Shown here: positions 1 to 64,000 of the stretch, in pieces | How positions within the stretch are numbered: the first letter of the stretch is position 1 | Layout: every line of letters starts with the position of its first letter | From: Pseudomonadota bacterium | GTDB taxonomy: Bacteria; Pseudomonadota; Alphaproteobacteria; Rhizobiales; Aestuariivirgaceae | Length of the DNA stretch: 64,000 bases | Reading direction: 5' to 3' | Assembly (NCBI GenBank): GCA_963205315.1 | Contig: CAUJIO010000051.1 | Coordinates: forward strand, 1-64,000 | Made by a program: the position numbers and the translations under genes | Notes under the pieces: generated by a model | Databases searched by the model: none | The model's input: only the letters and a program-made list of their open reading frames with translations | Told to the model about the DNA's origin: nothing

Positions 1-141
1 CTTCCTCCGCCTGGCGTAGAATGTAGGCGATCTGCGCCTCGCTGAACTTCGACGGCTTCATCGTCGTCCTCCCGTTCCGGCCCTGCCATCATAACTGGAA
101 TTTTCCAGCTTCCGATGGTCCGAATAACGGGGTGCAGGTCA
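1..141 (-). mobile_element. IS3-family insertion sequence, 5' end (cut by window edge)
   Basis: On the minus strand an ATG at 60 opens a frame reading MKPSKFSEAQIAYILRQAEE that runs off the left edge. This is the standard N-terminus (start of the helix-turn-helix) of OrfA of the IS407/IS51-like branch of the IS3 family. A ribosome-binding-site-like gggagg lies just upstream. Further upstream the minus strand carries TGACCTGCACCCCG, ending at 141, which resembles the terminal inverted repeat of such elements, so I place the outer end of the element there. Only about 20 codons are visible, so whether the element is intact cannot be judged. Confidence 0.75.
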
Positions 142-144
142 CTC

Positions 145-410
145 TTACTTCATCCAGTCCAATGGCTTTCGGTCGGGAATGAGTTTCTCAATGTGTTCGA
201 GGAATCCACGATCCTGTTCGATTGATGCGGTTGCCATCCCTGACCTTGGTGGTGCGGTAGGCTTCGTCGATGATGATCGACTTCAACCGCTCCTCATTGA
301 GGGCCGGTTGCTTCAAGAATGGCATCATCCTTGCCATAGACCTGCCAGCGCCGGATGATGCGGTCGCAGTAAAGTGGATCGAGCAGAACGCCGTGAACAG
401 CAAAGCCCCC
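145..410 (-). pseudogene. Relic: DNA-methyltransferase C-terminus followed by a DUF5681-like fragment
   Basis: Between the two insertion sequences the minus strand carries short coding scraps in shifting frames. Around 300-410 one frame reads LLDPLYCDRIIRRWQ, like the C-terminal end of phage/plasmid-type DNA methyltransferases. Around 225-305 another frame reads ALNEERLKSIIIDEAYRT and VRDGN, like DUF5681 proteins. A third frame then continues to a TAA at 145-147 (ending IPDRKPLDWMK). The order methylase then DUF5681 is seen on rhizobial plasmids and integrated elements, so this is probably the edge of a decayed mobile region. No intact gene is present. The assignments rest on short motifs remembered from these families. 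Confidence 0.4.
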
Positions 411-805
411 TTGGGCAATTGGGGGACGCAGGCCTTCGTGGCAGGCCTCAGGCGCGACGGTCTCGTTGCCCCCCTGGGTCATTGATGCACCGATGAACCG
501 CACAGTATTCGAGGCCTACGTCGAAACCCAGCTCGTACCTCCCCTTCATCCAGGTGACGTCGTCAACCGCGACAATTTCTCCAGCCATGAGAGCGAAACG
601 GCCGAGAACACAATCAGCGCAAAGTGCGCATGGCTTCTGTTGTTGCCGCCCTACAGCCCCGACCACAATCCCATTCTCCAAGCTCAAGGTCCACCTCAGG
701 GCGACTGCCGCCAGAACCATCGACGATCTCTGGAAGGCCATCGGCAGCATCTGCAAGCTCGTCTCGCCCGAAGAATGCTCAAACTATTTCAGCGCCGCCG
801 GATAA
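405..805 (+). pseudogene. IS630-family transposase, 3' fragment with frameshifts
   Basis: Three consecutive frames together give the C-terminal half of an IS630-type DDE transposase. Residues KAPLGNWGTQAFVAGLRRDG occur near 405-475, VIDAPMNRTVFEAYVETQLV and then LPPYSPDHNP in the frame 478-675, and SKLKVHLRATAARTIDDLWK to SPEECSNYFSAAG in the frame ending at 805. LPPYSPDHNPI is the family hallmark that carries part of the active site. The N-terminal DNA-binding half is missing, there are at least two frameshifts, and the first motif is followed by a stop. The copy cannot make an active enzyme. It abuts the methylase relic at about 405. Confidence 0.8.
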
Positions 806-898
806 GGATTAAATTGAACACCCGCTGCTCTAGCATTGTATTGTCTCTTGCCTGATCTGGGCACTCATGACGGCTTAGTCGCAACTGAATGATGCGTA

Positions 899-2254
899 TT
901 ACGCCGTGGCAATACGAACGACCCACTTCAAAGTGTCGTCAAGCAGATCCAGAAATAGAGTTGCTTCGGCGCGCCCAAATGGAAGAGGTGGTCTAATCTT
1001 CAAAACGTTGGCGCTGGGTCCGGACGCACTAATCAGAACTCCTCTCTCCCGTAGCCCGTTGACAATTGCTGCGGCTATGCCGCTGGAGGGTTCAAGTCGG
1101 CCATCAGCATTCTTGGCAATCTCCACGCCGATGAACAAGCCGGCGCCTCGAACGTCTGAGATGATTGGATAACGTGAGGCAAGGTCCCTTAGTCCGTCTT
1201 GGATCATTCGGCCGGTCTTTAGAGAATTATCCTGAAGCTTTTCAGACTCGATAACGTCGAGCACCGCTGCTGCTGCGGCCATAGCTGCGGAACTGCCGCC
1301 GAACGTGTTGAAATAGCGGGACCTCGCTCCGAAATCGGCGAGCACCTCATGACGCGCAACCATCGCTGCTACCGGATATCCATTGCCCATTGGTTTTCCC
1401 ATGGTGACAATGTCAGGCTCGATACCGTGGCGCAGGAAACCCCAAAACGCTTCCCCGGTGCGGCCGAAGCCGGGCTGCACTTCATCCGTAATGAATAGCC
1501 CGCCCTTCGCGCGCACCGCTGCGATGGCTTCGGCGATGAAGCCAGGAGGATCGGCGAACACGCCGTCCGACGAAAAGATGGTGTCGAAAATGAGTGCCGC
1601 AGGCTTGACGCCATCAGCCTCCATTTGCGCGAGTGCAGTGCGGACGCCATCGGCGAAGCGAGGGCCTACCTTTTCTGCAGCGCCAGCCTGCGCCGGACTG
1701 AAAGGCGCATCGACAAGATAGACATGCGGCCCGAGCGGTGAATTGGCGCCGAGAGATGGCGAGATGCCGGAGACGGTCTCGGTAATGCCATGATAGGCGA
1801 GGCGGGTGACGATGATGCCGGTGCCGCCGGTAGCGTTTTTTGCGACCCGCAAGGCGAGATCGTTGGCTTCGCTACCCGTGCAAGTAAACATCACTTGGTC
1901 AAGGACCGCCGGAAACGTCGCGATGAGCCGCTCCGCATAGTCGAGAACCTCGTCGCCGATATAGCGCGTATGGGTGTTGAGGACCGCCATCTGCCGTGCC
2001 ACGGCCTGGACGACGTGAGGGTGACAGTGCCCGACCGACGGGACATTGTTGTAGGCGTCGAGATACTTCCGCCCGGCCTTGTCATAGAGCCAGACTCCTT
2101 CTCCGCGCACGATGTGCACCGGATGCTGGTAGAACAGCCTGTAGGACGGGCCGAGCACGCGCTGGCGCCGCGCAATCATCTCTTTCTCGTCCGCATCGAG
2201 GGCTGAGGCCGCCGAGGGATCGAAGGCATTGATCATGCCGAGGGAGGAGTTCAT
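899..2254 (-). CDS. Class III PLP aminotransferase / phospho-lyase-like enzyme
   Basis: A 451-residue fold-type I PLP enzyme of the class III family. The phosphate-binding TGSEAND motif lies at 126-132, the cofactor Asp in TDEVQPGFGRTG at 257, and the Schiff-base Lys in MGKPMGNG at 287. Its ATG overlaps the TGA of the upstream kinase gene (ATGA), so the two are translationally coupled. In animals and many bacteria a hydroxylysine-kinase-like protein works with a class III enzyme of exactly this type that acts as a phospho-lyase (5-phosphohydroxylysine or phosphoethanolamine lyase) rather than a transaminase. I infer the same here: the kinase phosphorylates a hydroxy-amine and this enzyme removes phosphate and ammonia. 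An ordinary omega-transaminase remains possible. It is the last gene of the leftward operon. Confidence 0.85.
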   Translation of the reverse strand: MNSSLGMINAFDPSAASALDADEKEMIARRQRVLGPSYRLFYQHPVHIVRGEGVWLYDKAGRKYLDAYNNVPSVGHCHPHVVQAVARQMAVLNTHTRYIGDEVLDYAERLIATFPAVLDQVMFTCTGSEANDLALRVAKNATGGTGIIVTRLAYHGITETVSGISPSLGANSPLGPHVYLVDAPFSPAQAGAAEKVGPRFADGVRTALAQMEADGVKPAALIFDTIFSSDGVFADPPGFIAEAIAAVRAKGGLFITDEVQPGFGRTGEAFWGFLRHGIEPDIVTMGKPMGNGYPVAAMVARHEVLADFGARSRYFNTFGGSSAAMAAAAAVLDVIESEKLQDNSLKTGRMIQDGLRDLASRYPIISDVRGAGLFIGVEIAKNADGRLEPSSGIAAAIVNGLRERGVLISASGPSANVLKIRPPLPFGRAEATLFLDLLDDTLKWVVRIATA

Positions 2255-3339
2255 GGCGTCTGTCCTGCAATGGCTGCGAAGATCTGGTCCCGGGCTTGGC
2301 TCCGGCCCAGGGCGTGGAGATGTCTGAGCCCCGCGACTGAGCGGGGCTGGTTGCGGAGGATATAGGCCGCGTTCTCTGGGTAAAGCGTGGCACGCCAGTT
2401 GGTGATGAGGATGGTGAGGGCGTGGCGGGCTGCGATGAGCGTCGGCAACATGCCGGCTTCAGTCTCCGTCAGCGGAAGAATGCGGCAATAGGCGGCGAGG
2501 AGATCGCACACGGGCGCCAGCGGGTCGTCGCTGTCGTCAAGAATGTAAGAGCACGCAACCGCCGCATCATTGGCGAGCGTCGAGTACACGCTGTCGCCGA
2601 AATCGATGATACCGGTCACCGTGTGGGTCGCAGCGTCCATCATGATGTTGTGCGGATTAAGATCATTGTGGATGACCTGCTGCCGCACGCCTTTCAGCAT
2701 ATCACCAAGAGCGGCGTAGTTTCCGGCGGCCCAGGTCACGAGACGCGCCTGCTCGGCCTCCACGGTATGCGCAATGAACTGCATCGCCTGGGGCAGCCTT
2801 GCAATGTCCCACAGCAGCGGCAAATGTGCGCCGGGATGCTGGAACCCGCGCAGCGCGAGCGACATGCGTGCGGCAGTCTCGCCGAGATGATGGAACTGGA
2901 AGCGCGCGTCCGACATCGCGGCCACGGGCGTGCCGGGAAGATAGGTGACGAGCTGCCCATGACGTGGACCGGACTCCGTGGCCAGATCGAATCCATAGCC
3001 ACCGTCTCTGGTCCGCTGCAGGCGGGGCGTCGGAAGCTCGGGAGCCGCTTGCGCCACGTGTAGAAGTTCCGCAGCGCGGAACTCTGCGACGATCTTTTGC
3101 TCGGCGGCATTGGCGATCCGCAGCACGTAACGCGGGACACCCTCGGCATGAACAAGGAAATTGGTATCGCGCTCGCCGCGGAGTTCCGATACCTCTGCCG
3201 CGATGCCGTAATGGTCGCGAAGCGCTTCAACCGCAGTTGGACGATCGATGGCTTCGGGTCTTGTCTTGAGGGCCGTGACGTCGCCCTCTGCAAACGGTGC
3301 CAAATCGGTGGCTACTTCCGCCTCTCGCGTGTCAATCAT
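2251..3339 (-). CDS. APH-family small-molecule kinase (hydroxylysine-kinase-like)
   Basis: A 362-residue protein of the aminoglycoside-phosphotransferase/choline-kinase fold. The catalytic loop HNDLNPHN is at 224-231 and the metal-binding IDFGD at 245-249. Length and motif form (HNDLN, not HGDL) fit the hydroxylysine-kinase (HYKK/AGPHD1) branch. The ATG at 3339 overlaps the thioesterase stop (ATGA), and its own stop overlaps the start of the PLP enzyme. A longer upstream in-frame start exists, but it lies wholly within the thioesterase gene and adds residues of no family likeness. It probably phosphorylates a hydroxyl group on the amine substrate for the downstream PLP enzyme. It is not a resistance gene by context. 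Confidence 0.82.
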   Translation of the reverse strand: MIDTREAEVATDLAPFAEGDVTALKTRPEAIDRPTAVEALRDHYGIAAEVSELRGERDTNFLVHAEGVPRYVLRIANAAEQKIVAEFRAAELLHVAQAAPELPTPRLQRTRDGGYGFDLATESGPRHGQLVTYLPGTPVAAMSDARFQFHHLGETAARMSLALRGFQHPGAHLPLLWDIARLPQAMQFIAHTVEAEQARLVTWAAGNYAALGDMLKGVRQQVIHNDLNPHNIMMDAATHTVTGIIDFGDSVYSTLANDAAVACSYILDDSDDPLAPVCDLLAAYCRILPLTETEAGMLPTLIAARHALTILITNWRATLYPENAAYILRNQPRSVAGLRHLHALGRSQARDQIFAAIAGQTP

Positions 3340-3851
3340 ACGCGGGCAGCAATTGCAAGACCGAGTCCTCGCGGCCGAACGAGGGGAGGCCATCGGCGCA
3401 AAGCGTCTGCCATGCACGCCTTCATGTAGTCCGGTGCAGCGATCCGTTTACGCGCCTTTGTGTCGACGTGCACCATCATATGTTCGCCGGTTGCCGCGGT
3501 AATCATGCGGTCCGTATCGACGATGTACTGGTAGATGTGGAGCTCGGTCGCACTGTATGAAATCATCTCGCTCCACACCTTCAACGGCGTGCCGAGGCGG
3601 CATTCCCTGAGGTTCCGCATCATGCCTTGCACCGAGAAGAAACTGTAGCCGCTCATGCGGTAATCTTCAGTGAAGCCCATGGCGCGCAGGAAGTTCTCGC
3701 CCGCGTCGGCCAGCACCTTATAATACTGCCATTCGGTCATGTGGCCGTTGTAGTCGATCCAGGAACTGTCGACCGTCGTCTCGAGAGCGAGGAGGGCGTT
3801 TGCCTGCGGAGCCTCGTCCGCAGCCTCTGCCTGGAACGGGGCGCTTGGCAT
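3336..3851 (-). CDS. Hot-dog thioesterase, betainyl-CoA thioesterase type
   Basis: A 171-residue 4-hydroxybenzoyl-CoA-thioesterase-fold protein. Residues WIDYNGHMTEWQYY near 31-44 match the active-site helix start of thioesterases from carnitine catabolism: the betainyl-CoA thioesterase CdhB and the thioesterase domain fused to carnitine dehydrogenase. Those proteins share WxDYNGHM followed by an aromatic-rich stretch. The start at 3851 follows the upstream stop as TGACATG. The predicted role is hydrolysis of a betaine-like acyl-CoA to the free acid. The resemblance supports a quaternary-ammonium substrate for the operon, which the transporter and the BetI-like regulators also suggest. Substrate specificity is inferred from memory of the family. 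Confidence 0.75.
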   Translation of the reverse strand: MPSAPFQAEAADEAPQANALLALETTVDSSWIDYNGHMTEWQYYKVLADAGENFLRAMGFTEDYRMSGYSFFSVQGMMRNLRECRLGTPLKVWSEMISYSATELHIYQYIVDTDRMITAATGEHMMVHVDTKARKRIAAPDYMKACMADALRRWPPLVRPRGLGLAIAARV

Positions 3852-3852
3852 G

Positions 3853-5520
3853 TCAGTCGAGCCCCATGATGTCTGCGTCCATTTCGACGAAGGACCCCCT
3901 GGCGATGATGATGGCCGCAACTTTGCCGGAGGCCTCGGCATAGACCGGCTGTTCCATCTTCATGGCTTCCATGATGGCGACGACGTCGCCTTCCGAAACG
4001 CTGTCTCCTTCGCCGACGCAGAGTTCGATGATCATGCCGGAGAGAGGTGCCTTGACCCCCGCGCGGTATTGCGCACGTGGCGCCTCGCGAACGGACGGCT
4101 CGTCAGCGGCGAGGCCCGGCATATCCTCCACCTGGGGCGCGCGGGCGGCTTCCGCCGCGCGGGTCTCATCCGCAAGGCGCTGGATATTGGTGTCGATCCA
4201 GCGGGTGTGGACGGTGAAGTCCGCTTGGTCGGTGCCGGTGAATTCCGGCCTCGCCAGGATGGCGGCATGGAAAGGAATGATGGTGGTGACGCCCTCGACA
4301 CGGAACTCGGCGAAGGCGCGCCTCGCCCGTTCGAGAGCCTGCTGGCGGTCGCTGCCGCTCACGATGAGCTTGCCCATCATCGAATCGTAATAGGGTGGCA
4401 CGCTGTCCCCGGCGAGATACCCGAAATCGAGGCGGATGCCCGGACCCATCGGCAACTGCATCTGCGTCAGGCGTCCCGGCGAAGGCTTGAAATCAGCCCA
4501 GGGGTCTTCTGCGTTGATGCGGAACTCGATCGCGTGGCCGCGCACAGGCGGCGCATCGGCGAGATGCCCGCCCTCGGCGATGTGGAACATCGCGCGGATC
4601 AGGTCCATCCCGGTCACTTCCTCGGTCACGGGATGCTCGACCTGAATGCGCGTATTGACTTCGAGGAAATAGAAATCGCCTTCCGGTGTCAGCAAAAACT
4701 CGCAGGTGGCCGCGCCGCGATAGCCGGCGGAGCGGAGGATGGCGATCGAGGCCTGTTCCAGCTGCGCAGTCTGTGTAGCGCTCAGAAAGGGCGCAGGAGC
4801 CTCCTCGACAAGTTTCTGGTGCCGCCGCTGCAGCGTGCAGTCGCGCGTCGATACGACGATGATCTTGCCGTGGGTGTCGGCAAGGCATTGGGTTTCGATG
4901 TGGCGGGCATTCTCGATGTAGCGTTCGATGAAGCACTCGCTGCGCCCGAAGGCGAGGCCGGCCTCGCGTTGCGCGGCGGCGATCTGCGCTTCGATTTCAT
5001 CTTCCGCCCTCACGATCCGCATGCCGCGGCCGCCGCCGCCGTTCTGCGCCTTGATGATGACGGGAAGACCGTTGGCCCGCACGAATTCCAGTGCTTTGGC
5101 GGCGGTAATCTCCGCTCCTTCCCACGACGGGAGCAAGGGTGCGCCTGCGCCGCGCGCAATGTCACGGGCCGCAACCTTGTCGCCAAGCCGCGCAATTGAG
5201 TCGGGCGAAGGGCCGATCCAGGTGAGGCCTGCGGCTTCGACAGCCGCCGCAAAGGATTCGTTCTCCGAGAGAAACCCATAGCCCGGATGCACGGCATCGG
5301 CATGGGCGCGCGCCGCAATAGCGAGGACGGCGTCCTGGTTGAGATAAGTCTCGCGCGGTGAATTGCCGGGCAGCACGTGGCACTCGTCGGCTTCGCGTGC
5401 CGGCAGCGCCGAACGGTCGGCGTCGGAGGCAATGGCGATCGAGTGATATCCGGCATCGCGGCAGGCACGGATGATGCGGAGGGCGATTTCGCCGCGGTTG
5501 GCGATCAAGATTCTTTTCAT
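3853..5520 (-). CDS. Acyl-CoA carboxylase alpha subunit (biotin carboxylase fused to BCCP)
   Basis: 555 residues. The N-terminal biotin carboxylase domain begins ILIANRGEIALRIIRACRD, has the ATP-grasp glycine loop (GGGGRGMRIV) near 160, EVNTRIQVEHPVTE near 285-300 and a C-terminal carboxylase domain to about 440. After a linker a biotinyl domain carries the biotin-attachment motif EAMKM, with Lys about 521. This is the alpha-subunit layout of propionyl/methylcrotonyl/geranyl-type carboxylases but without the long BT domain. The matching carboxyltransferase is encoded on the other strand at 9138-10685. Together they should carboxylate an acyl-CoA made by the synthetase at 7564. The acyl group is unknown. 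Confidence 0.92.
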   Translation of the reverse strand: MKRILIANRGEIALRIIRACRDAGYHSIAIASDADRSALPAREADECHVLPGNSPRETYLNQDAVLAIAARAHADAVHPGYGFLSENESFAAAVEAAGLTWIGPSPDSIARLGDKVAARDIARGAGAPLLPSWEGAEITAAKALEFVRANGLPVIIKAQNGGGGRGMRIVRAEDEIEAQIAAAQREAGLAFGRSECFIERYIENARHIETQCLADTHGKIIVVSTRDCTLQRRHQKLVEEAPAPFLSATQTAQLEQASIAILRSAGYRGAATCEFLLTPEGDFYFLEVNTRIQVEHPVTEEVTGMDLIRAMFHIAEGGHLADAPPVRGHAIEFRINAEDPWADFKPSPGRLTQMQLPMGPGIRLDFGYLAGDSVPPYYDSMMGKLIVSGSDRQQALERARRAFAEFRVEGVTTIIPFHAAILARPEFTGTDQADFTVHTRWIDTNIQRLADETRAAEAARAPQVEDMPGLAADEPSVREAPRAQYRAGVKAPLSGMIIELCVGEGDSVSEGDVVAIMEAMKMEQPVYAEASGKVAAIIIARGSFVEMDADIMGLD

Positions 5521-5539
5521 GTCTTAACTCCGGTGCAGC

Positions 5540-6616
5540 CTATTGGACCAGCATGATGGAGGCGGAACTGGCCCACGTCACGCCGCAGGTCGTTCCCTCG
5601 CGTGGCGCGTCGGATTTTCCGCATTCGACGGTGAGCGTTTTCCCATCCTTCATCTTGGCCGAGACGAGGCAGCGACTACCGAGGAACAGGGTACGCGTCA
5701 CCTCCGCCTGGAGAACGGGTGTTGGATGGTTGGACCCGGAATCGACGAAGCGTATGTCCTCCGGCCGCACCAATAGACTTGGTTGCCCATGACGCGCATG
5801 TAGCGTCTCGATCGCGGTGAAGGGCAGCGGGCCATAGGCGGTGACCGCCATATCGCCCGCGACGGATTGGACATCGATCAGATTCGCCTCCCCGAGGAAC
5901 TCTGCGACGAACCGCGAGCCGGGCCGCGCGTAGAGATCGGCTGGCGTCGAATATTGCAGGATTTCGCCATGCGCCATCACCGCGATGCGGTCGGACAGGA
6001 TGAAGGCCTCTTCCTGGTCATGCGTCACGTAGACGGCGGTAATGCCTGTGCGTTGCTGGATCGCGCGCAGTTCCGCGCCGAGTTGCTGGCGCAGGCGCCG
6101 GTCCAGCGCACCCATCGGTTCGTCAAGCAGGAGAAGAGAGGGCTTGTAGGCAAGCGCCCGTCCGATGGCGACGCGCTGTTGCTGCCCGCCGCTCAACTGG
6201 CCGACAGCGTTCCCCGCCGCATGCGGCAGCTCGATGAGATCGAGAATCTCCTTTACCCGTGCCTTACGAGCATCGACCTTCCAGTTGTGAAGCTTCAGCG
6301 GATATTCGATGTTCTCCGCAACGCTCATATGTGGAAACAGCGCGTAGTTCTGGAAGACGAAGCCGATGTTGCGCGCCTGCACGGGAAGGTCGGTCACATC
6401 AGTATTGCCGATTCTGATCCGCCCCGTCGTCGGAGTAATGAGTCCCGCGATGGCGCGCAGAAGCGTCGTCTTGCCCGAGCCTGACGGACCGAGCAGGGTA
6501 CAGAAATGGCCGCTTTGGATCTGCAGGCCCGTCGACTTCAGGCCGACGAAGCCGTTGGGGAACGTCAGCGAGAGATCCGATATCGAAATGCTGTTTGCTT
6601 CGCTGTTGACCGCCAT
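5540..6616 (-). CDS. PotA-type ABC importer ATPase
   Basis: 358 residues. Walker A GPSGSGKTT at about 43-51, Q-loop FVFQNYALFPH, signature LSGGQQQR at about 141-148, Walker B LLLLDEPMGALD, switch THDQEEA, and a C-terminal TOBE-like region from about 280. This is the polyamine/iron/spermidine-type (PotA/CysA) ATPase. I take ATG 6616 as the start; a TTG 12 bp upstream is also in frame, and neither has a clear Shine-Dalgarno. It is the first gene of the leftward operon. The fused permease (10682) and binding protein (25472) that would complete the importer lie elsewhere in the cluster. The promoter region carries operator site A. Confidence 0.9.
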   Translation of the reverse strand: MAVNSEANSISISDLSLTFPNGFVGLKSTGLQIQSGHFCTLLGPSGSGKTTLLRAIAGLITPTTGRIRIGNTDVTDLPVQARNIGFVFQNYALFPHMSVAENIEYPLKLHNWKVDARKARVKEILDLIELPHAAGNAVGQLSGGQQQRVAIGRALAYKPSLLLLDEPMGALDRRLRQQLGAELRAIQQRTGITAVYVTHDQEEAFILSDRIAVMAHGEILQYSTPADLYARPGSRFVAEFLGEANLIDVQSVAGDMAVTAYGPLPFTAIETLHARHGQPSLLVRPEDIRFVDSGSNHPTPVLQAEVTRTLFLGSRCLVSAKMKDGKTLTVECGKSDAPREGTTCGVTWASSASIMLVQ

Positions 6617-6740
6617 GAAATGCACCAAGGTTTTAGTACGTCTGTAAGGTCATAGACGGTTCACGGCCGAAACCTCCGTCATCGTGTCGAGTCATTTCGT
6701 TCCCTCCGCCACTGTTCTTTCGTGTTCATGAACTTATCGC

Positions 6741-6787
6741 TTGACGGAGCGTGGAGCAATGTTTTTAATATTACAGATGCAATAAAT
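6741..6787 (+). promoter_or_regulatory. Promoter region with operator site A (ATATTAC-AGAT-GCAATAAAT)
   Basis: In the divergent interval between the PotA gene and the first TetR gene. A candidate -35 TTGACG (6741-6746) is followed after 17 bp by TTTAAT. The palindrome ATATTAC-N4-GCAATAAAT lies at 6768-6787. It fits the same pattern as sites B-F: two AT-rich arms bounded by C and G around a 4-bp spacer. It is well placed to control the rightward operon and possibly the leftward one as well. Confidence 0.55.
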
Positions 6788-6884
6788 AACGCAGGTCGGA
6801 AATACGCGTGCCGGGAGGTGGATCTTCCGGCTCGGTATCCACGGCCGGTTCGCAACAGGCGGAACAACAGGATCGTTACGTAAG

Positions 6885-7538
6885 ATGCCTAGGATCGTGA
6901 AACACGATGACCGCCGCCGGCAGATCTGCGACGCGCTCCTCGATACGGTGGCGGACGCGGGCCTCAATGGCGCCACGATCCGCGCCGTGGCTGACCGGTC
7001 CGGCTGGTCGACGGGGGTCATCGGACATTATTTCCGCGGACGTCAGGACCTGCTTCTCGGAGGTTTGCGGCGCGCGGCCGAAATACTGGCTGAACACAAC
7101 ACCCGTGTCCTCGACACGCTCGATGGACTGCAGGCGCTCGAGCAGATACTTGAAGGTAGCGTACCGCTGGACGGCCGCCGCTTGGCGCTGAGCAGGATCT
7201 TCTTTTTCTTCTTCGTCGAAGCGATGACCGACCCCGCTCTGCGCCAAGAGGTGGAAACATATCTCGTCGGCTGGCGGAAATCCGTGGCTCGCGCCATCAA
7301 GCGCGCGCAGGAGGCGGGCGACATACCACCAGACGTCAACCGCAAGGCGATCGCGATCGATCTCGTCGGCCTCGTCGACGGCCTCAGCATTCACGCTCTC
7401 GTCGACGATGCCATCATGACGCACTTGCGCGAGCAGTCGCCGGTCCGCTTCTGGCTCCGGCGACTCACCGCGCCGGGTAGCTTCAGCAAATCACCCGACC
7501 GGGCCATTCAGAGAACCGCTTCCTCCTCAGCCGAATGA
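6885..7538 (+). CDS. TetR-family regulator, BetI-like (paralogue 1)
   Basis: 217 residues. The N-terminal TetR helix-turn-helix reads ATIRAVADRSGWSTGVIGHYF (in part, positions 31-51), followed by an all-helical ligand domain with a run of five phenylalanines (FFFFFVEAM) near 108. Length and layout match BetI, the choline-responsive repressor. A second copy at 20489-21142 is about 70 % identical by eye, with an almost identical recognition helix (STGVIxHYF). The two probably bind the same operators, sites A-F. Autoregulation is likely because site A lies directly upstream. The ligand is unknown. Confidence 0.88.
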   Translation: MPRIVKHDDRRRQICDALLDTVADAGLNGATIRAVADRSGWSTGVIGHYFRGRQDLLLGGLRRAAEILAEHNTRVLDTLDGLQALEQILEGSVPLDGRRLALSRIFFFFFVEAMTDPALRQEVETYLVGWRKSVARAIKRAQEAGDIPPDVNRKAIAIDLVGLVDGLSIHALVDDAIMTHLREQSPVRFWLRRLTAPGSFSKSPDRAIQRTASSSAE

Positions 7539-7563
7539 CAACAACAACATCAGAATTCATCAC

Positions 7564-9135
7564 ATGCTGACTGATCATCACTCTGCCCTCGGTGGCGTCG
7601 CCTCGATCCTCGGGGAGTATTCGCCGCAATGTTTCCACAAGCCGGACCGGCTTGCGCTCGTCTGGGAACACGGTGCGCTCACCTACAAGGATCTGCGGAA
7701 CCGTGCGCTGCGCCTTGCAGCGTCGCTCCGCGCCATGGGATTGCAGAGTGGAGACCGCATTGCGACGCTTCTCTATAACCGTGGCGAGACCTTCCAGCTC
7801 TATTTCGCCTGCGCCTTCGCCGGCCTCACCATCGTGCCGGTGAGCTTCCGCCTCACCGCGCCGGAAATCGCCTCCATTCTCAACGACTGTGGTCCGAAGG
7901 TCGTGTTCAGCGAGCCTGAACTCGCGCCGGTCCTGTCAGCCGCACTTCCCGATCTCGTAGCGAAGCCGCGTGTCGTGATGCTGGAGACCGAAGCGAGCGG
8001 GGCCGAATTCGAAAACCTCGCCACCGCGCCAGAACCGCTCCGCGAGCGCTACATGAACGACGTCCAAATGATCCTCTATACCTCCGGCACCACGGGGAGG
8101 CCCAAGGGCGTGGCGATGCGCTCGCAGGCCGTCACCTGGTGCGCGATGCAGCAGGTGACGCAGTTCCGGCATCTCGACCGCGACGCGGTGATGATGCTGA
8201 ACGCGCCAATGTTCAATACGGCGGCTATGAACGAGGCATCAATTCCGACCTTCTTCGCCGGCGGCACCGTCACCATCTTGCCGAGCCGCGGCTGGAGCGT
8301 CCACAAGCTCGCCGAATTCATCGGCAAGTGGAATGTGACGCATGTCCTCATGTTCCCCTCGATGTTCCGTGAACTGATCAAGGCGGACAACGAGGAACGC
8401 ATCCCGCTTCCCAATATGCGCTTCTGGTACACCGGCGGCGAGAACTGCCCGCCGGCGCTGATGTCGGAGGTGATGCGACGCTGGCCCCACATCAGCCTCG
8501 TCATTTCCTACGGTTCCACCGAATCGGGGATGGCAACTTACATAGAAGGCGAAGACATCGAAAGGCATGCGGGTTCCGTTGGCCGCGTGGCACCAGGGCA
8601 GTCGATCCGGCTCCTCGACCAGGACGGCAGGGACGTTCCGGTGGGCGAGATCGGCGAGGTCTGGACCGCCGGACCCGCTGTCATGCAGCACTATTGGGAA
8701 GCCCCGCAGCTCGATGCCGAGACGGTGCGCGACGGCTGGCTCAAGATCGGCGACCTCGCGCGCATGGACGAGGAGGGTTGGTTCTACATCGTCGGCCGCA
8801 CCAAGGACCTTATCATCTCGAAGGGTCAGAACATTTATCCCGCCGAGATCGAGAACGCCATCCGCCAGCATCCTTCCGTGCTCGATGTCGCGGTGGTCGG
8901 TGTGCCCGATGCCGAGTTCGGCGAGGCTGTCGCCGCCTGCGTCATGCTGCGGAAGGGCGCCGAGCCCGACCGCGACGGTATCATGGCCTTCACGCTCGAA
9001 CGGCTCGCCTCCTACAAGAAGCCGCGGCACATGTTCTTCATGGACCATTTCCCGATCCGCAACGCCACCAAGGTGGACAAGGCGGAATTGGCGCGCATCT
9101 GCGCCGCAAAACTCCACGAAACCGCAGGAGCTTGA
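7564..9135 (+). CDS. Acyl-CoA synthetase (ANL superfamily)
   Basis: 523 residues. The AMP-binding P-loop YTSGTTGRPKGV lies near 176-187, YGSTESG near 318, the hinge motif WLKIGDLARMDEEGWFYIVG near 394-413, TKDLIISKGQNIYP just after it, and a C-terminal lysine in NATKVDK near 500. This is a fatty-acid/CaiC-like CoA ligase. It should form the CoA ester on which the carboxylase, thiolase-fold, MaoC and SDR proteins act. It follows the TetR gene by 25 bp. The form of the last motif (NATKVDK instead of the usual TGK) is slightly unusual, but the lysine is kept. Confidence 0.9.
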   Translation: MLTDHHSALGGVASILGEYSPQCFHKPDRLALVWEHGALTYKDLRNRALRLAASLRAMGLQSGDRIATLLYNRGETFQLYFACAFAGLTIVPVSFRLTAPEIASILNDCGPKVVFSEPELAPVLSAALPDLVAKPRVVMLETEASGAEFENLATAPEPLRERYMNDVQMILYTSGTTGRPKGVAMRSQAVTWCAMQQVTQFRHLDRDAVMMLNAPMFNTAAMNEASIPTFFAGGTVTILPSRGWSVHKLAEFIGKWNVTHVLMFPSMFRELIKADNEERIPLPNMRFWYTGGENCPPALMSEVMRRWPHISLVISYGSTESGMATYIEGEDIERHAGSVGRVAPGQSIRLLDQDGRDVPVGEIGEVWTAGPAVMQHYWEAPQLDAETVRDGWLKIGDLARMDEEGWFYIVGRTKDLIISKGQNIYPAEIENAIRQHPSVLDVAVVGVPDAEFGEAVAACVMLRKGAEPDRDGIMAFTLERLASYKKPRHMFFMDHFPIRNATKVDKAELARICAAKLHETAGA

Positions 9136-9137
9136 TC

Positions 9138-10685
9138 ATGGCGCGTCCTCCGCATCCCGAATGGGCTCCGCTCCTTGAAGAGGTGGAGCGCCGCCGCGCC
9201 GTCGCCATGGCGTCCGGCGGTCCCGACCGCGTCGCGCGCGAGCACCGCTACGGCCGCTCGACAGCGCGCGAGCGCATTCTGAAGCTCGTCGACAAGGACA
9301 GCTTCATGGAGATCGGTACCTTCGTCACGACGCCCACCAAGGACGGTTCACTGCTCGCATCGACCTTCGTCTGCGGTCTCGCCGAGATCGACGGCCGCCC
9401 TGTTGCCATCGGCGGCGAGGACTTCAGCGTCGAAGGCGGCGGCACCGGCGTGCACCTGCCGCAGGCCAAGGGCGGCTGGGGCGGCTTCATCGAGGAATTC
9501 GCGCTGGGCTACCGCATCCCGCTGATCATGCTGATCAACGGCGTCGGTGGCTCCGTGATCCTGCAGGATGCCATCGGCTATCCCGAATTGCAGGCCGCGA
9601 ATCCGACCTTTCCCATGTTCGATCTGATGGAAAAGGTGCCGGTTCTCGCCGCCGTTCTCGGCCCCACCGCAGGAAGCTCTGCGGCGCGCGCGCATCTCTC
9701 GCATTTCTCTGTGATGACCAAGGACAACGGCTGCCTCTTTGCCGGCGGACCGCCAGTCGTCAAGCAGGCGATGGGCCTCGATATCGACAAGTTCGCGCTG
9801 GGCGGCGCCGACGTCCATGTGAAGACCTCAGGGCTGATCGACAATCAGGCGGCAAACGAGGACGAGGCGCTCGCGCAGCTTCGCCAGGTCTTCGCTTATC
9901 TGCCCAACAATATCGGCGAACGCCCGCTCGTGAAGGGTGAGTGGAGCGAGAATGACCAGGAAGAACTCCTCGCCATCGTCTCTCCCAGCACACGGCGCAT
10001 CTATGACGCGCAGGCGCTGCTCCGCTGTGTCGCCGACACCGCTAGCTTGTTCGAGATCACGCCGGACTATGGCCGCTCCGTGCGGCTGGGCTTCGGCCGG
10101 ATTGAAGGCCATACCGTAGGCTTCATCGCCTCCGACAGCCGCACGCTGGCGGGCTCGCTCGATGTGCAGTCCTCGCTGAAGCAGGCGAAATTCACCGAGA
10201 TGTGCGACCGCTTCCACATCCCGATTGTCTATTTCGCCGATGTGCCGGGCTTCCTCGTCGGCCCCAAGGCGGAGGAGGCGGGCGTGCTGAAATTCGGCGC
10301 CATGGCGCTCAGGGCCATCCAGAAGGCGAAGGTGCCGGTCTATACCGTGCAGGTCCGCCGCTCTTACGGATTGGGCGGCGTCGCCACCGGCAGCGCCGAC
10401 CCGATGAGCATCCGTCTCTGCTGGCCGAGTGCGGTCTGGGGCGACATGCCGCTCGAAGGCGGCGTCGAAGCCGCATTTCGCGCCGAACTCGACGCAGCAC
10501 CGCCCGAGGAACGCGCTGCGCTGAAAGAGAAGCTCGTGAAGAAGTTCGAGAGCCAGACCTCCGTCTGGCGCGCCATCGAGAATTTCAGCGGTGAGGAGAT
10601 GATCGATCCCCGCCACACCCGCCGTTATCTCTCGCGCCTCGTGAAGCTCTACTACCGCCGTCCCTTCACGGGGCCTGCGGCGTGA
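9138..10685 (+). CDS. Acyl-CoA carboxylase carboxyltransferase (beta) subunit
   Basis: 515 residues of the PccB/MccB-type carboxyltransferase family, with two crotonase-like halves. The N half contains GPTAGSSAARAHLSHF and LFAGGPPVVKQAMG, as in propionyl-CoA carboxylase beta. The C half contains ADVPGFLVGPKAEEAG and YTVQVRRSYGLGGVATG. There is no biotin domain, so it needs the BCCP at 3853-5520. ATG at 9138 has caggag seven bases upstream. The stop overlaps the GTG start of the fused permease. The usual biotin-carboxylase-beside-carboxyltransferase order is broken: the two subunits sit in divergent operons that share a regulatory region. Confidence 0.9.
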   Translation: MARPPHPEWAPLLEEVERRRAVAMASGGPDRVAREHRYGRSTARERILKLVDKDSFMEIGTFVTTPTKDGSLLASTFVCGLAEIDGRPVAIGGEDFSVEGGGTGVHLPQAKGGWGGFIEEFALGYRIPLIMLINGVGGSVILQDAIGYPELQAANPTFPMFDLMEKVPVLAAVLGPTAGSSAARAHLSHFSVMTKDNGCLFAGGPPVVKQAMGLDIDKFALGGADVHVKTSGLIDNQAANEDEALAQLRQVFAYLPNNIGERPLVKGEWSENDQEELLAIVSPSTRRIYDAQALLRCVADTASLFEITPDYGRSVRLGFGRIEGHTVGFIASDSRTLAGSLDVQSSLKQAKFTEMCDRFHIPIVYFADVPGFLVGPKAEEAGVLKFGAMALRAIQKAKVPVYTVQVRRSYGLGGVATGSADPMSIRLCWPSAVWGDMPLEGGVEAAFRAELDAAPPEERAALKEKLVKKFESQTSVWRAIENFSGEEMIDPRHTRRYLSRLVKLYYRRPFTGPAA

Positions 10686-12361
10686 GCGCTGCCCGCAGAA
10701 ATATTGTCGTCCGCTCGGCGCTGATCGCGCCGGCAGCAATACTCTTCGGAGTTATGCTGCTGTGGCCGCTTCTGAACATCCTGCTCCGCAGTCTCAACCA
10801 GAAGGGCCGCGCCAGTATTGCAGACGGCATCTACTTGGGGCACTACACCGCGCTGGTGGAAGATGCGCTGCTCCGCCAGGTGGTGACGCACAGCCTGATG
10901 CTGGCGATGGTCGCGACATTGGTGACGGCGCTGCTCGCTTTCCCGACGGCATACATCATCTCGCGCCTCTCAAGAGAACTGTCCTCGCTGATGATGGTGG
11001 CGGTCCTGATGCCCTTCTGGGTGTCAATTATTGTGCGCCTCTTCGCCTTCACCACGATTCTCGGAACGCAGGGCATCATCAATTCGGGACTTGGCCTGAT
11101 CGGCATCGGGCCGCTGCCGATGCTCTACAATACCTTCGCCACCATCACCGGCATGGTGGCCTATCTTCTACCTTACCTCATTCTCATCCTCGTTTCGGCG
11201 ATGCGGTCGATCGATGTTTCGCTGCTCACCGCCGCGCGCACCATGGGCGCCCCCGAACACCGGGTCTTCTTCGATATTTATTTTCCCCAGGTGCGTCCGG
11301 CTCTGCTCAGCGGCGCGGTGCTGGTCTTCGTCCTGGCGCTCGGCTTCTTCCTGACGCCGGCGATCCTCGGCGGACCCTACAACCTCACGATTCCCATCTT
11401 CATCCAGCAGCAGATCCAGATCTTCCAGTGGGGCAAGGCCGCCGCCATGGGAATCGTCCTGCTCGTCGTCTCGGTCGCGGGCTACGTCATAGCGCTCCGC
11501 ATTGGAGGAAACGGCGTCCTGGCGCCGGCGCAGGGCGGCACGCGTGGCGCCGCGGCGCATGAACCGTTGAGGCTCACGCCCACGGTGCTGCTGTGCTGGA
11601 TCGCGCTGGCGGTCGTCATGATCATCCTGATCTCGCCGCTCCTCGTCGTCATGCCCACGGCTTTCACCGAAACGACGCAGATCCGCTTTCCGCCGGTTGG
11701 CTTCACCGGGAAATGGTTTGCCGAGGTTCTCACCTCCAGCATGTGGATCGAGGCTTTCCTGAAGAGCATCCGCGTCGCGCTGGCGACGGGCGTGCTGGCC
11801 GGCCTCGTCGGCCTCGCGCTGGCGCGGGCCGCATCGCGCACGGGATCGCGGCTGCTGCAGGGCCTCATTCAGGCGGCGGCCATCGCACCGCTGATCGTAC
11901 CCGTTATACTTCTTGCTATCGGTGTCTTCGACGTACAGGGCAAGCTCGGGCTCATCGGTACTGATGCGGGACTCATCTTTGCACACACGCTGCTCTGCGT
12001 GCCGCTCACCTTCCTGATCTTCAGTAACGCGCTCTCCTTCGTCGACATTTCAATCGAGCAGGCGTCCTGGACCATGGGAGCAGGGAACATCCGCACCTTC
12101 TGGTCGATCGTCATCCCAGGAATCATGCCGAGCGTGGTCGGTGCCTTCCTGATTTCCTTCGTCTCCTCGTGGGACGAAGCGGTGATCGCGATGTTCCAGA
12201 CCGGCCTCGACAAGACGCTTCCCGTCACGATCTACTCCTTCCTGCGCAGCGGCATCACGCCCGCGGTCTCGGCCGTCGCCACCCTCATCACGCTTCCGGT
12301 TCTCGTAGGCGGCATCGTCTTCGGCATACGCGCCCTGCGCAAACCCTCTCTCAAAACATGA
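10682..12361 (+). CDS. Fused PotB-PotC ABC permease
   Basis: 559 residues, about twice the length of a single polyamine-type permease, with two six-helix halves. Each half has its own EAA loop, which contacts the ATPase: ARTMGAPEHRVFFDIYFPQV near 189-208 and ASWTMGAGNIRTFWSIVIPG near 460-479. The start of the second half (TAFTETTQIRFPPVGFTGKW) resembles the PotC N-terminus. The GTG start overlaps the carboxyltransferase stop. It should form the membrane channel for the PotA-type ATPase at 5540 and the binding protein at 25472. The three parts of one importer are spread over 20 kb and two strands but share the operator motif. Confidence 0.88.
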   Translation: MSAARRNIVVRSALIAPAAILFGVMLLWPLLNILLRSLNQKGRASIADGIYLGHYTALVEDALLRQVVTHSLMLAMVATLVTALLAFPTAYIISRLSRELSSLMMVAVLMPFWVSIIVRLFAFTTILGTQGIINSGLGLIGIGPLPMLYNTFATITGMVAYLLPYLILILVSAMRSIDVSLLTAARTMGAPEHRVFFDIYFPQVRPALLSGAVLVFVLALGFFLTPAILGGPYNLTIPIFIQQQIQIFQWGKAAAMGIVLLVVSVAGYVIALRIGGNGVLAPAQGGTRGAAAHEPLRLTPTVLLCWIALAVVMIILISPLLVVMPTAFTETTQIRFPPVGFTGKWFAEVLTSSMWIEAFLKSIRVALATGVLAGLVGLALARAASRTGSRLLQGLIQAAAIAPLIVPVILLAIGVFDVQGKLGLIGTDAGLIFAHTLLCVPLTFLIFSNALSFVDISIEQASWTMGAGNIRTFWSIVIPGIMPSVVGAFLISFVSSWDEAVIAMFQTGLDKTLPVTIYSFLRSGITPAVSAVATLITLPVLVGGIVFGIRALRKPSLKT

Positions 12362-12376
12362 CAGGTGAAACATCAC

Positions 12377-13558
12377 ATGACAGCGTCTGACGCCTTCCCG
12401 CGCGGATCAGCCTGCATCGTCGGCGCCTTCGAGTCGCCGCGGCGCAAGGCCCCCAACATCCATCCTTACCAGATCCATGCCGAGGTCATCGGCGCGGCTC
12501 TGGCCGATTCCGGGATCGGCATCGAGGAGGTCGACGGCTTCGCCACTGCGGCCTCCTTCCCGGCGGAAGCAGGCTGGCAACTCAACGCGGTCGAAATCGC
12601 TGAATATGTCGGCCTCAAGCCGTCATGGATCGACAGCACGGACTTGGGGGGAGCGATGTCGCTCTCTCACGTGGGGCATGCGGTTGCCGCCATCAATGCT
12701 GGGCTCTGCAAGGTCGCGGTGATCAGCTACGCCTCCTCGGGCCGCTCCTGGCAATTGCCGGCGACGGATTTCAACACTGGCCGCAGTGGCCCGGGTCAAT
12801 ACGAAGTACCTTACGGTGCCTCGACGATTTCAGCCTATGCGCTCGCCGCCACGCGGTACATGCATCAGTATGGCCTGACCTCCGAGCAGCTGGCGCAGAT
12901 CGCCGTCCAGATGCGCGCCTATGCAGCGCTGAACCCGCAGGCCATGTACCGCAATCCGATCACAGTGGACGAGGTCCTCTCATCGCCGATGATCTCGACG
13001 CCGCTGCACAAGCTCGATTGCTGCGTGGTGAGCGACAGCGGTGGCGCACTTGTCATCACCTCGAAAGAGCGCGCGCGCGATTCGAAGCGCGGCAAGGGGC
13101 CTGTGGTGCTGGGCTTCGGCGAGGCCGCAAGCCACGCCCAGATGAACCAGATGGCAGACATGACGACGACCGCCGCCGAATTCTCCGGCAAGCGCGCCTT
13201 CGCGACAGCCGGTCTCACGCCCGCCGACATCAAGGTGGCGCAGATCTACGACAGTTTCACCATCACCGTTGCCCTATCGCTGGAGGCGCTCGGCTTCTGC
13301 AAGCGCGGCGAGGTCGGCGAATTTGTCGCGAGCGGACAGCTGGCACCGGGCGGACGGCTCCCGATCAATACCGATGGGGGCGGCCTGTCGTCGAACCATT
13401 CCGGACGGCGCGGTATGTATGCGATTATCGAAGCGGTGCGGCAGCTCCGTGGCGAAAGCCCAGGCTACCAGCTCGACAATCCCGAACTCTGCCTCGTCAA
13501 CGGCACGGGCGGCTGGCTCTCGGCCACCGCGACACTCATCCTGGGGAAAGCATCATGA
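12377..13558 (+). CDS. Thiolase-fold protein lacking catalytic cysteines (probable aldolase-type)
   Basis: 393 residues of the lipid-transfer (SCP2-like) thiolase family, with YDSFTIT, GGGLSSNHSG and a C-terminal LVNGTGGWLS. The first catalytic Cys of thiolases would fall in DLGGAMSLSHVG (89-100), but the position is Gly. The second, usually in a CxG motif, is replaced in NGTGG (375-379). It therefore cannot run the normal Claisen reaction. In steroid side-chain catabolism, Cys-less thiolase-fold proteins (Ltp2 type) with a DUF35 partner are retro-aldolases acting after a MaoC hydratase. The next two genes here are DUF35 and MaoC. The ATG at 12377 has AGGTGA eight bases upstream. Confidence 0.85.
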   Translation: MTASDAFPRGSACIVGAFESPRRKAPNIHPYQIHAEVIGAALADSGIGIEEVDGFATAASFPAEAGWQLNAVEIAEYVGLKPSWIDSTDLGGAMSLSHVGHAVAAINAGLCKVAVISYASSGRSWQLPATDFNTGRSGPGQYEVPYGASTISAYALAATRYMHQYGLTSEQLAQIAVQMRAYAALNPQAMYRNPITVDEVLSSPMISTPLHKLDCCVVSDSGGALVITSKERARDSKRGKGPVVLGFGEAASHAQMNQMADMTTTAAEFSGKRAFATAGLTPADIKVAQIYDSFTITVALSLEALGFCKRGEVGEFVASGQLAPGGRLPINTDGGGLSSNHSGRRGMYAIIEAVRQLRGESPGYQLDNPELCLVNGTGGWLSATATLILGKAS

Positions 13559-13962
13559 TCGAGGTCGATTCCATCCTCCCGGCGAAAGACGCCGTATCTA
13601 CCCAATGGTTCGAGGGCATTGCGCAGGGCAAGCTCCTCCTGCAGCGTGATCCCAAAACCGGCAAGGCGCAGTTCTATCCCCGCGCCCACATCGCCGGCGC
13701 GCCGGACCGCGAGCCTGAATGGTTCGAAGCCTCGGGGAAAGCGACGCTCTACACCTACACGGTGGTGAAGCGGTCCGTGCATCCGCAATTCGCGTCCTGC
13801 ACACCCTTCACGCTGGCGGTGGTGGACCTAGCTGAGGGCGCGCGCATGACCACATGGATCGTCGACGTGCCTGAAGAGGAGCTGCGCTGCGATATGCCGC
13901 TCAAGGTCACGTTCCGCGATATCCACCCCGGGCTCACCATGCCCTGCTTCACGAAGGCCTGA
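13555..13962 (+). CDS. DUF35 OB-fold protein without zinc-ribbon cysteines
   Basis: 135 residues. The C-terminal OB-fold (KATLYTYTVVKRSVHP onward) is typical of the DUF35 partners of SCP2-like thiolases. The N-terminal rubredoxin-like ribbon normally has four Cys as two CxxC pairs, but here it reads LLQRDPKTGKAQFYPRAHI with none. The only Cys residues are much further along. Start overlaps the thiolase stop (ATGA), so the two proteins are probably made in equal amounts and form a complex. The role is structural or CoA-binding, not independently catalytic. Confidence 0.85.
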   Translation: MIEVDSILPAKDAVSTQWFEGIAQGKLLLQRDPKTGKAQFYPRAHIAGAPDREPEWFEASGKATLYTYTVVKRSVHPQFASCTPFTLAVVDLAEGARMTTWIVDVPEEELRCDMPLKVTFRDIHPGLTMPCFTKA

Positions 13963-13963
13963 T

Positions 13964-14404
13964 ATGGATACGACGTTCGACATGATCGAGGTGGGCTCGG
14001 AATATCATTCCGCCGGCCGCACCGTGACGGAAGCCGACCTCGTCAATTTCGCCGGCGTGACCGGGGACTTCAATCCACTCCACATGGACGAGCAATGGGT
14101 GAGGGCGAATACACCGTTCCCGACGCGCATCGCGCATGGACTGCTGGTGACCTCGATCGGCGAGGGGCTGCGCTGCCCGGCGCTCGACAGCTGGAGGATT
14201 ATCGCTTTTCTCGAGAACCAGCGGAAGATGCTGCTGCCCGTTCTGCCAGGCGATCGTATCCAGCAGAACTACAAGGTGACGTCGAAAAAGCCATCCTCGA
14301 AGGACCCGTCGCGTGGCGTCGTAGAACTCGAAGTCACCATCACCAACCAGCGCGGCGAGACCGTGCAGTCTGGCTACAACAAATACATGATCGGAGGCCG
14401 CTGA
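13964..14404 (+). CDS. MaoC-like (R)-enoyl-CoA hydratase
   Basis: 146 residues of the single hot-dog MaoC family. The hydratase motif GDFNPLHMDEQWVRAN near 33-48 contains the catalytic Asp and His, followed by RIAHGLLVTSIGEGL. It would hydrate a 2-enoyl-CoA to a 3-hydroxyacyl-CoA. It sits between the DUF35 gene and an SDR gene, and its stop overlaps the ATG of the SDR by one base. In context it supplies the hydroxyacyl-CoA that the thiolase-fold protein could cleave or the SDR oxidise. Confidence 0.87.
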   Translation: MDTTFDMIEVGSEYHSAGRTVTEADLVNFAGVTGDFNPLHMDEQWVRANTPFPTRIAHGLLVTSIGEGLRCPALDSWRIIAFLENQRKMLLPVLPGDRIQQNYKVTSKKPSSKDPSRGVVELEVTITNQRGETVQSGYNKYMIGGR

Positions 14405-15144
14405 TGCGCGGATTGAAGGACAAGGTCATCATCGTCACCGGCGCCGCTCAAGGCATCGGCGAAGCGACGGCCCTGCGGCTCGGCGATGAGGGCGTGACAG
14501 TCGTCTGCGCCGACCGCAACGCCGATGGCGCCAAGGCGACGGCGGACAAGGTCACTGCAGCCGGAGGCCGTGCCATCGCGGTGCAGATCGAGGTGACAAG
14601 CCGTGACAGTTGGATGGCCGTGACCGGGCAGGTGACGGAGCAACTGGGCGGCATCGATGGCCTCGTCAACAATGCCGGCGTGACGCGCGACCGCTCGCTG
14701 ATGAAGATGACGGACGACGACTGGGCGACCGCCATTGATGTGAATCTGAAGGGCCCTTGGCTCGGCTGCCAAATCGCCATCCCGCACATGCAGGCCCGCG
14801 GGGGCGGCGCCATCGTCAACCTCTCCTCCGACTCCCGCTGGGGCGCTTTCGGGCAGTCGAATTATTCCTCTGCGAAAGCAGGCCTTGTCGGCCTCACCCG
14901 CACCGTTGCCATCGAGCATGCGCGCCACAAGATCCGGGCGAATGCGGTCGCGCCCGGCGTTGTCAAGACGCCGATGGTGATGGCGGTACCGGAAGAGGTA
15001 CGTAAGGGTTGGATGACCTCCGTTCCGATGAAGCGCGAGGCGGAGCCCAGCGAGATTGCCTCTGTCATCGCCTTCCTGCTCTCTGACGATGCGAGCTACG
15101 TCACGGGGCAAATCGTCGGCATCAATGGCGGCTCGGTGATCTGA
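14404..15144 (+). CDS. SDR-family 3-oxoacyl-reductase-like dehydrogenase
   Basis: 246 residues, a classical short-chain dehydrogenase. TGAAQGIG nucleotide loop near 12-19, NNAG near 89, the catalytic Ser in NLSSDSRWG, and YSSAK at about 157-161. It resembles FabG. Its likely role is NAD(P)-linked oxidation of a hydroxyacyl-CoA produced by the MaoC hydratase, or of a related alcohol. It is the eighth gene from the TetR gene in a nearly gap-free rightward run. Confidence 0.85.
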   Translation: MRGLKDKVIIVTGAAQGIGEATALRLGDEGVTVVCADRNADGAKATADKVTAAGGRAIAVQIEVTSRDSWMAVTGQVTEQLGGIDGLVNNAGVTRDRSLMKMTDDDWATAIDVNLKGPWLGCQIAIPHMQARGGGAIVNLSSDSRWGAFGQSNYSSAKAGLVGLTRTVAIEHARHKIRANAVAPGVVKTPMVMAVPEEVRKGWMTSVPMKREAEPSEIASVIAFLLSDDASYVTGQIVGINGGSVI

Positions 15145-15184
15145 GCCGAGTCTTCACTCTTCAAACTCATTCCGTAGGTTCCTC

Positions 15185-17635
15185 ATGCATATTCCCAACA
15201 AGGCCGATGTCGTGATCGTCGGCGGCGGCGTGGCCGGTTGCTCCATTGCCTATCACCTCGCCAAGATTGGCATTACCGATGTCTTGCTCTGCGAGAGGAA
15301 GCAATTGACCTGCGGAACGACCTGGCATGCGGCGGGTCTCGTCACCCAGCTCCGCGCCACGCAGCGCATGACGGAACTGGCCAAGTACACGGGCGAACTC
15401 TTCGGCCGTCTCGAGGCCGAAACGGGGCAGGCGACCGGCTTCAAGCGCAACGGCGCGCTGCGCATCGCCACGACGGCGGCGCGTTACGAGGAACTGGCGC
15501 GCGGCGCGTCGATGGCGCGGAACTTCGGCCTTCCCGTCGAACCTGTGACGCCGGGGGAGATCAAGGAGCGCTGGTCCCCCGTGAACACCGACGGCATAAT
15601 CGGCGGCTTCTGGTTCCCGCATGATGGTCAGGTGAACCCGGCCGACGTCACCATGGCCTATGCCAAAGGCGCCCGAACGGCGGGTGTGCGCATCGTCGAG
15701 AATCTTCCCGTCACGCAGATCATCGTCGAGAACGGCAAGGCTGTCGGCGTGATGACCGAGCAAGGGCGGATCGATGCGCGCACCGTCGTCATCTGTGGCG
15801 GCATGTGGTCGCGCGACCTAGCGGCGGAAGCCGGCGTCACCATTCCTCTCCATGCGGCGGAACATTTCTACGTCGTGACCGAGGCGATTCCGGACCTGCC
15901 GCGCAATCTCCCTGTCATGTTCCTCGGTGACGAATGGTCCTACTACAAGGAGGACGCCGGCAAGCTGCTCGTCGGCTTCTTCGAGCCGGTGGCGAAACCG
16001 TGGGGCCAGAACGGGATTTCGAAGGATTTCTGCTTCGATTCGTTGCCTGAGGACATCGATCACATCGCGCCGCATCTCACCGCCGCGACGGAACGCGTGC
16101 CGGTGCTGGCGAAGACCGGCATGCAGCTCTTCTTCAACGGTCCCGAAAGTTTCACCGCCGATGGCCGCTACCTCATCGGCGAGACACCGGAAGTAGCAGG
16201 CCTCTTCTGCGCCACCGGCTTCAACTCGCTCGGCATCCTGTCCTCGGGCGGTGTGGGCAAGTCGCTGGCCTCATGGATCCGCGACGGCCGGCCGCCGGTG
16301 GAACTCATCGACGTCGACGTCCGCCGCACCCAGAGCTTCCAGCGCAACCGCAAATATCTTGAGGATCGCGTCACCGAAACGCTGGGCCTCAACTTCGACA
16401 TGCATTGGCCGAGCCGTCAGTTCGTCACCGCGCGCGGTGTACGGCGCTCGCCCATCCATGACAAGCTCGTCGCAGCCGGTGCTTTCATGACAGAGCTCGC
16501 AGGCTGGGAGCGCCCGGGCTTCTTCGGCACGCCGGAAGAGGTCGCCAATATCGAATACTCCTATTACCGGCCGAGCTGGTTCACCAACGTCGGTCGCGAA
16601 TGTCGTGCCACGGCCGAGCACGTGACGCTCTTCGACCAGACCTGCTTCGTGAAGTATCGCGTCGAAGGCCCGGATGCCATGAGGGTGATGAACTGGATCT
16701 GCGCGGCCGAATGCGACGTCGCCATCGGCAAGGTGGTCTATACGCAATGCCTGAACGAACAGGGTGGCATCGAGGCCGACGTCACCGTCACGCGCCTTGC
16801 GGAAGACGCCTACATGATCGTCACCGTCGCCGCCTCGCAGCGCCGTGACATCTCTTGGTTCAAGCGCCACATTCCGGAAGGTGCGCGGGTTCACATCGCG
16901 GACATCACCTCGGGCCTCCCTCTCTTCGCCGTGATGGGCCCGAAGGCGCGTGCACTGATGCAGTGTCTCTCGCCTGCGGATTTCAGCAATGAGGGATTCC
17001 CCTTCGGCACCAGCAAGGAGGTGGATTTCGGCCACGCCCGCGTTCGCGTCAGCCGCCTCACCTTCGTGGGCGAACTGGGCTACGAGATCTATGCCGAAAC
17101 CGAATTTGCGGCGCATGTCTATGAGGAGATCGTCAAGGCGGGTGCGGAGTTCCGGCTCTCGCATGCGGGCTTCTTCGCACTCAATTCGCTTCGCATGGAG
17201 AAGGGCTACAGGCACTGGGGCCATGACATCGGCGAAGAGGATACGCCCTACAATGGGGGAGTCGGCTTCGCGGTTGCAATGAACAAGGCCGGTGGGTTCA
17301 TTGGCCGCGAGGCGCTGCTGAAGCAGAAAGCGGAAGGTCCGCTCGCCCGCCGCCTCGTGCAACTGAAGCTAACGGGCGGACCTGACATGCCGATGCTCTA
17401 TCACAACGAGCCCGTTTACCGGGACAATGTGCGCGTCGGCTCCGTGACCTCCGGCGCCTATGGCCATCGCCTCGGCGCCTCGCTCGGTCTCGCTTACGTC
17501 AGCAAGGAGGGCGGCGTGACAAGTGAATGGATCTCGGACGGCAAGTGGGAAGTGGAGATCGCACTGAAGCGGTATCCGATCGCCCTGCAGTTTGGCCCCT
17601 GGTACGACCCACAGGGAGCCCGCATCAAGGGCTGA
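15185..17635 (+). CDS. Dimethylglycine-dehydrogenase-like FAD/folate enzyme
   Basis: 816 residues in the layout of dimethylglycine/sarcosine dehydrogenases. An N-terminal FAD domain (DVVIVGGGVAGCS at 8-20) is followed by a DAO fold to about 370, a FAO-type middle domain, then the GcvT (aminomethyltransferase) domain and its C-terminal barrel. TCGTTWHAAGL (His 48) matches the His that carries covalent FAD in dimethylglycine dehydrogenase. Such enzymes oxidise N-methyl groups and pass the formaldehyde unit to tetrahydrofolate. This is the strongest sign that the pathway ends in N-demethylation of a methylated amine. It follows the SDR gene by 40 bp. Confidence 0.9.
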   Translation: MHIPNKADVVIVGGGVAGCSIAYHLAKIGITDVLLCERKQLTCGTTWHAAGLVTQLRATQRMTELAKYTGELFGRLEAETGQATGFKRNGALRIATTAARYEELARGASMARNFGLPVEPVTPGEIKERWSPVNTDGIIGGFWFPHDGQVNPADVTMAYAKGARTAGVRIVENLPVTQIIVENGKAVGVMTEQGRIDARTVVICGGMWSRDLAAEAGVTIPLHAAEHFYVVTEAIPDLPRNLPVMFLGDEWSYYKEDAGKLLVGFFEPVAKPWGQNGISKDFCFDSLPEDIDHIAPHLTAATERVPVLAKTGMQLFFNGPESFTADGRYLIGETPEVAGLFCATGFNSLGILSSGGVGKSLASWIRDGRPPVELIDVDVRRTQSFQRNRKYLEDRVTETLGLNFDMHWPSRQFVTARGVRRSPIHDKLVAAGAFMTELAGWERPGFFGTPEEVANIEYSYYRPSWFTNVGRECRATAEHVTLFDQTCFVKYRVEGPDAMRVMNWICAAECDVAIGKVVYTQCLNEQGGIEADVTVTRLAEDAYMIVTVAASQRRDISWFKRHIPEGARVHIADITSGLPLFAVMGPKARALMQCLSPADFSNEGFPFGTSKEVDFGHARVRVSRLTFVGELGYEIYAETEFAAHVYEEIVKAGAEFRLSHAGFFALNSLRMEKGYRHWGHDIGEEDTPYNGGVGFAVAMNKAGGFIGREALLKQKAEGPLARRLVQLKLTGGPDMPMLYHNEPVYRDNVRVGSVTSGAYGHRLGASLGLAYVSKEGGVTSEWISDGKWEVEIALKRYPIALQFGPWYDPQGARIKG

Positions 17636-17651
17636 TCAGCGTCACCTCGCG

Positions 17652-17678
17652 TGGCCCGGTTCGTCGCAAGACGGGCCA
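17652..17678 (+). terminator. Stem-loop after the dimethylglycine-dehydrogenase-like gene
   Basis: TGGCCCG (17652-17658) pairs with CGGGCCA (17672-17678) just after the stop at 17635. There is no strong U-run, so it may only be a transcript-end stabiliser. It marks the likely end of the operon that began at 6885. Confidence 0.4.
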
Positions 17679-17749
17679 GGGCCATGTGTTTCCACTCCCG
17701 GATAACTGCGGCAAATCCGCATTGATCATATTTGCCCATCTAACATCAC

Positions 17750-17788
17750 TTGACATCGCCCATTTTAAATATAATAATTGTTATAAAT
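17750..17788 (+). promoter_or_regulatory. Promoter with operator site B (TATAAT-AATT-GTTATAAAT)
   Basis: TTGACA at 17750-17755, 17-bp spacing, then AATAAT. The palindrome TATAAT-N4-GTTATAAAT at 17770-17788 overlaps the -10 element. It lies 94 bp upstream of the GlpD-like gene. The distance from the -35 to the operator spacer is the same as at site C. A repressor bound here would block RNA polymerase. Confidence 0.65.
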
Positions 17789-17881
17789 AAAAGCAGGCGG
17801 CGCGGAGTGTTGACTTGCAAAACCGTAGACCACCCTCCGTTGGGTCCGGCTCCACGTGAATTGGCATCATGGGATTGAAAC

Positions 17882-19417
17882 ATGCGGAATGCGATCGAAA
17901 CCCTTGACGGTGAGAAATTCGATGTCCTGGTCATCGGCGCGGGCGTAAGCGGCGCGAATACTGTCGAGAGCCTCGCTGTCGCCGGCTATAAGGCGCTGAT
18001 CGTCGACAAGGGTGACTTCGGCAGCGGCGCCACCAGCAAGGCCAGCAAGATCGCGCACTGCGGGCTGATATATTTGGCACCAATCAAGTCTGCCTGGGAA
18101 TATGTGGCCGACCCTCGCAAGCTGTTGCGGGCGCTCCGCATCGCCGCCCCGATGATGAAGGCGCGCGCCGATCTCGTCCGCAATGTCCCGCACCGCATGC
18201 GCGGCTTCGACTTCTATTATCCGATCTACAAGGAAACGCCCTATTCGCCCTGGCAGGCGCGGCTCGGCTTCAGGATGCTGGCGGCCTCGGGCCCCAAGGA
18301 CGTCCCGCTGCAACAGGCAATGGTGAAGCCCAGCGAGGTCCGCAGCAATCCGCTGCTCTCGAAGCTTCGGGATTTCGACAAGATCAAGAGCTTCGCCAGG
18401 TTCCGCGAATACCAGTTCAACTGGCAGGAGCGTCTCTGCGTCGATGCCGTGATGCGTGCCGAGAGGCTCGGCGCCAAGTCGCGAAATTACTGTGAAGTAA
18501 CGAAGGCCACCAAGGATGCAGCCGGCACCTGGCATGTGGAACTCGCCGACCGTGCCGGCGGCAATGGCAAGGCGACCGTAACGGCGGGCGCCATCGTCAA
18601 CGCCGCAGGTCCCTGGATCGACACGGTGAACGGCCGATTCGACCATCCGGTGCAGCGCTGCGTCAGGAGTACCAAGGGCGTTCACATGATGGTCCGCCTG
18701 CCGGAGGACTGCGGCAACATCGGCGTGGTGACGTCGAACGAGCTGCAGGGCATGTTCCAGGCCATTCCGTGGCGCGACGGCCTCTATTACTTCGGCCCCA
18801 CCGAGACGGAACATGACGGCCCGATCACCGATGTCGTGCCGACGGAGCACGACATCAATCTCCTGCTCGAGAGTTGCCGCCAGATGTATCCTGCCCTCAA
18901 TCTGACCCGCAAGGACGTAGTCTTCGCCTGGGCGGGCTTGCGTCCGTTGACCTATAATGGACCAACGCCCAGCGGCCGCGACCGGAAGCTCCACGACATC
19001 GGCAACGGCCTCGCGAAGGGCTTTGCCCTGACCTGGGGCCGCCTCATCGACCAGCGCTCGACAGGCGCCCTGATCGCCGAGAACATCATGAAGGTCCTGA
19101 AGCCAAGCTCCACGCCGAAGCAAAGCGCCTTCGTGTCGCCGGAGACCGTCGTGTCAGGATCGCTAACCAAGGGTCTGACGCCGGAGATCGTCGCCGAGCT
19201 GAAGCGCGCGGCCCGCTCGGAGCAGGTCCTGAACCTCGCCGATCTCCTCCTGCGCCGGACCAATATCGGTTTCAGCGATCTGCTGAAGAAGGACGACGTC
19301 GTGGCGATTGCCGGGCACGTTGCGCCGGATCTTGGCTGGGATAACGCCCGCGCGGCAGCCGAGGTCGACGACTATGTCGCCTACATGAAGCACAACCATC
19401 TCCTGACCGTAAGCTAG
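17882..19417 (+). CDS. GlpD-like FAD-dependent dehydrogenase
   Basis: 511 residues. The N-terminal FAD motif DVLVIGAGVSGANTVESLA is near 14-32, with SGATSKASKIAHCGLIYL following as in glycerol-3-phosphate dehydrogenases, and a C-terminal GlpD-type helical domain from about 395. It oxidises the alcohol carbon of a phospho-polyol or a similar hydroxy compound and feeds electrons to quinone. With a kinase in the same regulon, a phosphorylated substrate is plausible, but the true substrate is not known. It has its own promoter with operator B, and the bicupin gene follows by 18 bp. Confidence 0.82.
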   Translation: MRNAIETLDGEKFDVLVIGAGVSGANTVESLAVAGYKALIVDKGDFGSGATSKASKIAHCGLIYLAPIKSAWEYVADPRKLLRALRIAAPMMKARADLVRNVPHRMRGFDFYYPIYKETPYSPWQARLGFRMLAASGPKDVPLQQAMVKPSEVRSNPLLSKLRDFDKIKSFARFREYQFNWQERLCVDAVMRAERLGAKSRNYCEVTKATKDAAGTWHVELADRAGGNGKATVTAGAIVNAAGPWIDTVNGRFDHPVQRCVRSTKGVHMMVRLPEDCGNIGVVTSNELQGMFQAIPWRDGLYYFGPTETEHDGPITDVVPTEHDINLLLESCRQMYPALNLTRKDVVFAWAGLRPLTYNGPTPSGRDRKLHDIGNGLAKGFALTWGRLIDQRSTGALIAENIMKVLKPSSTPKQSAFVSPETVVSGSLTKGLTPEIVAELKRAARSEQVLNLADLLLRRTNIGFSDLLKKDDVVAIAGHVAPDLGWDNARAAAEVDDYVAYMKHNHLLTVS

Positions 19418-19435
19418 AAAGCACAGGGCATCAGC

Positions 19436-20140
19436 ATGACCAAGCTCAGCCTCTACAAGGCCGCCGAACGTACCTTCACCGATTTTGCTTATGGCAAGAT
19501 TTCCGAGGATCGCTGCAGCAACATCGACCACGACTCGCTGATCGCGGGCGAGATGAAATTTTCCAACGCGGTTGTGCATCACTATGCCGACCACGATGCC
19601 TACTTTATGCTGGTCGCCGGCAGCGCAAAAGTGGAAACCAATGGCACCGAAGTGATCTTCGGCTACTCCGATGCGATCTGGCTGCCGCGCGGCGCCAAGG
19701 CGCGCTTCATTCCCGACGGCGAGGCGACGTTCTTCTATTCATTCACGCCAGGCAGCCTGCCGGAACCGCTCAAAAATGCTGAGCCGACCAAGCCATCTTC
19801 CGTCTACAGGAATGCCGACCGGCGATACCTGCCTCGGCGAGGAAAGACCTTCACTGCCTGGATGTGCCGCGAGGTGTTCCGCGACAATAGCAACGCAATG
19901 GGCAACGGCATCATCGTCTACGAGAACGCCCGCATGCCGCGCATCCCGGGCTTCGACTGCTACTACCGCTGCCTCGAGGGCGAGTTCCGCATGCGGACGT
20001 CGACCGACCTCTATGTTCTGAAGCCCGGTGATGCCGTGTGGATGCCGGACGTCTCTGAGATGCTCTGGGAGATCGACGAATACACCGCTTGCGCCTATGC
20101 CCTCCATCCGGTCGACTGGGAAATTCGCAAGGCGAAGTAA
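19436..20140 (+). CDS. Bicupin protein (EutQ-like cupin domains)
   Basis: 234 residues with two cupin halves. The first contains NAVVHHYADHDAYFMLVAGS and YSDAIWLPRGAKARFIPDG; the second FDCYYRCLEGEFRMRTSTD and LKPGDAVWMPDVSEMLWEI. The form resembles the cupin of ethanolamine-utilisation EutQ. It is co-transcribed with the GlpD-like gene. The function is unknown: it may be an isomerase or a metal-dependent enzyme acting on an intermediate. The classical two-His-one-Glu metal set is incomplete by eye, so it may not be a metalloenzyme. Confidence 0.7.
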   Translation: MTKLSLYKAAERTFTDFAYGKISEDRCSNIDHDSLIAGEMKFSNAVVHHYADHDAYFMLVAGSAKVETNGTEVIFGYSDAIWLPRGAKARFIPDGEATFFYSFTPGSLPEPLKNAEPTKPSSVYRNADRRYLPRRGKTFTAWMCREVFRDNSNAMGNGIIVYENARMPRIPGFDCYYRCLEGEFRMRTSTDLYVLKPGDAVWMPDVSEMLWEIDEYTACAYALHPVDWEIRKAK

Positions 20141-20488
20141 CGGGCGTCGGCCGGCCCGAGTGAGAACGGTCTGCTGATATCCTCATCCACCAGCGGAGCA
20201 TCCCAGGCGGCCCGGAAATGCCCCCGCGCAGGGGCGTATGGCTTTCTCGCCGACAATGCGACCTTTGGCCGATGGCCGAGGCTGGCGAGCCATTCTGGTC
20301 TGTGATAGGCAATCGGTCAGCGTGCTCTTACGCAGCGAAGATGGCTTCACAACCGGTATGCCGATGTCTGAATATGAAGTGCAGGAACCCTTGTTTTCGA
20401 ACGCCCGCCATGGCCAGGCGGATGCATTCGTGTGCCCGCGCCCGAAGGCGGATGCTGGCCTGGTGACTTTGGTGCCGGTGGAGCGCTC
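20141..20488. other. Intergenic 350 bp, no recognised gene
   Basis: Short open frames exist here but show no family likeness and have no ribosome-binding sites. A short GC stem (CGGGC/GCCCG) follows the bicupin stop at 20140. I see no copy of the AT-rich operator, so paralogue 2 of the TetR gene may be controlled differently from paralogue 1. Confidence 0.5.
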
Positions 20489-21142
20489 ATGCCGCGCATC
20501 GTAAATCATGACCAGCGCCGCAGGGAAATCTGCGATGTGCTGTTGACCATCGTTGCGGAGACCGGAATCAATAGCGCAACGATCCGTAACGTCGCAGAGC
20601 GCTCCGGCTGGTCGACAGGCGTCATCGTCCACTATTTCCGCGATCGCAAGGACCTCTTGCACGGTGGTTTGCGCCGCGCCGCCGAATTGCTGTCGGAACA
20701 TAACTCGCGGGTGCTGGCGACGCTCGACGGACTCCAGGCACTTGAGCAGTTGCTTGAGGGCAGCATTCCGCTGGATAGCAGAAGGCTTGCCCTCAGCCGC
20801 ATCTTTTTCTTCTTCTTCGTCGAGGCGATGACCGATATCGAGTTGCGCAAGGAAGTCACCGAATATCTGGTGTCATGGAGGAAGTCCGTTGGCCTCGCGC
20901 TGAAACGCGCCCAGGAACTGGGGGAGGTTTCTCCCGACATCAACCGCCGCGAAATTGCAAAGGACCTTACCGGTCTCGTCGATGGCATGGGCCTTCATGC
21001 ACTGCTCGATGACGCAGTTCTGACGAGGCTGCAGGAACAATCACCCGTCCGGTTCTGGCTTCGGCGGCTGGTGGCGCAGCCGGGCGCCGCAAGGATACAG
21101 TTGACTGGACCGGCTGAAACCACTGGCGCCACAGTCCCCTAG
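20489..21142 (+). CDS. TetR-family regulator, BetI-like (paralogue 2)
   Basis: 217 residues from ATG 20489 (ggtggag upstream); an upstream in-frame start would add residues with no family likeness. The helix-turn-helix ATIRNVAERSGWSTGVIVHYF (in part) has the same recognition helix as paralogue 1 at 6885, and the ligand domain keeps FFFFFVEAM and SPVRFWLRRL. About 70 % identity by eye marks a recent duplication within the cluster. The ligand pocket differs more than the DNA-binding part, so the two may answer to different inducers at the same operators. Confidence 0.88.
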   Translation: MPRIVNHDQRRREICDVLLTIVAETGINSATIRNVAERSGWSTGVIVHYFRDRKDLLHGGLRRAAELLSEHNSRVLATLDGLQALEQLLEGSIPLDSRRLALSRIFFFFFVEAMTDIELRKEVTEYLVSWRKSVGLALKRAQELGEVSPDINRREIAKDLTGLVDGMGLHALLDDAVLTRLQEQSPVRFWLRRLVAQPGAARIQLTGPAETTGATVP

Positions 21143-21295
21143 CTGTCACCTCGTCGGCGAACAACTGCTCGAATGACCGGCCCGCGATCGGCCGGTAGTC
21201 TGTCACCGACTGCTCTGTAAACAGGCCATTGGTGCAACGGCACGTGCGAATGCCGATGCTGGAGGCCTCCAACTCATTTCTTCTTCAGTATTCCC

Positions 21296-21334
21296 TTGAC
21301 AGGACGACATTTTATTATAACATTCGTTATAAAT
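21296..21334 (+). promoter_or_regulatory. Promoter with operator site C (TATAAC-ATTC-GTTATAAAT)
   Basis: TTGACA at 21296-21301 and, after 17 bp, AACATT. The near-perfect palindrome ATTATAAC-N4-GTTATAAAT runs to 21334 and overlaps the -10 region. It is 100 bp upstream of the GMC oxidoreductase gene. The spacing from -35 to operator is the same as at site B. Confidence 0.68.
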
Positions 21335-21433
21335 AGAGCGTTGCAGTGGCGTTAGCTGACGGCGGTGTGATCAGGATCGCCGCACGCAACTAACACGAGA
21401 CGCTTGAAACCTCGTGCAGGAAGGGTACCTGAC

Positions 21434-23065
21434 ATGCGCTTTGATTACATCGTCGTCGGGGCAGGGGTGGCGGGCTGCATCATAGCCTCCCGTCTCTCGG
21501 AGGATCCGGCCAACCGTGTCCTTCTTCTCGAAGCCGGCGGCAAGAACGACAGGCTCATCGTGCGCATGCCGGCCGGCACGGCCTATGCCTATCAGACCAG
21601 GGCTCTGAACTGGGGCTACAGGTCGGGCCCGGAGCCACAGCTTGGAAACCGCGAACTCGACGAGAAGCGGGGCCGCGGCATTGGCGGCAGCGCCGCCATC
21701 AACGCAATGGTCTTCAACCGCGGCAATCCGAACGATTTTGAAGACTGGAAGCGTTCCGGTCTTTCGGAATGGGGCTATGCCAACTGCCTCCCTTACTTCC
21801 GCCGGATGGAAACATTCGGCGGCGGCGCCAATGAATGGCGCGGCGGTGACGGACCTCTGCGCATCAGGCCCGGCCAGGCCGACCACATTCTCTATGACAG
21901 CTTTATCAGCGGCGGCGAGCAGGCAGGTCATACATATGTGAGCGACCACAACGCCTTTCGCCAGGAAGGCGTGCACCGTGAACAGGCCTATATCGGCAAT
22001 GGTCTGCGTTGGTCGGCGGCGCGAGGCTATTTAATCCCGGCGCTGGAGCGTCCGAACCTCACGGTCTGGACCGACTGCTACGTGAACGGCATCGTCATCG
22101 AGAACGGCACGGCGCGGGGTGTTAACGTCACGCGCGGCGGCGAAGACCGTCAGATCACGTGCGAGCGCGAGGTGGTGATGTGCGCCGGCGCCTTCAACAC
22201 CCCGCAGCTCCTGATGCTCTCCGGCATCGGCCCGGCGGACCACCTGAAGGCGCTTGACATTCCGCTCAAGCTTCACGTCCCGCGTCTCGGCAAGGACCTC
22301 GAGAACCACCCGGGTTTCGTCCTCACATATTCGATCGATGAGAGATACTCCCTGGCCCGCGAACTCGGTCTCGTCAATCGCGCCGCCCTCGGTCTTCAGT
22401 GGCTGTGGAACAAGACGGGTCTTGCCGCCAGCAATTTCTATGAGGTCGGCGCCTTTCTCCGCACGCGGTCGGACTTGGCCGCGCCAAACATCCAAATCGA
22501 ATTCATGGGCTTGATCCGTACACTGACGGGTCGCGGCGTAAAGGCGGCTCCAGGGTTCACCGTTTACACCTGTCTCACGCGCCCGCGAAGCAGGGGTGAG
22601 GTGACGCTTCGCTCGCGCGATCCACGTCAGCAGCCCTCTCTCGTCTTCAACCATCTCGCGGAGCGTTCCGACATTACGGACTTCATCGAGGCCTTCCGCA
22701 CCACGCGCGCGTTCTTCGCCCAGCCCGCATGGGAGAAGCTCAACGCCCGGGAAATCGATCCTGGCCCCACGGTGCAGACCGACGCCGACATCGAGGCCTT
22801 CCTCAGGCGCAATCTCGGCACTCATTATCATCCTTCGGGCACCTGCAAGATGGGTACCGGCTCTGAGGCTGTCGTGGACCCCGCCGGACGTCTGCGCGGC
22901 ATTGAGGGGCTGCGCGTCGCGGATGCGTCCGTGCTGCCCAACACCGTCTGTGGCAACATCAGCGCCAGCGTCGCCATGGTCGCGGAAAAGCTCTCTGACG
23001 CTATCCGAGGCCGCACGCCGTTGCCCCCCTCAAATGCCGACTATTACCGCGCCGTGCCAGCCTGA
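21434..23065 (+). CDS. GMC oxidoreductase (choline-dehydrogenase-like)
   Basis: 543 residues from ATG 21434, with aggaagg upstream. The FAD motif YIVVGAGVAGCIIASRLSED is at 5-24, the GMC signature GIGGSAAINAMVFNRGNPND at about 87-106, the second signature GAFNTPQLLMLSGIG near 256, and the catalytic HYHPSGTCKMG at about 465 with PNTVCGN later. It is closest in form to BetA-type choline dehydrogenases. It should oxidise an alcohol group on the amine substrate to the aldehyde or acid. It is controlled by operator C and followed 30 bp on by the NmrA-like gene. Confidence 0.88.
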   Translation: MRFDYIVVGAGVAGCIIASRLSEDPANRVLLLEAGGKNDRLIVRMPAGTAYAYQTRALNWGYRSGPEPQLGNRELDEKRGRGIGGSAAINAMVFNRGNPNDFEDWKRSGLSEWGYANCLPYFRRMETFGGGANEWRGGDGPLRIRPGQADHILYDSFISGGEQAGHTYVSDHNAFRQEGVHREQAYIGNGLRWSAARGYLIPALERPNLTVWTDCYVNGIVIENGTARGVNVTRGGEDRQITCEREVVMCAGAFNTPQLLMLSGIGPADHLKALDIPLKLHVPRLGKDLENHPGFVLTYSIDERYSLARELGLVNRAALGLQWLWNKTGLAASNFYEVGAFLRTRSDLAAPNIQIEFMGLIRTLTGRGVKAAPGFTVYTCLTRPRSRGEVTLRSRDPRQQPSLVFNHLAERSDITDFIEAFRTTRAFFAQPAWEKLNAREIDPGPTVQTDADIEAFLRRNLGTHYHPSGTCKMGTGSEAVVDPAGRLRGIEGLRVADASVLPNTVCGNISASVAMVAEKLSDAIRGRTPLPPSNADYYRAVPA

Positions 23066-23095
23066 CGTCGCTATACTGAGACCGGAGGAGTTGAA

Positions 23096-23953
23096 ATGTA
23101 CACTGTACTCGTAACTGGTTCGCGCGGGAAAACCGGCCGCGCCGTGTTGGACGCGCTGAAGGATCATCCGGGATTTCGTTTGATCGGCGCATCCAGCAAA
23201 CCCGCGGATGCGTCGCAGGTCCGCCTCGACTGGGGCGACAAGGCAACATGGGCTACCGCGCTTTCTGGCGTTGACGCGCTCTATCTCGTGAAGCCGACCG
23301 ACAACCTGACCGATCCCGCTGCGCCTGATGTCGGCGACAAGGTCCGCGCGTTTCTCGCAACCTCTCGGTCGCTGAAGCGGGTGGTGCTGCTGTCAGAGAT
23401 CGGCGCTTCGGGCCGCGACGAGTCGCTCGACGAGCGGCGCGTCGAACGAGCGGTAGAGGAGAGCGGCACCGAATGGACAATTTTGCAGCCGAACTGGTTC
23501 ATGCAGAATTTCAGCGATGCCAGCTTCTATCTGCCTGCAGTCAAGAGCGGTGGCACGATCAGCGTTCCGACGGCGGGAAAGCCGACGAGCTTCATCGATA
23601 CCCGCGACATTGCCGATGTCGTCGCCACCGCGCTGGCAAGGGGCGGCCACGGCCAGCGGACCTACACGCTGACAGGCCCCGAGGCCTACACATGGTCCGA
23701 TGCGCTCGCCATGATCTCAGAGGCCGGCGGGCGGCGCGTAACTTATGTCGACATTGCGTTGGAAGACTTCTTGACCAATCCGAAGATCACCGCGCTGCCG
23801 GAGAAGGTGAGGGCGCACTACCGCGGCGTCTACGACTTGCTGTCCAGTGATGCCGCGGGCGCAGTGACCGGTCACGTCGAGGCGGTACTCGGCCGTCCCG
23901 CGCGCGGCTTCAAAGCTTTCGTAGAAGAGAATGCCGCGTTGTGGAGGGCCTGA
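23096..23953 (+). CDS. NmrA-like NAD(P)-binding protein
   Basis: 285 residues of the atypical SDR (NmrA/quinone-reductase-2-like) family. The N-terminal motif is VLVTGSRGKTGRAVLDAL and the ligand-pocket stretch WTILQPNWFMQNF lies near 127-139. A good ribosome-binding site (ggagg) precedes the ATG. Such proteins are either redox sensors or reductases. It is co-transcribed with the GMC gene. It ends 13 bp before the convergent SDR gene. Confidence 0.78.
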   Translation: MYTVLVTGSRGKTGRAVLDALKDHPGFRLIGASSKPADASQVRLDWGDKATWATALSGVDALYLVKPTDNLTDPAAPDVGDKVRAFLATSRSLKRVVLLSEIGASGRDESLDERRVERAVEESGTEWTILQPNWFMQNFSDASFYLPAVKSGGTISVPTAGKPTSFIDTRDIADVVATALARGGHGQRTYTLTGPEAYTWSDALAMISEAGGRRVTYVDIALEDFLTNPKITALPEKVRAHYRGVYDLLSSDAAGAVTGHVEAVLGRPARGFKAFVEENAALWRA

Positions 23954-23966
23954 ACGGGCTTGTGCC

Positions 23967-24734
23967 TCAACGGGCGTAAGTCCCGTTGTTGGCGTCAAGC
24001 GTCGACCCCGTCATTGCGATCTGCGACGGCCTGAGGGTGAAGGCCACCATCTCCGCGATCTCCTCGGGGCTCGCCATGCGTCCCGTGGGAATACCCCTGA
24101 GCACGGCCTCCTCGCCGCCATAGGAGGGGGCTGCTGCGATGCCCATTTCCGTGCTGATCCAGCCTGGCGCGATGGCCATGCTGTAGATCTTCTCTGCCGC
24201 GAAGTTCCGTGCGATTGTCTTGGTCGCGTTGGAGAGGGCGGCCTTGGTGGCGCCATAGGCGATCGTGTCGCCGGAATAGCCGCGGTGTGCGGTTACACTG
24301 GACACGTTGATGATCCTACCCCCGCCGATCTCCCGAAAATGCCGGATCGCCAGTGCCGAAAGATCCATTGCCGAGAAGAGATTGACCTGAAACTCTTTCC
24401 GCCATGCCGCACGCCAGTCGTCCATGTCGGCATCGATGGCGATCTCTGTCCGCATTCCGGCGTTATTCACTAGCGCGTCGATTCGACCGGTGGCCTTCAC
24501 GGCCTCCGCCCATACCCTTTCAGCCGCCTTCTCTTCGCTGAGATCTCCCCGGACGAGAACGCCCCGGCCGCCGATCTCCCGGAGGAGGCTTTCTGCATGG
24601 CTCATGGAAGAACTGTAGTGGATGATAGGGAAGGCGCCTTCGGCCACGAGCCGCCGCACGATCGCCGCTCCGACGCCGCGTGATCCACCGGTAACAAGGA
24701 CCTTCAGTCCGTCGAGGGGGCGCGCCGCATTCAT
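23967..24734 (-). CDS. SDR-family oxidoreductase
   Basis: 255 residues from ATG 24734, chosen because ggagaag lies eight bases upstream; two in-frame starts further up (24749, 24761) are less well placed. TGGSRGVG near 14-21, NNAG near 91, the Ser in NVSSVTAHRG, and YGATK near 163-167. The C-terminus is shortened (DANNGTYAR), which is unusual for FabG-like proteins. It is divergent from the DUF1330 gene, and its promoter carries operator D. Confidence 0.82.
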   Translation of the reverse strand: MNAARPLDGLKVLVTGGSRGVGAAIVRRLVAEGAFPIIHYSSSMSHAESLLREIGGRGVLVRGDLSEEKAAERVWAEAVKATGRIDALVNNAGMRTEIAIDADMDDWRAAWRKEFQVNLFSAMDLSALAIRHFREIGGGRIINVSSVTAHRGYSGDTIAYGATKAALSNATKTIARNFAAEKIYSMAIAPGWISTEMGIAAAPSYGGEEAVLRGIPTGRMASPEEIAEMVAFTLRPSQIAMTGSTLDANNGTYAR

Positions 24735-24769
24735 TGGATACTTCTCCATACAACAGAGCAAAGCAATAA

Positions 24770-24811
24770 ATATAACAATTGTATTATATAGAGAGGCTTT
24801 CTGTACAGCAA
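24770..24811 (-). promoter_or_regulatory. Promoter with operator site D (ATATAAC-AATT-GTATTATAT)
   Basis: Read leftward: -35 TTGCTG (24811-24806), 17 bp, -10 TATAAT (24788-24783). The palindrome ATATAAC-N4-GTATTATAT covers 24770-24789, over and just past the -10. It controls the SDR gene at 24734-23967. Confidence 0.62.
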
Positions 24812-24892
24812 AATTATCTCGGGGGTCCAGCAGGTCGCTTGAGGCCCGGGTTTAAAGGCCCGGAAATTCGCTGCAAATGGCGCAGCTCTCTG

Positions 24893-24938
24893 TTGACGAA
24901 GGCGACAACCATCGTATATTGATACAAGCGTTATAAAT
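24893..24938 (+). promoter_or_regulatory. Promoter with operator site E (TTGATAC-AAGC-GTTATAAAT)
   Basis: TTGACG (24893-24898), 16 bp, TATATT (24915-24920), then the palindrome TTGATAC-N4-GTTATAAAT at 24919-24938. It lies immediately upstream of the DUF1330 gene. The right arm is identical to that of sites B and C; the left arm is weaker. Confidence 0.6.
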
Positions 24939-24956
24939 ATTTGAGTGGAGACCGGA

Positions 24957-25247
24957 ATGCCCCGCGCTTTGATGCTTGTTCAAGCCACCATCACAGACCC
25001 CGCGGCCTGGGGTGCATATGCGAAGGCGAGCGGTCCCGTCATGTCGAAGTGGGGTGCGGAACTGATCGTGAAGCCTGACAGCCTCGAGGTGCTCGAAGGC
25101 CAGTCGCGCCCGCGCGTCGTCGTCTTCGCCTTCGAGAGCATGGAAAAGGCGCGTGGTTTCTGGAATAGCCCGGAATACGCGGAACTCAAGGCGATGCGGA
25201 TCGGTGCCGGAGAGGCGGATTTTCTTCTGCTCGAAGAGGCGCGCTAA
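24957..25247 (+). CDS. DUF1330-family small protein
   Basis: 96 residues from ATG 24957 (gtggag upstream). This is a ferredoxin-like alpha/beta dimeric fold, with ALMLVQATITDPAAWGAYAK at the start and VVFAFESMEKARGFWNSPEY in the middle, as in DUF1330 proteins. The function is unknown in the family. Its promoter carries operator E, and an intrinsic terminator follows, so it forms a one-gene unit of the regulon. Confidence 0.82.
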   Translation: MPRALMLVQATITDPAAWGAYAKASGPVMSKWGAELIVKPDSLEVLEGQSRPRVVVFAFESMEKARGFWNSPEYAELKAMRIGAGEADFLLLEEAR

Positions 25248-25298
25248 GGGTCTCGATGGCCGCGTGGTCTGACGGCGCGGTGTCATGTCAATAAGGAG

Positions 25299-25334
25299 CA
25301 GGGCGGTGCCTCTTGGCAGCGCCCTGTTCATCTT
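25299..25334 (+). terminator. Intrinsic terminator after DUF1330 gene
   Basis: CAGGGCGGTGCC (25299-25310) and GGCAGCGCCCTG (25315-25326) form a 12-bp stem with one mismatch and a TCTT loop, followed by TTCATCTTT. Confidence 0.7.
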
Positions 25335-25397
25335 TGAAATATGCCTCCAGGACTTCTCGAAAGGCTGTTTATTTAAAGCGGCCATTATAAAAACTGC

Positions 25398-25444
25398 TTG
25401 ACTTGCTGGCCGTTCAGGCCGTTAATATTACGGCCGTAACAAAA
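25398..25444 (+). promoter_or_regulatory. Promoter with operator site F (ATATTAC-GGCC-GTAACAAAA)
   Basis: TTGACT (25398-25403), 17 bp, GTTAAT, then ATATTAC-GGCC-GTAACAAAA at 25425-25444 with a perfect inner TTACGGCCGTAA palindrome. It is upstream of the binding-protein gene at 25472. The left arm is the same as that of site A. Confidence 0.6.
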
Positions 25445-25471
25445 AAAACCGTTGGCGGCTGGAGGAAACAC

Positions 25472-26572
25472 ATGAACGTACTGAAGCTCGCAACAATATG
25501 CATGATTTCGGTTGGCGCCATGACCGCCACCGGATTGACCACCACCGCGATGGCGGACGGCGTTCTGCCGCCGGACATTCGCGCCAAGGCGACTGGAGAG
25601 GTCGTGTGGTGGGATGCGTCGGGCGGCGCCCTGACACGGGCTCGTGACGAGACCACGAACAAGCATTTCACCGAAGAGACTGGCGTGACGCTGAAAAGCG
25701 ACTTCAGTGCCGACATGACCAAGTTCTTCGCCGCCATGGAAAGCGGCGCGCCAGTGCCTTGGAGCGTCGTCGAGTTCGGAACCGAGGGCGATTTCTTGCG
25801 CGCACGAGACGCCGGGTATCTCGAGAAACTCGATCCGTCTATCGTACCGCTCGATAAGCTCAGCGAGGGCGGCTATTCGGAATATGGTATCAACACGATG
25901 CGCTACGGCATCGTGCTGACCTATAACACAACCAAGTTCTCGGGCGACGCCGCGCCGAAGAGTATGGCGGACCTCTATGATACACAGCGCTTCCCGGGCA
26001 AACGCTGTCTCTTCAAGTATCCGCAGTTCGGCGGCGTGCTGGAATCGGCGCTCATCGGCGACGGCGTGAAACCGAAGGATCTTTATCCGCTCGATCTGGA
26101 CCGCGCCTTCAAGAAACTCGATACCATAAAGTCCGACATCATTTGGTGGAACAACGGCGACGATGCCGTCCGGTTGATCGGCAGCGGCGAATGCACCATC
26201 GGCATCGCCTGGAGCGGCCGGGTTTACTCCGCAATCACCAACGACAAGGCACCTTTGGCGGTGCAGTGGCAGGACTCTGTCTATTCGAACTCCAACTACG
26301 CCGTACCGAAGGGTGCGCCCAATCCGGTCGCCGGCCAGGTCATGATCGCTCACTTTATCTCTGATATTGAAGGTCAGAAGGAGCTCGTTAAGAAGCTCAC
26401 CTATACGACCCCGATCAAGGCGATCCAGCTTTCCGACTATGGCACAGAGCTGGCTCCTTGGCTTGTCGCCGGCGAGAACGCGGAAAAGGCCTTCAAGGAG
26501 GATGCGGCTTACTACGCTAAGAACATCACAGAGATCGTCGACCGCTTCAATCGCTGGGTTGCGACGGAATAA
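25472..26572 (+). CDS. PotD-type ABC substrate-binding protein
   Basis: 366 residues from ATG 25472, with ggagg eight bases upstream. A Sec signal peptide of about 28 residues ends TTTAMA-DG. The mature part resembles extracellular binding proteins family 1 of the polyamine/iron type (VVWWDASGG near the start, then IVLTYNTTKFSGDAAPKSMA). It should capture the substrate for the ATPase at 5540 and the fused permease at 10682. It has its own promoter with operator F and its own terminator, which fits the higher expression needed for a periplasmic protein. Confidence 0.88.
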   Translation: MNVLKLATICMISVGAMTATGLTTTAMADGVLPPDIRAKATGEVVWWDASGGALTRARDETTNKHFTEETGVTLKSDFSADMTKFFAAMESGAPVPWSVVEFGTEGDFLRARDAGYLEKLDPSIVPLDKLSEGGYSEYGINTMRYGIVLTYNTTKFSGDAAPKSMADLYDTQRFPGKRCLFKYPQFGGVLESALIGDGVKPKDLYPLDLDRAFKKLDTIKSDIIWWNNGDDAVRLIGSGECTIGIAWSGRVYSAITNDKAPLAVQWQDSVYSNSNYAVPKGAPNPVAGQVMIAHFISDIEGQKELVKKLTYTTPIKAIQLSDYGTELAPWLVAGENAEKAFKEDAAYYAKNITEIVDRFNRWVATE

Positions 26573-26598
26573 TCACCAGTTACCATTACAAGCGCTGG

Positions 26599-26630
26599 CA
26601 GCGCCGCAATGCGGCGCTGTCATTCTTTTT
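26599..26630 (+). terminator. Intrinsic terminator after PotD-type gene
   Basis: CAGCGCCGC-AAT-GCGGCGCTG is a perfect 9-bp stem with a 3-nt loop at 26599-26619, followed by TCATTCTTTTT. Confidence 0.85.
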
Positions 26631-26940
26631 CCAGTATCGATAGACGAGCAGATAATTCGGTCTCTCACAAACAATTCGGCCCGGTGCTTCACGCAGCGGG
26701 CCGTTTCTTTTCTTGGCGTAGACCGATATTCAGCCCATGCAATCGAGTCGGCAAAGTCATCGTTCAATTCTCTCGCGGCATCCCACAGCTGCCTTTCTTC
26801 CCTGTTCATCGGCCCGAGGATGCGGACCGTACCGGTGGTTGATGACGACGTCGCCGGGATGCGGCAGGGGATCCTCCGCTCGTTGCGCCTTTGGGCCGGC
26901 CTTTGTGGGTTTGCCGGACTGCCCGGATTTGAGCCTGGTG
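26631..26940. other. Non-coding stretch with a second terminator-like hairpin
   Basis: No supported gene. CGGCCCG (26677-26683) pairs with CGGGCCG (26697-26703), followed by TTTCTTTTC. It looks like a second rho-independent terminator, perhaps the end of a gene that has been lost. The rest shows no recognisable coding content. Confidence 0.55.
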
Positions 26941-26944
26941 CGCA

Positions 26945-27189
26945 ACTACGCCCCCCCCATCAGATCCGCGTCAACGCCGTCTGCCCCGGCGAGATCCACC
27001 CGCCCATGCTCGAGCCGGGAGTAAAGCGCTCCGGCCGGGCCATTGCCGACCTCGACAGGGTCGCGCCATATGGCCGCATCGGCAAGCCAGAGGACGTGGC
27101 AGCCCCAAGTCGCCTTCCTGGCGAGTGAAGAAGTCCCCTCCATGTGCGGATCACTGGTTGAAATCACCCGTGCTCAGGCTGTAGTTTAA
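26945..27189 (+). pseudogene. SDR gene remnant (C-terminal fragment)
   Basis: The frame gives IRVNAVCPGEIHPPMLEPG and then PYGRIGKPEDVA, and after a frameshift VAFLASEEVPSMCGSLVEIT to a TAA at 27187. This is the C-terminal third of a short-chain dehydrogenase (the PG motif and GxPEDVAxxxxFLASE). The catalytic YxxxK part is missing, and a run of eight C lies at the upstream edge (about 26951). It is a decayed gene, unrelated in sequence to the SDR at 23967. Confidence 0.75.
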
Positions 27190-27212
27190 GCGGAGAACCC
27201 TGGAGACATGCA

Positions 27213-28592
27213 ATGAACCTCGCCCTCAATATCAACGACCTCGGACGCGTAACGGAGGCCGACCGCGCCCATGTCTGGCATCACCTGAGCCAGCACAAGG
27301 CCTACGAAACCGTTGATCCCCGCATCTTCGTCGAAGGCAAGGGGATCAGGCTGTGGGATGCCAAGGGCAAGGAATACATCGACGCCGTGTCGGGCGCCGT
27401 GTGGACCGTCAATGTCGGATATGGCCGCGAGAGCATCGCCAATGCGGTGCGTGACCAGCTCATCAAAATGAACTATTTCGCGGGTGCGGCCGGAACGGTG
27501 CCGGGAGCGCTCTTCGCGGAAGCGCTCATCGACAAGATGCCGGGCATGACACGTGTCTATTATTCGAACTCGGGCTCCGAGGCGAACGAGAAGGTCTACA
27601 AGATGGTGCGGCAGATCTCGCAGCGCCGTCACAAGGGCAAGAAGAACAAGATCCTGTTCCGCGAACGCGACTACCACGGAACCACCATCGCCACGCTGGC
27701 GACCTCTGGCCAGCCGCAGCGCGCCGCCCAGTATGGGCCCTTCCCCGATGGCTTCGTCATGGTGCCGCATTGCCTCGAATATCGCAAGCAATGGGACGTA
27801 GAGAATTACGGCGAGCGCGCTGCCGATGCGATCGAGGAAGTGATTCTCCGCGAGGGGCCGGACAGCGTGGGCTGCCTGGTGCTCGAACCCGTGACGGCGG
27901 GTGGCGGCGTCATCGTTCCGCCGGAAGGCTACTGGCCGTGCGTGCAGGAGATCTGCAGGAAATACGATATCCTGCTCCACATCGACGAGGTCGTCTGCGG
28001 GCTTGGCCGCACCGGCACATGGTTCGGTTATCAGCATTACGGCGTGAAGCCGGACTTCGTGACCATGGCGAAGGGTGTGGCCTCGGGCTACGCTGCCATC
28101 TCCTGCACGGTGACGACTGAAGAGGTTTTCGCCATGTTCAAGGACGATGCAGCGGACCCGATGAGCTATTTCCGCGACATCTCCACCTTTGGCGGCTGCA
28201 CGGCGGGACCGGTCGCCGCCCTCGAAAACATGCGGATTATCGAGGACGAGAAGTTGCTCGACAACACCACCCGCATGGGCGAACGCTGCCTCGGCAACCT
28301 TCGTGCACTGATGGAAAAGCACGCCGTCATCGGCGACGTGCGTGGTAAGGGCCTCTTCCTCGGCGCCGAACTGGTTGCAGACCGCAAGACCAAGGAGCCG
28401 CTGGATGAGAAGCGCGTTCAGGCCGTGGTGGCGAACTGCCTGGCACAGGGCGTGATTATCGGCGCGACCAACCGCTCCATTGAAGGCCTGAACAACACGC
28501 TCTGCCTCGCGCCAGCGCTGATCGCGACCGAGAGCGACATCGACGCCATCACGGCGGCGATCGACGCAGCGCTTACGGCTGTTGTGGGATAA
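27213..28592 (+). CDS. tpa: Taurine-pyruvate-type class III aminotransferase
   Basis: 459 residues. The sequence follows taurine-pyruvate aminotransferase closely over its whole length: RAHVWHHLSQHKAYETVDPR near the start, AVSGAVWTVNVGYGRESIA, YYSNSGSEANEKVYKMVRQI, ILREGPDSVG, HIDEVVCGLGRTGTWFGYQ (Asp 258), and TMAKGVASGYAAISCTV (Lys 287). The known reaction moves the amino group of taurine to pyruvate, giving sulfoacetaldehyde and alanine. No sulfoacetaldehyde acetyltransferase (xsc) or taurine transporter is in the window, so here it may act on another omega-amine of the cluster. ggag lies upstream of the ATG. Confidence 0.82.
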   Translation: MNLALNINDLGRVTEADRAHVWHHLSQHKAYETVDPRIFVEGKGIRLWDAKGKEYIDAVSGAVWTVNVGYGRESIANAVRDQLIKMNYFAGAAGTVPGALFAEALIDKMPGMTRVYYSNSGSEANEKVYKMVRQISQRRHKGKKNKILFRERDYHGTTIATLATSGQPQRAAQYGPFPDGFVMVPHCLEYRKQWDVENYGERAADAIEEVILREGPDSVGCLVLEPVTAGGGVIVPPEGYWPCVQEICRKYDILLHIDEVVCGLGRTGTWFGYQHYGVKPDFVTMAKGVASGYAAISCTVTTEEVFAMFKDDAADPMSYFRDISTFGGCTAGPVAALENMRIIEDEKLLDNTTRMGERCLGNLRALMEKHAVIGDVRGKGLFLGAELVADRKTKEPLDEKRVQAVVANCLAQGVIIGATNRSIEGLNNTLCLAPALIATESDIDAITAAIDAALTAVVG

Positions 28593-28601
28593 TCCTCGAA
28601 T

Positions 28602-28626
28602 CCAGGCCGGGTTTCGCCCGGCCTGG
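28602..28626 (+). terminator. Stem-loop after the tpa-like gene
   Basis: CCAGGCCGGG (28602-28611) pairs perfectly with CCCGGCCTGG (28617-28626), starting 9 bp after the stop. The stem is strong, but there is no U-run. Confidence 0.5.
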
Positions 28627-28799
28627 CGAACCGGGGTGCTGGGCGACGACATGAAGGAGCGCAGAGTCAGGCGGGTGCCATCTGCCGACGTCGACTCTCC
28701 GAAAGGTTCTCAACGGCTTCAAGGCCGTCGAAAGTGTGACTGGGCCGCATGCATCCCCGTTCTGGGGAGCAGTTCATTTTTCGGACACCTCAAAGAACG

Positions 28800-30236
28800 T
28801 CAGACCTGCGGCCGCAAGCCGATCCACGGTGCTGCTTCTTCCATCTGCCGCGCCAGACGCAGGATCGTGGCCTCATCGCCATAGCGTCCCACCAGCTGCA
28901 CACCGATGGGCGCTTTTTCGCGGCTCATGGCGCCGGGGACGGTGATGGCGGGGAGGCCGGAGATGTTGAACGAGAACATGTAGGCGGCATCCGACCAGCG
29001 GTGGAGATAGCGTTCGCGGTTGCCGTCTTCCATCGACCAATAACCAGGATGCCGCGGCGGTTGCGTCAGCGTCGGCGTCACGAAGACGTCAAACGGGTCC
29101 AGCTCCATGGCGATCGACTGGCCCGCCTTGCGGACCGCCCTGAAGCTCGCCGAATACTGCGTGGCGGAGAGCGTCTTGCCATATTGCAGCATCGACCAGT
29201 TGAAGGGCGCGAGGTCGTCTTGAGTTACAGGCCGCCCCACCACGGCGGCGAGCCGGTCAAATTCCCCCACGTGCTCCACTGCAACGATATCGTTGTATCG
29301 CCACCACGTGGCCTCGAGATCGAGCTTCAGATCATATTCCTCGACATCATGGCCGAGCTCGGCATGCAGCTTAGCGGCATTCTTGACCGCCGCCACCACG
29401 TCAGGCGCCAGCGGCTCGCCCCACGGCGCCTTCAGCGTGTAGGCCACCCGCAGGCGCTTCGGACGTTCGTCAAGCAATGACAGCCAGCTCTTCTCCGGCC
29501 GCGGCGGATTGTAGGGATCGCCGGGCAGCGAGCCCGCCGTGGCATCAAGGAAAGCTGCCGTGTCGCGAATGCTCCGCGTATGGCACAGCGCATAGATGCT
29601 GCCGAACCAGATATCGACATCGTCAGGCCCGTAGCTGATACGCCCGCGCGACGGCTTCAAGCCCACGACGCCATTGCACGAGGCTGGAACGCGGATCGAG
29701 CCGCCGCCGTCGGAGGCTTCGGCAATCGGCACCATGCGGGAGGCAACCGCAACCGCCGATCCGCCGCTCGAACCGCCGGCCGTGACGTTCGGGTTCCACG
29801 GATTGACCGTGGGCCCGTAGAGTTTGGGCTCGGAGGTGATGCACCAGCCATATTCCGGCGTGTTGGTGCGGCCCAGCAACGCCAGCCCCGAAGCCTTCAT
29901 GCGCCGCGACATTTCCGAATCGCGGTCGCAGACGAAGTCCTTGAGATAGCCAAGCCCGGCGGTGAGAGGTGTATCCTTCCACATTGAGCCGATGTTCTTG
30001 AGGAGAAACGGTACGCCTGCGAAAGGACCGCTGCCTGGGTTCTTCGCAACCTGCCGCGCGATGTCGAAGGTGCGGATGACCACGGCGTTGAGCTTGGGAT
30101 CGACTTTCTCGATCATCTCGATGGCGGTCTCGACGAGTTCCGATGCCGGCACCTCGCCGCGTCGCACCAGTTCCGCCTGCGCCAGCGCGTCAGACTCGAC
30201 ATAGAGCTTCCTCAGATCGTCGGTGACATGGGCCAT
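28800..30236 (-). CDS. Amidase signature family hydrolase (1)
   Basis: 478 residues from ATG 30236 (ggagagc upstream). The Ser-cisSer-Lys triad is visible: Lys in VPFLLKNIG near 86, TAGGSSGGSAVAVAS near 162-176 with the cis-Ser, and the nucleophile in SDGGGSIRVPASCNGVVGLKP near 183-203. It hydrolyses amide bonds in the cytosol. It is the last gene of a leftward run with the dimethylformamidase-like gene (46-bp gap), which points to small amides as substrates. The natural substrate is unknown. Confidence 0.88.
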   Translation of the reverse strand: MAHVTDDLRKLYVESDALAQAELVRRGEVPASELVETAIEMIEKVDPKLNAVVIRTFDIARQVAKNPGSGPFAGVPFLLKNIGSMWKDTPLTAGLGYLKDFVCDRDSEMSRRMKASGLALLGRTNTPEYGWCITSEPKLYGPTVNPWNPNVTAGGSSGGSAVAVASRMVPIAEASDGGGSIRVPASCNGVVGLKPSRGRISYGPDDVDIWFGSIYALCHTRSIRDTAAFLDATAGSLPGDPYNPPRPEKSWLSLLDERPKRLRVAYTLKAPWGEPLAPDVVAAVKNAAKLHAELGHDVEEYDLKLDLEATWWRYNDIVAVEHVGEFDRLAAVVGRPVTQDDLAPFNWSMLQYGKTLSATQYSASFRAVRKAGQSIAMELDPFDVFVTPTLTQPPRHPGYWSMEDGNRERYLHRWSDAAYMFSFNISGLPAITVPGAMSREKAPIGVQLVGRYGDEATILRLARQMEEAAPWIGLRPQV

Positions 30237-30281
30237 GATGCTCTCCGGTCTCCTGCTGTTTGGCACTAGCGATGGACGAGT

Positions 30282-32447
30282 TCACTCCGGCGGAAGCTCA
30301 GAGGCGAAGGCCTCGAGCACATTGGTGGTGATTCGGGCGATGTTGTTGTTGAAGTCGTTCCAGGCGAGTGCGCCGGCATAGGTCATGGAGCCGATCGAGA
30401 ACACGGCGCCGCCATTGTCCGTTGTGAAGTAGATCATGTCGGAGCGGACTTGGGACGGCTTGTGCTGCCCGCCTTGGTCGGGAAGGGCCAACGTCTGCTC
30501 CTCGATCACCAGTTGGTACTCATTGCCAAGCGGGGTGGAGGAGGCAAGGATATGCGCATGCGCCGGGCTGCCGAGTGATACGTCGTGGCGGTCTACCTCG
30601 TCGCCTGCCGCGCCACCCAGCACGTGGCCGAAATCGCCGACCAGCTCTTCGTTCACGCCCTTGAACAATGTCGCACCCGGCCCGCCATAGCTCGCGTCGA
30701 GCCGCTGGTAGCCGCTGCCCTTCGACCAGCCTTCGGAGGCGAAGCCCACGCCAACGAGACCGTGGGGCCCACGCCCGCGCGTCTTCCAGATGCCGCCCTG
30801 CTCGAGACTTGCGACATGGGTCCGTTCGCCATACGGCGCATCCCAGCAGCGCGTACCGGAATTATCCCGCCGCACCTCAATAACCCACGGCCGCTCGGGA
30901 TCATGGCTCGTCACCCAGTAGAAGCCGTTGCCGCCGAGATACATCAGCCGCCCGCCGGACTTGAGGTAGCTGTCGAGGCAGTCATGCCCAACGCGCGTCC
31001 AGTACTCGGGATGCGAACTCGTGACGATCACCTTGTACTTGTCGAGAAGTGCTGCGCCCTCGCGGTGCAGGTCCTCGTCGGTCGCGACGTGGAAGTCCAT
31101 GCCGGAACGTTCCAGCCACTCGACGAGATACATGTCTTGCGGAAAATGGCGGTAGGAGCCGGTGAGCCAGTTGGGATAGCCGGGCCTGACATTGATGATG
31201 GGCCGGCGCCGGCTGGAATAGCGCACCGGGGTTCCGTCTGAATGCGTGTCGTAGCACGAGCGGCCGAATTGCGGATCGGTGAACAGCAACTTCTCGTCGG
31301 GCGGAACCACCATGTCGTGGGTCATCACCGCCGAGAAGTCGAGAGCCGCCAAATGATCGTTGGCATAGGCGAGATAGGTGTTGGTTGAGGCGAGGAAGAG
31401 GGCAGAGGCGCCCTCTGTCTTCGGTCCCATCACGAAGAGCGGATAGTGTTCTGTCTCCGGACCCGCCGACAACTTCACGGCATAGACGCCGCTCTTCAGA
31501 CTCTTGGGCAGGATGAAGTCCAGGTCATGGCTCCAGTCGGCGTCGACCATGTCGTCTTCGTGGAACTGCAAGGCGCAATATTGCTCCGGCGTCTCGATGA
31601 AGGAGTCGCTGCGGCCATCCCAGTTGCGGCCCGTCACGCCACGCTCGACTCCGTTGACGAGTTCGCCGTCTGGAACGCCTCGCACAAGTGACCTCAGCGC
31701 GCGGGAAGACCAGTCGCTGCCGATCAGCCAGTCAGCGCTGGCTTTGACCTTTGTGGAACCGGTAAGGTGAAGCTCGCGGCACTCGCCGGCAGCGAGGACC
31801 GACGAGTAGAGGCGCGGGGAGTCGATCTTGCCATTGTAACAGTCGACGGCGCGGCGTGCGGCATCGGCACCCGTGGAGGCGAGCATCAGGACCTCGGGGC
31901 GGCCGATGGCGCAGCTTGCACCCTCGTCGCGTGCGTGGCGCATTCGCGTGTGGCCCTTGAGCAGATAGACATCGAGTGCGGAGCCTTCGGGACCGACCGT
32001 CGCCACCACCGAGTACCAGTTGCGCGCCAGGATAGGCATATCGGACGTCACCAGCGTTTCGCCCTGCGTGAGACTCAGCCGGCCATTTGCCACGACCAGC
32101 TTCAGCATCCCGCCGGAATGTTCGATTGCCCACACCGTCTGCGGTCCCTTGGCGGGAAGGGTGGGCCAGATTGCGCAGGAGAGGCTGAGGCTTCCGTCAG
32201 CCTGTCCGCCGCCCAGGGGCAGGCGCGCATAGGAGCCAACGGGGCAATGCTGTATCCGGCCCGGCACGGTCATCACCGCGACCTCCGCAACGGCCTCGCT
32301 GTCGATGCGGCATTCGCCGGCGGCACCGGGCCCCTTGGGAAGACGGACAAGTTCGGCCCGCACTTCGGGAAGTGGAGTGCTGATCGCCATGCGTACGCGC
32401 TCACCGGGACGTCTTGACCATTCCTCGAAATAGGCACGGATCTGCAT
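30282..32447 (-). CDS. N,N-dimethylformamidase large-subunit-like protein
   Basis: 721 residues, close to the roughly 760 of the DMFase large subunit. The first third is beta-rich with a LamG-like stretch (about 85-245, with YNGKIDSPRLYSSVL). The second part, from about 290, has the family's glutamine-amidotransferase-like fold, with FLASTNTYLAYANDHLAA, INVRPGYPNWLTGSYRHFPQ, VTSSHPEYW and YLGGNGFYWVTS. DMFase uses a mononuclear iron held by two Tyr and one Glu; the conserved HPEYW Glu and several Tyr are present. The known reaction turns dimethylformamide into dimethylamine and formate. No gene for the small (about 130 residue) subunit lies nearby. Ribosome-binding gggag precedes the ATG. Confidence 0.82.
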   Translation of the reverse strand: MQIRAYFEEWSRRPGERVRMAISTPLPEVRAELVRLPKGPGAAGECRIDSEAVAEVAVMTVPGRIQHCPVGSYARLPLGGGQADGSLSLSCAIWPTLPAKGPQTVWAIEHSGGMLKLVVANGRLSLTQGETLVTSDMPILARNWYSVVATVGPEGSALDVYLLKGHTRMRHARDEGASCAIGRPEVLMLASTGADAARRAVDCYNGKIDSPRLYSSVLAAGECRELHLTGSTKVKASADWLIGSDWSSRALRSLVRGVPDGELVNGVERGVTGRNWDGRSDSFIETPEQYCALQFHEDDMVDADWSHDLDFILPKSLKSGVYAVKLSAGPETEHYPLFVMGPKTEGASALFLASTNTYLAYANDHLAALDFSAVMTHDMVVPPDEKLLFTDPQFGRSCYDTHSDGTPVRYSSRRRPIINVRPGYPNWLTGSYRHFPQDMYLVEWLERSGMDFHVATDEDLHREGAALLDKYKVIVTSSHPEYWTRVGHDCLDSYLKSGGRLMYLGGNGFYWVTSHDPERPWVIEVRRDNSGTRCWDAPYGERTHVASLEQGGIWKTRGRGPHGLVGVGFASEGWSKGSGYQRLDASYGGPGATLFKGVNEELVGDFGHVLGGAAGDEVDRHDVSLGSPAHAHILASSTPLGNEYQLVIEEQTLALPDQGGQHKPSQVRSDMIYFTTDNGGAVFSIGSMTYAGALAWNDFNNNIARITTNVLEAFASELPPE

Positions 32448-32569
32448 GAAAATCTCCCTCTGCGGACAGCCTTGATGATGCAGGGGGAGCTTCGGGCGCG
32501 GAATGTCTGACAGTCCACTATTTCTGGGCGGTGAGACGCTTGATGCCGAGGGGAATGCTAGGCTCTGCC

Positions 32570-33517
32570 CTACAAGCCCTTCGGGCGCACGTCGCTCGGC
32601 GCCTTGTTATAGCGGCCGGCGAAGGCCTTGCAGAAATGCGAAGGGTTCTTGAAGCCGGTCGAATAGGCCACTTCGGCGATGGTGGCGCGCAGGCCGTTGG
32701 AGCTTGCCAGCTTCTCGTAGGCGAGGTTCAGTCTCTGGTCCATGATATAGGCAGATACTGTGATGCCGTGCTCGTTGAACACACGGTGCAGATAGCTGAC
32801 CGATATGCCCAGGCGGGCCGCGATCTCGCGCGGATTCAGATCCTGGTCTTCGATCCTGCTGCGGATGTAGTGCGAGATGCGCTGGCGCAGCAGGAAGCGG
32901 GCGCGTTTCTCCTGGCCCGCGTCGCTCGTGTCCTCGCATTCGATGACCATCCCGATGAAGTCCTCGATGCGGCGGGCGATTGCCGCAGTGTGGATTGACG
33001 GCGAGGAGGCCAGCGTCGCCGCTGATTTGGTGGCGAGGCAGATGGCGATTTGCGCCATCTCGCGGTTCATCGGGAAACGGCAGCAGAGATGGTCTTCGAT
33101 ATCAGGAATCCGCTCGCGCAGTTTCGGCCCTGCGATCTTGACGGTGTAATTTATGAAACTGTCGGGACAGGACAGCTCGTAGAACTCGGACGTGCTGACC
33201 AGAATGTAGTCACCTTCGGCCACGAAACCGGTGCGGCCGAGCTGGCTGTAGAACATCTTCTCGCGTTGCGGCATGATGAAGACATAGGAATCGTCCGGGT
33301 CCTGAGCAATTTTGGAGCGGGTCCGCAACACACGTTGTTGATCGGAATCGAACCGGGTGACAGACAGATTCTCGATTTTGACCTCACGGATCTTCCCCCG
33401 CAGAACAGGCTCCTGCCGCACCACATCGACGCTGTAATAGACGTCCGACATGATTTCGCGCCAAGCCGGAAGCTGCCGCGTGGCCGTGATGGTGTCCGTC
33501 GTGAATTCCTTGAGCAC
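32570..33517 (-). CDS. AraC-family transcriptional regulator
   Basis: 315 residues. The N-terminal part resembles the AraC-binding-like domain found in FeaR/NphR-type activators (FIMPQREKMFYSQLGRTG near 80-97). The C-terminal part has two helix-turn-helix motifs: REIAARLGISVSYLHRVF near 228-245 and ATIAEVAYSTGFKNPSHFCK near 275-294, followed by RYNKAPSDVR. It is encoded just upstream of, and in the same direction as, the dimethylformamidase-like and amidase genes and probably activates them in response to an amide or amine. Confidence 0.88.
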   Translation of the reverse strand: MLKEFTTDTITATRQLPAWREIMSDVYYSVDVVRQEPVLRGKIREVKIENLSVTRFDSDQQRVLRTRSKIAQDPDDSYVFIMPQREKMFYSQLGRTGFVAEGDYILVSTSEFYELSCPDSFINYTVKIAGPKLRERIPDIEDHLCCRFPMNREMAQIAICLATKSAATLASSPSIHTAAIARRIEDFIGMVIECEDTSDAGQEKRARFLLRQRISHYIRSRIEDQDLNPREIAARLGISVSYLHRVFNEHGITVSAYIMDQRLNLAYEKLASSNGLRATIAEVAYSTGFKNPSHFCKAFAGRYNKAPSDVRPKGL

Positions 33518-33631
33518 GGGATGTCCTCACCTCGCTAAGCGAGCGAGAGTAGGAACAAGAGAGGCGGCTTGGCAATAGAGAAGCTGCCGCACAGCCGTCA
33601 TGCGTACGGGTCATGATATGAATTGCGCCAC

Positions 33632-35026
33632 TCAGGCGCGAGGATCAACCGGCCAGACGATGGGACCTCTTGCCTTCTCGAGGAAATGGGCGACCTGCAG
33701 CACGCCCAGGTCGTCGAAGCGTTTGCCGCTGACTTGCACGCCAACGGGAAGCCCGTCGGCGAATGCCTGATGCACCGCAGCGGCGGGTTGCGTCGTCTGG
33801 TTGAACATCGCGGTAAAATTGGCATGCGCTAGCGGAACGTCGCTACGCGCGCCGGGTGCTTCCGCTGCAAAGTTGACGATCGGCAAAATAGGAGAGAGCA
33901 CATAGTCGAAAGGCCGGAGATGCTCTTCCATGCGCATGCGGGAGACGGCGATCGACTTGAGAAAATTTGCGTGGTCGGTCGTGGTGTAGCTGCCGCCCGG
34001 CTGGCTCCACGCAAACACAGCCGGCGTCACCTCGCTCCGCCGCTCCGGTGCGAAGGACTGGATCTCCGCATAGCCCCGGATCTGCAGGATGCGGTCGATG
34101 GCCTCATAGGCATCATAGTCGAAGGGCGGTGGCATTTCGGAAACATGCGCTCCGGCCTGTTCAAGCAAGCGCGCCGATGCTCTCACAAAGGTTACGACGT
34201 CCGGCACAGGGCGCGGGTCGAAGCCCATGTCGAGCAGCACGCCGATCTTCAAACCCTTCACGTCACGGTCCAAATGTGACGCATAGTCGATGTCGGTTGG
34301 CGGCAGCGACCAGCAGTCGCGGCTGTCAGGCCGCGACAGGATGCGCAGCATTGCGGCGATGTCGGTTACGCTCCGCGCCATAGGTCCTGCCGAGCGCATC
34401 GTATCGGACGCAAGGTGCGGAATGAGGCCTTGCGTAGGCTTCAGCGCGGCTAGTGCGCAATGTCCCGCCGGCAGCCGCACCGAGCCGGCAATGTCGGAGC
34501 CCACAGACATCAAGCCGAGCCCTGCCGCGAGCGATGCACCGGCTCCGGCACTCGACCCGCCCGTATTGGCTGACAGCCGCCAGGGATTGCGCACAATGCC
34601 ATGGGACGAGGAGACGCCCGCACCCAGCAGGCCGCAATCGGGCATCACCGTCTTGGCGAAGATCACTGCGCCCGCTTCCTTCAGCCGAGCTGCTGGCGGC
34701 GCATCTTCGCGTGCAAGCGGAAGATCGCGGTTTGGTTTCGCGCCATGGAAGTAGGGCCAACCCGCCTTGTTGACGCTGTCCTTGATGGTGACGGGGATGC
34801 CGTCCAGTTCGCTGAGAGGTTCGCCGCGCCGCCATCGGGCCTCCGACGCCTTCGCTGCCGTCATCGCTTCATCGGCGGCGATATGGAAGAGCGCGTTGAT
34901 CTTCGGGTTCACGAGCTCGGCATGGGCAAGTGTCGTCGCCAGGGCTTCGACGGGCGACAGTGTGCCGGCCTTGAATGCGGAGGTCAGCGTTCTGAAGTCG
35001 AAGTCCACAAGTTCGGAAATGTTCAT
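33632..35026 (-). CDS. Amidase signature family hydrolase (2)
   Basis: 464 residues. Lys in IPVTIKDSVNKAG near 80, the cis-Ser in NTGGSSAGAGASLA near 151-163, and a nucleophile region SDIAGSVRLPAGHCALAALKP near 176-196. The first glycine of the usual GGS is Ala here, a mild deviation. It is the first gene of the leftward amide module. The divergent interval to the kinase at 35217 (190 bp) holds promoters for both sides. It shares little sequence with amidase 1 outside the signature, so the two probably have different substrates. Confidence 0.87.
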   Translation of the reverse strand: MNISELVDFDFRTLTSAFKAGTLSPVEALATTLAHAELVNPKINALFHIAADEAMTAAKASEARWRRGEPLSELDGIPVTIKDSVNKAGWPYFHGAKPNRDLPLAREDAPPAARLKEAGAVIFAKTVMPDCGLLGAGVSSSHGIVRNPWRLSANTGGSSAGAGASLAAGLGLMSVGSDIAGSVRLPAGHCALAALKPTQGLIPHLASDTMRSAGPMARSVTDIAAMLRILSRPDSRDCWSLPPTDIDYASHLDRDVKGLKIGVLLDMGFDPRPVPDVVTFVRASARLLEQAGAHVSEMPPPFDYDAYEAIDRILQIRGYAEIQSFAPERRSEVTPAVFAWSQPGGSYTTTDHANFLKSIAVSRMRMEEHLRPFDYVLSPILPIVNFAAEAPGARSDVPLAHANFTAMFNQTTQPAAAVHQAFADGLPVGVQVSGKRFDDLGVLQVAHFLEKARGPIVWPVDPRA

Positions 35027-35216
35027 GATCCATCCGATGCCAGCGCGTTTTGGGATTTTCTATCAGCCCGTCTGCGGACTGCGTAGCGTTTCGCGCTCCA
35101 GTCGCCCGGCAGCAACGAGATTGTGGACTGTGAGACATACCGTTTGCGGGTGAGGTGGGTCACACTCCTGTCGCTGTCCGCACTCTCATGCGCGAGGACG
35201 GCGCCGGGGAGAACGT

Positions 35217-36152
35217 ATGTCCACAGCCGAGGATATCGCCAGACGAACAGCAGGTCCGGAGTGGGTCGGGGCAACCGCCGAACAAGCCATTCCCGTCCTC
35301 GCTTCACCGAGCTGGCGCGGCGTGGACAGCACGCTCTTGCGGCTGCGCCGGCCAAGCGGCGAGACATGCCTTGCCAAGCTGATGGACGAAGATACCGACG
35401 CTTACGCGGACATCTCCATGGCGTTCAAGGCCGCGAGCCAGGCCTCGGCCGCCGGTATCGGACCCAAAGTCTTTGCGGCAGACCTCGCGGTGCGCACCTG
35501 TGTGATGGAAGACCTCTCGCCCGAGGCGGGCTGGACGACAGCGACGCTCGACCGTTACTCCGACCGCGACACGCGCCACGCCGTGATCGCAGCGAAGAAG
35601 AACTTCCACCGCACCGCGCCCCTGGGCCACAGCACCAACGTTTTCGACCACGTCGAGAAGCTAATGGCGAAATGCCAATCCGCAGGGGCCCCAGTGCCTG
35701 AAGACGTGGCATGGCTCGCCTCCAGCGTGGGTGAGGCGCGCGACGCCATCCGGGCCTCCGGCATAGATCAGGTTCCGGCGCATGGTGACGGCAATGTCTC
35801 CAATGTGATGATCGCCAGCGACGGGGCGGTCCGCCTCGTCGATTGGGATCTGGCAGGCGACATGGATCCCTTCGAGGATCTCGGCAGCTTCCTTCTCGAA
35901 GCCCACGACAGCGAGAGCGATGCGGTTGAAAGCTTCGAGGCCTTCCACGGCCGTTATGACCGTGCGCTGTTCAACCGCGCCTGGCTCTATGGCATCGCCG
36001 ACGACCTGCGCTGGGGGCTCATCGGTGCGCTGCTCGCGGGCACCTCGCGCCGCGTGACCTATGAATTCCTCAAGTTCGGCGACTGGCGCTTCCTGCGCGC
36101 CCGCATGGGCCTGCGCGATCCGCGTTTCTCTGAAAAACTGGGGCGGGTCTGA
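35217..36152 (+). CDS. Choline-kinase-like phosphotransferase (1)
   Basis: 311 residues of the APH/choline-kinase fold. VPAHGDGNVSNVMI has the catalytic loop at 189-196 and RLVDWDLAGDMDPFEDLG the metal-binding Asp at about 209-220. LVDWD..G.-DPFxDL is the form seen in LicA-type choline/ethanolamine kinases. Ribosome-binding ggggaga precedes the ATG. The gene overlaps the next kinase by one base. It probably phosphorylates an amino-alcohol. Confidence 0.82.
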   Translation: MSTAEDIARRTAGPEWVGATAEQAIPVLASPSWRGVDSTLLRLRRPSGETCLAKLMDEDTDAYADISMAFKAASQASAAGIGPKVFAADLAVRTCVMEDLSPEAGWTTATLDRYSDRDTRHAVIAAKKNFHRTAPLGHSTNVFDHVEKLMAKCQSAGAPVPEDVAWLASSVGEARDAIRASGIDQVPAHGDGNVSNVMIASDGAVRLVDWDLAGDMDPFEDLGSFLLEAHDSESDAVESFEAFHGRYDRALFNRAWLYGIADDLRWGLIGALLAGTSRRVTYEFLKFGDWRFLRARMGLRDPRFSEKLGRV

Positions 36153-37090
36153 TGCTGGAAAAGAAGCTGGGCGAGGCGCAGACGGACGCCGAACGGGCAA
36201 TCGAGAAGGTGCTGCGGCGCGTGCCGCAATGGCATGAGCGGAACCTTTCCTATGCGGCCCTCGTGGGCGGGCTGATGAACGGCAACTGGCGCATCGATGT
36301 CGCGGGTGACCGGCGCTACTTCGTCAAGATTCCAGGCGCGGGCTCCGAGAAATTCATCGACCGCAAGACCGCGCACCTGGCCGCGAAGAACGCCCATGCC
36401 ATGGGCATCGGCCCCGAAGTCGTCTACTTCGATCCAGAAGAAGGTATTGAGGCTTTCGAGTTCCTCGAGGGCTATCGCGCCTGCACAAACGCCGATTTCC
36501 GCGATCCGGACATCCAGCTCGCCGTCATCGATCTCTACCGGAAGTTCAATTCCGGCCCGCCGCTGCCGGCCACCAAGACCGTGTTCGACATGATCGACGA
36601 ACACTTCGCGCAGGCCCGCGAACTTGGCTCGCATCTGCCCTCGGACTTCGCCTGGATCGAGCGCCGCTACGAGGAAGCGAAGGCGGCGATGCTCGCCTCG
36701 GGTCTCGATCTGGTTCCCTGCTTCAACGATCCGATGCCCGGCAACTTTCTGATGAAGTCTGGCGCGGGCATGAAGCTGATCGACTGCGAATTCGCCTCGA
36801 ACAACGAGCGCGCCTACGAGATCGGCGTATTCATCGGTGAGATGTTCTATCCCGAGGACCGCTCGCTCGAACTCATCGAGAAATATTACGGCAGCGTGAA
36901 GCCCGCCGTCGTCGCGCGCGTCAACGTCGCCCGCTGCCTGGCCGACATCAAGTGGGCGTCCTGGGCCATCGTCAACCGCAAGCTCAGCAGCTGGGACTTC
37001 GACTACCAGAAATACGGAGCGTGGAAATACATGCGCGCCCGCTCGCTGCTGTTCGATCCGCGCTCGGAAAGCTGGTTGCGCAAGCTGTGA
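36152..37090 (+). CDS. Choline-kinase-like phosphotransferase (2)
   Basis: 312 residues, same fold, but the catalytic loop reads CFNDPMPGNFLM (Asn-Asp kept, first residue Phe instead of His) at about 190-201 and the metal site KLIDCEFASNNERAYEIGVF has Cys in place of Trp. These are the forms of the eukaryote-like choline/ethanolamine kinase branch (xNDxxxxN, DxEFAxxN, YExG). It is coupled to kinase 1 by an overlapping TGATG. Two different kinases in tandem may form a heterodimer or act on two related alcohols. Confidence 0.82.
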   Translation: MLEKKLGEAQTDAERAIEKVLRRVPQWHERNLSYAALVGGLMNGNWRIDVAGDRRYFVKIPGAGSEKFIDRKTAHLAAKNAHAMGIGPEVVYFDPEEGIEAFEFLEGYRACTNADFRDPDIQLAVIDLYRKFNSGPPLPATKTVFDMIDEHFAQARELGSHLPSDFAWIERRYEEAKAAMLASGLDLVPCFNDPMPGNFLMKSGAGMKLIDCEFASNNERAYEIGVFIGEMFYPEDRSLELIEKYYGSVKPAVVARVNVARCLADIKWASWAIVNRKLSSWDFDYQKYGAWKYMRARSLLFDPRSESWLRKL

Positions 37091-37137
37091 ATTGACTTGC
37101 TTCCTCGTGGGGTTGGCCGGCCAGCCCTACCGGGAAG

Positions 37138-37158
37138 CCGGTCCGCCTGGCGGGCCGG
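37138..37158 (+). other. GC hairpin in the leader of the dipeptide-type ABC operon
   Basis: CCGGTCCGCC (37138-37147) and GGCGGGCCGG (37149-37158) form a stem with one mismatch and a very tight turn, between the kinase genes and the binding-protein gene. It has no U-run. It may separate expression of the kinases from the transporter. Confidence 0.4.
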
Positions 37159-37205
37159 AGATCATCGTCTGAACGCCGGAACAAGAACCTGAGGGAGAAA
37201 CGTCC

Positions 37206-38768
37206 ATGCTAACGAGACGCGACGCACTGAAAACCGTGTTGGCCGGTGTCGGCACAGCCGCTGCAGTCCGCATCAACCCGGAGTTCTTCGTGAACTCCGC
37301 CTATGCCCAGGCCGGAAAGCCCATGCGCTTTCTCGCGGCCGAGGCCTTGACCGGCAACTGGGATCCGACGACTCACACCAATCTGGGCCAGCTCATCATC
37401 GAAGGCATGATGTTCGGCTATCTCACCCGCGCGCCCATGAAGCCCGACAATCCGGAAGAGCTGGTGTTCGAGCTTGCAACATCGCTCACCCCCATCGATC
37501 AGTACACGCTCGAAGTGAAGCTGCGCGAAGGTGTCAAGTTCCATGACGGCCAGGACTTCACGGCAGAGGACGTGAAGGCGACCTATGAATATGGCTGCCA
37601 GCCGGACCGTCCGGCGCAATGGTATCCGGGCCAGGTCGAGGTCGAGGTGGTGGACAAGCACACCTGCCGCATCAAGACCGAGAAGTTCGGCTATCCCGCC
37701 GTTCTCTATTATTACCTCTCGTCGTTCCTGCCGATCCTCTCGGCCTCCGACGTTGCCGACAAGAAGAAGCTGGCAGCGAAACCCAACGGCACCGGTCCTT
37801 TCCGCTTCGTCGAGCAGAAGGGCGACAGCAGCATGCTCGAAGCCTACGACGGCTTCTTCATGGGCAAGTCGAAGCTGCCGGGCATCGAATACCGCTTCGT
37901 CGGCGACACCACGACGCGCACCCTGTCGCTGCTCAACGGCGAGGCCGACCTCATCGAGCGCCTCGAGCAGGAGCAGGTGGAGACGATCTCGCAGAACCCC
38001 AACTTCGTCATCCACAAGGTACTTTCGACCGAGAACAAGTACCTGTTCTTCCGCTGCTCGAAGCCGCCCTTTACCGACTGGCGTGTCCGTCGTGCCGCCT
38101 GTCATGCGATCGACCGCTCGGTGCTGCTTGATGTGCTCGGCATGTCGGGAAGTGCCAGCAAGGCGCATATCTCGCCCGTCAAGTTCGGATACACGGAAGT
38201 GGCGAACTATCCCGAGTACGATCCCGAGCAATGTCAGAAGCTGCTGGAGGAAGCCGGCTTCCCGAAAGGACAGGGCCTGCCGGAACTCGTTTACTACACC
38301 TCCACGGGTTTCTATCCGAAGACCAAGGAGTATGGCGAGGTGATCGCCGGAATGCTGCAGGAGCAGGGTTTCCCGGTGAAGCTGCAGGTTCTCGAACTCG
38401 CGGCCTGGGGCAATCTGCTCTATGATAAGGAAGGCGGCGGCGAAGGCAACATGATTGACTGCGGCTGGTGCACGGGTTCGCCCGAGCCCGATCTCGTCAT
38501 CCGTACGCACTTCCATTCTTCCTCGAAGCGCATCACCGGCATCGTCGACAAGGACATCGACGCCTCGCTGGACAAGGAGCGCAATGCGGCTTCCGTCGAC
38601 GAGCGCCGCAAGATCCTCCAGGAGGAAACCCTGCCGCTGCTGGCGGAGAAGGCACCGGCGCTGGCGCTCTTCACCTCCGTGTTCCTGCACGCCCACCGCA
38701 AGGAACTCGAGGGCCTCTACATCTATCCGAACGGCATGCTCGACGGCTCCAAGGCCACGCTGAGCTGA
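37206..38768 (+). CDS. ABC substrate-binding protein, family 5 (DppA/OppA-like)
   Basis: 520 residues. A twin-arginine-type signal (MLTRRDALKTVLAGVG, cleavage near AYAQA) is followed by the family-5 fold, with LAEALTGNWDPTTHTNLGQL-like opening residues, VKFHDGQDFTAEDVKATYEY near 101-120 and NGTGPFRFVEQK. It binds a peptide, opine, amide or other small organic solute in the periplasm. gggag precedes the ATG. The permease, permease and ATPase genes follow in the usual order. Confidence 0.88.
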   Translation: MLTRRDALKTVLAGVGTAAAVRINPEFFVNSAYAQAGKPMRFLAAEALTGNWDPTTHTNLGQLIIEGMMFGYLTRAPMKPDNPEELVFELATSLTPIDQYTLEVKLREGVKFHDGQDFTAEDVKATYEYGCQPDRPAQWYPGQVEVEVVDKHTCRIKTEKFGYPAVLYYYLSSFLPILSASDVADKKKLAAKPNGTGPFRFVEQKGDSSMLEAYDGFFMGKSKLPGIEYRFVGDTTTRTLSLLNGEADLIERLEQEQVETISQNPNFVIHKVLSTENKYLFFRCSKPPFTDWRVRRAACHAIDRSVLLDVLGMSGSASKAHISPVKFGYTEVANYPEYDPEQCQKLLEEAGFPKGQGLPELVYYTSTGFYPKTKEYGEVIAGMLQEQGFPVKLQVLELAAWGNLLYDKEGGGEGNMIDCGWCTGSPEPDLVIRTHFHSSSKRITGIVDKDIDASLDKERNAASVDERRKILQEETLPLLAEKAPALALFTSVFLHAHRKELEGLYIYPNGMLDGSKATLS

Positions 38769-38853
38769 TCCTGACGCACGGCTGCGCGGATGCGGGGGAT
38801 CGTTTCCCCGCATCCGGCAGCTCTAACGGACAAGCCTGGGGAAGCTGGGACAG

Positions 38854-39834
38854 ATGTTTCTTGTCGAGTATCTACTGAAGCGGCTGGCGCAGGGCGTGGT
38901 GATCGTCTTCCTCACGTCGCTTATCATTTTCACGCTGCTGCGGGTGGTGCCGGGCGATCCCGTTCGCCTCATCGTCGGCGGCATGGCCAACGACACCGTC
39001 GTGAAGGAAGTGGCCGAGAAGATGGGGCTGCGCGATCCCATCATCGTGCAGTATGGCCGCTATATCGCCGGCGTGGTGCAGGGCGACTTCGGCCAGTCCT
39101 ATGTGCGACCACGCAACGGCATGGTCGTGGCCGGCGGCGAATACATCGATCCCACGAAATCCAACATGGCGCCCGTCATCGACCTCGTGGTGGAGCGCCT
39201 GCCGCTCACACTGATGCTAGCGGGAATGTCGCTGGTCTTCGCGCTTCTGGTTTCGGTGCCGCTCGGTATCTTCGGCGGCCTCTATCCCAATCGCTGGCCG
39301 TCGTCGCTGGCACTCCTCGTGCAATCGGTCTTCGTTTCGATCCCGAACTTCTGGCTATCGATCGTCCTCATTCTCTTTCTCTCCGTGAAGCTCGGCTGGA
39401 TGCCCGCACTTGGCTACCAGGGCTTCGCCTATGTTCTCCTCCCGGCCATCGTGCTGGCGGTCGAGATCTGCCCCTTCCTCATCCGTACACTGACGGTATC
39501 GCTGGGCGAGATCATGCAGGCGCCCTTCATCGACGAGGCGCGGGTGCGCGGCCTGTCGCGCTGGCGCATTGTCATCGGCCATGCGCTGCGCAACGCCGCC
39601 GTGCCGCTGGTCAACCTCCTCGGCATGCAGTTGTCGGTGCTCATCGGCGGCGTGCTGGTCGTCGAATACATCTTCGACTATCCGGGCCTGGGCCATCTCA
39701 CCGTGCTCTCGGTCGTGGCTCGCGACTTCCCGCTGATTCAGGGCATCGCCATCCTGACGAGCGCAGTCTTCGTCTTCATCAACATCCTCGTCGATCTCAT
39801 CACCTACGCCATCGACCCGCGGGTGGAGCTCTGA
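38854..39834 (+). CDS. DppB-like ABC permease
   Basis: 326 residues, six transmembrane helices predicted by eye. The N-terminal FLVEYLLKRLAQGVVIVFLT is typical of DppB. The EAA loop is DEARVRGLSRWRIVIGHALR near 226-245. The stretch after residue 65 (QYGRYIAGVVQGDFGQSYV) is the usual periplasmic segment of DppB proteins. It pairs with the DppC-like permease two bases downstream. Confidence 0.88.
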   Translation: MFLVEYLLKRLAQGVVIVFLTSLIIFTLLRVVPGDPVRLIVGGMANDTVVKEVAEKMGLRDPIIVQYGRYIAGVVQGDFGQSYVRPRNGMVVAGGEYIDPTKSNMAPVIDLVVERLPLTLMLAGMSLVFALLVSVPLGIFGGLYPNRWPSSLALLVQSVFVSIPNFWLSIVLILFLSVKLGWMPALGYQGFAYVLLPAIVLAVEICPFLIRTLTVSLGEIMQAPFIDEARVRGLSRWRIVIGHALRNAAVPLVNLLGMQLSVLIGGVLVVEYIFDYPGLGHLTVLSVVARDFPLIQGIAILTSAVFVFINILVDLITYAIDPRVEL

Positions 39835-39836
39835 TC

Positions 39837-40763
39837 ATGACCATATCCCCCGCCGCAGATCCCTCCGTCGTCCTGAAGGCCCCCGCGCTGCGCGAGCGTT
39901 CGGTCGGCTATCGCATCCTCGCCGAGGCGATGCGCAACACCGGCTTCCGCGTCGGCCTCGGTATTCTCCTGCTGATCGTGCTGGCCTCCGCAATCTATCC
40001 GGAAGTCACCAGCCTGTCGGCCACCAAGATCAGCGTGCGCGAGAAATTCCTGCCGCCCATCCTGTTCGGCGAGAAGTGGAGCTTCCTGCATCCCCTCGGC
40101 ACCGACCAGTTGGGCCGCGACATGCTGCTCCGCTGCCTCATTGGGTTGCGTTACTCGTTCTTCATCGGTGTCACCACCGTGGTGCTGATGTTCTGCGTCG
40201 GTTGCGCGCTGGGGCTCGTCGCCGGCTACAAGGGCGGTTGGTGGGACACCATCATCATGCGCATTACCGACGCGCAGCTCTCGGTGCCGATGATTATCCT
40301 CGCGATATCGATCCTCGGCGTGTCGACGCCTTCGGTGCTCACCATCATCATCGTGCTTGGTCTCTCCGGCTGGCCGCTCTATGCGCGTGTGGCGCGCGGC
40401 CTCGCCATCACCGAGCGTAGCCGCGAATATGTCCGTGGCCTGCGGGTTCTGGGCGCCGCCGATCTGCGCATCATGCTGCTCTTCATCGCGCCGAACATCC
40501 TGCCCGGCATTGCCTTCGTGGCCGTGCTCGACGTTGCCCGGATGATGATCTTCGAGGCGATCCTCGGCTTCCTCGGCCTCGGTGTGCAGCCGCCGACGCC
40601 CAGCTTCGGAACGATCATCTCGGATGCGCGCAAATACCTGATCAATGCGTGGTGGATCGCCACCATGCCAGGCCTCTTTCTCACACTCGTTCTGGTGTCG
40701 ATCAACCTCATGGGTTCGGCGCTTGAAAAGGCCAGAAACCGGATTTACGGGGGCGCATCGTGA
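39837..40763 (+). CDS. DppC-like ABC permease
   Basis: 308 residues. The N-terminal cytoplasmic and first transmembrane segment is followed by HPLGTDQLGRDMLLRCLIGL near 86-105, the family hallmark, and an EAA loop ERSREYVRGLRVLGAADLRI near 190-210. The last helix is followed by NLMGSALEKARNRIYGG. The stop overlaps the ATPase start (TGATG). Confidence 0.88.
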   Translation: MTISPAADPSVVLKAPALRERSVGYRILAEAMRNTGFRVGLGILLLIVLASAIYPEVTSLSATKISVREKFLPPILFGEKWSFLHPLGTDQLGRDMLLRCLIGLRYSFFIGVTTVVLMFCVGCALGLVAGYKGGWWDTIIMRITDAQLSVPMIILAISILGVSTPSVLTIIIVLGLSGWPLYARVARGLAITERSREYVRGLRVLGAADLRIMLLFIAPNILPGIAFVAVLDVARMMIFEAILGFLGLGVQPPTPSFGTIISDARKYLINAWWIATMPGLFLTLVLVSINLMGSALEKARNRIYGGAS

Positions 40764-42352
40764 TGAGCGACACCAGAACCAGGGAGCCGGTGCTCAGCGT
40801 CCGGTCCCTCACCGTCGGGCCGACGGAGCCCGGCTCTGCGGCCATTCTCAGCGACCTGAGCTTCGATCTTCACTCGCATGAGATCCTCGGCATCTTTGCC
40901 GAAACGGGCGGCGGCAAGTCGGTGCTGAGCCGTGCCCTCGCCAACTGGCTGCCGCCGACGCTTGAATTCCGGGGCGGCGACATCCGCTTCAAGGGCAAGA
41001 GCACGCTCGACGGTACCGGCCATTCGATGCTGCGCCCTGGCCGTGAGATCGCCTATATCGGATCACGCCCGCAGAGCAGCCTTGACCCGACGATCCCTGT
41101 CGGTCCGCAACTCGTGGAGAAGCTCCGGGCGGTGCGGCCGGAGATTTCGGCGGCGGACGCCCGCAAGAAGATCCTGAAGCTTCTGGCGGAAGTCCGCATC
41201 CCGTCGCCCGAGGAACGCTTCAACGAATACCCGACGAAGTATTCCGGCGGCATGATGCAGCGTGCGATGATCGTCGATGCGCTCTCGACCGACCCCGCGA
41301 TGATCATCGCCGACAACGTGACCCAGCCGCTCGACGTCACGATCGCCCTGCAGATCGTGCGGCTCCTCCAACAGCTCGCCCGTCAGCACGGCCTCAGTGT
41401 GCTGTTCCTCAGCTCCTCGCTCTCAACCCTGAACCAGCTCGCTGACCGCGTGGTGGTGCTCCAAAACGGCAGGGTGGCCGAGATCGGGGAGACTCAGGCC
41501 CTCATCAACGCGCCTGCCACGCCCTATACCCGCACCATCATCGACCAGATCCCGCGCATTTGGCGAAGCACGGCGGCGCCCGCTGTCAGCACCCGCTCCG
41601 CCGATCAGCCGATCATGTCGGTGCGCGACGTGAAGCGTACCTATTACGTGCGCCGCCCCGGCCATCTCAATTCCTACAATTCAGTTCAGGCGGTGCGGAG
41701 CGTCACCTTCGACGTCATGCCGCGCGACAACATCGGCATCGTCGGCGAGAGTGGCTGCGGAAAATCGACGCTCACGCGCCTCCTGACGGCCCTCGAGAAG
41801 CCCGAGCAGGGCGAGATCCTCTTCAACAACCGTCCGTTCAACCAGATGCCGCAGAAGGAGCTCACCGCCGCGCGGCGCGGTTTCCAGTTGCTGCTGCAGG
41901 ACCCCTACAACAGCCTTCCGCCCCGCATGACCGTGGGCCGCATGATCGAGGAAGGCATGCGCATCCACGGTATCGGCAAGGGTGCCGGCATGCGTGCCCG
42001 CGTCGAACAGGCCATGACTGATGTCGGCCTTCCCACCTCGATCTACAATCACCTTCCCAACTCGCTCAGCACCGGCGACCGGCAGCGCATCTCTGTCGCC
42101 CGCGCGCTGGTGCTGGAGCCGCAGCTCCTCATTCTCGACGAAACCGTCTCGGCGCTCGACCAGTCGGAGCAGAACAAGCTCCTTGCACTGTTCTCCCGAC
42201 TGCAGGCGGAGAAGAACCTCACCTACATCTTCATCTCGCATGACCTCGCCATGGTGCGGCGGGTCTGCTCGCGTATCGCGGTGATGTATCTGGGCGAACT
42301 CGTTGAGATCGCCGACAACCGCAATCTCTTCTATTCAGCGCGCCATCCCTAG
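40763..42352 (+). CDS. Fused DppD-DppF ABC ATPase, ended early by an amber codon
   Basis: 529 residues before TAG. NBD1: Walker A AETGGGKS (46-53), signature SGGMM (161-165), Walker B IIADN with Asn 185 in place of the catalytic Glu, and Ser 218 in place of the switch His. NBD2: GESGCGKS (328-335), signature LSTGD (435-439) instead of LSGGQ, ILDE with Glu 460, and switch His 493. One composite ATP site is therefore degenerate and the other is canonical. The frame stops at codon 530 in SARHP-stop-TKALLSAVP, where the family has HPYTKALL. The reading frame continues unbroken for another 92 codons, including CSFASRCPFVMRVC. The C-terminal oligopeptide-type domain is lost unless the stop is read through. 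Confidence 0.88.
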   Translation: MSDTRTREPVLSVRSLTVGPTEPGSAAILSDLSFDLHSHEILGIFAETGGGKSVLSRALANWLPPTLEFRGGDIRFKGKSTLDGTGHSMLRPGREIAYIGSRPQSSLDPTIPVGPQLVEKLRAVRPEISAADARKKILKLLAEVRIPSPEERFNEYPTKYSGGMMQRAMIVDALSTDPAMIIADNVTQPLDVTIALQIVRLLQQLARQHGLSVLFLSSSLSTLNQLADRVVVLQNGRVAEIGETQALINAPATPYTRTIIDQIPRIWRSTAAPAVSTRSADQPIMSVRDVKRTYYVRRPGHLNSYNSVQAVRSVTFDVMPRDNIGIVGESGCGKSTLTRLLTALEKPEQGEILFNNRPFNQMPQKELTAARRGFQLLLQDPYNSLPPRMTVGRMIEEGMRIHGIGKGAGMRARVEQAMTDVGLPTSIYNHLPNSLSTGDRQRISVARALVLEPQLLILDETVSALDQSEQNKLLALFSRLQAEKNLTYIFISHDLAMVRRVCSRIAVMYLGELVEIADNRNLFYSARHP

Positions 42353-42631
42353 ACCAAGGCGCTGCTCAGCGCAGTCCCGACCGTCGAGGACAATCCCTAT
42401 GACAGTGCGAAGCTGCTGCTTGAGGGTGAGCCGCCGTCGCCGATCAACATCGCGCCGGGTTGCAGCTTCGCCTCGCGCTGCCCCTTCGTCATGCGGGTCT
42501 GCCGCGAGAAGGCCCCGGCGCTGACAGCGGTTACCCCAGGCTCGGCCGTCGCCTGCCATCTTTACGACCCCAATGAAGTGCCGCAGCCGCCTCCGGCAGA
42601 TCTGCGGCCCGAGAACGCAGAGCTCCAATGA
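42353..42631 (+). pseudogene. Orphaned C-terminal domain of the fused ABC ATPase
   Basis: In frame with the upstream ATPase gene after its TAG. It encodes TKALLSAVPTVEDNPYDSAK and then CSFASRCPFVMRVCREKAPA, the cysteine-containing oligopeptide-transporter C-terminal domain. No start codon or ribosome-binding site lies near its beginning. Its TGA overlaps the ATG of the carbamoylase gene at 42628 exactly as one expects of an originally intact upstream gene. Confidence 0.8.
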
Positions 42632-43866
42632 CCCATCCGGTGCTTGACCGTGACCTGCTCCATCGCCTGATGGACGGAATTTCAGCCGTTGCCGCAACGC
42701 CCGAAGGTGGCGTCAACAGGCCCGCACTGACACATGAGGATGCGCAGGCACGTGACTGGCTGCGCCAACGCTTCGACGATCTCGGCATGCGCACGGTGAT
42801 CGATCCCATCGGCAACATGTTCGGCATTCTCGACCTCGCCGGGGCTGACGCACCCTGCGTGATGACAGGCTCGCATCTCGACAGTCAGCCCTTCGGTGGC
42901 CGTTTCGACGGCGCCTATGGCGTGGTTGCGGGACTGGCCGCTGCCGCCGCCATCCGCGAGGCGCATACAAAGGGCGTGTTCAAGGCCACGGCCAATCTCG
43001 TCGTCTGCAACTGGACCAACGAGGAGGGCGCGCGCTTCCAGCCGGCCCTGATCGGCAGCAGCGTCTATGAAGGGTCTCTGCCTCTGGCCGATGCCTATGC
43101 ACTGATGGACGCCAGCGGCATTACCGTCCGCTCGGCGCTTGAGGCGATCGGCTATATTGGTGACGGCGTTGCTCCGCGTCCCAAGGCCTATGTGGAAATG
43201 CATGTCGAATGCGCGCCCGAACTCGAACACAGCGGCAAGACCATCGGCCCCTTCGCGGGCTACTGGGGCGCCACCAAGATCCGCGCGGCGGTGAGGGGCA
43301 TGCAGGCGCACACCGGCCCGACACCCATGGAGCGCCGCCGCGACGCGCTGCTGGGGGCCGCCTACGTGATGACGGAACTGCGCGCCCTCGTCGGCCGTGC
43401 CGCCGACGTGCTGCACACGTCGGTCGGCCGCATCGAGGCCTATCCCAATTCGCCCAACTGCGTGTGTTCCGACGTCATCATGTTCGTCGAACTGCGGGCG
43501 CGCAATCAGGTTGTGCTCGAGTGGGCGGAGCGGGAATTCCGCGGCATCATGGAACGCGCGCCCGCAAAAGCGCAGACCACGGGCGAGATCCTCCACATCG
43601 AATACCGGCGAGCCGGCGATTTCGACAAAGGCCTGCTGGACCTGGTGGAGCGGGTCTCCGCCGAACAGGGCTTCGAGACGATGCGCCTTCATACGATCGC
43701 CGGACACGACGGCATCCGCATGGCCAATGTCTGCCCTTCCATCGTCGTCGCGATCAAAAGCATCGGCGGCATTTGTCATCATTCGACGGAATATTCAGAG
43801 CCGCACGACGTCGAAGCCGGCGCCAATGTTCTCTTGGGTTGCCTCCGGTCACTCCTGTTGACGTGA
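42628..43866 (+). CDS. M20-family N-carbamoyl-amino-acid hydrolase / allantoate-amidohydrolase-like
   Basis: 412 residues of the Zn/Mn-dependent hydantoinase-carbamoylase (AllC, beta-ureidopropionase) family. Metal ligands are visible in TGSHLDSQP, RFDGAYGVVAG, NWTNEEGARF and ICHHSTEYSEP, plus the His in YVEMHVECAPELE. The last motif is normally HIEQGP; here it is HVECAP, with Gln-Gly replaced by Cys-Ala. The enzyme cleaves N-carbamoyl or related amide bonds. As the last gene of the dipeptide-type ABC operon it probably processes the imported compound. Confidence 0.85.
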   Translation: MTHPVLDRDLLHRLMDGISAVAATPEGGVNRPALTHEDAQARDWLRQRFDDLGMRTVIDPIGNMFGILDLAGADAPCVMTGSHLDSQPFGGRFDGAYGVVAGLAAAAAIREAHTKGVFKATANLVVCNWTNEEGARFQPALIGSSVYEGSLPLADAYALMDASGITVRSALEAIGYIGDGVAPRPKAYVEMHVECAPELEHSGKTIGPFAGYWGATKIRAAVRGMQAHTGPTPMERRRDALLGAAYVMTELRALVGRAADVLHTSVGRIEAYPNSPNCVCSDVIMFVELRARNQVVLEWAEREFRGIMERAPAKAQTTGEILHIEYRRAGDFDKGLLDLVERVSAEQGFETMRLHTIAGHDGIRMANVCPSIVVAIKSIGGICHHSTEYSEPHDVEAGANVLLGCLRSLLLT

Positions 43867-44180
43867 ACCGCCGACAGATTGGGGCGTGCGCGCTTTTGAA
43901 TGAACCGATTTGGGATTCCCGAAGCCGTTGAATTGTGAGTCGATCTGGTCCGTGGGCTGGAGGTCAGCACCGACGGTTCGAGCTTGTTCTCCCGACCTTC
44001 AGAAGCGTGTGGTTGCGGCGGTTATGGCGGGCCGTGGGTGCGTATGATGAATGCGCACAGCCTGGCTTGGCGCGCGAACATCCCCGGACAAAATCCATAC
44101 AACCGCAAGCACTGGCGTCTTCGTTGTCGTTCGGCACATGACGCTTGTTTCAAGCCATTGGTGATGGGACCGGCTTGAAG
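43867..44180. other. Intergenic 310 bp between the amide and betaine modules
   Basis: No gene or insertion sequence can be supported. Short frames exist but have no family likeness. It separates two modules of slightly different base composition and ends at the first LysR-type palindrome. Confidence 0.45.
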
Positions 44181-44197
44181 GCATTAGTTTAACTAAT
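44181..44197 (+). promoter_or_regulatory. LysR-type operator 1 (GCATTAG-TTTAA-CTAAT)
   Basis: ATTAG-N5-CTAAT is a perfect inverted repeat in which TTAG-N5-CTAA has the T-N11-A form of LysR boxes. It lies about 140 bp before the DapA-family gene. The same GCATTAG-N5-CTAAT occurs at 49212 upstream of proX. Confidence 0.62.
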
Positions 44198-44337
44198 CCG
44201 CGCCGGATCAACAATCTCGTTTGCGGGCGCGCCGTGCTGGAACTAACCGTCTGGCGGTGGGGAACGCAACCCGGCCCCATCTGCGAGGGTTTCAGCCCAT
44301 CGAGCGTTCGGAAAACACCAAGGAGAGGGTCTCGAAC

Positions 44338-45255
44338 ATGGCAGCGCGATTGAGCCTTGAGGGCATCTACACTCCGGTCATCACTCCATTCCATGCGGAT
44401 TGCAGCGTCGATTTCGACGCGCTTGCCGAATTGGTGGAACGGCTGATTGCGGCAGGAGTGCACGGCCTGATCTCCGGGGGATCGACGGGCGAGAATTACG
44501 CAGAGACGGTCGAGGAACGGCTTGAGATCGCCCGCTTCATTGTCGAGCGGGCCAAAGGCCGCCTGCCGGTATTCGTTGGGACGGGCGCCATGCGCACACC
44601 GGATTCCGTGGCACTCGCATCAGGCGCCAAGGCGATGAAGGCGGATGGGCTTCTGCTCGGAACGCCGCCATACTCCGTGCCAACCGAGCGCGAAAACGCA
44701 TTGAACGCGTTGGCCATCGACCGCGCCGCTGATCTGCCGATCATCCTCTATAATTATCCCGGCCGGATGAGCGTTGAAATGGGACGCGAATTTCTCGACC
44801 GGGTCGGGCGTTCGAGGAATTTCATCGGCATCAAGGAAAGCTCCGGCGATATCAACCGCGTGCATTTGCTGGCGCGGGACTATCCGCATATCCAGTTGTC
44901 CTGCGGGATGGATGACCAGGCGCTCGAATTCTTCGCCTGGGGCGCGCGGAGCTGGATCTGCGCCGGCTCGAACTTCCTGCCCGAGGAGCATATCTATCTC
45001 TACCAAACCTGTGTTCTGAACGGCGATTTTGCCAAGGGACGGCGGATCATGTCGGCGATGCTGCCGCTGATGCGCGTGCTCGAGCAGGGCGGCAAGTTCA
45101 TTCAGTGCGTCAAGCACGGCGTCGAGACGACGGGATTGCGTGCGGGTACGATGCGTCCGCCTCTGAAGGGCCTGAACAAGGACGAGAAGCGTGAACTCGA
45201 GCAGGTCATCCGTACACTGAAGACAACGATCAGCGCGATCCGCGGAGGAAACTGA
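44338..45255 (+). CDS. DapA-family aldolase/deaminase
   Basis: 305 residues from ATG 44338 (aaggagagg upstream). TIM-barrel Schiff-base enzyme: GGSTGENYAE near 47-56, Tyr 138 in LYNYPGR, and Schiff-base Lys 166 in FIGIKESSG. Members include dihydrodipicolinate synthase, 5-dehydro-4-deoxyglucarate dehydratase and the pyrroline-4-hydroxy-2-carboxylate deaminase of hydroxyproline catabolism. Followed directly by an aldehyde dehydrogenase and an FAD amine oxidase, it fits the last type: a deaminase giving a semialdehyde. Lysine biosynthesis is unlikely by context. Confidence 0.87.
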   Translation: MAARLSLEGIYTPVITPFHADCSVDFDALAELVERLIAAGVHGLISGGSTGENYAETVEERLEIARFIVERAKGRLPVFVGTGAMRTPDSVALASGAKAMKADGLLLGTPPYSVPTERENALNALAIDRAADLPIILYNYPGRMSVEMGREFLDRVGRSRNFIGIKESSGDINRVHLLARDYPHIQLSCGMDDQALEFFAWGARSWICAGSNFLPEEHIYLYQTCVLNGDFAKGRRIMSAMLPLMRVLEQGGKFIQCVKHGVETTGLRAGTMRPPLKGLNKDEKRELEQVIRTLKTTISAIRGGN

Positions 45256-45257
45256 AC

Positions 45258-46766
45258 ATGACCGATCTGCTGACGCACGAAGAATACCGTGCCATCGCCC
45301 AATCCCTGGACCTGCCGCAGAATGCGTGGATCGACGGAGCCTATCGCCCGGCAATTTTGGGCAAGACGTTTGAAACCGTAAACCCGGCAACTGGTGTGGT
45401 GTTGGGAACGATCGCGGCCTGTGGACCTGCGGATGTCGATTTCGCGGTTGCCAAGGCGCGTGAAGCCTTTGAGGATGGACGCTGGTCGAAGCTGCATCCT
45501 GGTGCCCGGAAGGACGTGCTGGTCGAACTGTCCAGGCTGATGCTGCGCAACGCGCGGGAACTCGCGGTGATGGAAAGCCTCGACGCCGGCAAGACCATTT
45601 ATGACTGCGAGACGGTTGATATCCCTGAAGCTGCCCACGTCATCAAGTGGCATGGCGAATTGATCGACAAGATCTACGATCAGGTGTCGCCTGCCTCCAA
45701 CGGTCACATCGCCATGGTCGTGCGCGAAGCCGTAGGCGTTGTGGGCCTGGTGTTGCCGTGGAACTTCCCATTGCTGATGCTGGCGTGGAAGATTGGGCCG
45801 GCACTGGCGTCGGGCTGTTCGGTGGTGGTGAAGCCTGCGGCAGAAACAACATTGACGGCACTTCTCCTCGCCGAACTGGCCGCCGAGGCGGGCCTGCCCC
45901 GCGGTGTTCTGAACATCGTGACGGGATCGGGCGCCGACGTGGGCGAACCGCTGGGGCGGCACAAGGACGTCGACATGGTGTCGTTCACCGGGTCGACTGT
46001 GACGGGGCGGCGCTTCCTGCATTATTCCGCCGATAGCAACCTCAAGGAAGTCGTGCTGGAACTGGGTGGCAAGAATCCCTGCATTGTGCTGGACGACGCG
46101 GAAGATCTCGATGCCGTTGCATCCCATGTCGTGAATGGTGCGTTCTGGAACATGGGCCAGAACTGTTCGGCTGCCTCGCGCTTGATCGTGCAGGCCGGGA
46201 TCAAGGACCGGCTGATCGCGAAGGTGAAGGAACACGCCCGCGAATGGATCGTGGGTGACCCGCTTAACCCGGAAGTGCGCATCGGGGCATTGATTTCGAA
46301 GGCGCATTTCGCCAAGGTCTCCAGCTATCTGAAGGCTTCGAAGAGCGACAGGATTCTGATGGGCGGAAAGATCGTGGGCGAAGGGTTCATAGAGCCCACC
46401 ATCGTGGAAGTGAGCGACAGGAACTCATCCCTCGTCCGCGAGGAGATCTTCGGGCCGGTCCTGACTGTCGTGCCCGTAGCAAGTTTCGAGGAAGCCATCG
46501 CGGTGGCGAACGACACGGAATACGGGCTTGCGGCATCGATCTTCACGGCCAACGGCAAGCGCGCACTGAGGGGCGCACGCATGCTGCGTGCAGGGACCGT
46601 GACAGTGAACAGTTTCGGTGAGGGTGATATCACCACCCCCTTCGGCGGCTACAAGCAGTCAGGCTTCGGTGGGCGGGACAATTCAATCCACGCGCATGAC
46701 CAGTACACCCAGCTCAAGACCATCTGGCTGGATCTGACTGACACGGCCGACACCGCCATCGGCTGA
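45258..46766 (+). CDS. NAD(P)-dependent aldehyde dehydrogenase (PuuC-like)
   Basis: 502 residues. Asn 169 in LPWNFPLL, catalytic Glu 268 in LELGGKNP and catalytic Cys 303 in GQNCSAAS. The C-terminus GDITTPFGGYKQSGFGGRD closely resembles gamma-glutamyl-gamma-aminobutyraldehyde dehydrogenase (PuuC). It should oxidise the semialdehyde produced by the DapA-family enzyme or by the FAD oxidase. It starts two bases after the previous stop. Confidence 0.9.
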   Translation: MTDLLTHEEYRAIAQSLDLPQNAWIDGAYRPAILGKTFETVNPATGVVLGTIAACGPADVDFAVAKAREAFEDGRWSKLHPGARKDVLVELSRLMLRNARELAVMESLDAGKTIYDCETVDIPEAAHVIKWHGELIDKIYDQVSPASNGHIAMVVREAVGVVGLVLPWNFPLLMLAWKIGPALASGCSVVVKPAAETTLTALLLAELAAEAGLPRGVLNIVTGSGADVGEPLGRHKDVDMVSFTGSTVTGRRFLHYSADSNLKEVVLELGGKNPCIVLDDAEDLDAVASHVVNGAFWNMGQNCSAASRLIVQAGIKDRLIAKVKEHAREWIVGDPLNPEVRIGALISKAHFAKVSSYLKASKSDRILMGGKIVGEGFIEPTIVEVSDRNSSLVREEIFGPVLTVVPVASFEEAIAVANDTEYGLAASIFTANGKRALRGARMLRAGTVTVNSFGEGDITTPFGGYKQSGFGGRDNSIHAHDQYTQLKTIWLDLTDTADTAIG

Positions 46767-46773
46767 GGCTGAC

Positions 46774-48120
46774 ATGCCAGTGCGCAAGGTCAGTCGTCTT
46801 CCGATCCACACGGGTCCCGCCGGCTGGGCAGAGATCCTGGGTCCAGTACCTGCGCGCTCCACCGTGAGAGGTGACATCGGCTGCGACATTGCCATCGTCG
46901 GGGCCGGCTTCGCGGGTCTTTCAGCGGCCCGGCGGCTGCGCCAGATCGCACCGGATGCCAAGGTCGTGATCGTTGACGCGGGGCATGTGGCGGAGGGCGG
47001 TGCTGGCCGCAATTCCGGCTTCATGATCGACCTGCCGCATGAACTCACCTCGGCAGATTATGCAGGCGCCGCGGAAGCACGCGACAAGGTTCTGACCAGG
47101 CTCAATCGCCATGCAATCGACTTCGCGGAACAGGCGGTTGGCGACTACCAAATTCCTGGCGGTTACTTCCAGCGTGCCGGCAAGATCAACGGCGCGGCCT
47201 CGGATGTCGGAATGCGCGCCAATGCCAGCTATGCCGAACATCTCGCTACGCTGGGCGAACCGCACGAATTACTCGATGCACAGGCAATGCGGGCGGTGAC
47301 GGGAACACGCTATTACATGGGCGGGCTTTTCACGCCCGGTACGGCGATGTTGCAGCCTGCAGGCTACGTGCGCGGTCTTGCGGAGGGTTTGGAGCGTGAC
47401 GGCGTGGCGGTCTTCGAGGCCTCGCCGGTGCAGCGGTTCGAGAGCATCGGGAACGGCTGGCGCCTGTACATGGAGCACGGCACGGTCAACGCGAGCAAGG
47501 TTATCCTGGCCAACAACGGTCATCTGGAAAGCTTTGGCTTCAAGTCAGGCCAGCTGATGCACATCATGTTGAATGCCTGCATGACGGAAGAAATCGGAGA
47601 CGACGGTCTGCAGCGTCTGGGCGGACAGGCTTGCTGGGGCATCACCCCCTCGGACCCGATGGGAACGACGGTGCGGCGCATCTCGACGGCGCAAGGCGGC
47701 AACCGGATCGTCATTCGACAAGGGGGGTACTACCGGCCGAACATGCAGACCAGCGAAGCGGACCTCGCGCGAATGAAGGCCCGAATGCGCGAGAAGTTCG
47801 CTGCCCGCTTTCCGATGTTGACGGGATTGCGTTTCGAATATGCGTGGTCGGGGCATTTGTGCCTCACCAAGAATGCAGTTTCGGTCATGCGCCAGCTGGA
47901 GCCTGGCCTGTTCTCGGCCTGCGTGCAGAATGGCCTGGGGGCGGCGCGCGGAGCGTTGACCGGCATCGGTGCGGCTGAACTTGCCTGCGGCCAGACGAGC
48001 TCCATCACCGAATTCTTTCTGGCAGATGCCGAACCAGTCCGCCTGCCTCCGCATCCCGTCGACACGATCGGTGCAAACCTGTACCTTCGCTGGAAGGAAT
48101 GGCAGGCACGCTTGGAGTGA
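46774..48120 (+). CDS. FAD-dependent amine oxidase (DAO/OrdL-like)
   Basis: 448 residues. The FAD motif CDIAIVGAGFAGLSAARRLR is near 30-49, then AEGGAGRNSGFMIDLPH, and a C-terminal FAD-closing stretch SACVQNGLGAARGALTGIGA near 389-408. The layout is that of gamma-glutamylputrescine oxidase/OrdL-type proteins, which oxidise secondary or primary amines to imines. With the flanking aldehyde dehydrogenase it gives the oxidase-plus-dehydrogenase pair used for amine and betaine breakdown. Confidence 0.86.
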   Translation: MPVRKVSRLPIHTGPAGWAEILGPVPARSTVRGDIGCDIAIVGAGFAGLSAARRLRQIAPDAKVVIVDAGHVAEGGAGRNSGFMIDLPHELTSADYAGAAEARDKVLTRLNRHAIDFAEQAVGDYQIPGGYFQRAGKINGAASDVGMRANASYAEHLATLGEPHELLDAQAMRAVTGTRYYMGGLFTPGTAMLQPAGYVRGLAEGLERDGVAVFEASPVQRFESIGNGWRLYMEHGTVNASKVILANNGHLESFGFKSGQLMHIMLNACMTEEIGDDGLQRLGGQACWGITPSDPMGTTVRRISTAQGGNRIVIRQGGYYRPNMQTSEADLARMKARMREKFAARFPMLTGLRFEYAWSGHLCLTKNAVSVMRQLEPGLFSACVQNGLGAARGALTGIGAAELACGQTSSITEFFLADAEPVRLPPHPVDTIGANLYLRWKEWQARLE

Positions 48121-48143
48121 TCCTGCACCAACAGGATTTACTG

Positions 48144-49079
48144 ATGCGACCGGTTCGCCGCAGACACCTTCCATCTCTTGGCGCGTTGGCGACTTTCGAG
48201 GTCGCGGCAAAGCACTTGAGTTTCACGTTGGCGGCGCGCGAGTTGAATATCACGCAAGGTGCGGTCAGCCAGCAAATCCGCCTTCTGGAAAAGGCGCTCG
48301 AAGTGCCTCTCTTTATCCGCCGGCACAATGCCATGGAATTGACGCAGGCGGGCGCGGAGCTTTGTGGAGCGGTTGCCGCCGGCCTCGATACGATCAGTGC
48401 CGGCGTAGGTCTTCTGCGGCCGGACACTGTGCCTCAAACCGTCACCATCTCGGCGACGGATGCCATGGCGGCCTTTTGGCTGAAACCGTTGATCGAAAGT
48501 TTTCGAACGGAACATCCATCCGTCGGTTTCGTCATCCTCGCATCCGATGAAGATGATACGTTACGCAATTATTCGGGCGTCGATCTGGCTCTGCTCTGCG
48601 GAAATGAACGCTGCGAAGTGGGGGAGGTGTTGCACTTCCTGTTCCCGGAGGTGGCAGTGCCGGTTTGCAGTCCCGCCTACTTGAAGGCTCATGGGCCGTT
48701 TCCCGATGCAGAGAGCCTGAATCGTGCCAACCTTCTGCATCTGCACGAACGCCATTGGAGTGCCGACGCGATCGGCTGGCAGCCGCTCGGCTGGGAGGAA
48801 TGGTTTCGTGCGCAGGGCAGCCGATGGACCAAGGAACCATTCAGCCTGTCCACCAACAAGGTTGCACTGCTGATCGAAGCGGCGGTTGCGGGTGAGGGCA
48901 TCATGCTCGGCTGGGTGCATATGATCCAGTCGCATCTTGCTGACGGGAGGCTGGTCCATGCCCATCCCGCCCCCCTTACAGCGGGGCGGGGAAATTTCCT
49001 CAAATGTCAGTCAGCGGCACTGGAGCGCCCGGTTGTCGCGCGCTTTGTCGAGCATCTTCTCGGTACGCTCGCCAAATGA
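48144..49079 (+). CDS. LysR-family regulator (GcvA-like)
   Basis: 311 residues from ATG 48144. The N-terminal winged helix has LSFTLAARELNITQGAVSQQ and RLLEKALEVPLFIRR near 26-62, as in GcvA. The C-terminal effector domain (about 90-300) contains VTISATDAMAAFWLKPLIES. It lies 23 bp after the FAD oxidase gene. Two matching T-N11-A palindromes, upstream of the DapA-family gene (44181) and proX (49212), are its probable operators. Confidence 0.88.
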   Translation: MRPVRRRHLPSLGALATFEVAAKHLSFTLAARELNITQGAVSQQIRLLEKALEVPLFIRRHNAMELTQAGAELCGAVAAGLDTISAGVGLLRPDTVPQTVTISATDAMAAFWLKPLIESFRTEHPSVGFVILASDEDDTLRNYSGVDLALLCGNERCEVGEVLHFLFPEVAVPVCSPAYLKAHGPFPDAESLNRANLLHLHERHWSADAIGWQPLGWEEWFRAQGSRWTKEPFSLSTNKVALLIEAAVAGEGIMLGWVHMIQSHLADGRLVHAHPAPLTAGRGNFLKCQSAALERPVVARFVEHLLGTLAK

Positions 49080-49211
49080 CGTTCAAGCCGGGTGTGGACA
49101 TCACGCCGGCTATTGTAATCTGTCGTCTCATGCCCACTCGCCGGCAAGTGCGGGCGTGTCACTGAGGCGGTTTTTCCCTTTCGAAACAAAAAGAAAGTTG
49201 CGTAAGGGCCT

Positions 49212-49230
49212 GCATTAGAATGGCTAATGC
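49212..49230 (+). promoter_or_regulatory. LysR-type operator 2 (GCATTAG-AATGG-CTAATGC)
   Basis: A perfect 7-5-7 palindrome in the 400-bp interval between the LysR gene and proX. It shares GCATTAG-N5-CTAAT with the site at 44181. The position fits control of the transporter operon. Confidence 0.65.
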
Positions 49231-49290
49231 AAAGTACATCTAAAATATGGTTTGCGAGCCATTGCTCTTCAGCGGATATGAATTGCTGAT

Positions 49291-49372
49291 GGTACCGGAT
49301 TTCGAGGCTGCACCCGGATTTTGACGGGAAACCCCATGGAAATCCGGGATCTCGGACCGGGTGCCTGGCACC
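49291..49372 (+). other. Structured leader upstream of proX with competing stems
   Basis: CCGGATTT occurs twice (49295-49302 and 49314-49321), and either copy can pair with AAATCCGG at 49340-49347. GCACCCGG (49310-49317) can instead pair with CCGGGTGC (49357-49364), and GGTGCC/GGCACC (49360-49372) forms a further small hairpin. The first and second pairings exclude each other. It may be an attenuator or an undescribed regulatory RNA, and it does not match a riboswitch that I recognise. Confidence 0.35.
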
Positions 49373-49479
49373 TTTCAAGACAAGACCAAGATCGCATCGG
49401 CTGCGGCGAATAGCGATTTCTCGCTATGCGAAGGCGTGCCTGCAAGCGGCTGAAACTTATCTCAAAACCGGAGGACGAA

Positions 49480-50331
49480 ATGCGCAAATTCATCACAGCA
49501 ATCGCGGCAACGCTTATGGCAGCATACATGGCCGCTCCGGCCATGGCTGAAGACATGACCATCAAGATGGGCACCATGGGATGGGAAGACCTGACCCCCA
49601 TCACAGGCATCACCAAGAAGGTCCTTGAAGATGCCGGCTACAAAGTCGAAGTGACCACCTTCTCGGAATGGGGCATCGCTTACGCCGCGCTGGCCAAGGG
49701 TGACACCCAGATCATGGTCTCGCAGACCGACTACGTGGCCCATGACTACTGGGACAAGAACAAGAAGAAACTCGAAAAGATCTCGCCCGTGTCGCACGGC
49801 CTTTTCCAGGCGGTTGCTGTTCCGAAGTACGTCACGATCAATTCCATGGAAGAGCTGAACGACAACGCCGACAAGTTTGGCGGCAAGATCGTCGGCATCG
49901 AGCCGGGTTCGGGCCTGATGCGCGATACCGCCAATGCAGTCAAGGAATATGGTCTGAAGCTGCAGCTGGTGGAGGGCAGCACCGCTGCCATGACGGCCGC
50001 ACTGAAGTCGGCGACGGATCGCAAGGAATGGATCGCAGTCACGCTGTGGGAACCGTCGTGGATGGCACAGAAGTTTGACATCAAGTGGCTGCAGGACCCG
50101 AAGGGCGTCTTCCCGCCGGCACAGAGCTATTACTGGATCGGCCAGAAGGGATTTGTCGCTGATCATCCGCATGCCCGCGAGGTGCTGGCCAGTGTGTATA
50201 TTCCGCTTGCCGATATCACGGCCATGAATGGCGCAGTGAAGGACGGCAAGACGATGGACGAGGCCGTCGCGGATTGGATCGGCAGCCATGGCGATCTGAT
50301 CAAGCGCTGGGAAAACATCAAGCAGGATTGA
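49480..50331 (+). CDS. proX: ProX-type glycine-betaine/proline-betaine binding protein
   Basis: 283 residues from ATG 49480 (ggaggacg upstream). Sec signal MRKFITAIAATLMAAYMAAP with cleavage after AMA. The mature protein is of the OpuAC/ProX class (MGTMGWEDLTPITGITKKVL, then SEWGIAYAALAKGDTQIMV). Trp and Tyr residues able to form a cation-pi cage occur at several points (SQTDYVAHDYWD, TLWEPSWMA, YYWIGQ), fitting a quaternary ammonium or sulfonium ligand. It is separated from proV by a hairpin. Confidence 0.88.
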   Translation: MRKFITAIAATLMAAYMAAPAMAEDMTIKMGTMGWEDLTPITGITKKVLEDAGYKVEVTTFSEWGIAYAALAKGDTQIMVSQTDYVAHDYWDKNKKKLEKISPVSHGLFQAVAVPKYVTINSMEELNDNADKFGGKIVGIEPGSGLMRDTANAVKEYGLKLQLVEGSTAAMTAALKSATDRKEWIAVTLWEPSWMAQKFDIKWLQDPKGVFPPAQSYYWIGQKGFVADHPHAREVLASVYIPLADITAMNGAVKDGKTMDEAVADWIGSHGDLIKRWENIKQD

Positions 50332-50341
50332 TCCCCGATAC

Positions 50342-50381
50342 GGAACTTCGCCTTGCAACTTGGACGGCAAGGCGGAGTTCC
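50342..50381 (+). other. Intercistronic stem-loop between proX and proV
   Basis: GGAACTTCGCCTTGC (50342-50356) pairs with GCAAGGCGGAGTTCC (50367-50381), 15 bp with one mismatch. It is the kind of element that limits read-through and protects the upstream message, giving more binding protein than membrane components. Confidence 0.7.
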
Positions 50382-50450
50382 ATTGTGTCGTGCCGATGAA
50401 AGGGGCCATCCCCCGCTCAAAAACGACGAAGTCTTGCGGAGTGACCCTGC

Positions 50451-51524
50451 GTGGAAAACGAACCCTTGATTGAATGCAAGTCTGTCTGGAAGATCTTCGG
50501 TGACCGGTCGGACGCGGCCATTCGCGCGGTAAAGGAGCGCGGGATCGGCAAGGCCGAAGTGATGCAAGAATTCAATTGCGTTGTCGGAGTGGCCGATGTC
50601 AGCCTTGGCCTCGGCAAAGGCGAAATCCTGTGCGTTATGGGCCTCTCCGGCAGCGGCAAGTCGACGTTGATCCGCCTGTTCAACCGATTGATCGAACCCA
50701 GCCTGGGCCAGATGCTGCTCCACGGTGAAGACATCGGCAGCATGAGCCTGGAGCGGCTGCGGGAAGTCCGGGCAAAGAAAGTCGGCATGGTATTTCAGAG
50801 CGTGACGCTCCTGCCGCATCGCACGGTGCTCGAAAATGCTGCCTTCGGACTGGAAGTGCAGAAGATCGACAAGGCGCGGCGGCACGAGATTGCCGGGGCA
50901 GCGCTCGCGAAAGTGGGCCTGGGCGACTGGCTCAACCGTTATCCTCATGAACTGTCCGGCGGCATGCAGCAGCGCGTGGGGCTGGCACGGGCGCTGGCGT
51001 CCGATCCCGAAATCATCCTGATGGATGAGCCGTTCAGCGCGCTCGACCCGCTGATCCGCCGCCAACTGCAGAACGAGTTCCGCCAACTTTCAAAGGAACT
51101 TGGAAAATCTGCGCTGTTCATCACGCACGATCTCGACGAGGCGATCCGCCTTGGCGACCGCATTGCCGTCATGAAGGATGGGGCTGTGGTGCAATTGGGA
51201 ACAGCCGAAGATATCGTGCTGAGACCCAAGGACGCCTACGTCGAGGACTTTGTGGCGGGTGTCTCCAGGCTGCATCTGGTGAAGGCGCATTCGGTCATGC
51301 ATCATGTTGGCGATTTTCAGTCACGCCAGCCGGGAGTGAACCCCGCGACCTTGCCGGCAGTACCGGTTGACGCTGAACTCGACACGCTTATCCAGCTCAT
51401 GACAAAGGGCCATCAGGATAGCGTTGCCGTCACTGATGCGGGCAAGCTTGTTGGCGTTGTCACATTGCGTAGCCTGCTCCAGGGAGTCCGGGGCAGGGAG
51501 CCAACCGAAGAGATCGCCCTGTGA
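50451..51524 (+). CDS. proV: ProV-type betaine ABC importer ATPase
   Basis: 357 residues with a GTG start (ggag upstream). A ProV-like N-terminal extension (SVWKIFG) precedes Walker A GLSGSGKST near 64-72, Q-loop MVFQSVTLLPHRT, signature LSGGMQQRVG near 166, Walker B IILMDEPFSALD, and switch ITHDLDEA. A C-terminal CBS-like region from about 290 (DSVAVTDAGKLVGVVTLRSL) may sense ionic strength or regulate as in OpuA/ProV. Confidence 0.9.
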   Translation: MENEPLIECKSVWKIFGDRSDAAIRAVKERGIGKAEVMQEFNCVVGVADVSLGLGKGEILCVMGLSGSGKSTLIRLFNRLIEPSLGQMLLHGEDIGSMSLERLREVRAKKVGMVFQSVTLLPHRTVLENAAFGLEVQKIDKARRHEIAGAALAKVGLGDWLNRYPHELSGGMQQRVGLARALASDPEIILMDEPFSALDPLIRRQLQNEFRQLSKELGKSALFITHDLDEAIRLGDRIAVMKDGAVVQLGTAEDIVLRPKDAYVEDFVAGVSRLHLVKAHSVMHHVGDFQSRQPGVNPATLPAVPVDAELDTLIQLMTKGHQDSVAVTDAGKLVGVVTLRSLLQGVRGREPTEEIAL

Positions 51525-51555
51525 ACGGGCAACGGCCGGCCGTGAGGATTGCAAC

Positions 51556-52398
51556 ATGGAGTCTCTGACAGACAGGATCGACGAGACGATCAGCGACGGC
51601 CTCGACTGGCTCAATGACAACTGGTCGGGCTTCTTCGATGCCCTCCGGCTTGTGATGGAGGGCCTCTACAACGGCATTGAAGCGGGCCTGACCTTTCCGC
51701 CCTTCTTCGTCATCGCGATTGCGGCGGGGCTTCTTGGATGGTGGGCGGTTCGGCTGCGATTCGGCATTCTGTCAGCGCTCGGCCTGGCATTTTGCGCTCT
51801 CATGGGCCTATGGCCCGAGACCATGCAAACGCTCGCGCTGGTGTTTACGGCTACGACCATTGCCCTTCTGATCGCAGTGCCGCTTGGCATCATCGCGGGC
51901 TTCCGGCCCCGGCTTCATGCGGCGCTGTTGCCCGTGCTCGACATGGTCCAAACCTTGCCGCCCTATATCTATCTTTTGCCGGCCATCGCGCTGCTTGGTT
52001 TCGGTCCGGCGACGGCGCTCGCGGCCACCGTGGTGGTAGCTATCCCGCCCGCCCTGCGATTGACCGCACACGGGATCCGGTTGACACCTGTGAATTTTCT
52101 CGAGCTTGGTCAGGCGACGGGAAGCTCCGGTATGCAGATGTTCTTGAAAATCCGGTTGCCCTTCGCTGTTCCGAGCATCATGGCCGGCGTCAATCAGTGT
52201 CTGATGATGGCGCTTGGTATGGTTGTCATCGCGGGCATCGTCGGCTCGGGCGGGCTTGGTGCCACGATCTATGACTCGGTGCGCACGCTCAGCATCGGCA
52301 AATCGATTGATGCCGGCATCGCCATCGTCATCCTGACGATGATCCTCGACCGGACGACCGAAGGCGCCATCGGCAGGGAAAGAAAGGCTGCGGCATGA
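51556..52398 (+). CDS. proW: ProW-type permease (1)
   Basis: 280 residues from ATG 51556. An N-terminal helix-rich region is followed by about five or six transmembrane segments, including LAFCALMGLWPETMQTLALV, and the coupling stretch LELGQATGSSGMQMFLKIRL-PF near 180-205, then MVVIAGIVGSGGLGATIYDS. Its ATGA stop/start overlaps the second permease gene. Confidence 0.88.
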   Translation: MESLTDRIDETISDGLDWLNDNWSGFFDALRLVMEGLYNGIEAGLTFPPFFVIAIAAGLLGWWAVRLRFGILSALGLAFCALMGLWPETMQTLALVFTATTIALLIAVPLGIIAGFRPRLHAALLPVLDMVQTLPPYIYLLPAIALLGFGPATALAATVVVAIPPALRLTAHGIRLTPVNFLELGQATGSSGMQMFLKIRLPFAVPSIMAGVNQCLMMALGMVVIAGIVGSGGLGATIYDSVRTLSIGKSIDAGIAIVILTMILDRTTEGAIGRERKAAA

Positions 52399-53237
52399 AC
52401 ATGAGCTTTTCCTACTCACCGGGAGATGTCATCGCGCCGGCCATCGATTGGCTCAACACGAATTTCCATCCCCTGTTTGCAGCCATCAGCCTGATCGTCG
52501 AGACGATCCTGGATGTGCTGTTGTCGGTGCTGAGTGTCTTGCCTGCCTGGGCGCTGATCGCAGTGATTGCCCTGCTGGGGTGGAAGCTGGCGACCTGGCG
52601 AATTGCACTGCTGGTTGTCGGCACTCTGGGCTTTTGCTGGCTCATGGGCCTGTGGGAGGCGACGCTCCAGACCATCGCACTGGTCTTGCTGGCGGTATTC
52701 CTGTCCATCACGATCGCGTTTCCACTCGGAATTTGGGCTGCGCGCAACAAGCGCGCCGAGGCAGCCCTCAGGCCCGTGCTCGATATCATGCAAACCGTTC
52801 CACCATGGGTATATCTGGTGCCGGCTGTGATTATCTTCAGTCTCGGACGAACTCCGGCGCTGATTGCGACGGTCGTCTATGGTACGCCTCCGATGCTGCG
52901 GCTGACGACGCTGGCGTTGAACCAGGTCCCCAAATCGTTCCTGGAACTCGGTGAGGCATTGGGTGCGCCGCGATTGACAACGCTTTTCAAGATCGAGTTG
53001 CCGATTGCCAAGCCGACGCTTCTCGTGGGATTGAACCAGTGTATTCTGCTGTCATTGGCGATGGTGGTGCTGGCGGGCCTGGTTGGAGCAGGTGGGCTGG
53101 GTGCGGAAGTGACGCGTGGGCTCACCCGGATGGAACTTGGCGTGGGCCTGCGGGCCGGCCTTTCGATTGTCGCCGTGGCCCTGCTGTTTGATCGCCTGTC
53201 GCAGGCAGCACTCAACCGGCCGATCGGCAAGCGATAG
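52395..53237 (+). CDS. ProW-type permease (2)
   Basis: 280 residues, same family as the preceding permease: LGFCWLMGLWEATLQTIALV, coupling segment LELGEALGAPRLTTLFKIEL-P, and MVVLAGLVGAGGLGAEVTRG. Standard ProVWX systems have one ProW that forms a homodimer. Two paralogous permeases in one operon suggest a heterodimeric channel, as in some osmolyte transporters. The overlapping start implies equal synthesis. Confidence 0.87.
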   Translation: MNMSFSYSPGDVIAPAIDWLNTNFHPLFAAISLIVETILDVLLSVLSVLPAWALIAVIALLGWKLATWRIALLVVGTLGFCWLMGLWEATLQTIALVLLAVFLSITIAFPLGIWAARNKRAEAALRPVLDIMQTVPPWVYLVPAVIIFSLGRTPALIATVVYGTPPMLRLTTLALNQVPKSFLELGEALGAPRLTTLFKIELPIAKPTLLVGLNQCILLSLAMVVLAGLVGAGGLGAEVTRGLTRMELGVGLRAGLSIVAVALLFDRLSQAALNRPIGKR

Positions 53238-53251
53238 AAACTGGGGCGTAG

Positions 53252-54082
53252 ATGGCCATTTCACAGCATGTTGGGATCGTCGGAGGAAATGGATGGCTTG
53301 GTGGTGCCCTCGTGCGTGCCGCAGTCTCCAGCAAGACGGTTGATCCGGGGCAGTTCACCTTGTCATCGCGATCCGGCAGCCGCGGAGGGATAGCCGACAT
53401 CGCTGCGCATTGGACAAAAGACAATGCCGAGCTGGCGGAACGATCGGATATCGTCATTCTCTCCGTGCGGCCTGCCCAGTTTGGCGATGTTCGCATCGAT
53501 CTGCGCAACAAGCTTGCCGTCTCCGTGATGGCCGGTGTCACGTGCGCCGCGATTGCCGAACAGACCAACGCAAAACGCATTGTCCGTGCCATTCCCAATG
53601 CGGCCGCCGCCATTGGCCGCTCCTTCACGCCATGGTTTGCAACGGCAGACGTGACTGACAGTGACAAGGCAGTGGTTCAGGCCTTCTTTGCAGCAAGCGG
53701 CGAGGCTGCTGAAGTGCCGGAAGAGTCCTACATCAACTATTGCGTCGGCCTCACGGGCTCTGGCGCCGCGTTTCCTGCATTGTTGGTCGAGGCCATGGTC
53801 GCTGAAGCAGTGGCGCAAGGGCTCACCCGCGAGTTCGGCGAGAAGGCCGCCCGGAGTGTTGTCTGCGATGCCAGCCAGTTGTTCGCGGGCGGGACAGGCA
53901 ATACTGCCGCTATCGTAAAGGAAATGATCGACTATCGCGGAACAACAGCAGCGGCACTGCAAGCCATGATAAATCACGGGTTCATGGAGGCCGTTTCAGC
54001 AGGCCTTCGCGCCGCCGCCGCGAAGGCCGCCACGATTGCCCATGGACAAAATGCAGATGCGCAGGCGGACAAAAACACATGA
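53252..54082 (+). CDS. proC: Pyrroline-5-carboxylate-reductase-like protein
   Basis: 276 residues of the ProC family. The N-terminal Rossmann motif is VGIVGGNGWLGGALV; VRAIPNAAAAIGRSFTPW lies near 110-127; and the C-terminal dimer domain has GLTGSGAAFPALLVEAM near 168-184 and DYRGTTAAALQAM near 228-240. It would reduce a cyclic imine such as pyrroline-carboxylate to the proline-type product, or run in the reverse sense on a related ring. Its place after a betaine importer suggests catabolism of a proline-derived betaine. Overlaps the cupin gene by ATGA. Confidence 0.82.
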   Translation: MAISQHVGIVGGNGWLGGALVRAAVSSKTVDPGQFTLSSRSGSRGGIADIAAHWTKDNAELAERSDIVILSVRPAQFGDVRIDLRNKLAVSVMAGVTCAAIAEQTNAKRIVRAIPNAAAAIGRSFTPWFATADVTDSDKAVVQAFFAASGEAAEVPEESYINYCVGLTGSGAAFPALLVEAMVAEAVAQGLTREFGEKAARSVVCDASQLFAGGTGNTAAIVKEMIDYRGTTAAALQAMINHGFMEAVSAGLRAAAAKAATIAHGQNADAQADKNT

Positions 54083-54675
54083 CAGTGAGGAGTGAGGCGC
54101 TTCAGGATTTCCTCTCCAGCCTGCAAGGCGCTTTCATGGCGTCACGTTGCGAACCAGAAGTCTCGACTGTTGTCGAAAAGATATTCACTGCATTGGAGCA
54201 TTGCGCGATTGCCGGAACGGCCCAGCCGCACCAGCTCGCCGTATGCAGCCATTTGCCGGATGCCATCGGAATTGCGCGGTCGGCATCTCCTCAACTGGCG
54301 CGTCTGGCCTCCAGCTTTGAAGCCATCGCGCCGTCTCTCAACTGGATGGTCCGGTCTTCGTCCGGGCCGTTCGCGAGCGACAACTGGCTGAATGGTCATG
54401 CCAATGCGACGATTGTTGGCCGCAATGGGCTGGAAGACCGCGACGACATTACAATCGGCGTCTCATTGCTTGCGCCCCACGTGCGCTATCCCGATCATCG
54501 GCATGCGCCGGAGGAGATCTATCTGGTGCTGACGCCAGGCCGCTTTCAGCACGGTGAATCGGAATGGTTCGAACCGGGACCTGGCGGTACGCTTCACAAC
54601 ATTCCAAATATCAGGCATGCCATGGCGTCGGGCGACGTATCGCTGCTGGCAATCTGGTGCCTTCTCCTGAGATAG
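54079..54675 (+). CDS. DddQ-like dimethylsulfoniopropionate-lyase cupin
   Basis: 198 residues. The C-terminal half is a single cupin with RYPDHRHAPEEIYLV and then PGPGGTLHNIPNIRHAM. Tyr 137, His 140, His 142, Glu 146, Tyr 148 and His 180 occur in the same order and spacing as the metal-binding and catalytic residues of the DMSP lyase DddQ (recalled as Tyr120, His123, His125, Glu129, Tyr131, His163). DddQ cleaves DMSP to dimethyl sulfide and acrylate. No acrylate genes (acuI, acuN/K, prpE) are nearby, so the real substrate may be a nitrogen betaine with a similar beta-elimination step. It is translationally coupled to proC and is the last gene of the operon. Confidence 0.75.
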   Translation: MTVRSEALQDFLSSLQGAFMASRCEPEVSTVVEKIFTALEHCAIAGTAQPHQLAVCSHLPDAIGIARSASPQLARLASSFEAIAPSLNWMVRSSSGPFASDNWLNGHANATIVGRNGLEDRDDITIGVSLLAPHVRYPDHRHAPEEIYLVLTPGRFQHGESEWFEPGPGGTLHNIPNIRHAMASGDVSLLAIWCLLLR

Positions 54676-54694
54676 GCAAGGTTTTGCCTTTGCA

Positions 54695-54724
54695 GCTTCC
54701 CGAACGGAAGCGTCGCTTTTCTCC
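54695..54724 (+). terminator. Probable intrinsic terminator after the cupin gene
   Basis: GCTTCC-CGAAC-GGAAGC stem (54695-54711), followed by GTCGCTTTTCTCC. A smaller hairpin precedes it at 54674-54689. The remaining part of the 300-bp interval to the convergent 2-hydroxyacid dehydrogenase holds no supported gene. Confidence 0.5.
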
Positions 54725-54975
54725 TTGAGCTCGGTGCCTCGCCTGCGCAGGCCAAGGCCAACTCCAAGTCCGAACACGCCTTCTTCAAATACGGGATCCA
54801 CCATCACCCGAAACATGATTGCCAGCATGGGCACGAGCCGGGATGGTCAGACTGAATCACCCCTATAAGTTTGGCTGTCGTTTCGCTGATATTCTTCCCG
54901 CAACCTGACTTGGCTCAAGGGCAAGAAGTGATGCCGACTGTCATGAACTCCGATCTGGTATCGACAACGGCGAAT

Positions 54976-56004
54976 TCATCCCTTCAGCCACCCAGTCACG
55001 CGTGCATGACCAATGGCATCACGATTGACGATGAATTCCGGGAGCGTTCCATGGACCACATCGATGATGCTCTTGATTGCCGTTCGAGCCACGCCGTCCA
55101 TGAAGGTATCGGTCCAGCACAGGGAGTGCGGCGTGACAATCACGTTCTCCATGGTGAAGAGCGGATTGCCGTTATCGGGCGGTTCCTTCTCGACGACATC
55201 GAGTCCCGCTCCCGCAATCGCTCCTGATCGCAGGGCGCGGATCAGTGCTGGCTCGTCGATGACAGGGCCTCTGGCAATGTTGATGATGAATGCCGTGCGC
55301 TTCATCAGTGCCAGCCGATTGGCGTTGATGAGATGCCGTGTCGATGCGTCGAGAAGGCAAGCCACGACGACAAAATCCGCTTGGCCAAGCAACGTGTCCA
55401 GACCAACGCGCTCGACGGCATGCTGCGCGCAGATGGCGTCGCTGACCGCCGGGTCGGAGACCAGGGTTCGCAGGTTGAACGGCCGCATGAGCCGCGCAAG
55501 CTCCTGCCCGATTCCGCCGAACCCAATGATTCCAATGGTACGCCCCGGCAAACCTATTCCTGGAAAATCGCCACGTTGTGCCCATCGGCCTTCCCGCGGC
55601 AATCGTGATTTGAGCGGCAGCCTGAGACTGAGCGCAAGAATGAAGGTCAAAGCGGTTGTGGCGACCGAATGCCGGACGGCAACGGGTGTATTGGTTACAA
55701 GTATGCCACGCTGCGACAGGGCCGGAATGTCCAATGCGTCGAAGCCAACGCCGTTCCGCGCCAGCACGCGAAGCCGGCCCTTGTCCTGAGCCAACGTCTC
55801 CTCGGTCACCTTGGCACCACCGATGAACAGCGCATCGAAATTGCCGAGATGGCTGACGGAAATGCTTTCGCCGTCAGGAGGCAACTTCTCCCAGGCCAAT
55901 CCTGCATCGGCAAAGAGTTGAAGAGGAGCGGTACCAAACAAGGGGCGTCCCGTGGAGTCGAAGAGATCGGCTGTCAGTCCAATCCTTATGGTGCCTTCAT
56001 TCAC
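54976..56004 (-). CDS. D-2-hydroxyacid dehydrogenase
   Basis: 342 residues. NAD-binding Rossmann motif TIGIIGFGGIGQELARLM near 161-178, catalytic Arg in NIARGPVIDE near 245, Glu in VEKEPPDNGNP near 275 and His in TPHSLCWTD near 293. It interconverts a 2-keto acid and a D-2-hydroxy acid in the cytosol. It is the last gene of the leftward sugar-type operon. Its substrate is probably a product of the RraA-family aldolase or the Gfo/Idh dehydrogenases. Confidence 0.88.
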   Translation of the reverse strand: MNEGTIRIGLTADLFDSTGRPLFGTAPLQLFADAGLAWEKLPPDGESISVSHLGNFDALFIGGAKVTEETLAQDKGRLRVLARNGVGFDALDIPALSQRGILVTNTPVAVRHSVATTALTFILALSLRLPLKSRLPREGRWAQRGDFPGIGLPGRTIGIIGFGGIGQELARLMRPFNLRTLVSDPAVSDAICAQHAVERVGLDTLLGQADFVVVACLLDASTRHLINANRLALMKRTAFIINIARGPVIDEPALIRALRSGAIAGAGLDVVEKEPPDNGNPLFTMENVIVTPHSLCWTDTFMDGVARTAIKSIIDVVHGTLPEFIVNRDAIGHARVTGWLKG

Positions 56005-56032
56005 GTGCAGGCTTCCTTGTCGCCAAACTTCA

Positions 56033-57064
56033 TCAGGACGTCATCGATACCGACTGACCGGTGCGCGCCGACGTGTAGGCGCCAAACACCAGGTCATAGG
56101 TCTTGCGGCTATCGGCACCCGATGTCTCGACCGGCTTTCCGGCGCGCAGGCATTCGACCCAGTGTCTCTGGATCGCAAAAACACTTTCCTGGGTGCCATG
56201 CCACGGCACGGTGGACCATGGAAACATCGTGGGGGACACATCATGTGTCACCGTCTGGCCGCCGGAATGCACCGACAGCCTGTAGTTCGGATCGAGGCGA
56301 AGACTGCCTTGCGTGCCTTCGATCTGGAGCGTCAGTTCCGGAAACGGATCCGGATCGATAGGGCTGGCATAGGAACACTCGACAACGCTTGTCACCCCGC
56401 TCTCATGCTGCAACATGATGGTCGCGAGATCTTCGCCGCGGATACCCGGCTTCACGCTTTGGCTTTGGCAATAGAGCCGTGTTGCGTCACCAAACAGGTA
56501 TCGCGCCACATCGAGCATGTGAACTCCGAGATCAAGGATGACGAAGTGATCTTCATGGGCGAGATAAGGCTGCTTTCCGTAGATGTTGTGACCGGTCCGG
56601 AATGCCACGCGGCCCCAGTTTATCTTCCCGAGCGCGTTCGAGGCGATAATTTCCTGCGCCCTGCGCACGGGTTTCAGAAAACGTGTGTTCTCATGCACCA
56701 TGAGAGGAACGCCCGCAGCCTTGCATGTCTCGATGATCGCGAGGCACTCCGCATGCGTCGGTGCGAGCGGCTTCTGCACGATGACCGGAATGCGCCGTGC
56801 CGCCGCCAGTTCAACGAGTTCGACGTGGGAGCGCATTGTGGTCGCGATGTCGACGAAAGCCACTTCCCCCGAATCCAGCATGTCGCGAGCGGAAGCGAAG
56901 ACCAGTTTGGCGCCGTAACGCTCGGCGGCCGATTGGGCCTTGGCGGAATCGAGATCGCAGACGGCGATGAGCGTCACATCAGGCATATGCTGCCAGGCCG
57001 CGAGATGGTTCTCGGCGAAGAAGCCACAGCCGATGACGCCGACCCTCAGTGGTGGTTTCGACAT
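56033..57064 (-). CDS. Gfo/Idh/MocA-family oxidoreductase (2)
   Basis: 343 residues. N-terminal NAD(P)-binding motif VGVIGCGFFAENHLAAWQ near 8-25, the second motif VQKPLAPTHAEC near 97-108 (Gln-Lys-Pro where most family members have Glu-Lys-Pro), and a C-terminal mixed sheet domain from about 125. It oxidises a sugar, polyol or inositol. Its start overlaps the stop of the RraA-family gene. It is about 40 % identical by eye to the family member encoded at 57804. Confidence 0.87.
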   Translation of the reverse strand: MSKPPLRVGVIGCGFFAENHLAAWQHMPDVTLIAVCDLDSAKAQSAAERYGAKLVFASARDMLDSGEVAFVDIATTMRSHVELVELAAARRIPVIVQKPLAPTHAECLAIIETCKAAGVPLMVHENTRFLKPVRRAQEIIASNALGKINWGRVAFRTGHNIYGKQPYLAHEDHFVILDLGVHMLDVARYLFGDATRLYCQSQSVKPGIRGEDLATIMLQHESGVTSVVECSYASPIDPDPFPELTLQIEGTQGSLRLDPNYRLSVHSGGQTVTHDVSPTMFPWSTVPWHGTQESVFAIQRHWVECLRAGKPVETSGADSRKTYDLVFGAYTSARTGQSVSMTS

Positions 57065-57759
57065 CAGTGAATTTCGCCGGAACGTTTCAGCGCGTCGCGC
57101 AGCATGAGGCTGCTGAAACCCGCTGTCTTCGTGACATCGAGAATCACCTTCTCGCGCCGCGACACAAGATCGATCGCCGCCGGCAATTTCCGCACCGCAT
57201 CTGCAGGAATAACCACCGCGCCGTGGAAATCCGCGTGGATCACGTCATCATGATGGACCAGCATGCCGAAGATGTTTGCATCGCAATTCATCTGTACCAT
57301 GTGAATGTGTGCATGGCTTGGACCGATGCGGCCACCGATGATCTGGAATCCGGGAGCCAGCATGTCGAGGTCGCGGAAGGAGCCATTGGTCACGCAGCCG
57401 GCAACCCCGAGCGCCTTGTGAATGGTCGTTTGGACCTCGCCCCAGAAGGCACCGAATCCCGGCCTGTCATCGACATCCTGGATGACGGCAATGGTCGGAA
57501 GGCCCGAGGGCGAGACATAGTCATACCAGTCCTCACGCGCCGGAATAGGCCCGCGTGGCGGTTCCTTCGCGCGCACCAGACCGGTTCTGGCAAGCCCGAC
57601 GATCGGTGGAAACTTACGGTCGACGGCCACCATCGGCTCGACAGTAAAGCCCACAGCGCGCCGTTCGGGAACGATCAACTCGAGTCCGTTGCAGATTGTT
57701 GGGGTGTCCCATTGTTTCAGGACTTCGAGGTCGGCAGCGCTGAAAGGAAACTTTTCCAT
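57064..57759 (-). CDS. RraA-family aldolase/decarboxylase-like protein
   Basis: 231 residues of the RraA/HMG-aldolase fold. The active-site loop is GVAGCVTNGSFRDLD near 131-145 (the family has GxxGxxxDGxxRD, here Asn-Gly), and HADFHGAVVIP near 183-193. Members with this context cleave 4-carboxy-4-hydroxy-2-oxoadipate-like acids or decarboxylate oxaloacetate; none is an RNase regulator. It sits between two Gfo/Idh genes, which suggests that it cleaves a keto-acid derived from the oxidised sugar. Confidence 0.82.
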   Translation of the reverse strand: MEKFPFSAADLEVLKQWDTPTICNGLELIVPERRAVGFTVEPMVAVDRKFPPIVGLARTGLVRAKEPPRGPIPAREDWYDYVSPSGLPTIAVIQDVDDRPGFGAFWGEVQTTIHKALGVAGCVTNGSFRDLDMLAPGFQIIGGRIGPSHAHIHMVQMNCDANIFGMLVHHDDVIHADFHGAVVIPADAVRKLPAAIDLVSRREKVILDVTKTAGFSSLMLRDALKRSGEIH

Positions 57760-57803
57760 GCTAATCCATCATGACGTTGAGTTGCAGTTGATATGAACGC
57801 CGG

Positions 57804-58853
57804 TCAGGCCTTTGGGCGCACGCTGGCGTGAGTACGGGCTGACTCGTAGGCGGCCTCGACAAGAGCATAGGTCTTGAGATTGTCTTCACCCGATGTCTCG
57901 GCGGGAACACCAGCGCGCACCGCGTGAAGCATGTGCTTGCACGTATTGCGCGCCGCTTCCTGTGAAACATGCCAGGGCCGCGTCGTCCATGACAGGAGTG
58001 GTGTGCCGACCCGGTCATCGAAGGTGAGGCCTTGCGTCGTGACGGTCATCACCTCGCCCTTCTTCATGACGATGGAACCGAGAGGCCCCTCGATCTCGAG
58101 GAGCGTCTCCGGGAACGCATCATCCGAGCGCCGCGCCTCGTAGGTGCATTCGACCACCGACACCGCACCAGACAGATGGCGAAGAGTCATCGTGGCGGTA
58201 TCCTCGGCGCGAACCTTCGGATTGCGGCGTTGCGTTTCGCAGTAGACGCGCTCCACGTCGCCGAGAAAGACCCGCGCAAGGTCGAGCACATGGATCCCGA
58301 CATCGAGAATGGCGAGCCGCTCCTCGTTATAGAAGTACGGTTGGCCCTTGTAGACATCGTAGCCGGTGCGGAAGCAGATGCGCGCCCAGCTCGGCTCGCC
58401 GATGGTGCCGGCCTTGATCACCTCGTTGACGCGCATCATCGCGCTGCCAAAACGGAAGTTCTCATGTACGGCAAGCCAGGCTCCATGTGCCTTGGCATTT
58501 TCGACAATGGCAACGCAATCGGCCCATTCCGGCGCAAAGGGCTTTTGCACCACTGTCGGAATGCGGCGTTCAGCGGTGAGGGCCGCGAGTTCGCGGTGGG
58601 TATCCATTCTCGTCGTGATGTCGACGAGATCCAGTGGAACGGAATCGAGCATCTTTCTGGCGTCGGAGAACCATGGCGCGCTGAATTTTTCTCCCGCTGC
58701 CCGTGCCTTGGCTTCATCGCGATCACAGACGGCGGCCAGTATCGCTCCATCCGAAGCCAGGTCCCGCCATGAATTGAGATGGTTCAGGGCATAGAAACCG
58801 CAACCAATCAGTCCGACGCGGACAGAAGAAGGTGAAGACGCGCTTTTCGTCAT
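57804..58853 (-). CDS. Gfo/Idh/MocA-family oxidoreductase (1)
   Basis: 349 residues. VGLIGCGFYALNHLNSWRD near 12-30, VVQKPFAPEWADC near 106-118 (again Gln-Lys-Pro), and RICFRTGYDVYKGQPYF in the C-terminal domain. The shared QKP form with the second family member, and a second shared motif (AILDVGIHVLDLARVFLGD versus the matching stretch there), mark the two as a duplicated pair. They probably act on successive or epimeric intermediates. Confidence 0.87.
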   Translation of the reverse strand: MTKSASSPSSVRVGLIGCGFYALNHLNSWRDLASDGAILAAVCDRDEAKARAAGEKFSAPWFSDARKMLDSVPLDLVDITTRMDTHRELAALTAERRIPTVVQKPFAPEWADCVAIVENAKAHGAWLAVHENFRFGSAMMRVNEVIKAGTIGEPSWARICFRTGYDVYKGQPYFYNEERLAILDVGIHVLDLARVFLGDVERVYCETQRRNPKVRAEDTATMTLRHLSGAVSVVECTYEARRSDDAFPETLLEIEGPLGSIVMKKGEVMTVTTQGLTFDDRVGTPLLSWTTRPWHVSQEAARNTCKHMLHAVRAGVPAETSGEDNLKTYALVEAAYESARTHASVRPKA

Positions 58854-59044
58854 ATGTGTGCCCTGGATGCGCTGGATTTGGAGTGAGTAAGTGTCATCAG
58901 CCGGAATGGCCCTCTCAGTGATGAAGCCTGATGGGCGCCAAAGCCGATGCCGCCTGTCACCAGCTCAACGCCGCCCGCAAGATCAAATGGTCCAATCATG
59001 TGTCAACTTTTGGCGTTGAATGTTTCAGAACCCAAGTCACGGGA

Positions 59045-60025
59045 TCAGTCAGGCTCGACCCTGATCTTCCGCCGCTCCAGTCTTTCCAGCACGGTCGTTC
59101 GCGAACTGTCGGTGAAGACCGCGATAAAGATGATCACGCTGATCACGAGGGGATAGATGTAGGGGTTGGCGTTGGTCATCACGAGGCCGTTCTCGACGGT
59201 CTGGATCAACACGGCGCCAAACACCGTACCCAGCACACTGCCGCGGCCTCCGAACAGGCTGGTTCCTCCCAGCACTGCGGCGGCAATGACCGGAAATTCC
59301 TTCTGGAAACCGAACGTGGATGAAGCCACCGCAACCTGGCTACCCGAGACCAGCCCACCCACCGCGGCGCACACGCCGCAAATGCAGTAGACCGCAAACA
59401 CCACCCGCTTGACGTTGATGCCGGCCTTCGCCGCAGCATCGGGGTCCGCCCCGATTGCGTAGACCTGGCGCCCGAACGTCGTCAGCTTCAGCACGAGGAG
59501 TGCGATGATCAGCACCACGGCGAAGACCCAGATGGCAGACGGCACGCCAAGATAAGTGCTGCGGCCGAACTCAAGAACGCTCTTGCTGAACGGCACCATC
59601 TTGTTGCCGGAGAAATAGAGCGCGATGCCCCTGCCGACGAACAAGGTGGCGAGCGTGGTAATGAAGGCCGCCACGCGAAGCTGCGTGATAATGACCGCAT
59701 TGACGGCACCAAATGCCAGCCCCAGCACCGCAACCACCGGGAATGCAACGATCGGCGGCATGCCGACGAGGAAGACACCGAGCACTGCGGCGCTGAGATA
59801 CATGTTTGCGCCGACCGACAGGTCGATGCCTGCGATCAGCAATACGAAAGTCATGCCAATGGCAATGATCGCAATATGGCTCGCCTGATTGACGATGTTG
59901 ACGAAGTTGATCGGCGTCAGGAAGCGGTCCGACATGAAGCCGAAGACGATGATGAGCACCGCGAACAGGATGAGCGGGGCATTCTGGAGTGCCAGAAGCG
60001 TGAACTTGCCACGAAATCCGTTCAT
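59045..60025 (-). CDS. RbsC-type ABC permease (2)
   Basis: 326 residues from ATG 60025, which overlaps the ATPase stop (ATGA). Eight to ten transmembrane segments. The family stretch IAIGMTFVLLIAGIDLSVGAN lies near 48-68, and GTSLFGGRGSVLGTVFGAVL near 267-286. Sugar-type branched permease. The 190 bp between it and the Gfo/Idh gene holds no supported gene. Confidence 0.88.
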   Translation of the reverse strand: MNGFRGKFTLLALQNAPLILFAVLIIVFGFMSDRFLTPINFVNIVNQASHIAIIAIGMTFVLLIAGIDLSVGANMYLSAAVLGVFLVGMPPIVAFPVVAVLGLAFGAVNAVIITQLRVAAFITTLATLFVGRGIALYFSGNKMVPFSKSVLEFGRSTYLGVPSAIWVFAVVLIIALLVLKLTTFGRQVYAIGADPDAAAKAGINVKRVVFAVYCICGVCAAVGGLVSGSQVAVASSTFGFQKEFPVIAAAVLGGTSLFGGRGSVLGTVFGAVLIQTVENGLVMTNANPYIYPLVISVIIFIAVFTDSSRTTVLERLERRKIRVEPD

Positions 60026-61593
60026 TTCGATGAGCTCCGGATGCCATCCCACATGGCGGCCCTCAGAAGTTCCTCCCGGTCGAAGCTGCCGCGCTCGTAG
60101 GTGGCGCGAATTTCACCATGCGCCATCACCATGATGCGATCGCACATCCCGACAAGCTCCTCGAGTTCTGACGAGATCATGAGGATGCCAGCGCCTCCCG
60201 CCGCAAGTGAATTGATGATCTTGTAGACCTCGTTCTTGGCGCCAACATCGATGCCGCGGGTCGGTTCATCGAGGATGAAGACCTTCGGATCACGCAGCAG
60301 CCACTTGCCGATGACGACCTTCTGCTGATTTCCGCCAGAGAGGTTCTTGACCAATGTGCGCACAATGTCTTTCGCACTGATCTGGACGGACGTGCTCATC
60401 TTCTGCACATCGCCGGCAAGGCGGCCCCGGTCGATCATTCCGCCGAGTCCACCCGCATAGTTCTGCAGCGATGAGAGAGCGATATTGGTGTCAATGGCTG
60501 CTTCCATCATCAGCCCCTCGGCGCGGCGGTCCTCGGTGAGGAAGGCCATGCCGTGGTCCATACAGACCGAGGGCGTGGGAGCAGTGATGGCCACGCCGCC
60601 GATCTTGATCTCGCCGGAACTGTACGGATCGATTCCGAAGAGAATACGCGCCAGCTCAGAGCGGCCGGCGCCCATCAGGCCCGATATGCCAAGCACTTCG
60701 CCCGCCTTCAGCGTGAATGAAATATCCTTCACGGTGCCGCGCTGCGTGATGCCAGCCACGTCGAGGACGGGATCGCCCTTGGGGGCAGCGTAGTCGCGCG
60801 GCGGGAAGAGTTGGTCGATGCTGCGGCCAACCATCATCGAAATCATGCGCTCGATGGTCATGTCGGACTTCAGCGCGCTGCCCACCACGTGGCCGTCGCG
60901 CAGAACCGTGATGTTGTCGCACAGCCGCATCACATCCGCCAGAATATGACTGATGTAGATGATGGCGATTCCTTGGGCGCGCAACCTGTTGATGATGTCG
61001 AAGAGCCGGTCGGTCTCTCGTGTTGTCAGCGACGTCGTCGGCTCGTCAAAGATGATAACCTTTGCCTTGGCGCCGAGTGCCTTGGCGATTTCGACAAGCT
61101 GACGCTCGCCCTGCGACAGCTTGTTGACCAATGTCGTGGGAGACAGATCGAGATCGACAGCGGCCAACAGTTCCGCCGCCCGCTTGCGCGCCGCCGACCG
61201 GTCGATGAAAGGCAGCCCCGGCACAAGTTTCGGGAACTCTGTAATGAACAGGTTCTCGGCGATGCTGAGGTTGCGGAACAGGTTCAGTTCCTGGTGGATG
61301 AAGGCGATGCCCTGGCGCGCCGCATCGCGCGGACCTTTCGGCCTGTAGACGGCGCCATCGAACTGGATCTGGCCCGCGTCCATTTGATGGACGCCGCCAA
61401 TGATGTTCATGGTCGTCGACTTGCCGGAGCCGTTTTCTCCGACCAGTCCCAGCACGCGGCCGGCCTGAAGCGAAAAGCCGACCTTGTGCAGAACCTCGAC
61501 GCCAAAGAAGCTCTTGCAAAGCCCCTCGACCTTGAGCAACGGACGCCCAGCTGTGATGGCGGCATCCCGCGCGGCTTGGGTGGTTGCGGTCAT
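60022..61593 (-). CDS. RbsA-type double ABC ATPase
   Basis: 523 residues with two nucleotide-binding domains. NBD1: GENGSGKST near 53-61, LSQGERQLVEIAKAL, FDEPTTSL and YISH. NBD2: the typical non-canonical loop GLMGAGRSEL near 302-311, LSGGNQQKV near 418, ILDEPTRGIDVG and ISSELEEL. This asymmetry is normal for sugar ATPases of this class. The start at 61593 overlaps the stop of permease 1. Confidence 0.9.
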   Translation of the reverse strand: MTATTQAARDAAITAGRPLLKVEGLCKSFFGVEVLHKVGFSLQAGRVLGLVGENGSGKSTTMNIIGGVHQMDAGQIQFDGAVYRPKGPRDAARQGIAFIHQELNLFRNLSIAENLFITEFPKLVPGLPFIDRSAARKRAAELLAAVDLDLSPTTLVNKLSQGERQLVEIAKALGAKAKVIIFDEPTTSLTTRETDRLFDIINRLRAQGIAIIYISHILADVMRLCDNITVLRDGHVVGSALKSDMTIERMISMMVGRSIDQLFPPRDYAAPKGDPVLDVAGITQRGTVKDISFTLKAGEVLGISGLMGAGRSELARILFGIDPYSSGEIKIGGVAITAPTPSVCMDHGMAFLTEDRRAEGLMMEAAIDTNIALSSLQNYAGGLGGMIDRGRLAGDVQKMSTSVQISAKDIVRTLVKNLSGGNQQKVVIGKWLLRDPKVFILDEPTRGIDVGAKNEVYKIINSLAAGGAGILMISSELEELVGMCDRIMVMAHGEIRATYERGSFDREELLRAAMWDGIRSSSK

Positions 61594-62615
61594 CCGCGCA
61601 CCAGCAAGCGGTGGCGCGTGGCGTCAATGATTGCTGCCGCCAGGATGATGCTTCCCTTGATGGCGAACACCGATGCAATGGGAAGGCCCATGAGCTGCAG
61701 GCTCTTGTCAATCACAGTGAGGAAAAGAACACCGAAGATCGTCCAGAGAATCTTGCCCTTTCCCCCGAAAAGGCTGACGCCGCCAATGACGGCGGCGCCG
61801 ACGACATCGAGCAGGATGCGCTGGCCGAGCACCGGCGTGCCCGTCTCCAGGCGCCCGGTATAAAGAATGGAGGAGATCGCAGCGCAAACACCGGAAATGA
61901 CGAATGCCCAGAAGATGACGTTCCGGACCGGTACGCCGGAGACAGCCGCGGCCTTCGGATTGAGGCCAACGGCATAAAGCCAGCGCCCATAAACCGTGCG
62001 GCTCAGAATGAAATGCGCGATGCCCGCGACCACCAGTACGACACCGAGCGAAAACGGCAACCCGGCGATCCTGCCTTGACCGATCTCGATGAAGGTGCGG
62101 GGCAGATTGCCGATGCTGCTGGCGTCGGTGTGAACGGTTGTGTACCAGATCGCGGCGCCCGAGAAGAACATCATCGTCGTCAGTGTCACAATGAACGATG
62201 GCATGTTGAATCGCGTCGTGCACAGGCCGTTGAACACGCCGATGACACTGCCGACTGCGAGGAAGGCCACAATGCCTGCGAGGATCTCGACACCGCTGCC
62301 ATTGGCGTAGCCCGCATCCCCGGTCATCACGGAGGCCCCGACGACGCTGGCCATGGCGATGATCGAAGGGGCAGAAAGATCGATCCCGGCGACGATCAGC
62401 ACGAAGGTCTGGCCGATTGCCACCACCAGCAGCGGCATCATGGCGCTGAGAATATCAAGCAGCGTATCGGCCGCCGCAATTTCCGGCACGATCGTCCACA
62501 TCACCACGAAGTAAAAGATGGTGAGAACGAGAACCAGATACTCGGACAGAAGCAGTCGCTTCCATGCGGGAAGCACGCGCGGTCTTGATGCGATCGTGGC
62601 GTCGGCAGCAGTCAT
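61590..62615 (-). CDS. RbsC-type ABC permease (1)
   Basis: 341 residues. LVVAIGQTFVLIVAGIDLSA near 60-79 and GGVSLFGGKGKILWTIFGVL near 276-295 give the same family hallmarks as permease 2. Two permeases flank the ATPase, so the channel may be a heterodimer. A hairpin separates this gene from the binding-protein gene. Confidence 0.88.
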   Translation of the reverse strand: MTAADATIASRPRVLPAWKRLLLSEYLVLVLTIFYFVVMWTIVPEIAAADTLLDILSAMMPLLVVAIGQTFVLIVAGIDLSAPSIIAMASVVGASVMTGDAGYANGSGVEILAGIVAFLAVGSVIGVFNGLCTTRFNMPSFIVTLTTMMFFSGAAIWYTTVHTDASSIGNLPRTFIEIGQGRIAGLPFSLGVVLVVAGIAHFILSRTVYGRWLYAVGLNPKAAAVSGVPVRNVIFWAFVISGVCAAISSILYTGRLETGTPVLGQRILLDVVGAAVIGGVSLFGGKGKILWTIFGVLFLTVIDKSLQLMGLPIASVFAIKGSIILAAAIIDATRHRLLVRG

Positions 62616-62645
62616 TGGTCAGTCTCGCGGAAGTGCTGGACGGCA

Positions 62646-62678
62646 GGCGCCGCCACGATGATCGATCGTGACAGCGCC
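62646..62678 (-). other. Intercistronic hairpin between binding-protein and permease genes
   Basis: GGCGCCGCCACGAT (62646-62659) and ATCGTGACAGCGCC (62665-62678) form a 14-bp stem with two mismatches and a 5-nt loop. It probably limits read-through so that more binding protein than permease is made. Confidence 0.6.
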
Positions 62679-62688
62679 CGAGTTGAGA

Positions 62689-63693
62689 TCAGCCGCCGTT
62701 CTGCTTCTTCCAGACGGTAAAGCCCCACATCTCGTCCTGCTTCTCCGCGAGATTGGCCTGCGTGATGACGAAGCCCGGATCGAGCAGGAGCTTCTCCGGC
62801 TTCTTGCCATCCCACATATCCTTGAACGCCTGGAAGGCCATGTCGACTTCGAGGAACAGGTTCTGGACGCCACAGGCATCGAGATATCCGTCCTTCAGCC
62901 GCGCATAGGCGCCTTCATCGCCATCGAAGCCGGCAAAGAGGACGTGGCCTTCCTCGCCGCGCTTGTGCCACTTGCCGGCCGTCTGAAGCACCTGCTCGAT
63001 CTGCGGATGCATGAAGTCGGACGAGGTCACGAGGAAATTGATGTCCGGATTTGCCTGAAGCGCGTTGGTCAGTCCGGCGAAGGCCTTGTCGGCATTCCAC
63101 TCCGTCGAGACGCGGGCCACGACCTCGATGATGTCGGCGTTCTTGTCGACGACGTCGAAGAAGCCATCGCGGCGTTGAATGGCATTGACGTCGCCAAGGT
63201 CGCCGATCAGCAGGCAGGCCTTGTACTTGCCGCCCATCTTCTTGGCCTCGTCGACGAGGAACTGGACGGTGTCGGCCATGATCTTGCGGTTGTCGGCCTG
63301 GATCGCCACGGAATAGGCGTCGCTCTCGGCCGGCGGGCGGTTGAAGTGCACCATGGGGATGCCGGCTTCATTGGCGGCGCGGATGGCGGGGATCACCGCC
63401 TTTGAATCGGTCTGGATGATCAGGATGCCATCGACCTTGCGGCCGATCATCGCCTTGACCTGCTCAAATTGCTTGTTGTCGTCAAAATCGGAAATGTTCT
63501 CCAGCGTCTCCCAGCCGTTTTCCTTTGCCTTGGCGCGCATGATTTCAATGCCGGAAACCCAGAAGGGTGAAACGAGGCTGTCGAACAGCAGGGCGACCGT
63601 CTTGGTGCCTTCGGCCTTGACCATGATGGGAAGCCCCATCGTGCCTGCTGCAAGAAGGGCACCTACCGTAAAATCGCGACGTGAGATCTTCAT
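62689..63693 (-). CDS. RbsB-type ABC substrate-binding protein
   Basis: 334 residues. A twin-arginine-like signal MKISRRDFTVGALLAAGT ends near VKAEG. The mature protein is a type-1 periplasmic binding fold of the ribose/xylose/inositol group (TVALLFDSLVSPFWVSGIEI, then DGILIIQTDSKAVIPAIRAA). It is the first gene of the leftward operon. The ligand is probably a polyol or sugar, fitting the Gfo/Idh enzymes downstream. The ABC genes follow in the order permease, ATPase, permease. Confidence 0.88.
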   Translation of the reverse strand: MKISRRDFTVGALLAAGTMGLPIMVKAEGTKTVALLFDSLVSPFWVSGIEIMRAKAKENGWETLENISDFDDNKQFEQVKAMIGRKVDGILIIQTDSKAVIPAIRAANEAGIPMVHFNRPPAESDAYSVAIQADNRKIMADTVQFLVDEAKKMGGKYKACLLIGDLGDVNAIQRRDGFFDVVDKNADIIEVVARVSTEWNADKAFAGLTNALQANPDINFLVTSSDFMHPQIEQVLQTAGKWHKRGEEGHVLFAGFDGDEGAYARLKDGYLDACGVQNLFLEVDMAFQAFKDMWDGKKPEKLLLDPGFVITQANLAEKQDEMWGFTVWKKQNGG

Positions 63694-63785
63694 CGAAAGT
63701 TCCTCCCAGATGTGGACGGCATTCTCATATGAGCCGCTGACGCCGAGGAAATTCGGCGCATGTCGAAACCTTAAGGGTCAAAAAG

Positions 63786-63822
63786 TTGTTAGACAAGTCT
63801 CAATTCCCAATTTGTTAGACAA
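63786..63822. promoter_or_regulatory. Two GntR-type operators (TTGTTAGACAA, twice)
   Basis: Identical 11-mers TTGTTAGACAA at 63786-63796 and 63812-63822, with starts 26 bp apart, in the 158-bp divergent interval between the binding-protein gene and the GntR gene. Each fits TNGTNNNACNA, the known consensus of the FadR branch of GntR regulators. The spacing of about two and a half helical turns suggests two dimers bound next to each other. Confidence 0.7.
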
Positions 63823-63851
63823 CTTTTTGCAGGTGTGCCAAATGATAACGC

Positions 63852-64000
63852 ATGACAAAAGGCGAAGCTCCTCCGGCTCTGCAGCTCGCTGTCAAGACGC
63901 CAGCCGCCGAAGAGATTGCGCAGCATCTGGTCGTCCTGATCCGCGACGGCATGATTCCAGCTGGAACCAAATTACCGACTGAACATCATCTCAGCCGTCA
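63852..64000 (+). CDS. GntR-family regulator (N-terminal part, cut by window edge)
   Basis: 49 codons from ATG 63852 to the edge. EEIAQHLVVLIRDGMIPAGT and LPTEHHLSR are the start of a GntR winged helix (helix 1 and the LPxExxLxR loop). It is divergent from the Rbs-type operon and probably represses it through the two TTGTTAGACAA sites. The effector domain lies outside the window, so the FadR/HutC branch cannot be assigned from the protein. Confidence 0.8.
   Translation, partial: MTKGEAPPALQLAVKTPAAEEIAQHLVVLIRDGMIPAGTKLPTEHHLSR

Follow-up and report, generated by a model that had tools for sequence, protein, structure and literature searches.

In a catabolic gene cluster, six transcription units each have a promoter-like sequence that carries a palindrome of 7-N4-7 form. 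The six palindromes stand far above background, and they are very probably the operators of TetR-type repressors that the cluster itself encodes. The most likely controllers of the six predicted operators are two sister repressors, here called T1 and T2, which may have started dividing the sites between them. Since TetR circuits of this local type are widespread, the regulon as such is unremarkable; it belongs to a known kind of gene control, in which one evolutionary step stands out unusually clearly here. The one-regulator circuit can be read in several genera beside the expanded two-regulator version, which makes it a small, testable case of co-change between repressor and operator, and the motif is usable for annotating a catabolic cluster that is present on several plasmids. 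A first-pass annotation had proposed one regulon with two sensors. That the palindromes look like operators of one local TetR-type circuit is supported. The two-sensor part is not: the relatives have one TetR, and a difference between half-sites hints at a possible division of the sites. In a literature short of most subscription journals, nothing relevant was found in print on the operator string or on a comparable paralogue case.

Gene content of the cluster

The cluster lies in a window of 64,000 nucleotides, which is the whole stretch of DNA analysed. Its minus strand carries genes for a biotin carboxylase with a biotin carrier domain (3853..5520) and, in a divergent operon, an ABC transporter ATPase (5540..6616, start inferred). 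On the plus strand, the gene of T1 (6885..7538), a TetR-family regulator with Gly47 in its recognition helix, is followed by those of an AMP-binding acyl-CoA ligase (7564..9135), a carboxyl transferase subunit (9138..10685, start inferred), an ABC permease with two permease domains (10682..12361), a thiolase-like protein (12365..13558), an OB-fold (ChsH2 C-terminal-like) protein (13567..13962), a MaoC-like hydratase (13964..14404), a short-chain dehydrogenase (14407..15144, start approximate) and a dimethylglycine-dehydrogenase-like FAD oxidoreductase with GCV_T domains (15185..17635), which is 83-90% identical to proteins of the Mesorhizobium-group loci L033, L054 and L056.

Unit B (17882..20140, plus strand) encodes a DAO-type FAD oxidoreductase and a EutQ-like cupin and stands before the gene of T2 (20489..21142, plus strand, start taken at an internal ATG), the paralogous TetR-family regulator with Val47. 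Unit C (21434..23953, plus strand, start inferred) encodes a GMC (choline-dehydrogenase-like) oxidoreductase and an NmrA-like protein, unit D (23967..24749, minus strand, start approximate) a short-chain dehydrogenase, unit E (24957..25247, plus strand) a DUF1330 protein and unit F (25472..26572, plus strand) an ABC solute-binding protein, whose homologue lies directly before tetR in nine relative clusters.

Predicted operator sites and promoters

All six sites listed in the first-pass annotation are present, two of them one base away from the coordinates given there (B at 17769 and C at 21315), and each precedes a different transcription unit, as had been claimed. Operator A (6768..6785, plus strand, ATATTAC-AGAT-GCAATAA) precedes the T1 operon, and a similar promoter is found in L033 and L056. 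Operator B (17769..17786, plus strand, ATATAAT-AATT-GTTATAA) precedes the DAO-cupin-T2 genes, and operator C (21315..21332, plus strand, TTATAAC-ATTC-GTTATAA), a perfect 7-4-7 palindrome, the GMC-NmrA pair. The minus-strand short-chain dehydrogenase gene is preceded by operator D (24770..24787, minus strand, ATATAAC-AATT-GTATTAT in plus-strand reading), the DUF1330 gene by operator E (24919..24936, plus strand, TTGATAC-AAGC-GTTATAA) and the solute-binding protein gene by operator F (25425..25442, plus strand, ATATTAC-GGCC-GTAACAA). The consensus of these predicted operators is best read as nTAnnAC-N4-GTnnTAn, a core common to all six. The repeat form quoted earlier was too exact: A to F differ from it at 2, 1, 0, 3, 2 and 3 positions, so that only C matches perfectly.

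A search of both strands of the window for WTATWACNNNNGTTATAAAT with at most three mismatches returned 10 matches, against 0.04 expected in shuffles; nine of them belong to A to F, since B, C and D match on both strands, and the remaining one is a weaker site at 25371-25390. The stricter palindrome TWATAACNNNNGTTATWA gave four matches against 0.34 expected, namely B, C, E and this weaker site. It catches just three of the six sites, which are therefore alike, not uniform.

Two further operator-like sites, absent from the first-pass list, are weak, with scores inside the range of the control, 400 kb of DNA from the same genome with a highest score of 16.7. F-prime (25373..25390, plus strand) lies 52 bp upstream of F, and site pairs of comparable spacing, 52-53 bp, precede the orthologous solute-binding gene in five relatives. 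The case for A-prime (6633..6650, minus strand), which lies some 17 bp upstream of the start inferred for the ABC ATPase gene, is its position, which matches that of better sites in L033 (8706) and L056r (8437).

Promoters were taken as predicted -35/-10 hexamers. The best pairs at A to F have 2, 1, 2, 3 (minus strand), 2 and 3 mismatches out of 12; among control positions, 0.2% of the random and 2.8% of the AT-rich ones have a pair with at most three mismatches. Operators B, C and D overlap the -10 hexamer, and A, E and F cover its end and the start region, which bears out the earlier placement of the sites on or directly after the -10. The distance from the -35 hexamer to the operator centre is 36, 28, 28, 29, 35 and 36 for A to F. 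The equal spacing reported for B and C is correct, and A and F are equal as well, with L033 and L056 within one base of their distance.

Distribution of the motif in the genome

Under a matrix built from the window sites, or one built from ten sites of related loci, the 400-kb control has zero positions as high as the weakest of A to F. Over the whole 4.67 Mb of the genome, for which the first-pass annotation had called for a motif scan, 10 of the 13 matches to WTATWACNNNNGTTATAAAT fall inside the window (a reversed-pattern control gave 17 genome-wide). Good matches also exist on contigs C15, C82 and C47. C15:34414 (26.0 under the window matrix, 17.7 under the relatives' matrix) lies 5' of a dienelactone-hydrolase-like gene and has AA in place of AC in one half. 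C82:41869 (22.9 under the relatives' matrix) sits in the gap where two convergent ORFs end, and C47:12244 (18.2 under the same matrix) is shortly upstream of an ATG. A closed genome-wide regulon is not claimed. The relaxed core pattern is not commoner genome-wide than its control (44 against 70 matches). A sequence-only site model returned no match at E ≤10 in the whole genome; this search is uninformative because the E-value of the best window sites, about 0.1 in 64 kb, scales to about 7 genome-wide.

Counterparts in related loci

Relatives of the cluster occur in Mesorhizobium sp. Root102, a Xanthobacteraceae MAG and the genomes G683, G1072 and G1274, and further ones on plasmids of S. meliloti, A. 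tumefaciens, S. chiapasense and Aureimonas. In these loci the ATPase gene is divergent from a series of solute-binding protein, TetR, ligase and carboxyltransferase genes, with operator-like sites in the intervening gap. In all nine clusters the tetR relative has the solute-binding gene on one side and the ligase gene on the other, the complete annotated gene order is present in three plasmids, and the carboxyl transferase is 75-83% identical in all ten stretches compared. In the comparison of homologous clusters proposed earlier, similar sites stand in the matching promoter gap beside an orthologous TetR gene in other genera. The genes gabD/gabT, folD, purU and ETF-QO adjoin the cluster in relatives.

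The matrix from the ten relative sites ranks A to F exactly 1-6 in the window, these ten having been selected by visual inspection guided by the window motif; the non-circular direction is from the window matrix to the relatives. There, with systematic scoring of the gap between the ATPase and solute-binding genes, the best match in the promoter gap ranks 1, 1, 2, 1, 1 and 2 of 20,604-32,610 positions in six of six relatives, and in three loci added later the gap sites rank 3 and 4, 1, and 1 and 2. Leave-one-out ranks of A to F in the window are 6, 4, 3, 3, 6 and 6. Absolute scores among the gap matches are low in L036 (8.8), L055r (10.6) and L053r (11.6), the control maximum being 16.7, and close kinship within the pairs L036/L053, L033/L056 and L037/L039 leaves about six lineages. 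Matches inside the TetR gene (16212 in L036, L037 and L039) and inside the MaoC gene (23511-23516 in L036 and L037) look like conserved coding sequence.

It is improbable that a different regulator binds the repeats or that they are mere AT-rich promoter sequence. Every site does overlap a promoter-like, AT-rich -10 region, as this would predict, but the symmetry of the palindromes runs past the -10, T1 relatives in several genera have counterparts next to them, both on plasmids and on other replicons, and the control DNA holds no equally good match.

In the homologous clusters the solute-binding gene heads the operon and one TetR is present, whereas here that gene is separate and both T1 and T2 occur. 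Sites in the relatives were found only at the transport/ligase core. Homologues of the DAO, cupin, GMC and DUF1330 proteins are absent from the relatives' stretches compared, where the short-chain dehydrogenase has only distant matches; GMC- and DAO-type homologues on the plasmids have neighbourhoods that hold other gene sets.

Proposed mechanism

From the sites, their counterparts and their promoter-like placement we infer binding, repression, an inducer and an order of events as follows. A repressor dimer would be expected on the 7-N4-7 palindrome, which covers the -10 or its end and the start region, so that the bound dimer would deny RNA polymerase access. Release from the DNA would be brought about by an inducer, which is probably the substrate taken up or an acyl-CoA derived from it. 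T1 would repress its own operon via A, as arranged in other genera with the solute-binding gene heading the operon; here that gene would have gained its own promoter-operator, F, of the same build as A. A second regulator, T2, is present in this genome, and four more units (B to E) carry the motif. The substrate may, speculatively and judging from the relatives' neighbour genes, be an N-methylated amine that carries an acyl side chain; the literature on tropane alkaloids, butyrobetaine/carnitine and BetI offered no fitting substrate.

T1, T2 and the half-site contrast

The Pfam domains TetR_N and TetR_C_6 exceed their cut-offs in both T1 and T2, which places them in the TetR family, and the predicted promoter of each of the two tetR units has a palindrome, with counterparts in relatives. 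The two proteins are 74% identical over 200 residues, not about 70%, and their recognition helices, earlier called the same, differ at residue 47, which is Gly in T1 and in eight of nine relatives, Ser in Aureimonas and Val in T2.

A study of Neisseria MtrR gives its operator as MCRTRCR-N4-YGYAYGK, also 7-N4-7, and reports crystals with DNA in which Tyr48 makes contact with base 3 of the half-site that follows the N4 spacer (PMC8053128). Residue 47 aligns with this Tyr48 (MtrR-profile match, offset +1, register from sequence only), and the tyrosine itself is absent from T1, T2 and the relatives (Gly/Val/Ser). The comparison is of the works-like kind, since half-site sequence and gene context differ and protein similarity is very weak (19 bits, cut-off 280). 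A T at base 3 is present in six of eight half-sites in B to E, in none of four in A and F and in two of 26 in the sites of Gly47 relatives. Pooled, and with a post hoc grouping of half-sites that are not independent, the contrast has P 2.5e-4, or 5e-4 once the count also takes in A-prime, F-prime and another two sites of the Mesorhizobium group; within the window alone P is 0.06, or 0.13 with A-prime and F-prime.

One possibility, that of the first-pass annotation, is that both paralogues recognise every site about equally well and respond to two inducers, a reading to which we give slightly less than an even chance. The common core at all six sites and the near-identity of the helices agree with it, as do the Gly47 relatives, whose neighbouring half-sites have A, C or G, and now and then T, at base 3; the helices' one difference and the contrast of A and F with B to E in their half-sites count against it. 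T2 has no counterpart in other genomes at the thresholds searched, so there is no sign of both paralogues having been kept as equals. Residue 47 differs, and the contact of the matching MtrR residue falls on base 3, where B to E tend to differ from A, F and the relatives; interchangeable sensors are therefore one possible reading.

A serious but less probable possibility is a divided regulon, in which A and F would fall to T1 (Gly47) and B, C, D and E to T2 (Val47), with residue 47 reading base 3 of the half-site and some sites perhaps shared. Besides the Tyr48 alignment and the concentration of T in B to E, the Aureimonas Ser47 protein, which adjoins a third half-site type, GTGTTAA, and the longer branch of T2 (0.87 against 0.24) favour such a division. 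It is opposed by the few sites and the weak contrast within the window, by F-prime, which adjoins F and has T at base 3 in both halves, and by D and E, one half of each having A there. In DarR, moreover, base contacts of the matching tyrosine are not conserved between subunits (PMC10636190). Slightly more tentative still is the idea of a regulator duplication caught in the act, in which the change from Gly47 to Val47 would match the half-site base change, and a one-operon, often plasmid-borne circuit would have split into two sub-regulons, capturing four new units in one genome.

Relation to BetI and solved structures

The paralogues had been called BetI-like, which holds only for the C-terminal TetR_C_6 domain; like BetI they are also linked to amine-type catabolic genes, a GMC oxidoreductase gene among them. 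As BetI proper they are rejected, scoring 65.3 and 66.7 bits where the cut-off is 118 and 64.1 each where it is 201.3, and their operon content is unlike. The true BetI is encoded at C37:13646-14206 (217.2 bits), the sole protein over the equivalog cut-off. The GMC protein exceeds the choline dehydrogenase subfamily cut-off (640.6 against 605) but not the betA equivalog one (586.7 against 732.1). No aldehyde dehydrogenase was found among the ORFs scanned (3.3-26.6 kb); one is located at 45258-46766. The best solved-structure match is PDB 2gfn ('HTH-type transcriptional regulator pksA related protein'; E 2.8e-42, residues 1-182), which has Asn where T1 and T2 have residue 47.

Predicted palindromic operators at six promoter-like sites

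All six inverted repeats reported by the first-pass annotation are present, as predicted operators A to F (7-N4-7 palindromes at 6768, 17769, 21315, 24770, 24919 and 25425, each before one transcription unit), although two of its coordinates were one off, and the repeat string that it quoted is exact at C but carries 1 to 3 mismatches at the remaining five sites. At up to three mismatches, this string has 10 matches in the window versus 0.04 expected from shuffles; a stricter palindrome leaves just three of the six (B, C and E) plus a single weak site. The claimed overlap with promoters holds for predicted promoters, as promoter-like sequence is found at all six sites, where 1 to 3 of the 12 bases mismatch in the best hexamer pair; among controls, pairs with at most three mismatches were seen at 0.2% of 20,000 random positions and at 2.8% of 1,445 AT-rich ones. 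The distance from the -35 to the operator centre is 36 for A and F, 35 for E, 29 for D, whose promoter lies on the minus strand and has a weak -35, and 28 for both B and C, which agrees with the equal spacing noted earlier for that pair.

On a symmetric matrix built from the six sites themselves, A to F score 22.0-28.6, and the best score in control DNA (400 kb, 20 stretches of the same genome, 61% GC) is 16.7; 4.7 Mb of sequence simulated with a first-order model contains no position that reaches 20 on this matrix. A matrix built from relatives' sites only gives 18.8-22.9 for A to F and a maximum of 15.7 in the 400 kb of control DNA. Genome-wide, 10 of the 13 pattern matches fall inside the window, but sites found by pattern on other contigs also score well, namely C15:34414 (window matrix 26.0, relatives' matrix 17.7), C82:41869 (relatives' matrix 22.9) and C47:12244 (relatives' matrix 18.2). 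The reversed-pattern control has 17 matches genome-wide, and a relaxed 16-base core is not enriched on the two strands of the genome (44 matches versus 70 for the reversed control). The signal is the clustering at six promoters within 18.7 kb, rather than motif uniqueness. The C15 site (C15:34414-34433, equal to L002:1501-1520), a good match, ATATAAAAATTGTTATAAAT, lies on the minus strand, 5' of a dienelactone-hydrolase-like gene, and is possibly a further regulon member or possibly a chance match. Contig C47 carries a perfect palindrome, TATGACGCCCGTCATA, closely upstream of an ATG (L058:1245-1262).

The paralogous regulators T1 and T2

T1, encoded in unit A with the transport/ligase operon, and T2, encoded in unit B with DAO-cupin, are TetR-family paralogues, as proposed, but they are 74% identical over 200 residues instead of about 70%. 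The BetI-like label fits their C-terminal domain only, and they are not BetI: both reach 64-67 bits, where the BetI cut-offs are 118 and 201.3, and the genome has a true BetI (217 bits) on contig C37. Nor are the recognition helices identical, as they read WSTGVIGHYF in T1 and WSTGVIVHYF in T2 and differ at residue 47. A dimer of T1 or T2 on each operator would most likely block the promoter, and both regulators would be autoregulated, given the units that encode them; the paralogues may share the sites or may divide them. The system is of a familiar kind, with a well-supported additional member.

T1 was queried in 41 genomes (its own, 24 of the same genus, 16 of the same order), 385 of the class, and two family sets of 394 and 391 genomes, while the T2 searches covered one genus (146 genomes) and one order (397); these sets may overlap, thresholds ranged from 1e-3 to 1e-40, and the larger searches scored the best candidates per genome. 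A genome-contig search gave 2 loci and a plasmid search (72,556 records) 4 records. Close relatives, 65-80% identical, occur in Mesorhizobium sp. Root102, a Xanthobacteraceae MAG and genomes G683, G1072 and G1274, as well as on plasmids of S. meliloti, A. tumefaciens, S. chiapasense and Aureimonas (of which the G592 coordinates are a duplicate); one class member, G257, has a 38% identical relative. Two close copies were seen in this genome only, among the genomes searched, with best candidates per genome in the larger sets. T1, T2 and the regulators of L033 and L056r form a supported clade (98/96) in which the T2 branch is longer, in a tree with four of nine inner branches open.

The conserved cluster and its predicted operators in relatives

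The order SBP (ABC solute-binding protein), TetR, ligase and carboxyl transferase with a divergent ATPase is shared by all nine relative clusters, and the remaining gene order also matches in three annotated plasmids. The core cluster is plasmid-borne in L036, L037, L038 and L039 (Rhizobiaceae, Aurantimonadaceae), three of these plasmids being predicted conjugative and one non-mobilizable. This location, together with the lack of a close T1 relative in 24 genomes of its own genus (best match 27% identical), suggests horizontal transfer.

Scanned with the window matrix, the ATPase-SBP gap, which makes up about 0.6-1% of each locus, holds the first-ranking hit in L033, L034, L037 and L038 and the second in L036 and L039, among 20,604-32,610 positions; in three loci added later, gap sites rank 3 and 4 (L053r), 1 (L055r), and 1 and 2 (L056r). 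Absolute scores in L036, L053r and L055r are within background (8.8-11.6), so that their weight rests on rank and place. In reverse, a matrix of ten relative sites returns A to F as the window's top six, a partly circular test because those ten were picked by eye, and the relatives represent about six independent lineages.

Site pairs are spaced 52-53 bp in five relatives, and a weak operator-like site, F-prime (25373), lies 52 bp upstream of F; its window-matrix score, 16.7, equals the highest found in the control DNA. Another, A-prime (6633), scores 9 and adjoins the ATPase start, with better counterparts in L033 (14.0) and L056r (10.8). A TTGAC hexamer precedes A and F at equal distance and is one base further away in L033 and L056r. 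F is thus built like the SBP promoter of the relatives and now stands away from the T1 operon.

In relatives, the motif was found only at the transport/ligase core. The extra motif-bearing units of this genome are DAO-cupin, GMC-NmrA, a divergent SDR (short-chain dehydrogenase) and a DUF1330 gene. No counterpart of DAO, cupin, GMC or DUF1330 turned up at E up to 1e-15 in ten relative stretches of 17.9-32.6 kb each, where SDR has distant matches only; NmrA has 46-51% relatives adjoining the clusters of L037 and L039.

Residue 47 and half-site base 3

T1 residue 47, which by the offset in the profile match corresponds to MtrR 48, is Gly in eight of nine relatives and Ser in Aureimonas. In MtrR-DNA crystals (PMC8053128), the base touched by Tyr48 is the one immediately 3' of the YpG step, which is half-site base 3 after an N4 spacer. 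A hypothesis that fits the base counts is that residue 47 reads base 3, with thymine favoured by Val. Thymine occupies base 3 in 6/8 half-sites of B-E, 0/4 of A and F and 2/26 of the Gly47 relatives (P = 2.5e-4 pooled), or in 6/8 versus 4/38 when two Mesorhizobium-group sites, A-prime and F-prime are added (P = 5e-4), in a test framed post hoc on non-independent half-sites with the site-to-paralogue assignment assumed. Inside the window only, P is 0.06, or 0.13 counting A-prime and F-prime. Counter to the base-3 reading, F-prime has T in both halves, and in DarR the base contacts of the matching tyrosine differ between subunits (PMC10636190). At base 3 the Aureimonas (Ser47) sites have G or T.

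Neighbouring genes

Downstream of the regulon, 27186-54082 encodes amidases, a DMFA2_C protein (N,N-dimethylformamidase-like), an AraC regulator, choline-kinase/APH-type kinases, an SBP_bac_5-type ABC system, an aldehyde dehydrogenase and a glycine-betaine-type (OpuAC) ABC system with a P5CR-like protein; its sole motif match above 11 is at 44136 (15.2, relatives' matrix). Past the biotin carboxylase, on the minus strand, 899-3417 carries genes for a class III aminotransferase and an APH-type kinase.
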